A stretch of 64,000 nt of DNA from positions 2,463 to 66,462 of the forward strand of contig BDIU01000246.1 of NCBI GenBank assembly GCA_002118135.1, given 5' to 3'. The DNA is from Trebouxia sp. TZW2008. Lineage: Eukaryota; Chlorophyta; Trebouxiophyceae; Trebouxiales; Trebouxiaceae. The notes under the pieces were generated by a model. It was not told the origin of the DNA, ran no database searches, and saw only the letters and a program-made list of their open reading frames with translations. This document shows positions 1 through 64,000 of this stretch, piece after piece. The position numbers were made by a program, and so were the translations under genes. Numbering within the stretch: position 1 is the first letter of the stretch; each line of letters opens with the position of its first letter.

Positions 1-1
1 T

Positions 2-572
2 GCCCAGCTGTCCAACAAGTTACTGGACCAGCAGAAGGCATCTGTTGCAACTCAGCTCAAACACCAGGAGACTAAGCACGCAGCTGTTGACAAGACTGTA
101 GAGAGGCTTCGGCTCCAGATAAGCAGTGTCAAGGAGCGCTCAGTGGTTAAAGAGGCAGAGGCAGCTGCCAGCAGCAAGCACCATATAGAATCAATTGCTG
201 CACTGCAAAAGACGCTCGAGGCTGAGCACTTATCCACCCAGACGCTCACCTCCACACATCAGAGGCAGCAACAGGCTGACTCAGACACCATCAGACAGCT
301 TCAGGCTGCACTGGGCGATGCCCAAAAGTCTACAAACGCTAAGGCAGAGCAGGCAGATGCTGCTGCACACGCCCAAGCAGTCGCCCTCACCCGCCTCCGC
401 TCAGATTTGGCTGCATCTCACCAGCAGCTCAACAGCAGTCAGAAAGAACGTGAGGATGATTTCGTGGACATTCGGCGCCTTCAGATTGAGCTGGAAGATG
501 CCAAGCAGACTGCAGCGGCGTCTACAAGGGCTCAGGAGGCCACCATTGCGGCTCTGCGAAAGGACCTCAGTC
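2..572 (+). CDS. Coiled-coil protein segment, 5' end outside window
   Basis: An open frame runs from the first bases of the window and encodes about 190 residues rich in Ala, Gln, Lys, Glu and Leu, with heptad-like spacing (for example IRQLQAALGDAQKS and IRRLQIELEDAKQ). This is a long coiled coil with no signal peptide or membrane segment. The 3' limit is a guess: a GT at 573 in phase 1 would join the candidate exon at 779, but other donors are possible. The next gene on the same strand is the otubain-like reading frame at 1883, so this may be the N-terminal part of that protein or a separate gene. No catalytic motif is visible, so no function is assigned beyond coiled-coil oligomerisation. 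Confidence 0.6.
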
Positions 573-778
573 GTGCTCACCAGCCCATGCCCCTTATACA
601 ACACCCTGAGCTCATGTTCTGTTGTCTGACACATGTAACGTGGCAAGATGTCCTGCAATCGCTGTGTTGCCTGATGCTGTGTGCAGTTTGTTGTTGCTAT
701 GCTTTGTGAGCATGCTGCTGTCATGAATAGCTAACTCAGTCAACATTGAAAACGTCCTTTGATGTTTGTGTAGCGCAG

Positions 779-1378
779 GGCTTCAGACACTTGTATCATA
801 TCTGCCCAATACTGTTGCAGCCTGCAGACCTTCTCATCTTGGCGTAAACACCATCGCTGACCAAGTCTGTGTCTTTGCTGATGCGCTCCCACTGCTGCAG
901 AGTCACGGCAGCTTTTCACTTACTCTCAACTGTGATATCACTGTACCAGCTTGCTGCTGCAGATGCCATCTGTGTATAAACAGCTCAAGGTGTTCTGTAC
1001 AACCTGTTTCAAGGGCGCTCAGCTCACCACTACGGCTTCGGGAACCGTGTCAGATGAATTGCTGCCACTTTTGTTGCTGCATGCATGGGATTGAGATCTT
1101 CTTCTGTTGTGTGCAGGTCAAATTACAGGTAGCCAGCCCACCACCAAGGTCAAGGGCTCCCGCTGTGACGCTTGACAGTATAGACTTCCTTTTGTTCTTT
1201 CTGGGTTTGCAGCTGATCAAAAGTGTATACTGTAGACTGTTGCAAGAGCACCAAGCCCACCACCAGGATTTGCGGCCCCCCAACAACAGGCAGGCGCAAC
1301 AGGGGGGACTGAGTGTCAGGCCCAGGGCTGTGCAGGAATACAGGCCCTACAACCCTGTTGATCATTCACAGGCAAGAA
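779..1378 (+). CDS. Possible additional exons between the coiled coil and the otubain region
   Basis: A continuous open frame follows an AG at 777-778. It includes LQTLVSYLPNTVAACR and, near the end, PPNNRQAQQGGLSVRPRAVQ. Stretches inside are flanked by plausible cag acceptors (near 1117 and 1211). The composition is less biased than intron sequence, but no domain is recognised and the frame may be chance. It would link the coiled coil to the exon at 1883. The region 1379-1882 shows nothing else coding. Confidence 0.25.
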
Positions 1379-1882
1379 TTTCTTGACACCTTGCTGCTCA
1401 CTGTTTCTGCACTCTTCTGAGTTTTGCAAGCGCTGAGCATGCTTCAGATCAACTTTGCCTGTACATCAGCCAAGACACAGCCCGGACAGTGACTTACAGG
1501 TGAGGACTCCTTTACACCTTGAGGCCTGCTGATGTTAGGAGTCATGTGAGTTTTGCAAGCAATGAGCATGCTTCGGTCCGTCCATTTGTGCATTTGCCTC
1601 TGCAGCTGTATCTTCGGGGATTGTAAATCTGCAGATGCATTGTAGCTGGAAGGTTTTTAATCTCGCTGCTGTTTGATGCAAATTTGTTTGATGCATGTGC
1701 AGCAGCTGAAGCTGTAGCTTTGCAAGTGAATGCTTTTGTTGAATAAGATCAGATTGGCCTATCAGTCTGCAGTGACTGTCAAATATCAATTTCAAGTTCT
1801 TGCCTGCTGTGTTTGCAGCAAAAGTACATGTTGACGAGCAGCTCTACAGTGCTCAACGTGCTGACTACCTTGTGTGCTTCAG

Positions 1883-4860
1883 GGCGTGGGATGCCAGCCT
1901 CTAGGCTTGTCAAATGCCAGCCAGGCAAAGCCAACTGGTGTTGACAGCATGCCTTGGAGCGGTGCTGCCCAGGAGTTAGTCAGGAGCAGCAGCCTAAGCA
2001 GCATGGCCAGCAGCAGCTCACTAGGGCCAGCCACCCCGCATGAGACTGTGCTCACCGCTTTCAACAGGCCCAGGGCGCACCCAGGCAAGTATGACCCTTG
2101 TGGCCATCATCAAACAGCTGGCCAGGCATTCAGTGTGTCTGCCGGCGATGTGGCAAGTGGCAGCTCTCTGCCTTTGCCCCTTGCTCAGCTGCCAGCCCTT
2201 GCAACCTCTGGCAGCAATCAGCCCAGGCCACAGTATCAGCCACCATGTGAGCCTCTCCCTACAAAGGCAGCTGGCAGCAGTGGTGCTCATGGCGGCAGGG
2301 GCAGTGGCAGGGGTGTGAGCAGCCAGGCAGATGACCCTCAGACAGGTCTTACTACAGCTGCTGTCAAATGTGAGGCTTCTCAGGCGTCCAGTTCAGCAGT
2401 TTCTGAGGCAGCTGTTGCAGCAGCACGTGCTGTGAGTGGTCTGAACAGGGGCTCAAACTTGGCCAATGGCAGCGCACCGTCCTCGACTGCGCAGCGAAGC
2501 AACAGAGCTGCAAACAGCAGCACCTCGCAGTCGTCGAACCAACGTCGGGACATCTCGACTGGTCAGGCGGATCGGGCAGCGCCAAGTGCTACTGCATCGG
2601 GCTTGCCACCTGCGCTTTACGCTCAAGCGGCTACTTCAGGCACCTTTGCTGCAGCTCGAGGCCCCAGCTCATTTGCAGCTGCAGCAGGATCACCTGGAGG
2701 CAACAGCAGGCTCCCTGCCACAGCTCAGGGCAGTGCTGTTTAGTCCAGGCAGCCTCAGCAGGCAAGGGCTGCTCTGCAACCTGTGGATCAGAGGCGGTGG
2801 CTTCAGACAACGCACGCCAAGCTGTTGGTGGGCCCTGTTTTCAGAGTAGACGACGATGCTGGCGATGACGCGCACATGTTGCTGTGCCAGATTGCCAGGC
2901 GCCAGCAGTGGCAGTACTACACTGACGTCCGCGGTGAGTATAATCTCAGATGCTTGCATCATTGCTAACACCTGCTGTCATCCTTGCTTGGCGGTTGAGC
3001 ATCTGTTTGCTAACCTGAATATCAAGATATATGCTGCTCTGTTGCGGCTTGCTCATTCCAATACGAGCACAGCAAGTGAGGCTTGCAACTTGTCTAAACA
3101 GTCATTGCAATATTCAAAAGCAGTCTGCACTTCACTATGCTGCATCTGTATGACTGGCAGCTTTGAGTGCTGAATAGACGCAGCATAATTGATATACACA
3201 GCACTTTTGCAAGCCATGTAATGCTGCACATGCAGGTGACGGCAACTGCGGCTACAGAGCCGTTGGATTGGGGGTGGTGGTGGCAATGGCAGGCCTGCAG
3301 CCAGAGATAAGGCAGCAGTTTGTGCAGCGTTTGAGGCAGCTGTGGTCCAGGATGCAAGCATATCCACAAATGCTGGCATGCCGCAGTCCCACTCAGGGCA
3401 CTGTGTACAAGGGCTATGAGGCTGTGCTGGTACGCTTTGCTCCACCTTTGATGTGACCCGTGCTTATGCTCATCAGGGGCAAATTTGCTTACAGCCCATT
3501 TGCAGTTTGCCAGATGCTAGGATCCACGCATGATGGTCAGCATTTCTCACTCAATGCTAGCTTGTCACACGTGGACTGTTACAACAAGTGCTTTGCACGC
3601 ATGTTTTCTTTAATGGACAAACACATGTCCTCTTGCTACAGCTGCTGTTGTAGTCAGCTTGCGCAACTTGTCTTGAATCTTGAATCATGCTATCTTTATT
3701 TCAGATGTGCATGCAAGCTAAAGTCTATTGCGTCTTGCAGGAGGGTCTACAACGTAAACCAAGCAGTAGGCGCATCATACACGGACACTTGACATTTGTA
3801 CTGTAGCTGCGCCTCTTTACTCACAGCATGTGCACATGCAGATGGGTTTGGCATCTGCACAGCAGGCTTTGAGACAATCAAATATGCATGTCATTAGTGT
3901 TGGGCTTGCAAGCCCATCAGCTTTGCTCCTGGTTTACAAGGATGCTGAATCCAAATCCATTGAACTGCAGGAGGCCCTAGACCGTGAGCCACGTGAGCCA
4001 ATTAGCAGACGTGTCAGGGATGAACAGGCGCTTGTGCCCAGCCAGGCAATGATCGGCCACTGGAACAGGGAAGGGGTGTCAGACTCTGTAGTGCTGTTCT
4101 TGAGAGCAGTGACAGCAGTCCACATGCTGCAGTACCCCGACTTCCACAGGGACAATTACATGGCGGACATATGCATGGCAGACATCAAAGGGTAAGCTCC
4201 TCTGCCATGCTGAGGGTCTGCAACAATGTACCTACCAGTCAAAGTCAGGCTGACTAGCAAACATGCCTGATGTGAGCACATGTGAAATGGCGCACTGCAT
4301 ACCTGAGCTGTTTTTGATGGCTGTGCTCATTGACTTGTAGCAGTAGCTATTGATGTGGCCTTGATTTGGAGATGTTGTCAGCCTTACTCTGCATTTTCTC
4401 ATGCATGCAACAGATCCCCTCAGCATCATTGTGCTGTGCTGTGCTGTGCTGTGCTGTGCTGTGCTGTGAGTGTTGATCGCTTTTGGTAAAAAAGGAAGAA
4501 AGCAACTTCATAGGGTTTTGTCAGCCATATCTCTGCTTGCATGGTTCAAGTCATTAGCAGCTCTTGCTCAAGATTAGCTTGTGCAAATGCAGGGTTGAGG
4601 ACCTGGAGGATGCCTGCCTCCAGTACCTTTGCCCTTTCTGCATGGGCTCTGCTGACAAGTACGTTGACCTGAGAAGTGCAGACGCCCACTGCACTCTCAT
4701 TGCCTTGGCAGAGGCCCTTGAGATGGACATCTTGGTCCAACCAGGCAGTGGATCACCCATAAGTGTCAACACCATCCACGCGCAGAAGCACCATGCACCC
4801 TGGCGATTGCAGATTGGTCTCATCGGCAAGCCGGGTCACTTTGCTGTAGGCTGGGCCTAA
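1883..4860 (+). CDS. Otubain-like (peptidase C65 / OTU) deubiquitinase with Ser/Ala-rich N-terminal region
   Basis: Exons: 1883-2933, 3236-3429, 3941-4191 and 4593-4860 (stop TAA); phases 1, 0 and 2 match across the introns. The catalytic part starts with GDGNCGYRAVG, the otubain Asp/Cys motif, followed by VVLFLRAVTAVHM, ADAHCTLIALAEAL and the terminal PGHFAVGWA carrying the catalytic His, in the same order as human OTUB1. The family removes ubiquitin from proteins (often Lys48 chains) in cytosol or nucleus. The first exon encodes about 280 Ser/Ala/Gln-rich, probably disordered residues. Odd: an in-frame TAG lies at 2741-2743 between this region and the OTU part, with no convincing intron around it. 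This may be a sequence error, an unrecognised splice, or a true break. The acceptor at 3940 is chosen for phase. The gene's 5' end is uncertain; it may begin with the upstream coiled coil. Confidence 0.8.
4431..4470 (+). repeat. (TGTGC)n pentanucleotide microsatellite
   Basis: About seven copies of a tgtgc pentamer lie in the last intron of the otubain-like gene. The same pentamer expands again at 24776-24815 in a PDE-B intron. Confidence 0.9.
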
Positions 4861-6088
4861 GCAAAGCCTCCAAGACCCTTGTACAACAGCTTTGTATACT
4901 TTTTTGTTACAGCAGCTTGATAGACAAACCCCCTAGCATTGGGCCCAGCACAGATTATGATCTGCCCAGTTGGACGTGGCTGCTTTCAGTATAACAACTG
5001 CTTCAGTGAGGCAGAATGATTGCTTGCATGTTGTGATCTTTATATGGCAGTTGACTTTCTGCTCATCTGGCCTGGCATGTATGATTGCTCTTAGCTGAGC
5101 TGATCTGTGTCGAGAGGGTGCCCTCAGCAACGTAGGCCACAGATCTTAGCTTTTTAGGCTTTCAGCCGTTGCTACTTTGTTAAGCACCTTGATAGGGGGT
5201 GAGTAATGTGTCTTCCAGCCGGGCTCGAGGCTGCTCTTCATTGAGTGATTTCGCCCAATTTTTGGTCTAGCAGTATGGCATCACCCTTCTGACATTTTTA
5301 GTCACTGCTTTAGCAATGTTTTTGATTTGCCAGCATTTTGGTGGCGTTAGAGTTGCTGCTTCATCCAGCCTTGATTCAAGATTGCTCTTAGCCGAGCTGA
5401 TCTGTTTCTTAGAGGATACGCCCAGTAAAACAGGTCCAGCCTGGCATTTACTGTTACAGTATGGCTGTTTGGGGTTCTTAGTAGGGGATGAGCAGCGTTC
5501 TTCCAGCCGGGTACATAGTTGCGCTTCAGTGCTTGACTATGGCCCGCTGCCTGTGCAGCTATTATTGCTGTCACAGCAGTGCCACGATTATATGTTCAGA
5601 TCATCAATGCTTCTTGCTATAAACAATTGAGCCAGCAAGAGCTGAGCATATGTATGTTACAGACAAATGCTGTTGGCTCTGCTTTGTGTAATCAATTACC
5701 TAACTATGCCACCCTGGCCAGCAGGCCTGTGCATCACATGCATTTGCTTCAGCTGCATTTGCACTCAGAATTGCAGCGCTAGCAGAAAGCTGCACAATTT
5801 GCCTGATGTCAGCTAGAGCCAACAGCTGAACACAAAACCGTTGAAAGAGTCTGGGTAGAGAAAAGAAAGAGAAATGACTACGCCGTGAGGCGTGATAAGG
5901 AGACCGCAGATATACCGCAGCGTCCTGGTCCTGCTCTAAGATAGAGCAGGCAATCCTCAGGGACAATCGGATTTGCAACCCGAGGCACCGCTACTCATGC
6001 CTTGTTCCCTGTCTTTCTCTTTCTGCACCGTTGATGAAGAGAGTCTGGGTAATCCACAAATTGCAATCGAGCAGCCTTTGGTGCCTTT
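4861..6088. repeat. Intergenic region with a ~290-bp segmental tandem duplication
   Basis: No gene is seen between the otubain stop and the satellite at 6089. Two related blocks lie 288-297 bp apart: about 5083-5260 and 5380-5550. Both share gattgctcttag..gagctgatctgt and a later cttccagccggg anchor. A weaker echo of gagtctgggta occurs near 5850 and 6040. The two genes on either side converge here, so this probably includes both 3' UTRs. Confidence 0.6.
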
Positions 6089-6460
6089 GAGCTGATAAGC
6101 TGAAAATGAGGCTGTGGACGGTTTTGATGCACCATATGGCCCCATGGCCAGTGCACTATAGCTGAGAGCAAATCGATCAGGTACAGCAGTCAATCAGAAC
6201 AGCAGAGGTCACTGTTGAGTTGATACGCCGGAAAAGCATGCAAGGAGGCCGTGGGAGGGCAATGGCTCCATGACCAGTGCAATATAGCTTAGGGCAAATT
6301 GACCAAACACGGCAAGCAATCAGAACAGCAGAGATCAATGTTGAGCTGATACGTTAAAAAAGCATGCAATGCGGGCACAGGCGCTTTGATGGCACCATTG
6401 CAATACAGCGCTGAGCGAAATGATCAGATATGGTGAATCATCAGAAAAGCAGAGATCAAG
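6089..6460. repeat. Tandem repeat, three copies of a ~126-bp unit
   Basis: Copies begin at 6089, 6217 and 6343 with gagctgata or gagttgata. Each contains gcatgcaa (copies 2 and 3), a ccagtgcaatatagc-type block, and aatcagaacagcagagatca. Copy identity is roughly 75-85 percent by eye. A further shorter duplication (ctgaacaaa..cactgaagcccaaacct) occurs twice at about 6463 and 6513. From 6540 to 7033 nothing else is recognised. Confidence 0.8.
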
Positions 6461-7033
6461 CTCTGAACAAAACACTGAAGCCCAAACCTATTTGGTCAAC
6501 TCACAAAAGTATCCCTGAACAACTCACTGAAGCCCAAACCTAGTTGATATATCATGACAGCAACCCAATGCGAAAGACAGACTTGATGCCCGGATGTACA
6601 GGGTGATGTAACGATAACAGTCTGCGCCTGTTGCACGCACATTTCAGAACTCTACATATGCTGAATGACAGGTACAACAAAACAATCACAGATGCACAGG
6701 AAGCTTTCATGTATTCACAGGAGCTACTTCAAGTTTCCTAACTTTGAAGACCTGAAAAACGCTGACATGGCTGAAGGTAGTCAGAAAGTATACACCGAAC
6801 CCCTTCAGCAGAAAGTTGCCCATGAATCGATCATGCTAATTGCGGCAATGGGTATCCCAACAGCATCACTGCCAGCCGTTTAGACTGGTACAGCTCTGCT
6901 TAAGGGTGTGCTTCACATGAAAGCAGCAAGCCGTAGCAAGGCTGCCTTCTTGTGTAGCAGGACTGGCTTTGCTGGACTGCTTCTGCTCACAGAGGCCGCT
7001 GTTATGACGCCTACTGGCATAGACGTTTCATCA

Positions 7034-10000
7034 TCACTTTTTCTCGTGAGACTGGCTAGTAGATGCTGCCAAAACAGCACTTTCTGCCCACTGATTGTAG
7101 TTGGCAGTGGTGCCATCCAGGATTGGCTGTGCCTCTGGGAACAGATCTACCATGGCCTTGAACATGGGGGTGCCAACAATGTTGAAGAAGCCCATCTGGG
7201 AGCGGGTCATGCCCCCTTGCAGGCTGCGGTCCATCAGGGGACTCACTGCCATCCCACACGCCTTCTCCTTGTCACCCTGCACTCAATCACCATCATGGGT
7301 CCTGATCAATGATTGCATGCAGTGCACATGCGCTGAAGCGGTAGTGCTCGTTACATTGAAAATTCACCCTGGAGCAAGACAGTTTCTGAAGCTGTGTACA
7401 CCACAGGTTAGGTCATGTACAGGCAGTACGCGCTAAGCAGATAACATGTGCAACAGTGCTATGGTGCCAGATTGAACAGGAGTACCACTCTGAATGGAAC
7501 ACAGCTCCAGAAGCTGTTTACAGCAAATTCTCTTTGTGACGGCTGCTTTGGTTACTGAGAAATATGTCTATACATCAAGTTGTCCTTACTCAGAGGGACC
7601 ACTGCAGTCTGAGTGCAGTGATTGCTAACCAATGGTGACGTCCTTACACTACGATTGTCCTTGTATCAAGTGTCCTTACAACAGAATTTACTGTACATCA
7701 TGTGTGAAGAACAGTGCTGTGCTCCAGAGTATCATGGAAGCAGCAACATGCTGCTACAATCAATGCTGCTATCCTAACTTGCCATTTTCTGTCATGCATG
7801 CAGAAGTCATGGCTTGTTGCATAAGCAGGCATGACAGAACAGCATACTTGACGGAAGAACTCTTCTTCTAGCTGATAGGCCCAGCGCTTGTGGGTCTCAG
7901 GGGCTGCTGCCAAATGCCCTATGTCTGCGCACTTCAGCACCATCTGCACACACAAGCACAATCTGTTGTCCAGACAACTGATGGCAAGAGTATCAGACTT
8001 GCTCTTCTCAATTGAGTAATGTGATGTTGATGACTGTTGGTAAGAATGCTTTTCATTGACCAATTTGAGCAGAGACAGAGGATTATTGGGCTAATCCACC
8101 CACCTCATCCCTCATGATCAGGGTTTGAGACCAAAGAACAAACACCTGCAACGGTGATCAGTACAGTCATCAAATTGCTGAGAACTGAGTCAGGAGGTGC
8201 ACAACCAAAAGAGCATGTTGGTACGCATCAGCCAGTGACGCCATGCCCAATCTGCCAACCGGCAATCTCATGTCACAAAAGTTATGTGTCGAGGGACTGC
8301 TGTCTATAACAAATGGACGATCAATCATCCTTCTTTCGTCAACCAGGAGAATGCAGACAGTGATGAAGAAGATGAGTCCAAACTGGTTCACCAGGGTTTT
8401 GTCCTGAGGCTTGATGCCCTCTAAGTCAGGCTTGACGGACTCTTTGTGAGCGGCATTGGCATGCACAGATACAAGTGTGATTGTGCAAAATGTCATCTGG
8501 CCTGGTGTCAAGTTTTGTCCTTAGGCTTGGCACCCTCTCAGTCAGGCTTGGCAGACTGGCATGCACAAAGACAAGTATCATTGTGCAAAATGTCATCTGA
8601 CCTGGTGTACTAAAGTCTTGTCCTCAGGCTTGATGCTCTCCCAATCAGGGCCAGCAGCATCACCAAGTTGCGCTGACCCTGGCATACAGCTTGTCACAGG
8701 AGCCTTCTTGAAGGTAGCCTAAGCAGACAACAGCACAGCAAAGTGTGAGAGCAAAGTGTCCTGATGAATGTGAGTGTGAGAGCAAAGTGTCCTGATGAAT
8801 GTGACTGTAAGCGTGCTAAGGTAGCATGGCAGTGGCTTAGCAAGTATGCGAAGAGCGCATCAATTGGTGCAAGCGAACAGCTCTAATGAGTGTGGTGGTG
8901 AGCTTGATGCTATGTATTAAAGAGCCCAATGTTGTTCTGGCTCTTGTACCTGATACGTAACTACAATAACCAAGGGAGGCTATGTGCAAATGTGGTGCCT
9001 GGACACAGTAGTGCAGAACTCTGGCTGTCTTACCTGGAACCTAGATACAATGTCAAAGTGCTTCTTCATGTCTGTGCCCAACACCATGCTGATGTTGGTG
9101 CTGCGGTATTGCCTGAAGCTCTCAGACCGTATGAATGCCATCTGCACACAATTGTCTTTCGTCAAAATCTGCCATCTGCTTATACGGCAGCTCAGCCAGG
9201 TCAGGCAATTCCATGCTGCATGCAGCACATCAGGTGACACCACTGTTGACAAGTGCTGCATCAAGGAAGCAAAATTCTCAGACCGCATGAACGCCATCTG
9301 CACACCACTGTCTTTGGTGAAAATCTGTTATCTGCTTATACTGCGGCTTAGCCAGGTCAGGTCAGGTCAGGTGATGCTGCATGCAGCACAGCAGATCACA
9401 TTACTGCAGTAACACCTTCTGCATCAACGAATTCAGACAGATCCCCTCTGACAGCTGGGCAGGGGAGATGACCACAACAGTTGTATATGCCAATCAGTCT
9501 GCTCAAGATGACTCATGATGAACTGCCAGTCGACAATGAAGTAGAGGAGGAACAGACTACAGAGGTCATGCTGTGTGAGTAAGCTGCCTACTTCAGAGAC
9601 AGCTGTAGGCAGACCGCAAAGCACACACATCACAAATGCAGACTGGAGGTACAAACTCCCAAGCTTCCTTCTATTTATGCTAGCACTACACTCTCAAGTG
9701 TATAACTCACATAGGCTATGCACTCTGAAGGGATGCTTAGGAGGCTGTAGCCAGCCTACAGCTGCATGCACATCAGCAGAGCATAAGGCTGGCAAGGGAA
9801 GAGAGGAGGATTGACCGGCAAGTAGGCAAACTCTGGGTTGTCGCGCGGCACTTTAATGGCGGCTGCAAGGTGGTGATTCTCCAGCGGTGAGATATCGTTG
9901 TACAGCACGGCAATGGGGTGCTGGGTCTTGACTAGGAAGTCGTTGTTCAAGCCCCCGTGCTCGAAGTCATGGAAGAGCGCTGAAATGTAGGCAGACAGGT

Positions 10001-13000
10001 GCTGCACTCTGGTCAGAGCTTTGCTCTTCATGATCCCGCCATGACACAGCAGCATATGAGTCATCTGCACAACTGCCGCTACATGGATGCTGCGGCAACA
10101 CACATGATGTGGTCAGAGCATTGCTTCTCATGATGCCGCTTTGACACAGCAGCATGTGGGTCATCTGCACGACTGCTGCCACATGGATGCTGCAGCAGCA
10201 CACATGATGTGGTCAAAGCATTGCTGTTCATGACGCCGCCATGATTCAGCAGCATGTGGGTCATCTGCACGACTGCTGCCACATGGATGCTGCAGCAACA
10301 TACATGACGTGGTGAAAGCATTGCTGTTTATGATGCCGCTGTGATACAGCAGCATGTGGGTCATCTGTACGACTGCCGCCACATGGATGCTGCAGCAACA
10401 CACGTGATGTGGTCAAAGCATTGCGGTTCATGATGCCGCCATGACACAGCAGCATGTGGGTCATCTGGCACCCCTGCCATTGCATGGATGCTGCATCAAC
10501 ACACATAACACACATGATGTGACCAAAATATTGCTGTTCATGATGCCGCCATGACATAGCAGCATGTGGGTCATCTGCACCACTGCCGCCACATGGATGC
10601 TGCAGCAACACGCAGGACATGGTCAAAGCGTTGCTGTTCATGGTGCTTGTGACGTGACCCGCAATAGGGCGTCCTGTCTCATCACCTGACCTGCAATCAA
10701 TGTACTCTGGATTTCATGACCTTGCATCAGGATGATGTGCTGCATACTATGCTGTAATGCGATGTATTGTGATGTGATTGAATGTGACGCCATGTAATGT
10801 AGCATGACACAGCGACACGTAATGTACTGTAAGCATCTACCTGTTGTGGTAGGGATTCTCCTTGACATAGCCACTCTCGATGCGCTGACAAAAAGCCCAC
10901 AGATGTGCAGTGTGTAGCCCAAAATGCTGACTGAGGCCAGCAACTCTGCAGAAGTGGAATGTCAGCAGGGACAACGTGGTGCCTGGCGTTGCTTCTGCAA
11001 ACCCAAAGATGTCAAACTGCCAGTTGTTCTCTGCATCCTGCAGCAGGCAAAAGAATCGTGTAGAATGGTACAAGCAGGGACACAGTCGTGCTTGGCGTCG
11101 CTTCTGCAAACCCAAATATGTCAAACTGCCATTTGTTCTCTGCATCCTGCAGCAGGCAAAGCAATCTTGTAGGAGCAGTACACAAGCAGGGCCAAAGTGG
11201 TGCCTGGTGTGGCCTTTGCAAACCCAAAGATGTCAAACTGCAAGTTGTTCTGAAATTCAAAGCTGAGTGTATCCTGCGGAATCATTGACAACCTTGATGC
11301 ACTAAAATTCAGCGTTTTAGCTCAGTGCAATGAGACTGGCACAATACTTGCAGTTGCAATACCCTTCTTCTTGCTCCGGATCACTAGCATTGTATGATGA
11401 CAACAATTATCATTATGCATTCCAGCAAATGTGCTAGGTGTGTGTGGCCGAAGTCCTAGCATTGTATGGTGACAGGCTACAGGCACAAGCTGATGGTTGT
11501 CACAAGTTGCAGCCGAACAGCATGTCAAGTGCATATTGACCACCGTCTGGATTGACTGATGCCCAGAAGAGGCAACCCAGGCATGCAGCTGGTTCACATC
11601 ACAATGGGAGCTGAAAGAGGCTGACCAGGAGCCAGCGCTCAATGTCAGTCGAGAGGCATGGAGGCACAAAGCCTTCAACTGATCCCATATTTGCAAAGCG
11701 CTTGTCCATCCAGTAAGGTTGATAATCCTTCATGGAAACTGAGTTGAGCCTAGTCATCACTGGACATATCTTGACATCTGCTGGCGTCTTGACAGAGCCC
11801 TACAATGTACATATCAGCAAGTTTTGTATCAACTTGTCTACAGTGTGATCAGTCAAAAGTAAAAATGAACCCTCAATCTTTTCAGCCTCTTCACAAAACC
11901 CTTCAGTGTACATACAAGCTTGGAAATGCAGTGTGCTCACTACACTGTCATCATGCATGCAGAAATGAAAGTCAACCTCCTAGGCCCAATCACAGAGCCC
12001 TGCATTGATTATACCAGCTTAGAAGTGCAGCGTTTGCGTCGCAGTGTTGTCAACCATTTCAAGAAGTAAATACCTGTTGGCCTTTTTACAAAGTCCTGCG
12101 ATGTGCATAACAGCTTGAAACTGCAGGCTGTTTGTCACAAAATCATCAAACAACAGAAGTGTCGGCAGGAATGTTGTTTGAGTAGCACAGGACTGCACTT
12201 CAAGCTTCACCAGATGATTATTACAGAATGTCATGATGTTGTGTAAAAAGGTAACAACAGCAATCAACAACAGGGCGTGCGATGCAAACTTTCTGGACGT
12301 CGCTGGGGCACACAATCAACATCGCATTGCATGATGATTGGGGGTCCTGACTTCTGATAAGCGTATTCAAGGCAGTTCAAGCAAGGCAACAGCACCTACA
12401 GCAGTTGAGTCAGATCGGGCAAGCACACCTGTAGCAGTTGTAGCATGGATCTACCAACTTCGGAGTCCATGCGCTGAACTCTCAACAGCTGCTTCTCCAG
12501 AGCTACAGGCTGCCTCAAGTTGATGCCAGACTCACTCAGGATGATGAACAGGTCCATAGCTGTCGCCACTTGCGGCACATGACCCTACAGGACGTCTTCA
12601 ACTCATCAGCACCGATCACAATCAAGCCGTAGACAGCTGAAAAGCTTTGAAAATGCATCTGCTGACTAGCACTCATGCCAGCAGAGAGACAACAGCCTGT
12701 GAAGGGCGCTTGTGTGACTCACATGCATATGTATGCCAGACTCTTGATCTTTAGTGCCCTGGCGAGACCAGGCAGGCCCAGAGTGCAGTTGACTCTGGTT
12801 GTTGCAACCACTGCACAGCAGCATTATATGCACAGAGCAAGGTACAAGCCCACCGCAACAATGTCCTTCAGGAAGCTGAGGGTCTTCTCAACCGGGGTTT
12901 CAGAGTCAAAATCTGAGCAGCGCTTGTGGGGCTTGTCACGCAGGATGACTTGCAGGCGATGTGCTAGCTTGTCTGCCTCTTGTTGCAGCTTCTGCTGCTG

Positions 13001-16000
13001 CTCATGCATGATGGTGGAATCCCGCTCCATGGTTTCGTTTTGCCTGCATGTAGTCAGAGTCAGTGCTGTGTGTCCTCGTCACAAAGTTGCATGATGACTT
13101 GCAGCTGATGTGCTAGCTTGTCGGCCTCATAATGCAGCTTCTGCTGCTGCTCATGCATGATTGTGGAGTCCCGCTCCATGGCTTGAATTTGCCTGCGTCA
13201 TGTGAGTGCTGGTGTTACTCAATATGATCACAAAGTCACATGATGAGTTGTGACCATTGTGCAAGCTTGTCTGCCTGTTGTTGCAGCTTCTGCTGCTACT
13301 CATGCATGATGGCGGAATCCTGCTTCAAGGCTTGATTTTGCCTGCGTTACCTGGAACTCGTGGTCCAAAATTGTAGAGCCATCATGTAATATGAGAGTCA
13401 TTGCCACTTGTTAAAATCACCAAGTTGCAGCGCATGTGAACAGCGCACAGGCTAGACTGCATCCTTGCTGTGGTTGCTTGCATGCAGATGGGCACTGCTG
13501 CGTTGGTGTCTGACCTCAATGGTTGAACCAATGTCATGTGCTGTTGCCATGAGGCAGAGCACGCCCTTTGCCTTTACTGCTTGAACAGAATCATCTTTAA
13601 CCAGCAATGATGTTTGGATTCAGTGGTTGAGCTGCTTGCAGTGTGCTGCTGTGGTGAGGGCTGTCAACAGGCTTAAGGTGCTAGCAATCAACAAGGTTGT
13701 CCAGTACAAGAAAAGGTATACCTTTCAAGGGCGTCTTGGCGGGCAGTGAGTTGAAGCTCGAGGTGCTTCTGCTGTGTGATGTTGTACCGCTGCACCAGCA
13801 CTGCAGGACCAGCATCCACTGGATCCTGCAGCAGTACGCTTGACATTGTTAAGTGTGCAACTGCATGCGTCTGAAGTCTTCAATGTGCTAGCAAACTTAC
13901 GTGACACATGGTGACTTCCTGGTGCGTCTGCCTTTCATGCCAGACTACTAGGCAAACTGTGTGGCAGAAATTTACTTTTGTGCTGGTGTGCTGGTGGCCT
14001 GCTGGTGGCAAAGGAAGCCTTGGGCATTTGTGCATTATAGAGCCTTGATCATCTAATCATGCAGAGACATATGGGTCACTGTAGACAGCGCATTGATCAG
14101 GATGTCTGGTCACTAGGCCAAGAATCGTGAACAACAGTCTCTAAATCTGCTGAAGGCACTTTGCCTACAACAAACTCTCCCAACATATTTGACAAGCATG
14201 CCCCAATACTCAGCAGCCCTGTGACTTTGTGCAGGGACTCACAACCATAGGCCACATCTCAATCATTGACCATTTGGTGGAGCCGTCTTTCTTGCTCTTG
14301 TGGGGCTGAGAGTGGCGGTGGCACTCCAGCTGTAGGATGAAGACTGCATGTATGGCTTCATCATAGGCGCTCTGTGCCTCTCCCTTGCCACCTGACCCAC
14401 ACATAGAATGTAAGTTGGACACAAAGAGTCTGGCAACAAAATTGCATGGAGACAGGAACACTGCAGTTGTGCCTTCATTGTAAACGCTCTGTGCCACCTG
14501 AGCCACACAAGGAGCGTGACAGAAAATCATTGGATGCAGCTTGACACGCAGTTACGTTGCACATCACCTGCCACTTGAATCATACTGCTTAGCAGTGATC
14601 TGGGGAATGCGGTGGTAAGCAGCCTTGCATAACAGGGCACACGTCAAGCGGTCATTCATTGATGTTACTAGGTGTGAGACCAGCCGGGACCCTTCAAAAT
14701 GTTGCTGTCAGTATTACTTGATGACGGTGCGGCGTCACAGGCGAAAGCAAGCTGTACTTTAAGAAAAAGTACACTGACGGTGTGAGCTACTGTACCTGGA
14801 TAGATGCCTTCGTCGAACAGAGTCTTGAGCGTCAACGTCTTGCCGCCTGACTGCCCTGCAACACAGCGGAGAGAAAGAGCTTGGTTTGACCAGTTCTGGC
14901 ATGTAAAGTAGCAGCCCATCCATGCCTCAAATTTCATCTGTATCAGTCACTACACATTGACAGCCTTGAAGAGCCACTCTTGATGCATCATGAGCATTCC
15001 AAATCTCATGACACAATTTTTTGTGAACTCACACATTGCTGCACAACTGCATGTCTGCATAAGCAAGGGGCATGAGCAAATTCTGTGCTCTGTTGCTCAA
15101 CAACTTGCTTGCTTGCTCTGTGCTTGACACGCACCTGATGATGTCTGCCGGAAAGCTTCCACCGCAGCTGCATTGGCATTCAACAGAACCCCGTCTTGCC
15201 GAAACATGAAGCTGTGCAAGGGAGTTTTGTCGTGGATGGCCCCAACACGCATGTCTGTCATTGGCGTTTGCAAGTCTTGAATGTGCATGACAGCACTCTC
15301 AACCTTTGTTGGTGAGGTCTGTACCTTGATTGCCTGCAGCAAGCCTAACAGATTGTGCAGTGACGAATGCAACTGCAGCATTGTGATGCAACTGCACCGT
15401 TGTCATGCAATTGCAGCGTTGTGATGCAAATACAGCGCTGTCATGCAATGGCAGCTTTGTGATGCAACTGCACCATGTGGCATGTCATGCAATGCCAGTG
15501 CTGTGCTGCACTGCAGTGCTGCGGTGCTTGCAACAGGGCATGATCGACAGACTACAGCAGGTGAATGCAGCGCAACTGCTGTCATGTGCAGGCAAACTTA
15601 TCACTTCAGCCTTGTCACTGGTGCGTGTGCCTTGAAATTCGCAGACCATTGACCGCAGGCCAAGTACAGCACTTCACCCGTGATGGCATGTGAAGATGCT
15701 TATCCCGAAGGAAGGTGTATGCAGCTTCTGACACTGCACCTTACTGGTCACGCGGCAACTGAAGTCAGGCCCATCTGGCTTGATATTCTGATACAGGGGC
15801 CACAGGATGCTCCGCATGTCTGAACATGATTGCTGGTTGTGCTGGCCCTGGTCAATCAGCGTGAAAGTTGCACCTTGTTTCAAATGTTGGCAAGTATGCC
15901 AGCCACTGCTGTCATCTTCACGTTTTTGAAATTATGATGCATGTGGCACAAGACACATGTGTGTTGCTTGTGCGCATGAGGCGCCAGTGACAATCTGAGG

Positions 16001-16408
16001 CATCTCAGTGCAAAAAGGATATGGAGACACAGCACCTGAGTGGCCTTCTGAAGCCACACCCGCCTCTTTTGTCGCTCCTCTTCTGAGCATGATTGCCAGA
16101 TTTTGAGACAATCAGCTTGGGGTCTAGGCAAGCCATATTGCATTTTGCAAGCAGTGTTCTGGAAGACGACCCTTGCATAGTCTTGCACGCCATCAGCACT
16201 GCATTTCAAACAAAGATGATCGATGCAAGCTGCTATGCCTGCAGTGTCGCCCATTTTTGCGGACATACAACACGACTTGGCATCACTATTACCTGTGTGG
16301 GTCTTCGTACAGCCCCGACACCAGGACTGAAACAGGCTGTTGCACGTCGTTGAAGCCTCGCAGATTTCGCACAGTCCACACTTCCTCACCAATGTCGTCA
16401 GGGTCCAT
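7034..16408 (-). CDS. PDE-A: PAS-domain class I cyclic-nucleotide phosphodiesterase
   Basis: Sixteen exons on the minus strand: 16408-16293, 16198-16036, 15847-15740, 15333-15135, 14855-14796, 14391-14243, 13825-13722, 13043-12854, 12584-12429, 11799-11626, 11037-10841, 10089-9816, 9141-9034, 8718-8602, 7943-7848, 7276-7034. All phases agree; 817 aa, stop TGA. A PAS/PAC domain lies at about 160-300 (LHSFMFRQDG, KKDGSTKWSMIEMWP, RYNITQQKHLE), followed by a coiled coil (MHEQQQKLQQEADKLAHRL). The PDEase I catalytic domain is at about 480-800: NPYHNSIHVAAVVQMTHMLL, HDFEHGGLNNDF, CADIGH and SQMGFF, holding the metal-binding His/Asp residues and the purine-binding Gln. It should hydrolyse cAMP and/or cGMP; substrate choice cannot be read. 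The architecture resembles PAS-containing PDE8. Several introns carry tandem copies of neighbouring exon edges. The start ATG is chosen because an in-frame stop lies upstream. Confidence 0.92.
8395..8665 (-). repeat. Echo copies of the 3' edge of a PDE-A exon (about 102-117 bp spacing)
   Basis: The exon ending at 8602 (KPEDKTLVHQ, with donor gtcaga) is followed in the intron by two decayed copies anchored at about 8519 and 8402. Only the exon-proximal copy has a GT donor in the right place; the last copy has KPQDKTLVNQ without one. Confidence 0.8.
8735..8806. repeat. Two-copy 30-bp tandem repeat
   Basis: The word gagcaaagtgtcctgatgaa followed by tgtga occurs twice in direct succession inside a PDE-A intron. 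Confidence 0.85.
9121..9410 (-). repeat. Echo copy of the 5' edge of a PDE-A exon (156-bp spacing)
   Basis: The acceptor and first codons of the exon starting at 9141 (MAFIRSE), plus about 95 bp of upstream intron, are repeated at about 9287-9405. The distal copy keeps a cag acceptor and reads MAFMRSE before decaying. A short (ggtca)n run at 9356-9372 ends the copy. Confidence 0.8.
10021..10650 (-). repeat. Six-copy 100-bp tandem array built from the metal-binding exon edge of PDE-A
   Basis: Anchors gacacagcagcat (or variants) fall at 10043, 10143, 10243, 10343, 10443 and 10553, giving periods of 100, 100, 100, 100 and 110 bp, plus a truncated seventh copy near 10630. Each unit contains the tgctgcag acceptor and the first ~80 nt of the exon at 10089 (SIHVAAVVQMTHMLL). 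Because 100 is not a multiple of three, reading frames rotate between copies. Only the copy at 10089 continues into the rest of the catalytic exon. Confidence 0.95.
10966..11250 (-). repeat. Three copies of the NWQFDIFGFAEA exon edge (109-113 bp spacing)
   Basis: The acceptor and first ~70 nt of the PDE-A exon starting at 11037 recur at about 11080-11160 and 11203-11245 (anchors 10992, 11101, 11214). The middle copy still encodes DAENKWQFDIFGFAEAT after a cag acceptor; the distal one is more decayed. Confidence 0.9.
12955..13350 (-). repeat. Three copies of the coiled-coil exon edge of PDE-A (~150-bp spacing)
   Basis: The start of the exon at 13043 (METMERDSTIMHEQQQ-type sequence with its tgcag acceptor) is repeated at anchors of about 13003, 13152 and 13301. 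PDE-B shows an independent three-copy array at the same exon edge. Confidence 0.9.
15365..15500. repeat. 17-18 bp minisatellite
   Basis: About seven degenerate copies of gcattgtgatgcaactgc alternate tgatgcaa / tcatgcaa in the PDE-A intron between exons 15333 and 15740. Confidence 0.8.
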
Positions 16409-17045
16409 GCCAGGTGCAGCAAGTGCCGTCACGCAAACGAATAATCACCAGCTCCGGCTGACGCTTTTGGCACACGAAGCGATGGCGTCTTGAAGCTGAC
16501 ACCAAGATGACGTTTTATGTCCCGACTTCCAAGACTTTGACACGAACCCGCAAGCTTGCCGGGCATGCAAGCTATAGCCTTTTCTACCCAAAGTTGTGCA
16601 GACTTATCTTGTACTCGCGTGACCGCGATCGGCGATGGCAGCCCGATGAAGGTCCGATGCCTCGTGGCTCGATTTGCCAGCAACGCTGTGCGATCACAAT
16701 GCGCCACTCACTTGCGGCAGCAGAGCAGTGAAGGTCATTTGCACACTTTCGCGGCCTTTCGAGGTCGACTTTCGTTCATAACGACATAGACGGGACACGT
16801 GCGGGGCGCTGCAGACTATAATTAGTCATGCATTATCATGACTAATCTGCAAGCCAAGGTTCCCACAGAAGTGTAGCTCGCAGTCAGCGCTTCGTGAACT
16901 TGTACTGCCTAGAACTCGCAACTGGTTGCTGTTTGGAACCCTGCTTGATAATTGAACGCTGTCTGCAGCCTGTAGTGATGAAAATTTAGACAATTTGTCG
17001 GCAAAAGCACGATAGCCAGCATCTGGCCTCAAGCGTGTAGCTTGC
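16409..17045. promoter_or_regulatory. Bidirectional promoter between PDE-A and PDE-B
   Basis: This 637-bp gap separates the two divergent start codons. It holds a CACGTG G-box at 16796-16801, a tataatta run at 16816-16823, and a perfect 10-bp inverted repeat at 16821-16846. No open exon is supported inside, though 5' UTRs must lie here. The assignment is by position and motif only. Confidence 0.6.
16821..16846. promoter_or_regulatory. Inverted repeat with two TGACTAA (bZIP/AP-1-like) half elements
   Basis: The arms attagtcatg and catgactaat are perfect reverse complements around a 6-nt spacer (cattat). Each arm carries TGACTAA, close to the Gcn4/AP-1 core. It sits near the middle of the shared PDE promoter, so it could serve both genes. 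Confidence 0.55.
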
Positions 17046-20000
17046 ATGGCGGGTGAGCTACGAGCTTTTGTCGGATCACTTGACTCTCAGAGCAGCGTCT
17101 GTGCCAGACTTGCGTTCAGGAACCCTCTGATCAAGAATCACTGTACTTTATAGCAAGTTCTGACCTATGCCTGTCTTGACCAGGCGAATCTGCGCTCGGA
17201 GGTGTTGTCGTGGGCGACGAGGACGACGATGATGCGATCTGGACTATGCGGGAGTTGCGGCTCTTGAACGAACTACAACAGCCTGTTTCGGTGATCGTCT
17301 CCGGAGTGTATGAGGATCCGCACAGGTCAAACAGCTGCTCAAGTTCACCACACCTCAGAACACAGCTATGCAGCCCAATGTAACGGCCTGTCAGCTTGTT
17401 GTGACATTGCTGCTGCTGGCTGCAGTGTTGATGGCTTGCAAGACTTTGCTCGGGTAGTTTTTCAAAATACAGTTTGCAAACAGCGCTATGGTTTACCTAG
17501 ACCCAGAAGTGAATTTCTGGAAATCGTTAAAGCAACCCCTCAAGAGGAGAAGCGCAAAAAGCGGGAATGGCTCATGAAAACAACTCAGGTACCTGCCTGG
17601 TCTTGCTTTTGTCGTGTTACGGGTGCAACACAAGATCAAGACAGCTTGCTGCTGTCCACAGCTAATCTGCTGGACACAGATAACCCTCTGCCGTCGTTTC
17701 TGCATGGTCAACTCTTTCTCTACATGTTGTGACTTGTGTCTTTGTTGATTAGGGCAGCCACACACATCAGTCATGGTTGAACATGAAGGACGTACTGCAC
17801 CCGCTGTATCAAGGAGTCAAGCCAGATTCGCCCAACTTTGTCTGTCGAGTCAACAGCAAGGTAAGAGTCAATCACACAGTGTCTGCAGCAGCAACATCCC
17901 ACGTGCTGCATGATGCATGTATGCTATGTGACGCAAACATGATTTCTCTGATCAGCGGCAGCTGAGACAACAGCCACAATGACAGATAAACATGCAGATG
18001 GCAGACAGGCAGCTAGACAGACAGACAGGCAGACAGGCAGAAAGATAGACAGACAGCATCCTGCGGCTCACCTGATGTCATGTTGCATGTGTTCCCATGA
18101 CTTGTCACCTAGCTTCCACCTTCATCTAGCTTCCACCTTCATCTAGCTTCCACCTGTTGTGCTTGCATCACCAGAACTCTTTTTTGCAGGCTATCAGAGT
18201 CCAGACCACAACAACTCAAGTTGAGATTGCGCTCATGCATATTCAAGAGCTGGAGACATGCATGGCGGATCTGCGTGTTGGCGCAATGCATCGCAGGAGC
18301 CCATTGCACACCTTCATGTTCAGCGCTGATGGCAGCCTTCTCAATGGCAATGTGTCTGCTTTGGAGGCGTTTCAGCAGACCCATATAGGTAAACATGACA
18401 TATGTCATGAAATGACCCACTTAAAAAATCTGGATCTCCATGACTTACATGTTGCAATGGTACGCACATATGCACAGAAGTTGCGCATGAAGGGTCAGAA
18501 GCCCCTGCTCTTTGAAGCCTTTGCCAAGCACTCACATGGTCATCAGGTTGACAATCCTTGTTGGCTCTTGACTTGATACCTTTATGTGCAACGCAGCGCT
18601 GTGCCAGGCTCTGTCAGTGCTTCTGGCATGATCTCACCTGAGCTGCGTGCCTGTATTGTTGGGCTGCAGAGCTGCTGAGTATAAACGCTTGTCCTGCAGG
18701 GCATGCAAACGGTGAGGGACTAACGCTCAGGACGCTGTTTGATGAAGGCGTCTATCCAGGTACAAAGCCTCACTCTTTTGTACTCTGACAGACTTCCTTC
18801 TGAGGCAAGCTGTTGTAGCCAGCGTATCAGATGTTGTTGTATGCTTACAATTCCTCAGGCCAGGACGACTTTTTGCTCCTTGCATGGTGACGGTGGCAAT
18901 GCCATGCACACGCAAAATTCTTTGTCTAGCAGCTGCACATCACCCAGCATGCCCTATCATGCTCAATTGCAAACAGGGTGTACTAGCTGATGCAATCTGA
19001 TGGCGCGGGTCACATTTTGTTGTTGGAAACCTATTCCTTTGATTTCAGGAGGTGCAGAAGAGGCACAGAATGCATACGATGAGGCAATGCATGCTGTCTT
19101 TGGCTTGCAGCTGGAGTGCCACCGCCACACACAGCCCCACAAGAGCAAGAAGGACGGCTCCACCAAATGGTCAATGATTGAAATGTGGCCCATGCTTGTG
19201 AGTCTATGCTTGCTGCATTGTGTCAAACCCAAACAGTGAACAGCATAGTGCAGGCTTCACTGGCTTGATAGTTCATGAGCTGCCATAGTGTTGTCGATGG
19301 GATGCTGGTGCCAGCATCACACTGACAATCGCGCAGAGCTTGCCTGGCTCACAGACATATGCCACATCTGGCAGTATGTTGTGCGTCTGCCCTATCGTCA
19401 ATTATGCTCGTCAGGTGCCTACTGATCTCACACGTCACCAGCCCTACAGCACAAAGCTTCCACACATCCTACAGCAGGGTAACTGCAAGTGCTGAAGACG
19501 TTGCTGCAACCTTTGCGGAACCAGGCGGGTACATTGGAAAACGCCCATGACTCACATGTCTTGTGCTAATTTGGCAGATACAGCAATGATGCAAGGATGC
19601 GCAACAACAAATGCTGGACAGCCCACATGCCTGCGTGTGCAGGACCCGGTGGATGCGAGCCCTGCAGTGCTGGTGAAGCGGTACAACATCACCCAGCAGA
19701 AGCACCTTGAGCTTCAACTCACTGCTCACCAAGACGCCCTCCAAAGGTGAATACACCCTGACTCATGGTTGCAGTGTTGGATCCAAACATGGCCATTGAT
19801 GGTGTGTTGCTGGGTATGCAACGCTGCGGCATCTGAATACTTGGCATAGCGACAACATGTTTGCAGGACCTTGGTTAAGTCGCTTTGCAGCAGCGCAGGA
19901 CACGCTGTACGTCACTGCACAGACAAGCATTGCTTCTGCGTTTGCGGGCAAGGATGCAGTGTGGCATGGCTGCAGACTCCGTCAAGAACTGAAGCAGGAC

Positions 20001-23000
20001 TCCCTGGCCATGCATGAGCAGCTGCTCAGATTGCAGCACTCCCTAAACCCGGCGTGATTCTGCATTGATGGCGCAGTAAGGACTGTGCACTGTCTGCAGG
20101 CACAATCAAGGACTGGAGCAGGACTCCCTGACCATGCATGAGCAGCTGCTCAGATTGCAGCACTCCATACATAAGGCTTGCTTCTGCACTGATGGCGCAG
20201 TAAGGATTGTGCACTGTCTGCAGGCATAATCAAGAACTGGAGCAGGACTCGTTGACCATGCATGAGCAGCAGATCAGATTGCAGCAGGAAGCAGAAGGGC
20301 TGGCGCAGCGCTTGGAAGTCATCCTGCATGACAAGTTCCAGCACCGCCAGCAAGGCTTTGACTCTGACACCCCCATAGACAAGACCCTCAACTTCCTGCA
20401 AGGGATCATTGCGGTAAGTGAGCGTCTGGATTGCTTCCCACCTAGCTGTACTTCCTACACTGTCAACGCACCCAGACACAAGTCTATTCCCGATGCAGCA
20501 TGTGTGGATGACTGCCAGCAACTGTCTAGGTCCCCATTGGCCAGTGCGATAGTGCGTGATGTCTTGCTTCACCGCGTTGGCACATCACTGTGTCAATGAT
20601 GCATAAAAGTGCAGTTGCACAGAGATGTTCTGGAAGCTCAGAACCTGTCCATGTTTGCAACGAGCAAAGCCAAAGCATCAGTAAGTCATACTTCGTTGCA
20701 GGGGCAAACGCCGCAAGTACAGATGGCTCTGGACCTGTTCAACATCCTGAACGAGTCTGACATCAACTTGAGGCAGCCTGTGGCTTTAGAAAAGCAGCTG
20801 CTGAAGGACCAGCGCATGGACTCAGATGTTGGCAAGTCCATGCTCCAGCTTTTGCAGGTGCGCTTGTCTGATCTGACATTCTGAAAGACTTTGTTGCCAA
20901 GTCCCATTCCGCTGGTCTTGCCCAGAATGTGAAGCACAGCCTGCATGGCATCCTTTGTGAGCTCTTGCATAAACTTTGGCAGAACATGATGACAAGCCCT
21001 TGACTCAGCTTTTGTGTTGCAGGGCAGCTTCAAGAAAGATGCTTCTGAGCACAGTAGCTTCAAGAAGGATGTCACAGACAACCCCGCAGACACAGTGGGG
21101 ACTGGAAACAGTGAGGTGCTGTCTCCGAGGGAAGCTAAGCCCTACTGGATGGACAGCCGCTTCCAGGGCAAAGAAGGCGATGTGTTTGTGCCCCCAGGCC
21201 TCACAACTGACATTGAGCGCTGGCTCCTGGTAAGGCTTATCTTGCTTTTGCTTTGCATCTGGCTCTGCATGTCTGGACAGCTGATTCCAAGGCAAACATG
21301 ATGCTGTGCTTGTGCTACATGCTTTGCTACATGGGTCAATCAGTGTCTGATGGCCTGCCGTGTGGTGTCTTGCCAATTTTGTTTGCATGACGGTGATCAA
21401 GAAATGACTGTGCTGACTTCCCTCTCGCCCCAGACTGCACCCCTCCTGACCCCAATCCCCATTTCATGACGCCTGAAACACAACTTGGCTTGTATGCAAT
21501 CAGCACCACAGCATGCAGGTGTACAGCTTTACCTCTACATGCCCATAACAAAAGGAGTGTCAACAGAGCTGGCAAGCTCAGGACAACATGTGCGCTCTAT
21601 GCTGCAGGATGCCGAGAACAACTGGCAGTTTGACATCTTTGGATTTGCGGAGGCTACACAGGGCTTGACCCTATCCCTGCTGACTTTCCACTTCTACCGG
21701 ATTGCGGGTCACATTCAGCACTTCAGTCTTGATGCTGCCAAGCTGTGGCGCTACTTGCAGCGCATTGAGAGTGGCTATGTGAAAGAGAACCCCTACCACA
21801 ACAGGCATGTTGTCGCTGTCACCTTGCAAGCTGTAACACTGATGCGTTGCCAATGTTGCTATGCCCTGCAGTGATGGCTTCCATCAAAGAGCTTAAGCGC
21901 AGTGTGCATGCCACATGCTCAGATGCATGCTACATTCCACATAGAAGTATGCATCTGCACTAGATAAGTGTGTGACAATGACTGGTCATCTCCAGCTGGC
22001 ACAATGTGTGCACTTCTTGGGAGCATAGCTCTTAGATACTCGTCCACGGCGTTGAACTTTCCAAGACCAATTGAGGATGTCCTCAGCTGACATGCCGACA
22101 CCCACTGACTGTGCTCGTGCTGTCTTTTGCTGACTGTCATCAGCCATCAACAGCATCGCCAAAGCATTGCTGAGCCTGATGTTTGTAGTGCTGGTCAATC
22201 AACAGCTAATCAACCTCTGTGTCAATACGCCTTGACCTCTGTGCTGGACGCTCACTGCATCATGTGTGTTGTTGTAGCATCCACGTGGCGGCAGTCGTGC
22301 AGATGACCCACATGCTGCTGTGTCATGGCAGCATCATGAAGAGCAATGCTCTGACCACATCATGTGTGTTGCTGCAGCATCCATGTGGCGTCAGTGGTGC
22401 AGATGACCCACATGCTGCTGTGTCATGGCGGCATCATGCAGAGTAATGCTCTGACCAGAGTGCAGCACCTCTCTGCCTACTGGTCCTCTGCAGTGCATGA
22501 CTACGAGCATGGCGGCCTGAACAATGACTTTTTGATCAAGACTGCTCACCCGATTGCCATTGTGTACAATGACATCTCGCCATTGGAGAACCACCATCTG
22601 GCGGCTTCTGTGAAGATCATGCATGATTTCCCAGACTGCTGCTATTTGCCGGTCAGCCCTCAGCTCTTGCTATTGTAATCCTGCAAAGTCAGCAAATGTG
22701 CATGTTGATTGAGGCTTCACAACAAGGCCTCTGCGCACATGCTTTGCATAACCTGCGCAGGATTGTGCTTGCTGAACCAGGTTGCATGGTGAAGCTTTGC
22801 TTGTACTTCTGCCACATATAGCAGGACATGTGCCACATGATATGTGTAGAATTCACATCGCTGGATCCCTTGCCCCCTCCCCTGCTGTTTTCAAAAGTGG
22901 ATGATGCATGCCCACTATGGAGAACAGAGTGTGATATGCATAGTCTGCTGACTAGTTTACTTTCACAGCACACATTTTGACCTCACTGCATGTGCAACAC

Positions 23001-25107
23001 TCAAGGCAAAGTTGTTGAAATTTGAGCTGGCAATGTGGCATGCAGATGTCATTTCTGCGCTCAGAGCACATGGGAGTGCTAAGGCCCACCTGTATCAACA
23101 TGGTGCTGGGCACAGACATGAAGAAGCACTTTGACATCCTGTCCAGATTTCAGGTACCACTACAGCAATGATTTCATGTATTGCCTCAGTGACCAATGCA
23201 TGTACCAAAGCTGGTCTGCTGAACCTGACTTGCAAATGGAGCTACACTGAGTCCTGAACTTTGTCTCTTTCGAATTGCTTGATGTGTGCTAGCTGTTAGA
23301 CCAGCAAGCAAGGCATACACAAGCATTTCAGTGAATGTCACGCCATGTGCGACATGACATCTTCTGTAACAAAGTGAAAAAGTTTGGCCCCATTGTGGCA
23401 GGGTGTACGTAATGTCATTTTAGGCCCATAGATCGTACTGAATGCCAAGTAACGGCCACTATGTTACATCTTCTGCGTTGTCAGCAGCCCATCTTTTGTA
23501 TGACTTGATCTTGGGCTTGCTCAAAATGTGCATGCAATCCAGTGGCTGAGACTACATGACGGCGCTCTCTGTGCTCTTTCGCTTCTGCTTTGATTCGCCT
23601 TTTCTTTGAGGCAAACACTGATCAGCTGCCTTCGGTTGCCAGACACATTCACCTGTGCTGTCAAGCCAGGAAGTCCAATGAGTCACATCTCGCTCCCTGC
23701 CCTGTACTATAAACACTATTTATTGATTGATTGATTGATTGATTGGTTGGTTGACTGCTTGACTGATTTAGTGAATACAATTTGCTGGCTGTTCAGGCTA
23801 TTTTCAAGAGAGCTCCAACAAGCAATTCTGCCAATTCTGCGCTCACAGAAGCGGCCCTGCCTGACTGGGAGGTCATCAAGCCTGAAGACAAGACACTAGT
23901 GCATCAGGTCAGATCATGTTTCTCAACATAGATCACAGAATTCAGCGTGCATATAGGCACTTGGTGCAAACAATCAGCTGGGTCGTGGAATGCCATCAGC
24001 AAGCATGTGAATGATCATAGCGTTTGTGCATGCAATCTGTGCAGCAATGACCCCTGCAGTTGCAGCCTAAGAGGTCTTTTGGCATTGGCTGAAGAGCCTT
24101 TGAAGAGAGACAGAGAGAGTGGTTGTAAATGCTTTAGCCAGCCAACAAGGCTGATCGCATGTGCCACATAGTGGCGATGACTATATCCATGAGATTCAGG
24201 CAGTCTACAAAACAGTGAACCACCCCAAGATAATCATGTTGCGTAAAGAAAGCACGAATGATATGACGCAGCCTTCAAACAACTAAGGGCTCTACCCACT
24301 ATGCGCATATGACCTGAGGCAGGCACTTGACATGGGTTGGCACCAACCTTGTGTACATTTCATGAAGCAGTCCTGGGAACATGTCATGGGCTCAGTGTAC
24401 ACAAGCGTATTCAGCAGGTCAGTCCAGCTGAAGCAGGTGCTGGTGTGCAGATGGTGCTGAAGTGCGCTGACATAGGGCATTTGGCGGCAGCCCCTGAGAC
24501 CCACAAGCGCTGGGCCTACCAGCTAGAAGAAGAATTCTTCCGCCAGGTTTGACATCACATTGCCCTGCTTGTCGCCTAGACAGACATACCAAGCAAGGCC
24601 TCCTTCAATCATTCAGCACCTGGGCTTGTGCATTGGGGAAATATCTGATTGCATCAGACTGTATGTAAGCATTGGAGCTAGACCCGACAAGCAAGCAGCT
24701 TAAGTTTGCAGCACAGCTTCTGCGCCAAAAACAGACAGCATGCTGCTGCACAGTTCAGCAATATGCTGTGCTATGCTGACCTGTGCTGTGCTGTGCTGTG
24801 CTGTGCTGTGCTGTGTGGGGCAATGCATCGTGGCGTTGCATATATTGATTACAAACAACAAGGCATGTGATATGCACAGGGTGACAAGGAGAAGGCATGT
24901 GGGTTGGCAGTGAGCCCCCTGATGGACCGCAGCCTGCAGGGGGGCATGACCCGCTCCCAGATGGGCTTCTTCAACATCGTGGGCACCCCCATGTTCAAGG
25001 CCATGGTGGAGTTGTTCCCTGATGTGCAGCCCATGCTTGAGCATGTGCAAGCAAATTACAACCAATGGGCAGAAGCTGCTGCTCAATCAGCAGGAAAAGT
25101 TCCGTAG
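17046..25107 (+). CDS. PDE-B: PAS-domain class I cyclic-nucleotide phosphodiesterase, paralogue of PDE-A
   Basis: Seventeen exons: 17046-17052, 17184-17325, 17426-17588, 17753-17860, 18190-18388, 18700-18759, 19049-19197, 19643-19746, 20224-20413, 20702-20857, 21023-21229, 21608-21804, 22378-22651, 23046-23153, 23797-23907, 24451-24546, 24880-25107; 832 aa, stop TAG. The first exon is only 7 nt (Met-Ala-G), accepted because it restores frame into an acidic exon (GDEDDDDAIWTMRELR). A PAS/PAC domain lies at about 170-310, then a coiled coil, then PDEase I at about 500-820 with NPYHNSIHVAAV, HDYEHGGLNNDF, CADIGH and SQMGFF. It should hydrolyse cyclic nucleotides. Twelve of 16 shared exons match PDE-A in length. 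The intron after 21804 begins with GC instead of GT. The C-terminus is shorter and unlike PDE-A. Confidence 0.92.
17990..18155. repeat. Simple repeats in a PDE-B intron
   Basis: A (cagacaggcaga)-type run at about 17998-18055 is followed by three copies of a 15-mer (ctagcttccacctt + ca) at about 18108-18150. Confidence 0.85.
19985..20300 (+). repeat. Three copies of the coiled-coil exon edge of PDE-B (~125-bp spacing)
   Basis: The gcaggac anchor occurs at 19993, 20118 and 20242. Each copy encodes (L/M)EQDSL(T/A)MHEQ after a ctgcag-type acceptor, but only the third (exon from 20224) continues into EAEGLAQRLEV. The first two end in a stop or decayed intron. Confidence 0.9.
22245..22450 (+). repeat. 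Two-copy 100-bp array of the metal-binding exon edge in PDE-B
   Basis: A unit homologous to the six-copy PDE-A array occurs here twice (anchors 22317 and 22417, exactly 100 bp apart). The copy from 22378 is the real exon. The upstream one reads IHVAAVVQMTHMLL after a tag acceptor and then breaks. Confidence 0.9.
23716..23765. repeat. (GATT)n microsatellite
   Basis: A run of gattgatt drifting into ggttggtt lies in a PDE-B intron. Confidence 0.9.
24097..24240. repeat. Dispersed repeat, copy 1 (~145 bp)
   Basis: This segment in a PDE-B intron (starting in an agagacagagagag tract, then ccagccaacaaggctgat, tgccacatagtgg, attcaggcagtcta and cagtgaaccacccc) is closely repeated in the same orientation at 44440-44585, 20 kb away. 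It is a small non-coding element, perhaps a MITE or SINE; no terminal repeats or coding capacity were seen. Confidence 0.75.
24776..24815. repeat. (TGTGC)n pentanucleotide microsatellite
   Basis: Second large expansion of the same pentamer seen at 4431-4470, here in the last PDE-B intron. Confidence 0.9.
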
Positions 25108-25372
25108 AGATATTGTAGCTGGTAGAGATGGTAGCGGGGGTGGCAGCATGGCGCCCAGAAGGGTTCTGTAGTGATGTTGCAATTGGTCTACAATACAACT
25201 AATGGGCAGAAGCTGCTGTGCGGTCAGCAGAAAAGGGTCCACGGTGACGTTGCAATTTGTAGGGATGGTACTGGTGATGGCAGCATGAAGCGCTTAGAAG
25301 ATTTCACAGTGATACTGCAATTGGTTGAGATGGTAGTGGTGATGGTGGTGATGATGGCAGCATGAGGCGCTT
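25050..25372 (+). repeat. Duplication of the PDE-B terminal coding edge into the 3' flank
   Basis: The last codons (YNQWAEAA) and following bases at about 25057-25110 recur 137 bp later at about 25195-25245 (tacaactaatgggcagaagc), followed by degenerate ggtgatggcagcatga repeats up to 25372. The copy is non-coding. Confidence 0.75.
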
Positions 25373-26476
25373 GCTATAGAAGTGACATGCGCAATGATCT
25401 GTCCTAGGGCACAGTCTATGTGCTCACTGTTGAAGAGGACTACGCCGAGCTTTGTCCCATGCTTGCTGCAAGTTCCCTCGCTCACCTTTGCTGAGCCATA
25501 TCATGCAGCTTGCAGCAGCACGTGACAGCACTGTCTGACTTGAACTTTCCTGCGTCTGTTAAACAGGTCTAAACTGCTAAGTATGCATGCACGTGTGTGT
25601 ACATGTGTCTCCTGATCATTCTATACATAGTGATGTCATTTCATTCAGACGAACTGTCTGCTTTGTTTTAACTACGGGTTTGTGTGTGACTTGATTACGC
25701 TAAATATAGTATAGACGCACTACCTAAATTTCTGACTGCCATAATATTTTTACCAAGACCTGCTTGAGAAGCTGACAAATGGTTGAATCTGCTTCAGACA
25801 GTAATCTGTTCTGATTTGTCTCAGTCTGTACTGTATTGTTCTGATCTGTTTGTAATGGCTGCAAGAGCAGTGTGTATTTGTCCATTGTATGTGCCGCACA
25901 GTGACTGCCTTGTCAGTTCTCTCAGCATTGACACTTTGCGCAGTCTTGGGCTGTTGGTGATGATTAAGGTGAAAGTGACTCAGAACTGTTGAGGATTGCA
26001 CTGCATCGATGACATGTGTGTGAGGAGTGAAAAGCCGCCTGTGAAGACTGAGCAGCTGCTGCCACGTGCGTTCGATGACATGTACAGTTCTGATTTATCA
26101 GCCTGGTGCATGCAGACTTTGGTCCTGCAGTTGCTAATATGTCCACATGATACTATGAGGGAAAGCTTACGTACTGAAGTTGGGGTGTGCTGATTAATTG
26201 AGCACTTGCACTCTTGCGCTGCAGACTATGCTGAGGCATGCCACAGGCATTACCTAGCACATTCAGCAGTGACCTATAAACATCGGGTAAAACTGAGTAT
26301 TGTGTAAAATGTATGCTTGCCTCGCAACACCTGGTCTTGCAAACCAAGCATGTTTTTAAACAGCGCTGTGACACCTGGGCAGCTGTGCAAAATTGAAGCC
26401 AACACTGCTTTTACAACACACTAGTGAACAACATAAGCTGCTGAAAAGCTTCAAATCAGCAGTTGAGGTAGCGCCA
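25373..26476. other. Intergenic, convergent 3' flanks
   Basis: No gene, RNA or element was recognised between the PDE-B 3' repeats and the stop of the Ala-rich gene. Base composition is slightly AT-richer than the genes. Confidence 0.6.
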
Positions 26477-29101
26477 TCATTTGCCACCATTGTTGCTATT
26501 GTCATTGTTGGAGGAAGATGTGCCTGCTGCATTGCTGGTGTCAGAAGGTGGCGAGGGTGGGGGCGGTGAGGGGGGTGAAGCACTTGGAGAGGAATCTGGT
26601 GCCCCCGATGCATCAGACGTGTTGGTGGCTGAAGCTGCTGAGGCGCCAGATGATCCAGAGGGTCCATTGCTGTTGTTGCGTGTGCTGGACGGGGCAGGAC
26701 TGCTGCCAACTGGACCGCTAGATGGTAACAGGCTGGTGGGGGTTGTCCTGATCGCACCGCTGTTGGAAGAAGATGCAGCAGCTGCTGCTGAAGCGCTTCC
26801 ACCTGCATGGGCCATTTGAGGATTTAGTGTGGCTGTCATGCTGCTGAAGAGCGTAAGTCTTGAACAAATAAGCAGTCACAGCACTGTTGCTCTATGCCAC
26901 ATACAGATTGACTCAGATGCTTTTGATGCACTGTCATAGCTGAAGACTAGACCAGCAACAAGTAAGATCACCAGTCCAATGAACAGTGAGCCCCTGGGCA
27001 CCAGGCAAGGGCAAACAGACTGCTGTAACCAGCTGCTGCTGTGTAAGAGTGTCTCACATCCCCATTATGCAAGTTGGTTCAGTGCAATGTTGTCCACCCA
27101 TGTGGGGACACACAGCCACAATGCAAATGCAGGGACACACTGTCACACTGCAGCGTTGAGCAAACTCATTGAATGCATCAGTGAACGTGCCTGCAGAGGC
27201 AGCAGCAGAAGCTGCAGCGGCAGCTCCGCCACCACCTGCGGAAGCAGAAGCAGCTGCAGACGCAGAGCTACCAGCAGCTGATGCAGCAGCTGCTGCAGAA
27301 GATGCTCCTGCAGCGCTGGCAGCAGCTGCAGCTGAGGAGGCTTGGCGGCCAGCAGATGTTGCTGCGGCAGCTGCAGATGCAACATTGGCCCCTGCATCAT
27401 CACCACTCACTGTGTCAGCTCTAGACCTCAGAAAGAGCAGCAGAGACATGGGTAAGTCTCATGTGCCGCGGTGATGTTGGCAGATCCAAGTGGGTTGTTG
27501 CGCTGCAACATGCGTGTTGCTGCAGCACAGCAAAACATGTGAAGTAATAGCATAAGTGCTGAAGATGCTCCTGCACCACTGGCAGCAGCTGCAGCTGAGG
27601 AGGCTTGGCGGCCAGCAGAACTTGATGCAGTAGCTGCAGATGCAACATTGCCCCTTGCATCATCACCGCTTACTGTTTCAGCTGTGAAACTCAGAAGCAG
27701 GAGCAGAAACATTAGGTGTCTCAATTGATGCGCTGTTCATGGCAATCCAATGCTATTATCATTTTTGCATGAGATGCATGCAGCAAGGGGGTCTGTGGAT
27801 AGCACACTAGGTCACAAAACGCATACCGCTGAGTAGCATACAAAAATGACAGCAATAATGAGTAACTGCATTACAGGCAAATTTGCTGCTTGATACCGTG
27901 GAGGTGTTGCTCTAAGCTCAACAGCTTGGCAGGGGCGTACAAAGTACCTTGACAGCTGGTGTCACAAGGATGACAACTGCTATGCCAAGCACATTGATAA
28001 CAGTCTCACCTGTAGCGGCTGCAACGGCGACAGCAGCAGCAGCAGAAGCAGCGTTGGCGGCAGCAGCTGCAGCGCTAGATGCTGCTTGACTGGTGGCTCC
28101 TGTGCCACAACCCCCTCCAGCAGATGCAGCAGAAGCTGCTGCAGCAGCATTGGGCCCTGCTGCATCAGCAGCAGAGCTAGCAGCTGCTGAGTTGCCTGTT
28201 GCTGCAGCTGCTGCTGCAGCTGCAGCATTGCCTGCTGCAGCGGCAGCAGCTGTTGCTGCACCACATTGGCCAGCAGAGGCAGCTGCTGCTGCAGCCGCTG
28301 AAGCCTTCTGGCTGGCTGTTACAGCAGCATTTGCAGCAGCAGCGGCTTGTCCTGATCCACCTGCAGATGTGTGGTTCCTTGAGTCATCTTTCAGCATCAA
28401 TTGGTGCAGATGAGTGACGAATCTCAGGACTTGGACAGTGGAGACAAGCAGTTTTGTGACGCTGAGTTTTGTTATGCCTGACTCAAGGCATTAGAATGGC
28501 AAGCAACACACATGGCCTTGGTATCCAGTCTGCAGCTAGCAGATGCACAGCGTGTCTCAACATGATACTGTAGTCGCTTATCAGCGCAAAGTCTGAGGAG
28601 GCTGTACTGCATCGCCATGCACAATCAGGTGATGACACTGCTGGGGTGCCCCTTGTTGCACAGCACTCACTTGCACTGGCAGCAGCTGATGCTGCGCTGG
28701 CCGCTCCCTGAGCAGCGGACGCTGCAGCCGCGGCTGCCGAGCTCTCTCTTCCGCCTCCTGCAGAAGCACCTGCTGCGGACGCAGAGGCCTGAAGGAGCTT
28801 TCTGTTGGCGGTGACATCACACGAGGCCCCTGCAAGTGGAACAGTACGTCGTCAAAAAGCATGATCGGCGTGCTGCTGGTTGATTGTGAGCAAGGTGGCG
28901 TATGGCCGACTGCTCCCGGCTCAGTGCCAGCATGCAAGGGGCAGAGGGCTCCCACAACCGCATTGCAGTCATCAGGTGGAGCAGCGGACGCTTGCGACAT
29001 CATGCGCGCATGCACTACCCGCAGCATGCATTGATCAAGCCAAACCGACCTGAGACTAGTACAAACGCGACGAGCAGGGTCGCGCTGACGCTGAAACGCA
29101 T
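26477..29101 (-). CDS. Secreted Ala/Ser-rich low-complexity protein with a Pro-rich C-terminal part
   Basis: Six exons: 29101-29050, 28829-28671, 28360-28010, 27681-27577, 27418-27149, 26802-26477; 420 aa, stop TGA. Every intron is phase 1 and all joins keep frame. Exon 1 is a signal peptide (MRFSVSATLLVAFVLVS), followed by CDVTANRKLLQ, a post-signal Leu-Leu-Gln pattern that I associate with algal secreted proteins. The middle is dominated by Ala with Ser, Gly and Gln. The last exon has PSASPPSPPPPSPPS, a hydroxyproline-rich glycoprotein-like module, and ends in Asn/Ser/Gly. No enzyme domain is visible; a cell wall or extracellular matrix role is inferred. Exons 27681 and 27418 are tandem duplicates. 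The donor of the 27577 exon (gtgcag) is weak, so this exon may be skipped or decayed. Confidence 0.75.
27310..27725 (-). repeat. Tandem duplication of a whole exon plus flanking intron (264-bp spacing)
   Basis: Sequence encoding TVSGDDA..NVASAA..SSAGRQASSAAAAAS is present at both 27418 and 27681, with the upstream intron also similar (anchors gaggaggcttggcggccagc at 27334 and 27598). Confidence 0.9.
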
Positions 29102-29847
29102 GATGAATTTCGTCTTCTGCAAGTCTCAGCTGAGATGCGAGCTGCTATGCCTATTCCCTGGCCTGAGCTGGCTGGTGCACGCGCAAGGACTTGCCTTTCA
29201 GCGTACATTGACGAGCTGTTGGTTGACTAGCCTTGTAGGCTTCAGCTGTTATGGACCACAAGATGCTTTCAAGATTCCAGGGGGTCTCCTGGCGTGTCTC
29301 AATATATGTGCTCATGCGCACGATGAGCCCATGACATCATCATGAAGAAGAAGAGACAGTTCTCATGAGCTCGTGAGTGGTCACGACTCCTAGGCTCAGT
29401 TCAACATTCACCTAGGCACCTGTTCTTGCTTGCGTGATCAGCTGATGCAAGCCACATGTGCTGTATACACGTGCTGTGTACCGTAGGCTACATGTATGCA
29501 CAGCATCCACATCATGATGCAAGCTGTTGCAGCTGACAGGTGATGGCTGGTCATTGCTTCACATCTGCAAGCCTTTGTCATGAGCCTTGTATGCTCCTTG
29601 TCATCTGTGCGCAAGCAGGCAACATGTTTTATGGCCATAGCAGCTCAAGGGCTGCCCCAACAGCCCTGGAAGAAAGCATGACCCGAAGCTCATCGTGAGG
29701 TACATGATGATCTGCCTTGCATGTCTGCAATCAGCTGACTGATTGTAATCATTGCCTCTGTGTTCCGAGTCTGCTTCAGCAGCATCCTTCAGGGAGCAGT
29801 TGCTCTTTTCCATGAGAAGGGCAAGACACCATGTTTGCCGAGCTGAT
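29102..29847. other. Intergenic, promoter side of the Ala-rich gene
   Basis: This 746-bp gap lies between two minus-strand genes. No coding exon, RNA or clear motif was recognised. Confidence 0.55.
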
Positions 29848-32800
29848 TCATCCTGAGTGATCAGTCAATGCAGCCATAACAGAGGTGAACTCTGCTTTTG
29901 TCAATGGCTGTATGTTGGACAAAGCGATGTTGGCCAGAACATGTATCTTCGACTTGTGACCAACCAGAGTAGCTACAATGCCAGGTGTGCTCCTCGCAAT
30001 TTGCAGCAACTTAGCCGCCATGCCACTCACATTTTGCAGCTCTGGCACCGTCTCTAGTTTGCTCTGCAACAGGGCAGACCATAAATTAGCTGCCTGACAT
30101 GACTGCATGTCGTCTGAGCAGCTGCAGCTGCAGCCAGTAAGCAGCTAGTAAAGCTTAGGCTCTGCTGCAAAGCAGAAAGGCAGTAATGCATGCTTGAGTC
30201 AAGCACCATTGCTTGCTGACATTGCCTGCACAACACAGCCTCAAACATAGCAGGGAGAATAATGGTAGTAGTGCACAAAAAAAGCCATTGTCCTGCTCAA
30301 GCCAGGGAATGCATCAGCATCAGCATCAGCATTAGCATCAGCATCAGCATCAGCAACATGTGCTCAACTACAACAGTCAAGCCTGCACCAAGCAGACTCT
30401 GCAGGGATGTGTACTCTATGGGGATGTGTACTATAACAGGCATCTGATGTCTCACAAGCAAAGGTGGTGCTCGTAGTGGTACAGCTGACCTGAAGGGCTG
30501 ACTGCTGAAGCAAGGCCGCTTCTTGCAAGGGCCCTGAAGCAAAGACGCCAACCTGCAATCGCCCTGCTGCCTCTGTGGTGCTGCCCATGACCTCTGTCAT
30601 GCATCGCAAACATAAGCTAATGAATCACAGCAGCATAAAACGAATTCGAGCTTATGTCTCAGTCAAAGAGCGATACTACAGTCACTCCAGCTTGCAGTTG
30701 CCCTGCTGCCTATGTAGTGCTGCCCATTGCCTCTGTCGTGCATGGCAAACAGAGCAGCAAGAACACAGCAGCATCAAGGGCGTTTGAGCTGATTGAGCAT
30801 GTCACCAAGAGAGGCGCTGCATACCACTAGTCCAATGCCAAGTCAGTAATGCTGCCATCTTGCACACGTCACTGCTGGGCGATTGTTACTTCAACTGACA
30901 GGCTACAATGACAGGCTGTGTGTGTGCTTGTGTATGCAGGGATCCAACGGTGCCTGCATTGTTGATCAGCACAAGCAGAGGCAAGGCATTCAGCAGTCTG
31001 CAGGTGATCAACAAACCACAAAACGGTTAGGCATTACATATGGCATGCAAGATGCTGCATGCAGGGGTTCATCCTAGACATGCATCAGCATTGTTGGGTG
31101 CTGCTGACCTGATGTCGTCCCCTCCGGCACAGACATTGCAGGAGGCATAGGCTGCCACTTTTCTCGCCAAGCCTCCAGCATGGCAACATTGATAGGTAGC
31201 TGAATGTATCTGCAATTATGCACACTGCTCAGCCCATATTTTGACACTGCCGAAGATGGTGAGAGTGTAGGCCTGCCAAACAACCTGTTACTTCTCATGA
31301 TGTTTCGGCATCAATCTGGCACTCCCTGAATACACTGCTGTGTTGACATATGCAGCGTGAACTTTGCAAGCTGATTCGCATGATTCATTCGCGCCCGTGA
31401 CCAAAAGGCAGTATCTTTCTTGAGCAGTGCACCTTTGTGTCAAAAATGTGAGAATGACTGCAACAGCAGCAAGCACCCGCCTCTTCTGCCGTCATAGCAA
31501 CACTGCCATCACAGAGAGCTGAAGCCTCCAAAGAGAGAAGGCCTAGCACTTTTGCTACATTTCTGCGCTGAAAGCCACAACCTGTAGAAACAATTATCCT
31601 CAATGTTTCTGAGCTGACTCTGAGAAAAGCTCTGAGAAACATAAGCGGCTTGTGAACTGCACAAAATTTTTGACAAACGCACATTACAGCAAATGTGCCA
31701 TGTGTATGTAACCTAAAACTTGTCTCGCCATGGGCTTGTTTGAGCTGTGAAGATCACCTGAACCCATGGTCAAGGCCTCCAACTTGTTGCGCAAGCTGCA
31801 CCACGCTCAGCAGTGTCAGGTAGCCTGCTGCATCAGGGGCTTTCCTGAAACAGTCCCAGGTGGCGAGGCCATATGCCCTGATCTGCCCTTTTGCACGGGC
31901 CCTCTCTGCCCATGTGAATGCTTCCTTCAGGCGCTGCATGAAGGCCTGAGGACCCAGTAGTGATAGCTGCATTTCTGCTGGGTTATGCAGGTACAGCAGG
32001 TCTACCTGCGTCAAATGATCATAACAAGGCTCAATCCCAGGCTCATCTCCTTTGCATCAATACAGCAGTGCAAATGTAGCTTTGGCGCATCAAGACATTG
32101 CTGAAGTGCCAGCGCTACATGTGAAGTTTGTGGATGTAGCATAAGTCACCACTGCTGCTTCAGATAGACACAGGCTCTCATACTTTGTGCAGGTGCATAG
32201 ATGCATAAGTCTGATTTCATATGCTGACATGGGACGCTGGATGCACAGATCTAATTCAAGTCTGGTTCATGCAGTGTTGACATGCTCCTAGTATGCCTGC
32301 AGTACAGGACTTGTATGCAGAAAGATGTACACTTGGTGCAATAATTTGCGCTGACTATTTTCTGCAGATGGCAAATTGCAAAACTCTGCTTCCACGCAGC
32401 GAATGCAGCAAAATGCACCTACTGTATTGACCCTTAGGTTCTGCAGGCTGAGGGTCTGGGACGCCTCCAGGCAAGCGGGTTGCAGACAAAAGACATGCAC
32501 AAATCTGGTACCATGCAATGAGATGCACCTACTGTATCAACCCTGAGGTTCTGCAGGCTGAGGGCCAGGGATGCCTCCAGGCAAGCGGGGTGCAGGCAGT
32601 GGCTACCGGCGACCACATCTTCTTCCTTCACCTTGCCAGCCTTCAACAACTGCAGAAATGCAGATTCTTGTTTTGAAGCCTTGCTGAGAGGTGACACAAT
32701 GTTTAGAAGCGTTTCTGCCACCCCTGACAGTGGCTGCCTCCCACCATGTCATCCTCCTTCACCTTGCCAGCCTTCAGCAGCTGCAGCAGTAAAAGATTTT

Positions 32801-34640
32801 GGTTTCAAGGCCTTGCTGAGAGATGACACGATGTTTGAAAATTCTTCTGCCATCCCTGACAGTGGCTGCCAGCCACGACGTCATCCTCCTTCACCTTGCC
32901 AGCCTTCAGCAGCTGCAGCAGTACAAGATTTTGGTTTCAAGGCCTTGCTGAGAGATGACATGATGTTTGAGAGTGCTTCTGTCATCCCTGACAGTGGCTG
33001 CCAGCCACCACCTCATCCTCCTTCACTTTGCCAGCCTGCACCAGCTGCAGCAGTGCACAGCTTGAATCAGCACAACACATGGTTCCAACTGGAACTCAAC
33101 TCAACTCAACTCAATTCAAGTCAACCCAATTCAACTCAGCTCAACAACAGTCAAGCTGCTTCGCAACGGCTGCATTACATTAGGTGAGCAAGCGAGACCC
33201 ATGCTAGATAGCACTCTGTAGCTGCAGCCTCGTTGAAGGCATGCTGTCAGCATCTTGTTTCAGTGCAGAAGCAGTACAACCGATATCCGCACCTGTGTCT
33301 TCACGTCCTCTTGCAGAAAGCCAGCCTTAGTAGAGATGAACACCATCTCACGCGTGAAGCCCAGCTGCTGACGCAGAGCTGTCAGTGCATAGCCAATGGC
33401 CTTTTCCCCTCTGCCTCCTCGGTAGTTGTGGGCGGTATCAATCACATTCCAGCCCCTGCTGGCAACCACTTGATCACTGAATGCATGTCTATCAAAGTAT
33501 ATACCAGTTTCTTGGAGTGACGGTTGATGAGGAATGGTTGATTCTATTGAGCCATATGGCTGAGGTGCTGGAGAATGAGAAATGGTTTGAGCAGTGTGAA
33601 TAGTGCAAGCAACTTCACCAAGACGACGCTTACGGCTTAGCAGGTGAACATCAGTGAAGAAGTAGACAGACAGATGCTGATCACTGCCGAGCAGTAAATG
33701 GCTACCTCAAATAACAAGCTGCACACATGCGTCAAGTTCTGCAGCATTTTCTGTACAGGTACAGGCCTGCAAGCTCAATGCATATAAATCTTGAGTGCAC
33801 ACATGAATACATGTATGATACATGGAGGTACTGCAGCCAGGCAGTTTGATGAGGCCATAGGCGCTTACTGCTGCACGCTGGTCATGACAGAAGAGGCACT
33901 TTTCCTCTGTTGCTGCAAGGAGTCATAGAAACTCACTGTTGCACGCTAGTGATGACAGCAGAGGCAACCATCTCATCTGTTGCTGCATCTTCGGCCCCAA
34001 GGTAGGTACCCACCCCCACAGAGCTTAGGGTCAGCCATGGGTCCCCTCGCATGCTGTGCCCTGGCAGCATGCTGCCCATAGATGCATCACGCTTGAAGTG
34101 TCTGTCTGCTTTCAGCCGTTGCACTCCAGGCAACCTGGCGTAGCAAGCACAGGTGAGCAGCATCACAGCAACAGCCAATGTCAGTGCCTGTCAGGATGCC
34201 ACCAGCTTGAGCATCAGGTAGCTGCAGATTGTCGTGTCATTATTCGGGGTCTTGTTCTGTTTCAGGTCGAGCTGAGCTGTATATGCAGAGGCTGTGATGG
34301 GTCACCTTGTGGCATACTGCTTTGTGTGGTATTCAGTAGCAAAGCCTTGCCAGGGAGAAGTATGCTTGTCATAGCCCACGCATGATGGAAGTCGGCACGA
34401 TTTGGCGCAGTGTGATCGCATATAGAACGGGTTGGCAAGACACTCGCCATTCTTTTGCCAAGCTGCACAGCGTATTTCTGTGTCTTCACAGCTTGTCGAG
34501 GCGACTAGCGGTGCTTCATTGTATCCGATGAAAGCTTGCGAACGCTCAACAGCTATGCCAGGTGCAGCGAAACTCAAGGTCAGCAACGCGACCGTCAAAG
34601 GCACAAGGTGTGAATGATCAGGTCGCCAAGCTCGCTGCAT
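29848..34640 (-). CDS. Secretory ShKT-domain / aldo-keto reductase fusion protein
   Basis: Eight exons: 34640-34306, 34134-33937, 33476-33293, 32649-32533, 32005-31758, 31209-31109, 30593-30490, 30063-29848; 500 aa, stop TGA, all phases matched. An N-terminal signal peptide or anchor (VPLTVALLTLSFAAPGIA) precedes a six-cysteine ShKT domain (Cys 51, 58, 67, 78, 82, 87; NGECLANPFYMRSHC). The aldo/keto reductase barrel runs from about 150 to the end: VGVGTYLGAED, NVIDTAHNYRGG (Asp191, Tyr196), FISTKAG (Lys228), VDLLYLHN (His285), IARSTPGIVATLVG. The D-Y-K-H tetrad is complete, so an NAD(P)H-dependent carbonyl or aldehyde reductase is expected, entering the secretory route. ShKT domains are otherwise often attached to prolyl hydroxylases or peptidases. 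Introns carry decayed copies of exons 32649 and 30593. Confidence 0.88.
30311..30357. repeat. (GCATCA)n hexanucleotide run
   Basis: About eight near-perfect copies lie in an intron of the reductase gene. Confidence 0.95.
30540..30762 (-). repeat. Echo of a reductase exon edge (~139-bp spacing)
   Basis: The start of the exon at 30593 (acceptor cacgacag/atgacag, then GSTTEAAGRL) recurs at about 30690-30735 as a decayed copy with a stop (tag) in frame. Confidence 0.75.
32405..33060 (-). repeat. Four-copy 132-bp array of a reductase exon edge plus echo of its 3' edge
   Basis: The exon at 32649-32533 (LLKAGKVKEEDVVAGSH) has its 5' half and upstream intron repeated at anchors 32771, 32903 and 33035 (from 32640; spacing 131, 132, 132 bp). 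Each copy keeps a ctgcag acceptor and LLKAGKVKEDD-type coding. The 3' half with its gtaggt donor is repeated once, 110 bp downstream (32527 and 32417), still reading LSLQNLRVNTV. The unit is a multiple of three, but stops occur in the reductase frame. Confidence 0.92.
33095..33155. repeat. (CAACT)n-type simple repeat
   Basis: Runs of aactcaactcaa interspersed with related words lie in an intron of the reductase gene. Confidence 0.85.
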
Positions 34641-35362
34641 CACAAGATTTTCGTCTTGTCACCATCGGCGAGGGTGATCGCAATCACGGCGCTGTGCAAG
34701 CTTCATGATCAAAAGCGCCGCTTGCTTTGACACAATGTGGACGTGCATAACACGCTGCGATGAACAATGGGCCTCACGACTTTTGCCAGCTTCTGTCGCA
34801 ACTTCAGCAGATGGCATTGCAAACCTGCATGCACATTTTTGTGTCGACTGCTGCAAACGCATGCATCACACGTAAGAAGTCGGCTCCGTGCATGCAGTGA
34901 CAGTATTTGCCTCCATGTCGCATGCTTGTGCATAGGTGCTGCCCTTTTGAGGATTGACTGACAAGCTTGCTGAAGGCCAATGCACAGTGAGAGCTTACGA
35001 CATTCTGACGCTCTGCACTCATGCTTAAATCATTTTGCTAGCCTGCGCACGGTGATACAACATGCTCAAAGCTTGCAGCAAATGCCCCACTTGCAATGCA
35101 GCTGCCTTGATAGGTTCGACACCATGACCAGGAAGTTTCGTTGACTCATCACAAAGCGAACATGATCACATGCTTTTGCTCGTAGGACCTTGTGCGCTGC
35201 CTGAGTGCGCCGAGGTCTTCTGGCTTGCAGCCGCAAGATTGAGGACCGTCAAGCAACCGCTCAGGACAACTTGCTCGACGTCGGTCGTCAGACCGCATCG
35301 ATAACAGTTGACTCAGGGCGCACTTTTGCACAGCAGCAACTTGTACAAGCACAGCACTCGGC
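34641..35362. promoter_or_regulatory. Divergent intergenic region (reductase / RTF2)
   Basis: This 722-bp gap separates divergent start codons and must contain both promoters. No conserved motif is clear enough to name; no coding exon is supported. Confidence 0.5.
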
Positions 35363-37733
35363 ATGCAGCTCTTTCTCAGGTGTGGGGGTGCTGTTGGCAC
35401 TGTATCGGTAGACGCTACAGCTCAAGACACTTTTGAGGCCGTTCTGGAGAGAGTTCAGTCTGGAAGTACAGCGGGGTGTTCTGGCCAAGTGGTAGGCTTA
35501 TTGATCTCTTGCTGTATCAGACCTTGGCATGTGCAGGCAAAAGCGTTTCACAGGCTCGTTTTTGCAGGCATTTGAAGCGCAAGGCCTCAGCTGGTCAGCG
35601 AGGACTTCAGTTGCTTCAGCAGGAGTAAGAAATGGCGACTTTGTGGCTGTACACCAGAAGCTGCACGGTGGGGGAGGTGATGGTGGCTCAACTGGAGCTG
35701 AGTCACGCAGCAGCTTCTTGGAGATGTATGCAACCAAGAAAGCTGCAAAGGTGCTGCTTTTGCAGTGATCATGTGCTGCCAAACCATGCGTACCCTTCAT
35801 CTCATCATCACCCTAGCGGCTTTGCCGACGCAAAGTTAGCATGCATGTAGGCAGATTTGTGCTTGTGCAGGAAATCTCTCCGGTGGAACATATGCGAGAC
35901 CATCAAAGTAGTGTCCAAATCAACTTGCAGTTGCTGGCATTGAGCAGAGTCTGGAACTGACCTGCATGCACCTACATGCCTTTCTGACAGCATTCAAAAG
36001 CCTGCGCTTGGCAACACATAACAGTACTACCAAGCGACATCCTGTGGTTTACATTGACGACGCAGGACTCTGCTGACAAGCTGTGTCCTTACAGGTCACC
36101 TTGGCAAAACAGAAGTGCGCTGACATCTTGTGTTGCTACAGGTCAATCCAGTGGAAGCTAAGCTAGCCAAGTGGACCAGGTGCAACCTGTCAGGGGAGCT
36201 GCTGCAACCACCTTGTGTGGCAGATGAATTGGGCAACCTGTACAACAAAGATGCTGTGGTGCAAGCGCTTGTCAGCAAATCATTGCCTCCCTCGCTGTCC
36301 TACATTTCCAGCCTGAAGCATCTGATCGACCTGAGGTGCGTTCTCCTGATGCCTGTGCACAGACCTTAGGAGTTTTCAAGATCAGTCCACCGTACTTTGT
36401 GCTTGCATTGCTACAGGCACTGCAGTAGTGCCTGCAACATGCTGCTGCTGCCTTGATCCAGCTGAACGCTATTATGCTTATGCAAACGCATGCATGCTTC
36501 AGATCCGTTTGCCAGCATGTACACAGCTCGGCTGCACCTGCTTAGCGTAGCCTGCTCTTGCCAATACATAGGGTGCGCTGCATCTCATCATTTCAGCAAA
36601 GTGTCCGTGACCAGGCCTCAAGGCAACTTGCAGACCACTGAGGTAGCCTTGAATGCATGCAGATTGACAAGAAATGAGAATGCAGCCAAGGCCTCTGCAG
36701 TTGCCACTCAGGGGAACTTCCAGCCCGGCAATGATGCACAATTCGTGTGCCCCACCACTGGTCAGGAGTTGAACGGTCGCTTCCGCTTCTGTGTGTTGAG
36801 GAACACAGGGCATGTAGTTAGCGAGCGCGCTCTAAAACAGGTGACACACGGCTGCTTGCCTGCATACAACAGCTCGAGCTATAAAGTGCATGACAAGCTG
36901 GTTGATGGTGGAATTGTCACTGCTTGCAATGAATATTGCGTGCGTGAGCTTGTGATCACTTGCAGCATGTTGCTGTGCAGATGTGCAGCTCTGGTACAAT
37001 GAGTCTGTGGCAGAGCATCATCTGCATTTCGTGCTCTGCACATGCAGCATGTTACAAGTTTGTCAAGCTTGGCTGCTCTGTTCTGAGTTGTGCACATGTT
37101 CACAAGAGCTTGCGCTCTTCCTTCTGCATTGTCATGCTATGCAATGGCATGAGAACACAGCTAGCAGTCCAGGTTTGGCCTCATTGAGACCTTTTGCATG
37201 CTGTGCAGATCCCTCAAGCTGTTGAGGAGCATGTTGGGCAGAAGTGGACATCAGAAGACCTGATTCCCATCAACGGCACCGTTGAGGAAGTAGAGCAGTT
37301 GCGGGACGCCATGCTTGCCAGGAGAGCAGCTTTGAAGTCGAAGAAGAAGGACAAGCAGGCAGCAAAAGCAGCTGCCGCGGGGCTATCAGAGGCAGACAAG
37401 CTGCTTGTTGCCTCAAATGCTGCTAAGGAGCGAGGCCACCTCACATCTGCTACTCAAGCTGCAGATTTGGTGGCTGCTGTTGCTTCTGAGGTGCAAACCA
37501 GGTTAGCTAGCAACGGTGCAGGCAGCAAAAGACAACTCGATGAGGAGGATGTTCCAGCGCCCATGTCAGAGCAGGAAAAGGCTCTGATCAAGAAGTTCAA
37601 GGCGTCAGACAGGCTGCCTGTTAATGCTTCAAAGGGTGTCTATGCTTCCATTTTCATGTCCAGCCGTCAAGGTGGCGAGAAGGAGTCCTATACTTGCAGA
37701 AGCACCTCCGCAAGAGGCATGAACATGACATGA
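35363..37733 (+). CDS. RTF2: Replication termination factor 2 (RTF2), plant/green-lineage type
   Basis: Exons 35363-35491, 35568-35750, 36142-36335, 36663-36840 and 37209-37733 give 402 aa, stop TGA. The N-terminus (MQLFLRCGG..) is a ubiquitin-like strand pattern, as in plant RTF2, followed by the hallmark HGGGGDGGSTGAESR (about 76-90). The RTF2 core follows: WTRCNLSGELLQPPCV, LGNLYNKDAVVQAL, FVCPTTGQELNGRFRF, GHVVSERALKQ, PINGTVEEVEQL, and a charged Lys/Ala tail ending near NASKGVYASIF. In yeast RTF2 acts at stalled replication forks; in plants and animals it is linked to replication stress and splicing. The second zinc-ligand cysteine pair expected after ALK(E/Q) is not seen. The first donor (gtaggc) is one of two adjacent choices. 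Nuclear location is inferred from family. Confidence 0.9.
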
Positions 37734-38344
37734 GCAGCAATTGCGACCATTGCTGGAAAATGCTATTGCTGACAATCTGGGTTTTCCGACCAGAAGATCT
37801 TGGATGGGATTTTGTTGCAGCAGTCTTGTGAGCAAACTTTACTGAATGCAAAGCCTGATCTGCCCATTTGACGCGTTTGTGTGACGCGCTGAGGCGCAAG
37901 GACCAATTGCAATTTTGTCAAACGATACGTCCGCCTAAGCTACAGCAGTTCTCGCCATCTAATCATAATGTCATTGATTGCAAGTATGCCTGAGGAGCAT
38001 TCCCATCTCAAAAATTGCCTCATTGTCGCCACATGTATGATCAACCTCTTGCGACAGGTCTTCCTGCAGAAAAAGCTTAAGTGCAAACTATTTTTGACAG
38101 CGTATTTGATTTAGCCTGCTCTCAATCATGCACTGCTGCTGAGATAAGTCGATGACCTTGTAGGAGCCATTATGTAAGAAGAAGAAGGTGCCCTGAGTCG
38201 CTTGGTTACGTAAAAGGCATAAAATTTGGATTGCAAGACGAGAGCTAGTGCAACTGCAGCGACATAAGCGACGCCTTTATCGTCCCTGACAGGTGCAGCT
38301 GGAGGCCCGCAGCGAGTGTCGGTCAGTACAGGAATTGCGCCCAC
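37734..38344. other. Intergenic between RTF2 and amidohydrolase
   Basis: This 611-bp gap lies between tandem genes. Nothing is recognised beyond expected 3' UTR and promoter sequence. Confidence 0.5.
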
Positions 38345-41300
38345 ATGGGGCTAAATTCTTCAACTGCGCGAGGAAGCGCCTTGCAGAAAGCTCGTGTTGT
38401 CACACAGAGGCAAACTGTGGTGCCGGCAACGGATGCTGCACCACCGACGAAATGTCGAGCTGGCTGCGCAGCAATCACGTCAAACTCGTCTGTATTGCTG
38501 CGAGACATACAATTGTTGGCCACATTGAACGACAAGTATGGCGATATCGCTGACGCTGCAATCTATGTGCAAGGCAACGTCATCCGCTGGGTTGGCAAGA
38601 CAAGCGCTATCCCGGACCAGCTGCAGAAAGCCGACACTGTTTTGAGTCTCCATGACAGAGTGGTCATACCCGGTTTGGTCTGCTGTCACCACCATATGTA
38701 CCAGGTATCACCAATGCCTTAGCTGCAGAATTCTTTTGACCTGTGTGGCATGAGCCATCTGACTTGCCTTCCCTCGATCCTCAGACCTATGCTTCAGAGC
38801 ACACAATGCATCTCAATGTGCAGGGTCTTACAAGACTCAGAGGCACCGATGAGAGCTTGTATGGATGGTGGGAGGCTTGCCTGCCTGCTTGGTGTGAGCT
38901 CAAGGTCTCATAACAAATGCAAATGCTATATGCAATACGAGCCTTGTCTGTCAGCACTTTCTTACACATGGGTTCATCACCCGCAAGTTAAGCGTTGCAA
39001 GACATGCATGGCAAATGGGGGAATCACAATGCAAGAGGTGCATCAGAGTGTGCATGAAAGAGCACTTGTTAGGCTTGCCAAAGCCTTGCAGAGCATGTGC
39101 AGCCCTTGACTGCAGGCAGCAGATGTGCATCTTTCATGCAAGCTAGAGATGACTCAGCTGATCATGAACGGATGCTGTACTAGCAGTGATGACCAGTATG
39201 TCAATCCCAACGATGTGAAACTTGATGATGCCATTAGAGCTGCCAGGGAGGTTGGCATGAGGTGATGTATTGGCTCACGAGTATTTGTAGAGACACACAA
39301 GTTGCGCATCATGCAAAATGCTGAGCCGTGACTCCACTCATGTCTGACCAGCATCTCGTGGTCAGCACATGGCTTGCGAATGTGTGCATCTTGAAGGCAA
39401 GTCTTGCGTCCCCTGCATAGCTGCAATCTACTGCTGCTTTTGACTGCATCACCATGATATGCAGTTAGACCAAACAGAATGCATGTCATTGCTCAGGTTG
39501 GCCGACATTCAAATTCAAAAGTCAAAGAATCTCCTGTCAAAGCTCTTACATGTTGCAAAGGCTCTCCAAACCCAGCTTGCTCGAGAATCTAATAGCCTGC
39601 ACTCAACTGCATGCCAGAAGCAGCCACTCACACTTTGGTGATGTCTCCAGGTTCCAACCCACCAGGTCTACCACAAACAAGGCAGATGCTGTACCGGGAA
39701 GGCCCTGCCCTCCAGCCCTGCTAGAAGATGAAGCAGCAGCCCTGCAAGACATGAAGCGCTGCATTGAAGAGTTTCATGATGACAGCAGGTGCTGCATTGC
39801 CTCTGAAACCAGACTGACACAGCAAGCATCCATGGCAGGCAATGTATGCATTGCCTGACATGCATTGGACAGCATGCTGTCCTTTGACAGGTCTAATGAT
39901 GCATTTTCAAATTTTGCGAATGTAAAACTATTCACGCAGCCGTGCTGCAACTCTGGGTTTGGAAAGGCTTCTGCTGACCGTCACTCTTAGCGCATGGGCA
40001 AGCAGGAAACAACAAACAGCCTCAGACAATGTTGGCTACTCGCGCATGTTAAGCTTGCTTAGCAGCAGGCTCGAAAGGCTTGCATGCTGCTACATGTGAC
40101 TGTGATGCTGCTTGATGCTTTTAGTGCCTGCCTACAAAGCATCTGTCTGTTTGCAGGTACTCCATGCTGAAGATTGCTCTAGGGGCTGAGTTTAACACCG
40201 AGAAGATGTATAAGGACGTTGCAGAGCTAGCGAGCAGATACAAGGGCGTACAGCTACACACACATGTGGCTGAAAACCCAGTAAGCGTGTGGCCCAGTCT
40301 CAGCTCAATATGTTGACCGATACCAGAATTGGCATGTCATGGCTTTTGTGGGCAATGCCAGCAGCCTAGCCCATGATGCCGATCTGCCACAGCTTTGATG
40401 AAACATGCCTGTTGGACTCACAGTGCACATTGTGTGTGCTGCAATGCCAAAGGATGTTGGCAGGGCATTCTTAAAGCAGCTTTTATGCTGCAATGCCAAA
40501 AAAGCTTTGTCTGTGCACACTCAAGCTACATACTGCGATCTGTATGCTGCAGTGCCAAAGGGCTGTGTCAGTGCATGCTCAAACCACAAGCCACAGTCTG
40601 TATCCTGCTGTGTCAACAGACTCTGTCAGCACATGTTCAAGTCACAATCTGCATGCTGCAAAGCTGCAAGGCTTTGTCAGTGCATGCTCATATGCACTGA
40701 CAATAGTAAATAATATATTAAATAAACAAACAAATAAATAAAATAAAAAATAATATAAATACAAAGATAAATAATAACAATAGATATCATCTATACCATG
40801 CCTTGCTTCAGTTGTCTCTGCATCCTCAGCTTTTGCTGTGACCCTCTTATTGTGCCAACTAGATACTCAATGTCTCACACAGCTAATGCAAGGTTGACAT
40901 TGGTTCCCTGCCTGCAGGAATGGACCAAGTTCTGTCAAGAGCAATTTGGCACAGGCGCAGCAGGATACCTAGAGTAAGCCCATTTTTGTCAATGCTTGAG
41001 TGCTTCTTGTGCAGCCGCCTGTCATCTCTGCATTTCAAAGTTCTGATTTGCATATGCTGGCACACACAGCCCATGGCCTGCAATCTGTCCAGCTGAAAGG
41101 CTGCAAGTCCTCAGTCCTCTTCAAGCATGATGTACTGCTTGCAGAGAGGCCCTCATGTACTGAGCACCTTGTCCATCACGAAAGATGTGCGCAAAGATGT
41201 TGTGAGCAAACATGTTGTAAGTGAACATGTTGTTCGTGAACATGTTCTGAGCAAATATTTGACTTGCGAACATGTTGTGAGCAAGCATATGTACACGCTC

Positions 41301-43919
41301 AGCACTAAGTAGAACACTCAAGCACACACATTGAGTCGCACAATAGTGGCTCGACATCAATGCTGTTGTGCTGAAGGAAGAGACGTTGCATCAGTGGCGC
41401 TGCACTCCAACTTCCTTATTGCAGGCAGATCGGGTGGAATTGGAGCAATGCATGGACTGCTCACGGCTGTCAATTGACTACAGCTCTGTCAAAGTCTTGA
41501 TTTGCAGGCAGATGGGCTGGAATAGGAGCAATGCATGGATTGCTCACGGTTGCCAACTGACTCCAAACGATGTTGATGCCTTTGCCAAATGGCAAGTTGG
41601 TGTGGCGCATTGCCCCTGTTCCAACTCTAGACTAGCAGATGGCATTTGCCCAGTAAGCCCCATTTTATGTCCTGAGTGAGAACATAGTGACACCGCATGA
41701 ATGCCAGATTCATGCTAGTGTGGCATCAGTAATGACAAACCACGCTGGCTTGTTTCGGCTGTCATAGCATGGTCACTGCTACTGACAAGCATTCTGTTAA
41801 CAAGCACGGACGATAAGAGTTGCATCGTGATGAGACTGCACAACAGCAGCTTCAGGGTAGATGCATTGATGTTCCATGACGCCCTCAGAGGATGCATGTC
41901 ATCACTGCATGCTGCATAGTGGTCTTTTGTCTTCCGCAAGGAGGGACCTGTTCTTTCCTGCACTTTGTAGATGCTTTTCAAAGGGGCAAAAGCTGTCTTG
42001 CACAGTACTTTGTGTTTATAAAATCCAAGACTGCTGTCCTTGCATGCAAAACCCTAGTCTGCAACCATGCTTGCTTTATATTGCCAAATGTCAAAATGAC
42101 TGTCGTTGGGTGCTTGTCTGACATTAGGTTCGCAACATCCTTGATGCAAAAGGCAAAGTGGGATTGGGAGTGGATGGTAGCTCCAGCAATGAGACTGTGA
42201 ACCTACTGGATGACTGCCGCATTGCCACCTACCTTCAACGCAGTGGCGGCAACCCCAAAGGTGACCAACTTTATGCTGAGTGAGTTGTCAAGTGTCTCGT
42301 CATCAGACGGAATGCTGTCTGATCTGAAAGACTGAGATTGTCAACTCACAGGTTACCTGCTGATTGCCACATACTCTCAGCGCAGCAGCGGCAATCCTCA
42401 AAATGACGAAATCACTGCTGAAAGTGATTTTACAAGTGTCTGGTCATCAGATGGCATGGCGTCTGGTGCAAAGTGCTGAGACCACGAATCCACTGGATGG
42501 TGGTTGCAGTGCCACCTGCCTTCAACGCAGTGACAGCAACCCCAAATGAGATCAATGTTGCCTGCACTCTTCAGGCTGTCATGTCATACATTGTCTTGCT
42601 GCCTGTTGCATTCAAGCGCTTAAATTGCCTGTTCAACAGTCATCACCACCATTAGTGCTGTTCAGGGCTGAGTGCAAGGGAAGCTTTGACGATGGCAACT
42701 CAGGGCAGTGCCAGGAATCTGGGCCGGGATGACATTGGCATGATTGCTCCTGGCATGGCAGCAGACATTGTGGCCTGGCGTACAGACACCCTCGCCTTTG
42801 CAGGTCACCCATGCAATGCCTGTTTCTGAGCTGGGCAGGTCATGCAGAGGACATCAGCTTGCATAGCAATGCAGCAATTGCTGTTTACTGGATCTATGTT
42901 ATGTCTGACATGACTGCATACAGCAATGCAGTGGCTTGATGTTAACATTGTAGCCTGGCGTACAGGCATCCTTGCTTTTGCAGGTCAGTCATGAAACGTT
43001 TGCTGCCTCTAAGCTTTGTACAGTATGCAAGTGATATCAACTGACATAGCAATGCAAAGGGCACTGTACTAGACTGAGCTTGTGTTGTGTCTCACATGAC
43101 TGGCTGCAGCAACGCAGCAGTTGATGTATACTTGGCCTATCTGCCAACTGACTGCAATCACATCAACTGCAGGCACTCAACATGACTTGGTGGAAGCCCT
43201 TGTCTTCACAAGACCTGGGCATGTGGACCTCAACATCATCAATGGCAGGATCATTGTTCAAGATGGCAAGATGCTGACAGTTGATGTGCCAGTGAGTCCT
43301 TACTCCATAGCAGCTATTGCACTCAGTAATAATAATGATAATAATCATTACATATTCCAGCATATACTGCTAGGTATGTGTGGCACAAGTCCTATCATAT
43401 GTAAACTTCAACATGCAAGCCATCTTAAACATTGCACCTGTACTTCAGAGTCTCCATTGTGGAGAGCATGGTGATTGCAGGGTTGCACTCTATGCAAATA
43501 TTTTATGCAAACACCTGCATGTTGACAAGGCTGCAGCAGTGCTTGTGTTCAGCCGCATGACTGTATGGCTGTGACACAAACATTGCAGAAAAATCGTGAG
43601 TTGTCAGAGCCTTGAGCTGCTACCTCAATCACTGATGTCACTTGCCCAGTCAAAGTCTGCCGGCTGAAGCTATCAGAGCTTTGCGATTTGTGCTCATGAC
43701 ACCATGGCAAGCCACAACTTGATTTTGCTTATGCATCAAACTACATTCGGCTTGTTACCTGCAATGCAGGAATTGCTGAAGAAGCACAATGCCAGGGCTG
43801 CAGAGCTGAGGGCTTTTACAAAAGGAGCTGACACGACTCAGAACCCAAATGATGCAGACATCATGATTGTCAACCCAGTACACAACTTTGGACACAGCAG
43901 ACATGCACAGCATTCATGA
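38345..43919 (+). CDS. Metal-dependent amidohydrolase, 8-oxoguanine deaminase / AtzB-TrzN-like
   Basis: Eleven exons: 38345-38704, 38824-38904, 39116-39261, 39651-39788, 40157-40280, 40918-40973, 41508-41652, 42128-42260, 42666-42803, 43173-43291, 43770-43919; 529 aa, stop TGA. After a ~65-residue N-terminal extension, the composite beta-sandwich starts ([14 protein letters not shown]), then the barrel with [12 protein letters not shown] (metal His 115-117), RFQPTR, LHTHVAE (His 276/278), NAWIAHG (His 315), [10 protein letters not shown] (Asp 366), [20 protein letters not shown] and GMAADIVAW. Members deaminate or dechlorinate purines or triazines. Two conserved segments differ: the usual APCSPFS is ALGAEFN, and the DHHY after GCTT is DDQY, so substrate is uncertain. 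Typical members have about 450 aa. The N-terminal extension may be a targeting peptide. Introns contain echoes of exons 41508, 42260 and 42803. Confidence 0.88.
40420..40690. repeat. ~68-bp tandem repeat, about four degenerate copies
   Basis: The block tgctgcaatgccaaa..ctttgtc(a/t)gtgca..ctcaa is repeated in an amidohydrolase intron. Confidence 0.75.
40698..40800. other. Short A+T-rich tract
   Basis: About 100 bp of almost pure A/T (aataaacaaacaaataaataaa and similar) stands out from the surrounding sequence. It directly follows the 68-bp repeats in an intron. Confidence 0.9.
41190..41300. repeat. 15-bp minisatellite containing palindrome aacatgtt
   Basis: About six copies of gaacatgttgtgagc (with small changes) lie in an amidohydrolase intron; each carries the self-complementary word aacatgtt. 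Confidence 0.85.
41415..41590 (+). repeat. Echo of an amidohydrolase exon edge (83-bp spacing)
   Basis: The acceptor and first ~75 nt of the exon at 41508 ([17 protein letters not shown]) are duplicated upstream from 41425, where the same frame reads [17 protein letters not shown] with the metal-binding His intact, then reaches a TGA. It still has a tgcag acceptor. Confidence 0.9.
42222..42550 (+). repeat. Three copies of an amidohydrolase exon 3' edge (~142-145 bp spacing)
   Basis: The coding tail ([13 protein letters not shown]) and donor at 42260 are followed by two decayed copies at about 42365 and 42510. Confidence 0.8.
42764..42990 (+). repeat. Echo of another amidohydrolase exon 3' edge (~180-bp spacing)
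   Basis: The segment encoding [14 protein letters not shown] with its donor gtca at 42764-42808 recurs at 42945-42988 with few changes (gcctggcgtaca, cttttgcaggtca), including a usable GT. Confidence 0.85.
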
Positions 43920-44735
43920 AGGCAACTTGAGGCATGCACTCACAGTGTGAGGTGATGACTTGAGTATCAAGTCCATGCTATGGCCTTGCATGTGACACCA
44001 TGTTACGCCATGTCAGATGGTAGTTGCAACCTGTTGCCCCCAGAGCATGCCTCTCAGAGACTGCTGCCAGGCAAACACATGGACAACATTCGCAGACAGC
44101 CTGCTGCTGTCAATGTACAGACCAGTCATGCTGCTCCACTGGCTTTGCAGCTGTCAAGGAAGACAAAGGTTGGACTTCTCCGCACGAGCAGTATGCGTGC
44201 CCATCTTGCAGCTATGCCACTTTGAAGGTGGCTATACACAGCGCCAGCGACACACTGCAGCAATTGTCTGCTTCAGATCGTATGGCGCAGTGCCAGCAGA
44301 TGCATACACGACTGACATTCATCAAAGCTGCTACACGACTTTAGAAATGTTGCTGCAACATGTCTGGTCAATGCAAAATATCGCAACTCGTGATCTGTAG
44401 ATTTGACAGGCCAAGCAAGCCTGTGCAGACGCTATCGCCAGAGAGAGAGAGAGAGAGTAATTTTACATGCTTTAACCAGCCAACAAGGCTGATCACATGT
44501 GCCACACTGTGGCAATGACTATATGTCCATGAAATTCAGGCAGTCTATGACACAGTGAAACACCCCCAAATGATCACGCTTAACATCAGCATCATGTCAG
44601 CATGACTTTATGCTCCGAAACCAACTTTTATTGGAGCGGAGACTGTGTGATCGTGTGCACCGACTGATATACGCGCGCCGATCGCAAACCAATGTCTGGA
44701 CGGCACTGATTATGACTCCATGAAGCCGACAACCA
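43920..44735. other. Intergenic, promoter of the CMD-like gene
   Basis: An 816-bp gap containing an (AG)n tract at about 44438-44458 and dispersed repeat copy 2. No other gene is recognised. Confidence 0.55.
44440..44585. repeat. Dispersed repeat, copy 2 (~145 bp)
   Basis: Same-orientation relative of 24097-24240, sharing gctttaaccagccaacaagg, a tgccaca..gtggcaatgac block, attcaggcagtctat and cacagtgaaacaccccc. Confidence 0.75.
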
Positions 44736-47700
44736 ATGCAACGACTGCTCACATGTGTCGCTCCTGTTCACAGCAACAGCTTGTTCACTGTGTTTAAGCA
44801 CGTCAATCACAGGACTAACAACGCTTCGTACAAATCCTCCGCTGGCAATTTGTGTCATCTCGAAACTTCAAACCTGCTGTCCCGCCGTGCATGTCCCAGG
44901 AGCGCGAAGCACTTCCGCTGTTCAGCTGCACTTGAGCCTGAACGAAATCGGACGGTCTCCGATCGTCGATTCCCGTCTGTAACATCATCAGAAGCGATAT
45001 GCAGCCCTGGCAACCGTAGCTTTGTGTCAGTTGCGATGCATGACCCTGCAGCTCGTGAGGATGAAGCACTGTCACGAAAGGACGCCAGCCTCGTACGGCT
45101 GTTTCTTGCTGCAAGCTTGCATCTTTGGGAGCAACTCCCAGGTGGCAGCTTTGCTCAGCTGCATGCAATAACATACAAGTAAACACTGGCTGAAGATGCA
45201 TTGTTCTGGTGCTTGCAGGTCTCAGTCAGGACTGCTATGACTCAGGCTGTAGTGTAGCAGAAGTCAGAGGCTGTGTCAGGCATCTGGTTGTGTAAGTCAG
45301 GCTGACTCTGACTATGCTTTCTCCACATTTCTACCAATCAAGCACTGCTACAGTGTTGCAGGCTATGCACCTGCCTTGTCAGCGACCAAGCATCTTTACA
45401 ATGCACAGGTAAAGCACTTTGACAATAGCATCTTTTCTCTGCTAGTCTGCATGGCAGCTTGTGCAGTCCTTGGAGCCAGTTGCAGCCAATGCATGTCACA
45501 TGCATGCTGAGGTTCCACACCTATACTGATCCAAGGCAGCATGTCCTGCACGAGCAACACTATCCACACATGCTGCAATTGCAGACAGGCTCGACACTGC
45601 TTTGTGCACTCCAAATTTGCATGTCCAGCCACCTCTGCAGCCAGCATGTATGGAATCTTTGCAAGTGGCAAGTCAGTCTCACTTCAGCATGTATGGCGCT
45701 TTGCAAGTGGCATCTCACCATCAATTTGGCATGTATGGCGCTTTGCAACTGGCAACTCGTAACTCAGCGTCAATTGAGCAAAAGGAGACGCACGACACAT
45801 GATGGGCTGCACATGTCTGAAGACATGCATTCTAATATTCCTTTGTCACTGTTCACAGCCTACGCAGCTGGAAGGCGTTGGTCTAAATCACGTCTTGGAA
45901 TCATGACATTTCAGGGTGTATAGCACACACTGGCATGCAGCGTTGACTTTGAAACATGTCCTTAAGTCAAGGCAACTATGACGTTCATCTTGTACTGGTA
46001 TGCAGCGCCTGCCTGAGGATGTGCCAGGAAAGTCAGGGGGGCCCCCAGGCAATGCTTTTGAGCTGGTGTATGCCAAAGTGACAGATGCAGTGCGCAGGGC
46101 TGTGCGCAAAGTTGACCCTGTGCTTGCTGATTGGATCAGGTATCTCACAAGACATATATAGCAGCATGTCATGACCCAGAAGGCTGTTGAACTGAACTCA
46201 CTAGCAGGCATATATTGCTGTTGCCTTGATTGACTTGTCATGCATATGCACATCATGAGCAAGCCCTGTAACCTGATAAGTCATGACACAACAAGATACC
46301 CTCTGACATGACTGAACTGCCATGCCATGCTAGTCTACATGTCAGCAATTGCTGTCAGCCGCTACACCAAAGCAGATGCATGAATGTTGTGTGCAGGGTG
46401 CACCTGTATGGAGATGTGTACAGCAGCCCTGGTCTGAGCATGCCCCACAAGCAGCTGCTCATGGTAGCCTTCCTAGGACAAGCCAACATGCCTGATGAGC
46501 TGTTTGGACATGCCCTAGCGGTACAAATTCTGCCTGACAGCTATCTGAGTACACGCTTGACACTACTTCTGTGCGTCATCAATGCGCATGCAGCCAAGTT
46601 GCTTGGTGTCATGCCGCAGCACTGATCTATCGTCAGCTGACTCTGCCTGACAGCTATCTGAGAGCATGTGCCCAACAACGTCACTGTGCATCATCATCTG
46701 CAGATCATGAAGCTTTTGACACAGTTGTGCAGCTTCAGTCAGAAGCTAGCGGTGCGAGGTACGGCTGACAGCTATCTGCATACACGCGCCCAACATAGCT
46801 GTTGTACATCATGAGTGCGCATACAGTCCAGGTGTTTGGCATTGTGCTGCAGCATTGATTTTTGGCCAGCTGACTCTTCCTGGCAGCTGTCTGAGAGCAT
46901 GTGCCCAACAGCGTCTTTTCGCACCATCACTTTGCAACTGGAATGAACTTGCCTTGTGTGACTTCAAAAAGTCAAATATCAAACGTTCTTACAAAGACAC
47001 TCAGAACAAGCCTGCCTGGCGAGACAACACTTGGGCCACGCACTCCTAGCACATGTGGTGGAATGTGTGATGATTATCATTATTGTTATAATATTGTGTC
47101 TGTGCAGGCCATGAGGTTTGGCGTCAGTGCTGAGGCATGCAAGCAAGCGATGCAGCTGGGCTTTGACGCCTCCCTGTCAAGACTCAGCAGCTCGGCACTA
47201 AAGGATGCTCAAGACATTCAGACGCATGCTGAAGCTACTCTGCAAAAGGTACAATGTGATCAAGCTCTGTGCAACACATGTGTCAAGGCCTTATATATTG
47301 CAAGATGCTGCATCGGGTGCGTGCGCGCCCTGAAGGTTTTCTTCTGTAAGCATCTGACGTGCTTCACCAGACTCTTTGGACAGTGTTGCTGTGATATCAA
47401 ATGTAGACTGAGCATTGGCTTCATCACTTCCATGCTGTTGTCAGAACAGAACAGCAAACCATTCCCAGATGTTGTCTAAGCAGCATAGGCGATTTGCAGG
47501 CTGTCCAGAAATATGACAGCAAACAGTTTGTAGACGATGGTCATGAGCCAGAAGTCACCATTCCAGACCCAGCCTCTGTAAGGTGAGGCCTTGTTGTGAC
47601 ACCCCTGAACACATGAACTTAATGACATGTTTTATTCTCACATGCATGGAGATACCTACCTTGCGTGCGGGCACAGGTGTCAAATCAATCATGCATGAAG

Positions 47701-48129
47701 ATACCTAGAACACAGTTTTAATCTCCACCTGTGGACAATTTGATTCTCATCATGTGAGAGTCCATGCAAATGTTTGGCCGTCAAGGCTGCATGGGACTGC
47801 TGCAGCAAACACAAGTGCATCTGGGCTGAACGAGCACACAGCAGCATAAACAGCAGATATGTCAGCAGCTGTGAGCAGATGGCATCTTGTCTGCCCTCAA
47901 TAAGGCTGATGCTCTGTGGTACATGATGTGTGTGTGGCAACTGTGAGAGCATGCAAGGTGCTTTGAATTGACTTCGGACATTGCCATTTGAAACTCAGTA
48001 ATGTCCACAGTATCTGCAATTCTACTCACACCTGCGTTGTGGACATTGCTGTTCGCCTCCAACTGTCTGCTGCCGCTGTGCAGTTTGCCACCGCTTCCAC
48101 CCAGACATATCAGCCCAGGTCAGAAGTAA
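44736..48129 (+). CDS. Carboxymuconolactone-decarboxylase-like (AhpD superfamily) protein, two-repeat, organelle-targeted
   Basis: Exons 44736-45141, 45219-45291, 45354-45408, 46006-46139, 46397-46520, 47108-47248, 47500-47582 and a tentative last exon 48084-48129; 353 aa, stop TAA, phases matched. The first ~100 residues are rich in Ser, Arg, Asn and Thr, like a chloroplast or mitochondrial transit peptide. The first CMD half is LVRLFLAASLHLWEQL..CSVAEVRGCVRHLVVVAGYAPAL; the second is HKQLLMVAFLGQANMPDELFGHAL then MRFGVSAEACKQAMQLG. This helical fold includes gamma-carboxymuconolactone decarboxylase and peroxidase-related AhpD. No AhpD CxxC pair is seen, so a peroxidase role is unlikely; the reaction is unknown. 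The intron after 46520 contains a four-copy ~115-bp repeat. The last exon is chosen for phase and stop only. Confidence 0.78.
45636..45770. repeat. ~41-46 bp tandem repeat, three copies
   Basis: The block agcatgtatggcgctttgca followed by agtggca recurs at about 45641, 45687 and 45728 in a CMD-like gene intron. Confidence 0.85.
46525..46950. repeat. Four-copy ~115-bp tandem repeat in a CMD-like gene intron
   Basis: The anchor tgcctgacagctatctgag (with changes) occurs at 46531, 46644, about 46763 and about 46877. The repeated block also has gagcatgtgcccaacaacgtc. An ORF-like stretch at 46703-46758 between copies was considered as an exon but breaks the conserved join between GHALA and MRFGVS. 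Confidence 0.85.
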
Positions 48130-48988
48130 GGTCGGCAGAATGGATGCAGGCTCACAGCTTATTCAGAACTTTGTATCTTGGGCTAAATTTAGAGCTTTAA
48201 AGAGCTTACTCAGATTTGGTCGAATAGCTTTGTTTCTGCTGCATCTGTAATTTGGTCACAGACTGCAATCATTTAGGCACCCGTGCGCTGCTTATACTGC
48301 CAGGCGGCAGCTCTACCTGTAGCTGACATCAAGCACTTTGCAGCAATTGCTGTCTGACAACCAACATCGAGTGCGACCATAGGAACAGCAAACGTATCTG
48401 CTGTGTTTTGCACGATGTGGAGTTCATACATCTACAAAAATTAGTCAACGTGCAAGTCAGGGCATATCACATTGAACACAGCCTCCTAGTCACCTCACAG
48501 ACAGCCAATACTAGTACAGAAAAGTCTTGAATGCCACATAACACATACTGAAAAGCAGAATTCATTCTCTATGGTTCATTTTGTACTCTTCAAAGCTTGG
48601 GCACTGCCTACATCTGGGTGGCTGCTCTGCCTACTTACCGGTGTCCTAATCTAACAGAATAAAGTTTTAGAAGCATACTTGAAATGAAATCTGGAGCAGT
48701 TGCTCCCACTCAACTTGCATAAGCTGAGCAATGACCTGTACTGCTGCTATCAAAAGGGTGTCCAGTATTGCAGTGTCCAGCAGCTCCTGCCCAATGGCAG
48801 GATCTGGCATGAGCATGAAGCATGCTAACATCAGCAACAAAGTGTGAGCTAAAACTGCATCCAGTCAAGAATTTAAGACCTGACTGCGCAAGCAGCCTTC
48901 TGAGGCTTGTGTTGGGCATGTCAGAAAGCTGAAATACTGCGCTTCGGCATTGATTTCAAGCGCTGCAAAATTGCTGCTGAGCTGCGCC
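48130..48988. other. Intergenic, convergent 3' flanks
   Basis: This gap lies between the CMD-like and RMD-like genes. No gene or repeat was recognised. Confidence 0.55.
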
Positions 48989-51900
48989 TCAAGCTGTGCC
49001 TGCTGCTTCCTCTGAGTTGATGCCATCATCTGCATCTGTTGTTGATATTGGTGCCTCAGCAAGGGGCGGCGCTGCATTGGGCCGGCGCTTTGGCATGCGT
49101 TTCAGCATATTCAGTGCATCTTGACGTTGCAGGTGAGCATTGATGTCCTCTACGTCCATGTCCAGAGCCGCCTGCGTGTTGCACAAGAACATTTTCATCC
49201 AAAGACTGCATGCACTACTTTTACACGTTTTGTCAAAGCAAACTGAGACTCAAGGCCAGATTAAGGTTGAGTAGCATGTTGCACAGTGTTCCGAGATGAT
49301 TAAAGGCAGCTGATGCAAAAGCTGTCTCAGTTGTGCAATGAACTCTCATGCATGAGCTGCAACTGACACCATCAGCTTACAAGCATTTGGTGTGCTGCAA
49401 GGAATCCGCACACTGAAGCTGAGCTTCAGCAAACCAGTATGCAATACTGACTGCAGTATGTTCATGTCCTGCCTGCTGCTGACTACTGGCTTCCAGGAAT
49501 GTCTATAGACAGTACAGCTATAGCAGGCCAACATGCCCAAATTGCAATGTGGGGCATTGGGCATAAGTGACAGCACCAAGCATACCTCAAGTTCCAGCCT
49601 GGCTTGCTCTTTTTTGCCCAGACGGTCAAGAGTGCGGCCCAGTTCTACTCTGTGAATCAGCCTTGAGGGCGCCAGCGACACAGCCTTCTGATAGCTCTCC
49701 AGGGCATCATGGTGGCTGCCTGCAGCCCAAAAGCATGGTCAGCCGACTATGCTGCCATTGACTACATCTGCCATGAAGAGTCGCACATATTTTGACAGAG
49801 GCACGCCATTTGCAATGCAGAGCAGCACCACTGTTACAAGACCTGATATGCATCAAAATCACTGCCAAGTGCTTGATCTGCACAGGTTTGTGATTGACAA
49901 GCGACCAACCTCTCATGTCAATGCCTTTCTCGCATGCACACTGGCTGACACGTATGCAGGTCGTCTCTACAGATTCCACAACGAGATTGAGCAAAACACA
50001 AGTATGATGACCACAGAAAATGTCCAAAGCACAGGGTTGAATTCAATGCAGTGCATGTTGAGGCACACCTGGAGCCAATGCAGTGCCATACATGACGCGC
50101 ACCAGCGTGCGCACCACGACATTCAGGTTGGCCATCTCATAGTGCCAGCGCCCCATGAGGTGGTGGGCCAGGTCATTGCTAGGCTCCAAAGCCAGGGCCG
50201 TAACGGCCTCCTCCCTGGCATCATGTGCTAGCCGTACCTTGGTCTTGTTGTCACTGAGCAATGCCAGGCGGCCCATGCTGGTGCAGGCAGCTATGTGAGG
50301 CAGAGCTAGGGACGCATCCAATGCGATGGCCTGCAAATAGAGTCAGAGAGTAAGCTTTTTGCAGAAACAACAAGCTATGCAGGAACAAGGAGCTGTGCAG
50401 GAACAACAAGCTATGCAAAAATAAGACAGTGTGCAGAAGGAGCAGGGCTCAACGCTGCAGGACAAGAAGCAGATCACTGGCTGCTAGTAGATAGCTTGGC
50501 TGATCCTGCCAGCTGTGCAGCAGTGCTGACCGCAGCTGCGGGTGGGACAGCTGGCAGTGCTTGTGACAGATGCGTCAGGCAGACCGTCCACACGTAGGGT
50601 GTTCAAAAGTATCAGGATATGTGCAGCAGCTGCTGGAACAGAATTTCTGATATGGGAAAACAAACATGTGCAGCAGAAGGAGGCAGCATTGCCATGTGCA
50701 CCGCATCTGATCTAGCATGACAGCTGAATGAGACGACTCCTGCTATGGCAGCTTGCACATTCACTGCGCAGCCATTGCATGTGACAGTTCTTCTCAGCCC
50801 AAGCAGAGCAGTCAGCAAGACCCTGACCAAATATAGTGTACAGCTTGTGTGCATGATCAATGCAAGTGCATGATTGACCACGCAGCGCACAGTTGGACTG
50901 CGTGACAAGTACAAGTAGGTGACGGTGCTCACCTCTTTGGCATGCTCCATGGCTGTTGTGTTGAACTGACGCCGGCTGTCATCATTAAGCTTCTCCTGGG
51001 CAGGGCTCACATCAAGGTATGTGCAGTCTGTCCATTGCTTGGCCAGCAGGGATCTGTAGTGTGCGCTTTTGGGAAGCTGCTTTGTGACTTCCTGCAATAA
51101 GGCAACGTCGTCATACATCTGTGCGGACAGCTTGAGTTGTCTCAAAACACGCCTGATGGAGGTAGTTTTGCTCATGGGTGTTTGCTGTTGGGGATGATCA
51201 TATGCAGGTGTCATGATTGCACGTAAATGCAGCAATGTCAGGATCAACAATGTACCTGAAAGCATCTGACAGCTTCACGCATGTCCATAGCATGTTCTGC
51301 TGCCAAGCCTCGGTTGATGGCCTCCTTGCAAGCTGCATTTTGACTGCTCAAACTGCAGCAAACAATGCACTCCATTACACTGACAATTGTTGCAGCACGC
51401 TGCAAGCACAGTCTTTGTTTCTGTGCTTCCAAAGCGTGAAGTTGTACAGCCTGAATGCAGTGCCATGACTGTTCACCTGACTGGCCTAGCATCCTTTAAG
51501 GTGCCCTTTCGCTTCCAAGGCAATTTGAAACCCTCATGTTGCTGCCTCTGCTGCTTTTGAATATCCCGCCGAGCTCTGAGATTAGTAGACACAGCAGAAG
51601 CTCTGTAACCCAGCGCTGTGCTGACAAGTAGCACAAGTCTGTTCACCTGTGTCAAGCAGCAGAGGAGTCAGACTTTGCAGGCTTTCTGCTTCTAAAGGCC
51701 GGTGGGAGTCAACATGAAGTTGTGCAGATTATTGCCTAGACGTGGCATTAACTTGCACAAAGAGCAAAGCTGACAGGACGCTCACCCCTTCTCGCAAGCC
51801 TGCAGCATTCTGTTTGGCCTTGCCACAGTGAGTGTGCAGGATGGCAGGTGCACCAAGTGCTAGAGGTGAAGGCTTGGGTGGTACTCTGAGCTTTCTGCCG

Positions 51901-52049
51901 GGCACTGGCTTAGCTACAATGCGTGGCGGGGCGACCTGCGTTCTGCTGTTGCGCCAAGCTGTCGGTTGTAGCTGCAGAGACTCCGTTAGGCTAGCCAGTG
52001 GGAGCGGTCCATGCCCCCTCTTGTTTGGTGGGTCTTCGAGGCTGAACAT
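48989..52049 (-). CDS. Regulator of microtubule dynamics (RMD/FAM82)-like TPR protein
   Basis: Seven exons: 52049-51786, 51646-51477, 51352-51256, 51118-50933, 50330-50069, 49719-49586, 49171-48989; 431 aa, stop TGA, all phases fit. An N-terminal basic, Pro-rich part precedes a hydrophobic stretch (VNRLVLLVSTALGYR, about 89-103) that may be a membrane anchor. Then TPR-like helices follow: AAEHAMDMREAVRCFQ, MYDDVALLQEVTKQLP, MEHAKEAIALDASLALPHIA, and the RMD hallmark ALEPSNDLAHHLMGRWHYEM, then ALESYQKAVSLAPS and GRTLDRLGKKEQARLELE. RMD proteins bind microtubules or sit at mitochondria-ER contacts (human RMDN1-3); the algal role is not known. The C-terminal tail is acidic and low complexity. 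The start at 52049 is one of several in-frame options. Confidence 0.85.
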
Positions 52050-53144
52050 GTCGTCTGGCTCGCCGATCGCGACAAAGCGCCGCGGTCTAGTAGTCTTGAC
52101 GCCAGCCGTGATACAGAATCTGTATGTAATTCGAGACTCAACTCTCGCGCTTCCCAGACCGCGCACACGAGGGCAGGTGCGCCGGTGATCGCACGCTATG
52201 TGCTGCACGGGTATGTCCCAGCACTCGATCACGGCGCGTCTGTACAGGAACACAGTACAACGCAGACGGTACGCATCAGGGCGACAGTACAGGCACGCAT
52301 AGTTCGAACCAGAATCAATTTTGTAGCTGAACTCTAGTGGTAGGCAGGCAAGTCGGACCACGTGCCAAGTACTTCAAGGGTGACTCACGCTGCAGCTTCC
52401 GCCAACTCGAAGGCTCATGCTGCGTGGACAGCAATCATTTCAAGCGTCCGCGTTCCAATCAATTCAAAGCCTGATTCAAAGCACAGTTGGCAGGATCCGA
52501 TGCCGCAGGAATCATGGTCGGACGAGTGGCAAGTCAAAAGGATTGGAATCGGCAATCTTGATGACAACAACTGGCAATTATGCTCAGACTAATTAGTTAT
52601 AACTTCGAGAGCTGGCAGGTTTACATGAAGGCGCTCACATCACAGCTTTGAAACATTCAGCTTCAAGTCTAGTGTAGTCTTTATAGCCTCTGTAGGACAC
52701 ACAGAAAAGCTTCATGTAATGGAATAATCCTGTTGAAACGTGCAGAGAGGAACAAAGCAGCAATTTACAATGATGCCCAAATTTCATATAAAATGGCTTG
52801 TTCTGCCAGCAAAAGGAGACCTGAAACTCGACATATGTTTCTAGTATACTCACTGATTTGGCTTGACATTGCTGCCTGCCCTGAGCCATTCCTGATCTGT
52901 GAGTGTCAAGCATGCTCAGCCACATGTAGCAATGACATAGCAATACTGTTGATTTGATTCACTGATGCAACTCCTTAACCTCTCGGGGCCTAAAGGTGTG
53001 AGGGTTGTGTACCCTATGAGCAAAACATGAACAAGAGGCACAGAGACAGCACCAGCTACAGCACCTTAGCACAACACACCAGCTGAAAACAAAGACTGAC
53101 CCAGATTGTGCAACAGCTAAGCAAAAACATGTCATTTGTTCATT
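52050..53144. other. Intergenic
   Basis: A 1095-bp gap between two minus-strand genes. An open minus frame continues upstream of 52049 to 52361 but shows no domain and is probably 5' UTR or promoter. Nothing else is recognised. Confidence 0.5.
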
Positions 53145-54636
53145 TCACCGAATTGTCCAGTCCCAACTCGTGTCAGCTCTGAATTTGGCATCATCAGAGC
53201 TTGTCCTTCTGTAACTGAACAAATTCACGACATGTAAGTGGAACAGGCAGTACTTGTAGCGCTGCATACCGCCATGAAAAATTCCTGACTCATGTATAGA
53301 CATGCTGAAGCTGGTATCAGCATGCAAAATGGGTTTGCCACGCAATCTGACCTTCCAGTCAGTCTCATTGTATGCCAACAGCGGATTAGTGCCAGTGTTT
53401 GCAAGCCAGATGTTTGACTCTGCTGCTTGGCATGCGCCACAGCGAATGTCATATCTGAAGAGCGTAGTCTGGCCTCCACGAACAATACACTCATCCGCTA
53501 GCAGATCTGCTACCGTTGCTGGTGATCTTGTGGCCATGAACTCGTCAATGTCTACAGGGTTGACATACACATCTAAGCCCCAGTGTGCGAGTATTGCATG
53601 GTTGTATTGCAGGGTTTTGGCCCTGTTCTTGTTCCACACAAGTCCATCAGGGCTGTAGCCTTGAACCTCCAGATCCCAGCGCATCAGACGGAGGTTGCCT
53701 TGTGATATAAGCTGTTGAATTGTCGCATCTCTAGCAAGATGGCTGAGAAATGGTTCCACCTCGTAATGCACTGTGCCTGCTAGACCAAGTCTGACATGAT
53801 GGTCCACATGGGCAATGAGCATGCGCTTTGTCAGCTCAAGCCTTGCTGGGTCTTCAACATTGGTGTGAGAGTGCGGCACGACTGTCAAGAGCACTGGCGT
53901 CTTGCGGCTGACAGGAGGGTGACACTGAAATAGCCTGGGTGTGAAGATCACGTGCTGTCTGAAGCCACCTATGTGCAGCATGTAGTGTGGCCGCAGCTCG
54001 CCAAATGGGAAGCTTATCTCAAATGTAAATGGAGAGTTGAATCGAGTGAACTCATGTTCTGTGCGCCAATAGGTGTCAAACAGATATTGCTGCTGAGGGC
54101 CAGGTGTTAAGGCTGTAAGTTGCATCTCGATCTCGACATGACCATGGACTTTCTGGAGTGGATGCACTTCTTGAAGCATTCCAAAGCCTCGAATTGTCAG
54201 AAGTGTCCTGCATTCCCAACCACCGGCAGTTCGGCGATAGATCTGCCAGAAGGCAACAGACCTGGTGAAGTTAGAACAGCAGCAGTGCTTACCCGACGCA
54301 CGATGCTCGCATCCAAAGGTGCAAAGAAACTGCCGTCTGTACGCTTGTCAGAGGAGCCACCTCGCCGATCGACAACACGCTGTATGTGTCGTTCTGCTTA
54401 CCCAGCTTGTCCAAAGCAATGCTGCCCGGCAAGACATAATGTACAATGCCGGTGTCCTGTGGTTCTGTGATCACGGTCGGCCGAGCATCGATGCAAAAGT
54501 CGTTCATCACGCTTGGGGGCAGCCCACTGGTTACATTGGACAGGAACGCGGTCTGAAATTTTTGAGTTGTGCATGGCTGCAGCGAGGCTGTTGCTAACGC
54601 GACACAAAAGGCCCACGCTATCAACAGCCGCAGCAT
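53145..54636 (-). CDS. Glycosyltransferase family 92 (DUF23)-like, secretory pathway
   Basis: Two exons, 54636-54293 and 54207-53145, join in phase 2 (donor gtaagc, acceptor tgcag); 468 aa, stop TGA. The N-terminus MLRLLIAWAFCVALATASLQ is a signal peptide or signal anchor. The second exon carries the GT-A-like features of GT92: a region of VPHSHTNVEDPARLELT and VRLGLAGTVHYEVEPFL, then LRLMRWDLEV, QYNHAILAHWG and VDIDEFMA (about residue 333, the DxD metal site), and near the end YKYCLFHLHVVNLFSYR. GT92 members in plants and animals transfer galactose to glycans in the Golgi; donor and acceptor here are unknown. Low intron number contrasts with its neighbours. Confidence 0.8.
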
Positions 54637-55643
54637 TGCTTATTGCATGACCATCAGCCCGCGAGCTAGCCAGCTAAGACATAAAGGACGCGTCGACACA
54701 AACACGCGTGTGTTTGCTTGGTGTCGGATGCAGCCGATGAGTCACCGCCACTGCATAAGCGCTCATGCTTCGCCTGCTGCAGCTTTGCATGCAAAATCTG
54801 AGACTCGAAGGTCACTTGCGCGTGCAAGCTTTGCATCATGGCTGCAATTGCAAGTTGTGATCAAAATGGTCATGCACACAGCAGCCAGAAGGCCTAAAAG
54901 GAGAGTTTGTTTTTTGCTTGCCAGACTATAGTGTCACCTGGATGTCTATTATAGAGGTTGGCATCTCTTAGGTGAGTTGCAGGGTCAGACACACCATGTG
55001 CAAATTTGCTGTGGTAGCTATAGATCCTCAGAGCTCATGGCAGCTGACCCATCAGCAACGATATCTGTACACCGGCAAAAAGCATCTGCTGCTGTCCTGG
55101 CGATCTCACAGGCAATTGCTGTGGCTGGTTGACTGTTGACTGGCTTGCGGGGATCCTGACGGGCTCTGAACGGGGTAAAGCAGTTGCTGCATATGTGATC
55201 CTGCAAATTTCAGCTTGGCCGCACATCCATCACGATCCCTGAACGCTCTGCTGTGTATTTGAGGTATTTCCAGTCCTACAAAGTCATTGCAGCAGGGTCA
55301 CGTAGGCCTGCCCTAATCAGTACTGCATTCTCTGCATGTTGGATTGGTTGGTGATCTAGAATGAAAGCATTCCTGATCAAGACAAACTCGTACATGACAG
55401 CTGCAACAAGCAACCTAAATTACGTCACTCTTGAGTGTGCACACCGTCTCAGATTTTAAGCAAGTTTGACTTGGGGCGCACCGCATGGGTATTCATGAGA
55501 TATTTGCTGGAGATAGTGAGTCTTCTCAGTGGGCGCATGGGAGCTGACAGCACTGTTTGCAGATACAAGACCAAATTGTGAGCGGCAACTTGAGGGCACT
55601 GCAGCAGGGTCACCTGCAGCCATCATGCTGATTTTGTACATGC
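54637..55643. other. Intergenic
   Basis: A 1-kb gap upstream of the GT92-like gene. An open minus frame at 55456-55728 reads past the last F-box exon in another frame but has no recognisable domain. No leucine-rich repeats, which would extend the F-box gene, were found here. Confidence 0.5.
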
Positions 55644-56159
55644 CTAGATCAAACTCATATTGCTCGGAGCTGTTGCAGAGCTGCTGCGGAGCTGTTGCAG
55701 AGACAACACCAGCAGCAACAGCAAGCACATCCTGATGCTGACCTCCTGAAGTTGCTTGTTGCTGAGCAGAACCTTCATGATAGTGAAGGTGCTGATGTTG
55801 TGACAAGAGCATAGCTGCAGAGACAGCAGCCGCTTCGGGCACTTCCGCGTCAGTTGCTTCAGAAGTCGGTCGTCCGCATACTTGCCGTGTCCTGCAGGTA
55901 TACTCACGTGCTGCCTGCATGTCGTGACGGGCTCGCCTTGTGCCGATCAGGGAGTGCTGAGGCGAAGTAAGATCTGTACGCTGGGAACGCAGAGCTATGG
56001 TCAAACGTACCACAGTTCGGGCAAAGATGCTGCTTGCCTCCACGATGTGCAGACAGAAGAGGCTGCGCACAAGTGCAAGGACGACTCACAGGGCGTGACC
56101 AGTATACCGAAAACTTGCTGCAGGATAGGTGTAGGAAGATCAGCGAAGCCCGACAGCAT
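55644..56159 (-). CDS. Short F-box protein with one leucine-rich-repeat-like segment
   Basis: Exons 56159-56090, 56062-56011 and 55914-55644 give 130 aa and a TAG stop if the third exon is terminal. The F-box is clear across the joins: MLSGFADLPTPILQQVFGIL, then SSVCTSWRQAASLPELW. The third exon encodes QHVSIP.., LLKQLTRKCPKRLLSLQLCS and CHNISTFTIMKVLL, the start of a Cys-type LRR. F-box proteins recruit substrates to SCF ubiquitin ligases. Typical F-box/LRR proteins carry many more repeats; either this is a truncated gene, or the exon splices at gtgctt (55728) to exons I could not identify. After LQEVSIR the sequence turns into low-complexity Leu/Ser, which suggests an intron or decay. Confidence 0.65.
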
Positions 56160-56956
56160 TCACTTACAAGAGCCGCTCAAGATAGTAAGGCTCTCGATTT
56201 TCTGCATATAGCAGTAGAAGGTCGTGCACAGGCTCTGCTGAGGCGGGAGCGACTTTAACATTCCTGATGTATTGGTTTCGGAGCGCGCCCAGGAACCTTC
56301 AACTGAATGCCAGAGGCACTAGTTGAGTGCCCGTCAGTGACGCGAGTCGACAAAAGAAGAAGATTTCGTACGTGCAGGCTTAGCGACGGGCAGATATTTA
56401 ATGCAGTGTGTGTAAAACAGGAGGTATTGTCATGCAAGTCACTTGGCAAAAGTTACATTGACATAGTGTAAACATTGTTACACGCTAATCATTGCACGGT
56501 CTGCTTGGAATGCCACTGTAGGATGCCGTGAAAGACAAAAGCGTCCTATGATGGCATACCTGCTTGCATATGGCAACACATGGTTAGCTAGCTACGTTAC
56601 CACATCCTCATTGGCTGAATGCTCAGTGTGAGGGCATCACGGTGGCCAAAGTGCGTAGTCGTACATGCCTGTGAACAGGATCACGGTCGAGGCCTGTTGT
56701 GAGTCACAAGGTGCCTTCAGTGCTGCAGCGGAATGCTGTGCAACAGTAACATGGCAATTTTGGCCCAAAACTGGCAACAGCACAGCTTCGTTGGCAGGGT
56801 TTGCCGCAATGGCAAGGGTTTCGCCTGACGCCTCAGTCGAATACAACTTGAGTCAATCTAGGCAAGTTCACTGCTGTGGCAAGGGCGTGATCAGAACCTG
56901 ATCCGTCTTCTTTGGCATGTGAGACGCTCAGCGGTGCGGAATCCCGGGTCAAAAGC
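56160..56956. promoter_or_regulatory. Divergent intergenic region (F-box / aspartate aminotransferase)
   Basis: A 797-bp gap between divergent starts. A small inverted repeat gtgtaa..ttacac lies at 56466-56483. No other element is recognised. Confidence 0.45.
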
Positions 56957-62367
<5,411 letters not shown>

Positions 62368-63310
62368 AGTTGACAGAAGCTTCCATTTATACTGCTTACC
62401 TTTCAGAACTACTACCTATTTCCCCTACAGCTTAGTGTAGCAGCCTCTACCTTCAACAACTTTCTCAGTTGCATCTGAATCAGTTGAGTTGCCAGACGCA
62501 GGATGAATCGAGGTTTTGGATCCTTGCACGTTTGATTTGGTGTGCAGCCATACCTGCCTCAATAGCATGCCTGCTTTTACAAGCAAGTAGCGTGCAGTTT
62601 CCTCTTACTAACTGTGCCAGCGGTGAACTGCCTAGAATACACATGCCTAGGAGGCAAGACTGGCTAAGTCATCAGATGAACGCACAATATTTGGCCAGCA
62701 GTGGCGCAAGCATGTCGCCATGAATTGTACCGCTGAGACTTCTTGGCATGGTACATGTGACTCAAATATATCCTGCTGTGCAAGCAGTCAAGCCATCCCT
62801 GGCAAACGACGCCCAGATCTGGCCCAGACTTTACTGCATGGCATGGCTCAAGGACTGTAACTATGCATGCGCAATCATTTGGTGATGATTAAACAGATTG
62901 TGCATAATGAGTGAGGCAAGACCTGTACAAGCAGCATAGGCTGCATCAGCAACGGCGCACTGTGTCGTTGATTCATGCACAGCACATGTGGCAATGGCAC
63001 AGCAGCTACATATACTAGCACAACAATACTGCAGTAATCATTATACACTGTCACAAATCGAAATTTGCTGCTGGTGGATACATTGGCAACAGCAGGGCAG
63101 AGGCACAGCATGGAATGCACACAGAACAGCAAATTGTCTGTCACAAGCTTTATTAAGTTAACCAAGAACTCCAAGCCTTTAGAAAAGCAAGAAGCCTGGT
63201 CTGCAGCCAGACAGCAGCCCTGCCCTCCCCAGTTGAAAGTGTGTGTATACGGCCGTGGTGTGCTTGGCCTGCTGCTGGTGTAGTACATGCAATGCAATAG
63301 TACCTGAACA
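62368..63310. other. Downstream flank of the aminotransferase, nothing certain
   Basis: No supported exon or named element. Several short open frames exist, none with recognisable protein sequence or bordered by matching splice phases. Confidence 0.5.
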
Positions 63311-63432
63311 AACAGCTCAACAGCGCAGCATACAGGACTGCATAACACACATCACTGCACCAAGACTCTGGACTGCTTTGCCAAACGATGTGCAGCTGAG
63401 GACACAGAGACCTCTTTCAGATCAGCAGTAAG
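63311..63432 (+). mobile_element. Possible LINE reverse-transcriptase 3' remnant
   Basis: The frame ending at 63431 reads RSIQDCITHITAPRLWTALP then NDVQLRTQ. This resembles the APRLWNSLPxxLR motif found near the C-terminus of many non-LTR retrotransposon ORF2 proteins. It is short, stops soon after and has no recognisable upstream RT core in this window, so the match may be chance. Confidence 0.3.
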
Positions 63433-63625
63433 CTTGTTCCAAGCTACTGACAGATCAGATCTCAACTAGGTGCTTTGTTGACAAGAACTTGAACACAAGC
63501 AACCATGGGCAGTCCTGATGCACACAGCTCACACAAGCAGGAAGGCACCAGCTTGATAAGACCAAAATAAGGTAGCACAAATGAGATGCGCATAAACTGC
63601 AATGGATGCTGTATAGGCATTGCAG

Positions 63626-63790
63626 CAAGTACAGAATGTGGTCTGGCTTAATAGTGGAGAAAGTCAGGGGTTGCTGACTCTCTCCGTGGGTTCAGACCGC
63701 CGGTTGTCAGTCCGGGATGCAGCGAGCTACACCAGTTCAATATGGGCAACGGAAGTAGGGAAAGTGGCCACAATAAGGCACACACTCCAG
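63626..63790 (+). CDS. Orphan exon, WD40-like, gene continues beyond the window
   Basis: A 55-codon open exon is framed by a tgcag acceptor and a gtatgt donor in phase 0. It encodes VVWLNSGESQGLLTLSVGSD followed by RRLSVRDAAS and SIWATEVGKVATIRHTLQ. The first part resembles one WD40 blade (GLLTLSVGSDRRLSVRD). No further exon was found in the last 210 bp. Alternatively it is chance coding sequence. Confidence 0.35.
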
Positions 63791-64000
63791 GTATGTAATT
63801 GCCATCACGCAAAGCTGGTGCTACATGCACTGCAGACATGCAGCCATAAGTGCAAAGCAGTGCTGAGCATGGCTTGAAGGTAAGTGAGAGACGCTCGTTT
63901 GGTTGTGGTCGGCTTATTCGCATCATGATGTCGGCGACACTAAACAAAGCACTCGGTTGCAAGTCGCCGCCTGGCTCAAGTGTTATGCTTGAACCCTACT

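Follow-up and report, generated by a model that had tools for sequence, protein, structure and literature searches.

Why should the introns of a green alga repeatedly contain copies of the edges of their own exons? The origin of intron sequence and intron length has long been debated, with transposons and drift being the usual answers. The question is raised here by a stretch of 64,000 nucleotides (G000:C237:2463-66462, hereinafter the window) from the genome of Trebouxia sp. TZW2008 (68.5 Mb, 527 contigs), in which exon boundaries were reported, in an initial annotation made from the letters alone, to be repeated in the adjacent introns of at least four genes. We confirm that these exon-edge echo arrays are real: short segments of DNA straddling exon borders have been duplicated repeatedly into the adjoining introns, where the copies decay as apparently unused echoes. 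For six Trebouxia lineages, genome sizes of 63-74 Mb and GC contents of 49.6-51% are given in the available text of a genomic study (PMC11523091).

Pfam searches with predicted, partly edited proteins identified class I phosphodiesterase (PDE), aldo/keto reductase and amidohydrolase, the genes named in the initial annotation, and the PDE-B protein has its best full-length matches, at 68% identity, among Trebouxia proteins. Arrays were detected by self-BLAST and TRF; comparison of the window with itself yielded 31 matches at offsets of 30-1000 bp, which were grouped into 19 arrays. Exon edges were predicted with a small gene-finding HMM trained on the window and positions 1-200000 of contig C244, from which the previously annotated edges were withheld; outside the Lon protease and PDE genes, all exon edges discussed below are gene-finder predictions. 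All 13 positions that had been named as duplicated exon edges lie within true tandem duplications, and 12 of them match predicted edges, 11 exactly (8602, 9141, 10089, 11037, 13043, 20224, 22378, 32649, 41508, 42260 and 42803) and one with a prediction of 32529 for 32533. At the remaining position, 30593, the repeat stands (30545-30793, 78%, offset 139) and the exon edge does not, the HMM ending the nearby exon at 30533. The pair at 27418 and 27681 is likewise a genuine repeat (27294-27489 and 27557-27750, 83%, offset 263), whose reading as a whole-exon duplication was not confirmed. The window includes the following arrays and duplications:

8396..8649, minus strand: PDE-A donor-side echo array at exon 8602-8718 (edge 8602, offset 116), with about two echoes in the downstream intron
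9120..9431, minus strand: PDE-A acceptor-side duplication at exon 9034-9141 (edge 9141), with a unit and offset of 156 bp and two copies
10010..10646, minus strand: PDE-A acceptor-side array at exon 9816-10089 (edge 10089), with a unit of 100 bp (80 exon + 20 intron) in about six copies, five of them echoes
10964..11251, minus strand: PDE-A acceptor-side array at exon 10841-11037 (edge 11037), with a unit of 109 bp and two echoes
12940..13347, minus strand: PDE-A acceptor-side array at exon 12854-13043 (edge 13043), with a unit of 149 bp (about 104 exon + 45 intron) and two echoes
19913..20286, plus strand: PDE-B acceptor-side array at exon 20224-20413, which is homologous to PDE-A exon 12854-13043, with a unit of 124 bp (63 exon + 61 intron) and two echoes
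22258..22457, plus strand: PDE-B acceptor-side duplication at exon 22378-22651 (edge 22378), with a unit of 100 bp and one echo
25057..25325, plus strand: duplication extending from the last exon of PDE-B past its predicted end, which is a gene end and not a splice site (offset 137)
27294..27750, minus strand: duplication in an alanine-rich predicted gene (offset 263, 83%)
30545..30793, minus strand: two-copy repeat (offset 139, 78%)
32413..33057, minus strand: aldo/keto reductase array with offsets of 110 and 132, enclosing an exon predicted at 32529-32649 (32529-32640 after retuning of the gene finder)
41419..41565, plus strand: amidohydrolase acceptor-side duplication at exon 41508-41599 (edge 41508), with a unit of 83 bp
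42190..42555, plus strand: amidohydrolase donor-side echoes of exon 42153-42260 (edge 42260), at offsets 143 and 287
42765..43127, plus strand: amidohydrolase donor-side duplication at exon 42666-42803 (edge 42803), with a unit of 180 bp

In the PDE genes, one segment of a Trebouxia homologue has matches to several genomic copies, of which the full exon scores highest (matches above 24 bits); over the same residues, the true exon is matched over its length and the echoes over the duplicated edge only. The window also contains a 135-bp dispersed repeat, located in two different predicted genes (24104-24236 and 44442-44576, 85% identical), and, at 4430-4468 and 24764-24815, short repeats of the pentanucleotides TGTGC and TGCTG, which match one another.

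The Lon protease gene provides exons defined by a protein. The database protein P0049 (1018 residues; longest contig 3664 bases, source 'lgn') is a Lon protease which, in a spliced alignment restricted to GT/GC-AG introns, aligns to C244:140452-154676 in 16 exons with no mismatches over 1018 aa. We infer that its source is a transcript, because a contig of 3664 bases is too short to accommodate the 11.2 kb of introns. Exon edges carry 11 of the 12 arrays in this gene, compared to 4.5 (sd 1.5) after shifting, and none of 5000 joint shifts reached 11. A search with 80 nt of each exon end against each intron detected 34 echoes, all beside their own edge, with 21 copies of the upstream exon end and 13 copies of the downstream exon start; no echoes were found with the far ends of the flanking exons (0/19) or with other exons of the gene (0/338). 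Six copies of the end of exon 148678-148879 are present in the intron that follows it. Echoes are present in all seven Lon introns of at least 695 bp and in none of the eight of 441 bp or less, and their recognised exonic parts account for 20% of the intron bases. No echo sequence is included in P0049, which represents one isoform of this one gene. Intron 2 of the Lon gene aligns as GC-AG; about 11% of the donor sites in the trained gene finder (window and C244; L009-L028) are GC rather than GT, under a model that allowed GT and GC only.

The main sample consisted of the window and C244:1-200000, together 264 kb with 117 tandem arrays, whose placement was compared with local random shifts. Under a strict rule, an edge array is one that holds the edge of an exon protruding from the array; under a relaxed rule, edges within 5 bp of the end of a copy were also accepted and echo-like predicted exons were removed first (56 of 482 predicted exons were treated as echoes of a longer neighbour, and exons shorter than 20 nt were dropped). 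Under both rules, the outer boundaries of first and last exons were counted as edges, for observed and shifted arrays alike. The strict rule assigned 70 arrays to edges, against 36.2 (sd 4.7) after shifting, the others being intron-only (15 versus 25.7), within exons (1 versus 5.2), intergenic (3 versus 5.5) or of other placement (23 versus 24.0). Under the relaxed rule, duplications favour exon edges in 90 of the 117 arrays, against 46.6 (sd 5.2; largest of 200 shifts, 63), with 14 intron-only, 6 exon-enclosing, 3 intergenic, 3 other and 1 within an exon; tandem duplications are thus not equally frequent away from edges or in intergenic DNA, the outcome that the initial annotation had named as fatal to its reading. 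For the window alone, the strict excess is marginal (11 of 19 arrays versus 7.1 expected, P 0.057, with one of the 11, 25057-25325, at a gene end), and the relaxed rule places 13 of the 19 arrays on edges. One of the three intergenic arrays is a tandem duplication in the window at 6136-6459 (offset 126, 73%), outside predicted genes.

Beyond the window, echoes were seen on all six contigs examined (C237, C244, C441, C135, C40 and C72). Across all predicted genes, an adjacent echo was detected at 103 of 704 edges, whereas far-end controls gave 4 of 307 and random pairings 1 in just under 1500. For seven additional PDE loci (L001-L006, distributed over four other contigs, and L008 on C244 beyond 1-200000), the corresponding counts were 11/49 for adjacent echoes and 1/32 for the control. 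Echo frequency varies among genes beyond chance (chi-square 88, 24 degrees of freedom). Introns with donor-side echoes also carry acceptor-side echoes more often than expected (odds ratio 3.7). Intron length rises with the number of echoes, following 367 + 127 x detectable echoes (95% CI 106-153, r 0.48, 394 introns, with those below 50 bp, above 4000 bp or containing N excluded), and echoes are present in 12 of the 17 introns longer than 1 kb and in 1 of the 73 shorter than 150 bp. In line with the earlier proposal, edge duplication is associated with longer introns, at about 127 bp more intron per detectable echo, and it leaves pseudo-exons behind, the echoes being apparently unused.

The structure of the repeated unit could be classified at 82 edges: in 32 (class A), the exon and intron parts are both recognisable, in 41 (class B), the exonic part only, and 9 are intermediate. 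Class A arrays are plain head-to-tail tandem duplications with a median unit of 156 bp, and the exonic share of the unit (0.19-0.92 over the 32 edges) does not differ from uniform (KS P 0.16). Hence, the earlier suggestion of slippage or end-joining at splice-site-like words received no support: by the same test, the limits of the unit show no link to the splice word, and the copies are too diverged for breakpoint words or microhomology to be read. Most array copies are 8-30% divergent from one another, a few being closer, with differences as low as 2%, and at this divergence repeated assembly of one sequence is unlikely. A zone of age-graded growth received weak support only, the nearest echo being more alike in 27 and less alike in 15 of 43 cases, with a non-significant rank correlation.

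In class B (41 of the 82 edges), the likeness ends 0-24 bp past the splice site, and the exonic part is 74-98% alike. These edges first suggested exon-limited copying, for example, from mRNA, which we reject as a general account, because a clock simulation, in which the flanks of both copies drift and in the exonic part only the echo does, explains most of them. In this conservative test of 44 edges (38 of the 82 were too short), most class B edges are compatible with ageing; the observed pattern arose in fewer than 1% of simulations at 3 of the 44 edges, and in fewer than 5% at 6. Also against exon-limited copying, the flanks beyond the echoes seldom match the neighbouring exon (above the null 95% level in 3 of 33 cases in class B and 5 of 30 in class A); some of the predicted neighbouring exons may be echoes in their own right, which could account for the excess in class A. 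Patchy exchange or gene conversion between copies may have to be invoked as well; we conclude that tandem duplication has recurred and decay has been unequal, and that some conversion or exchange is likely. At C244 positions 105752, 116590, 84842 and 94572, likeness in the intronic portion of the unit exceeds what the exonic part predicts, a sign of patchy exchange.

The best explanation of the arrays, and in our judgement the probable one, is recurrent short tandem duplication (about 100-230 bp, median 160) across splice sites, masked by splicing. The nuclear genome would undergo such duplications frequently, and where the duplicated segment spans one splice site, only the copy attached to the exon body would remain exon, all others becoming intronic. 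Removal of the intronic copies by splicing would render the duplication nearly neutral. Part of the edge excess could result from geometry, from selection against duplications within exons and from pairs decaying more slowly when one of their copies is constrained; the remainder would reflect either preferential formation at edges or one-way retention, under which recombinational loss of an echo would pull its mutations into the exon, making growth easier than loss. End-joining of staggered breaks, which yields small tandem duplications in mammalian cells according to the available text of PMC8355091, is a candidate cause only. More tentatively, and as a possibility rather than the expected outcome, introns could grow mainly by self-templated accretion, with a process tied to splice sites copying exon edges outward, long introns being decayed ladders, and a one-way ratchet retaining the copies, given that loss by recombination would harm the exon.

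Two accounts of the edge excess beyond the masking of duplications by splicing have to be weighed. The first, a serious candidate that stops short of being probable, is that duplications form preferentially at exon edges, for instance, where co-transcriptional splicing or nucleosomes positioned on exons would lead to breaks or to stalled synthesis. The most alike arrays point this way: at identity of at least 88%, there are 19 edge, 2 exon-enclosing and 1 intron-only arrays, and when coverage of at least 0.7 of the period is also required, 7, 2 and 0, respectively. However, young arrays are few, some thresholds are non-significant (P 0.12-0.13 at coverage 0.9), and the limits of the units show no clustering with respect to the edge; the high edge share among the most alike arrays would fit an edge hotspot and retention alike.

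The PDE paralogues bear on the same question. The MHEQ exon carries a 149-bp unit in PDE-A and a different, 124-bp unit in PDE-B, and acceptor echoes accompany the exon coding HVASVVQMTHMLL in 5 of the 7 paralogues where it was located, at offsets 100, 100, 102, 182 and 226; this exon was, however, picked post hoc, and without PDE-A and PDE-B the count is 3 of 5. In L002, L003 and L005, the echoes are nearest their own exon (tree support of 94, 93 and only 29), which rules out, for these three loci, inheritance of the echoes from before the PDE duplications. Conversely, the five PDE-A echoes of the 100-bp array are nearer the PDE-B exon than their own, so that this array may be older than the split of the pair, or may have been exchanged between the two genes, rather than being independent. 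Duplication seems to recur at the same places in PDE genes. The class I phosphodiesterase family itself looks strongly expanded, with 62 exon-level Pfam matches on many contigs.

The second account, likewise a live possibility that we would not yet call probable, is that duplications form at random and edge arrays last longer: selection would anchor the exon copy, conversion would refresh the echoes, and recombinational loss would be selected against, as in a one-way ratchet. This would fit the three of 44 edges in the clock test where the exonic parts of echoes are too alike for their intron flanks, as well as the identity between echoes, 0.82 in exonic parts and 0.71 in flanks (unrelated flanks, 0.60), a comparison that is biased given that echoes are detected by exonic likeness. 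The scarcity of intron-only arrays (14/117) is also consistent with longer persistence at edges, whereas the presence of the edge bias already in the most alike arrays is harder to accommodate.

That nothing beyond ordinary random tandem duplication, geometry and detection is involved, with no special role for edges, is improbable. A neutral null has to include shelter by splicing and unequal decay, because exonic duplications are removed by selection, edge duplications are hidden by splicing, and pairs with one constrained copy remain recognisable longer. We simulated neutral placement with both, using echo-free introns, at least 10 nt on each side of the edge and unit lengths of 60-300 bp (2 of the 117 observed lengths fell outside this range and were left out). 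This model itself predicts a large edge share, 44-51% among edge and intron-only arrays, and the excess in the window alone is marginal, as noted. The observed share is 87% under the relaxed rule (90/104) and 82% under the strict rule (70/85), the one closest to that of the simulation, which disfavours purely neutral placement; the concentration of Lon arrays on exon edges argues in the same direction.

It is still less probable, indeed quite unlikely, that the echoes are alternative exons spliced in under some conditions. Among nearest echoes, 42 of 47 retain the acceptor AG, and many echoes are open (25 of the 34 in Lon; among the 82 nearest echoes, 49 are open, 27 frameshifted and 6 interrupted by a stop), as short sequences of about 30-150 nt. 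Nevertheless, the donor GT is kept in only 23 of the 34 nearest echoes of exons with a GT donor, most echoes are pieces rather than whole exons, and indels in their exonic parts mostly break the frame: 49 of 50 in nearest echoes, and 102 of 114 over all exon-echo pairs, a tally that involves some multiple counting (7 of 149 pairs with fewer than 25 aligned exonic nt were dropped), are not multiples of three. Tandemly duplicated alternative exons are coding copies that are spliced in, and the echoes did not prove to be such, on Lon evidence from one gene and one isoform and with the open share given above. The frame-breaking indels and the absence from P0049 disfavour a role as coding exons, and the echoes look non-coding.

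Changes polarised by codon position where two or more echoes are available (90 of 103 edges, those lacking a unique open frame being dropped) are distributed 18:10:61 in the exon lineage and 185:164:299 in the echo lineages. Exons are under protein constraint, and echoes are largely without it. Third positions account for 46% of echo-lineage changes and 51% of exon-echo differences; together with the open frames, this excess is somewhat more coding-like than pure decay and compatible with weak constraint. The residual excess may have its source in serial duplication during exon evolution. Finally, although many introns do contain repeated sequence, an introner, another mobile element or an assembly artefact is hardly credible, as the repeats are private to each exon (unrelated matches, 0/338 in Lon and 1 in just under 1500 overall), the copies are mostly 8-30% apart, and P0049 matches the genome exactly.

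Internal gene duplication is a known class of mutation: Gao and Lynch are said to have described, in 2009, frequent intragenic duplication of exon and intron pieces, with edge-biased echo ladders reportedly not among their subjects. Tandem genomic duplication across an intron-exon boundary is known from a single case, a potato RdRp gene (PMC4974935, available text), where, as here, a unit comprising the end of an intron and the start of an exon was duplicated in tandem. In potato, however, that one event created a new intron and extra exon sequence, whereas in Trebouxia the exon is unchanged, the copies are skipped, and many edges are affected. The view that boundary duplication is not a described system is, accordingly, too strong; its density and edge bias are what we did not find in print.

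The Rogers model, as set out in the available text of PMC3443670, explains the gain of introns through the tandem duplication of exon segments containing AGGT, and it resembles our case in that splicing renders the duplication harmless. In Trebouxia, by contrast, an existing intron grows and no new one arises: instead of an exonic AG|GT supplying both sites of a new intron, the class A unit holds and straddles an existing splice site, the rest of it being intronic. Introners, reported chiefly from green algae and other fast-evolving lineages (PMC9860276, available text), likewise place repeated sequence within introns. Unlike introners, which form near-identical families over many genes, the Trebouxia echoes share no family, and each copies its own neighbouring exon. 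Fill-in by CST/Pol alpha-primase followed by end joining also produces short tandem duplications at staggered breaks; introns are not mentioned in the available text of that work (0 occurrences; PMC8355091).

We found no description of dense, edge-biased echo ladders in the literature searched, a body that lacked most subscription papers. In the available main texts on Trebouxia or lichenization that were checked by term, the word 'tandem' is absent and 'intron' is confined to the title of a reference and to a mapping option. What we observe is a known kind of mutation in unusual density and pattern. Many long introns are partly traceable to their own exons, and the varied divergence of the copies could make the birth, decay and loss of intron DNA directly measurable. 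The arrays also form a natural experiment on splice-site choice by the spliceosome when sites are duplicated. For annotation, they carry a warning that a gene finder may take echoes for exons, as our trained gene finder did in the Lon, PDE-A and P450 predictions.
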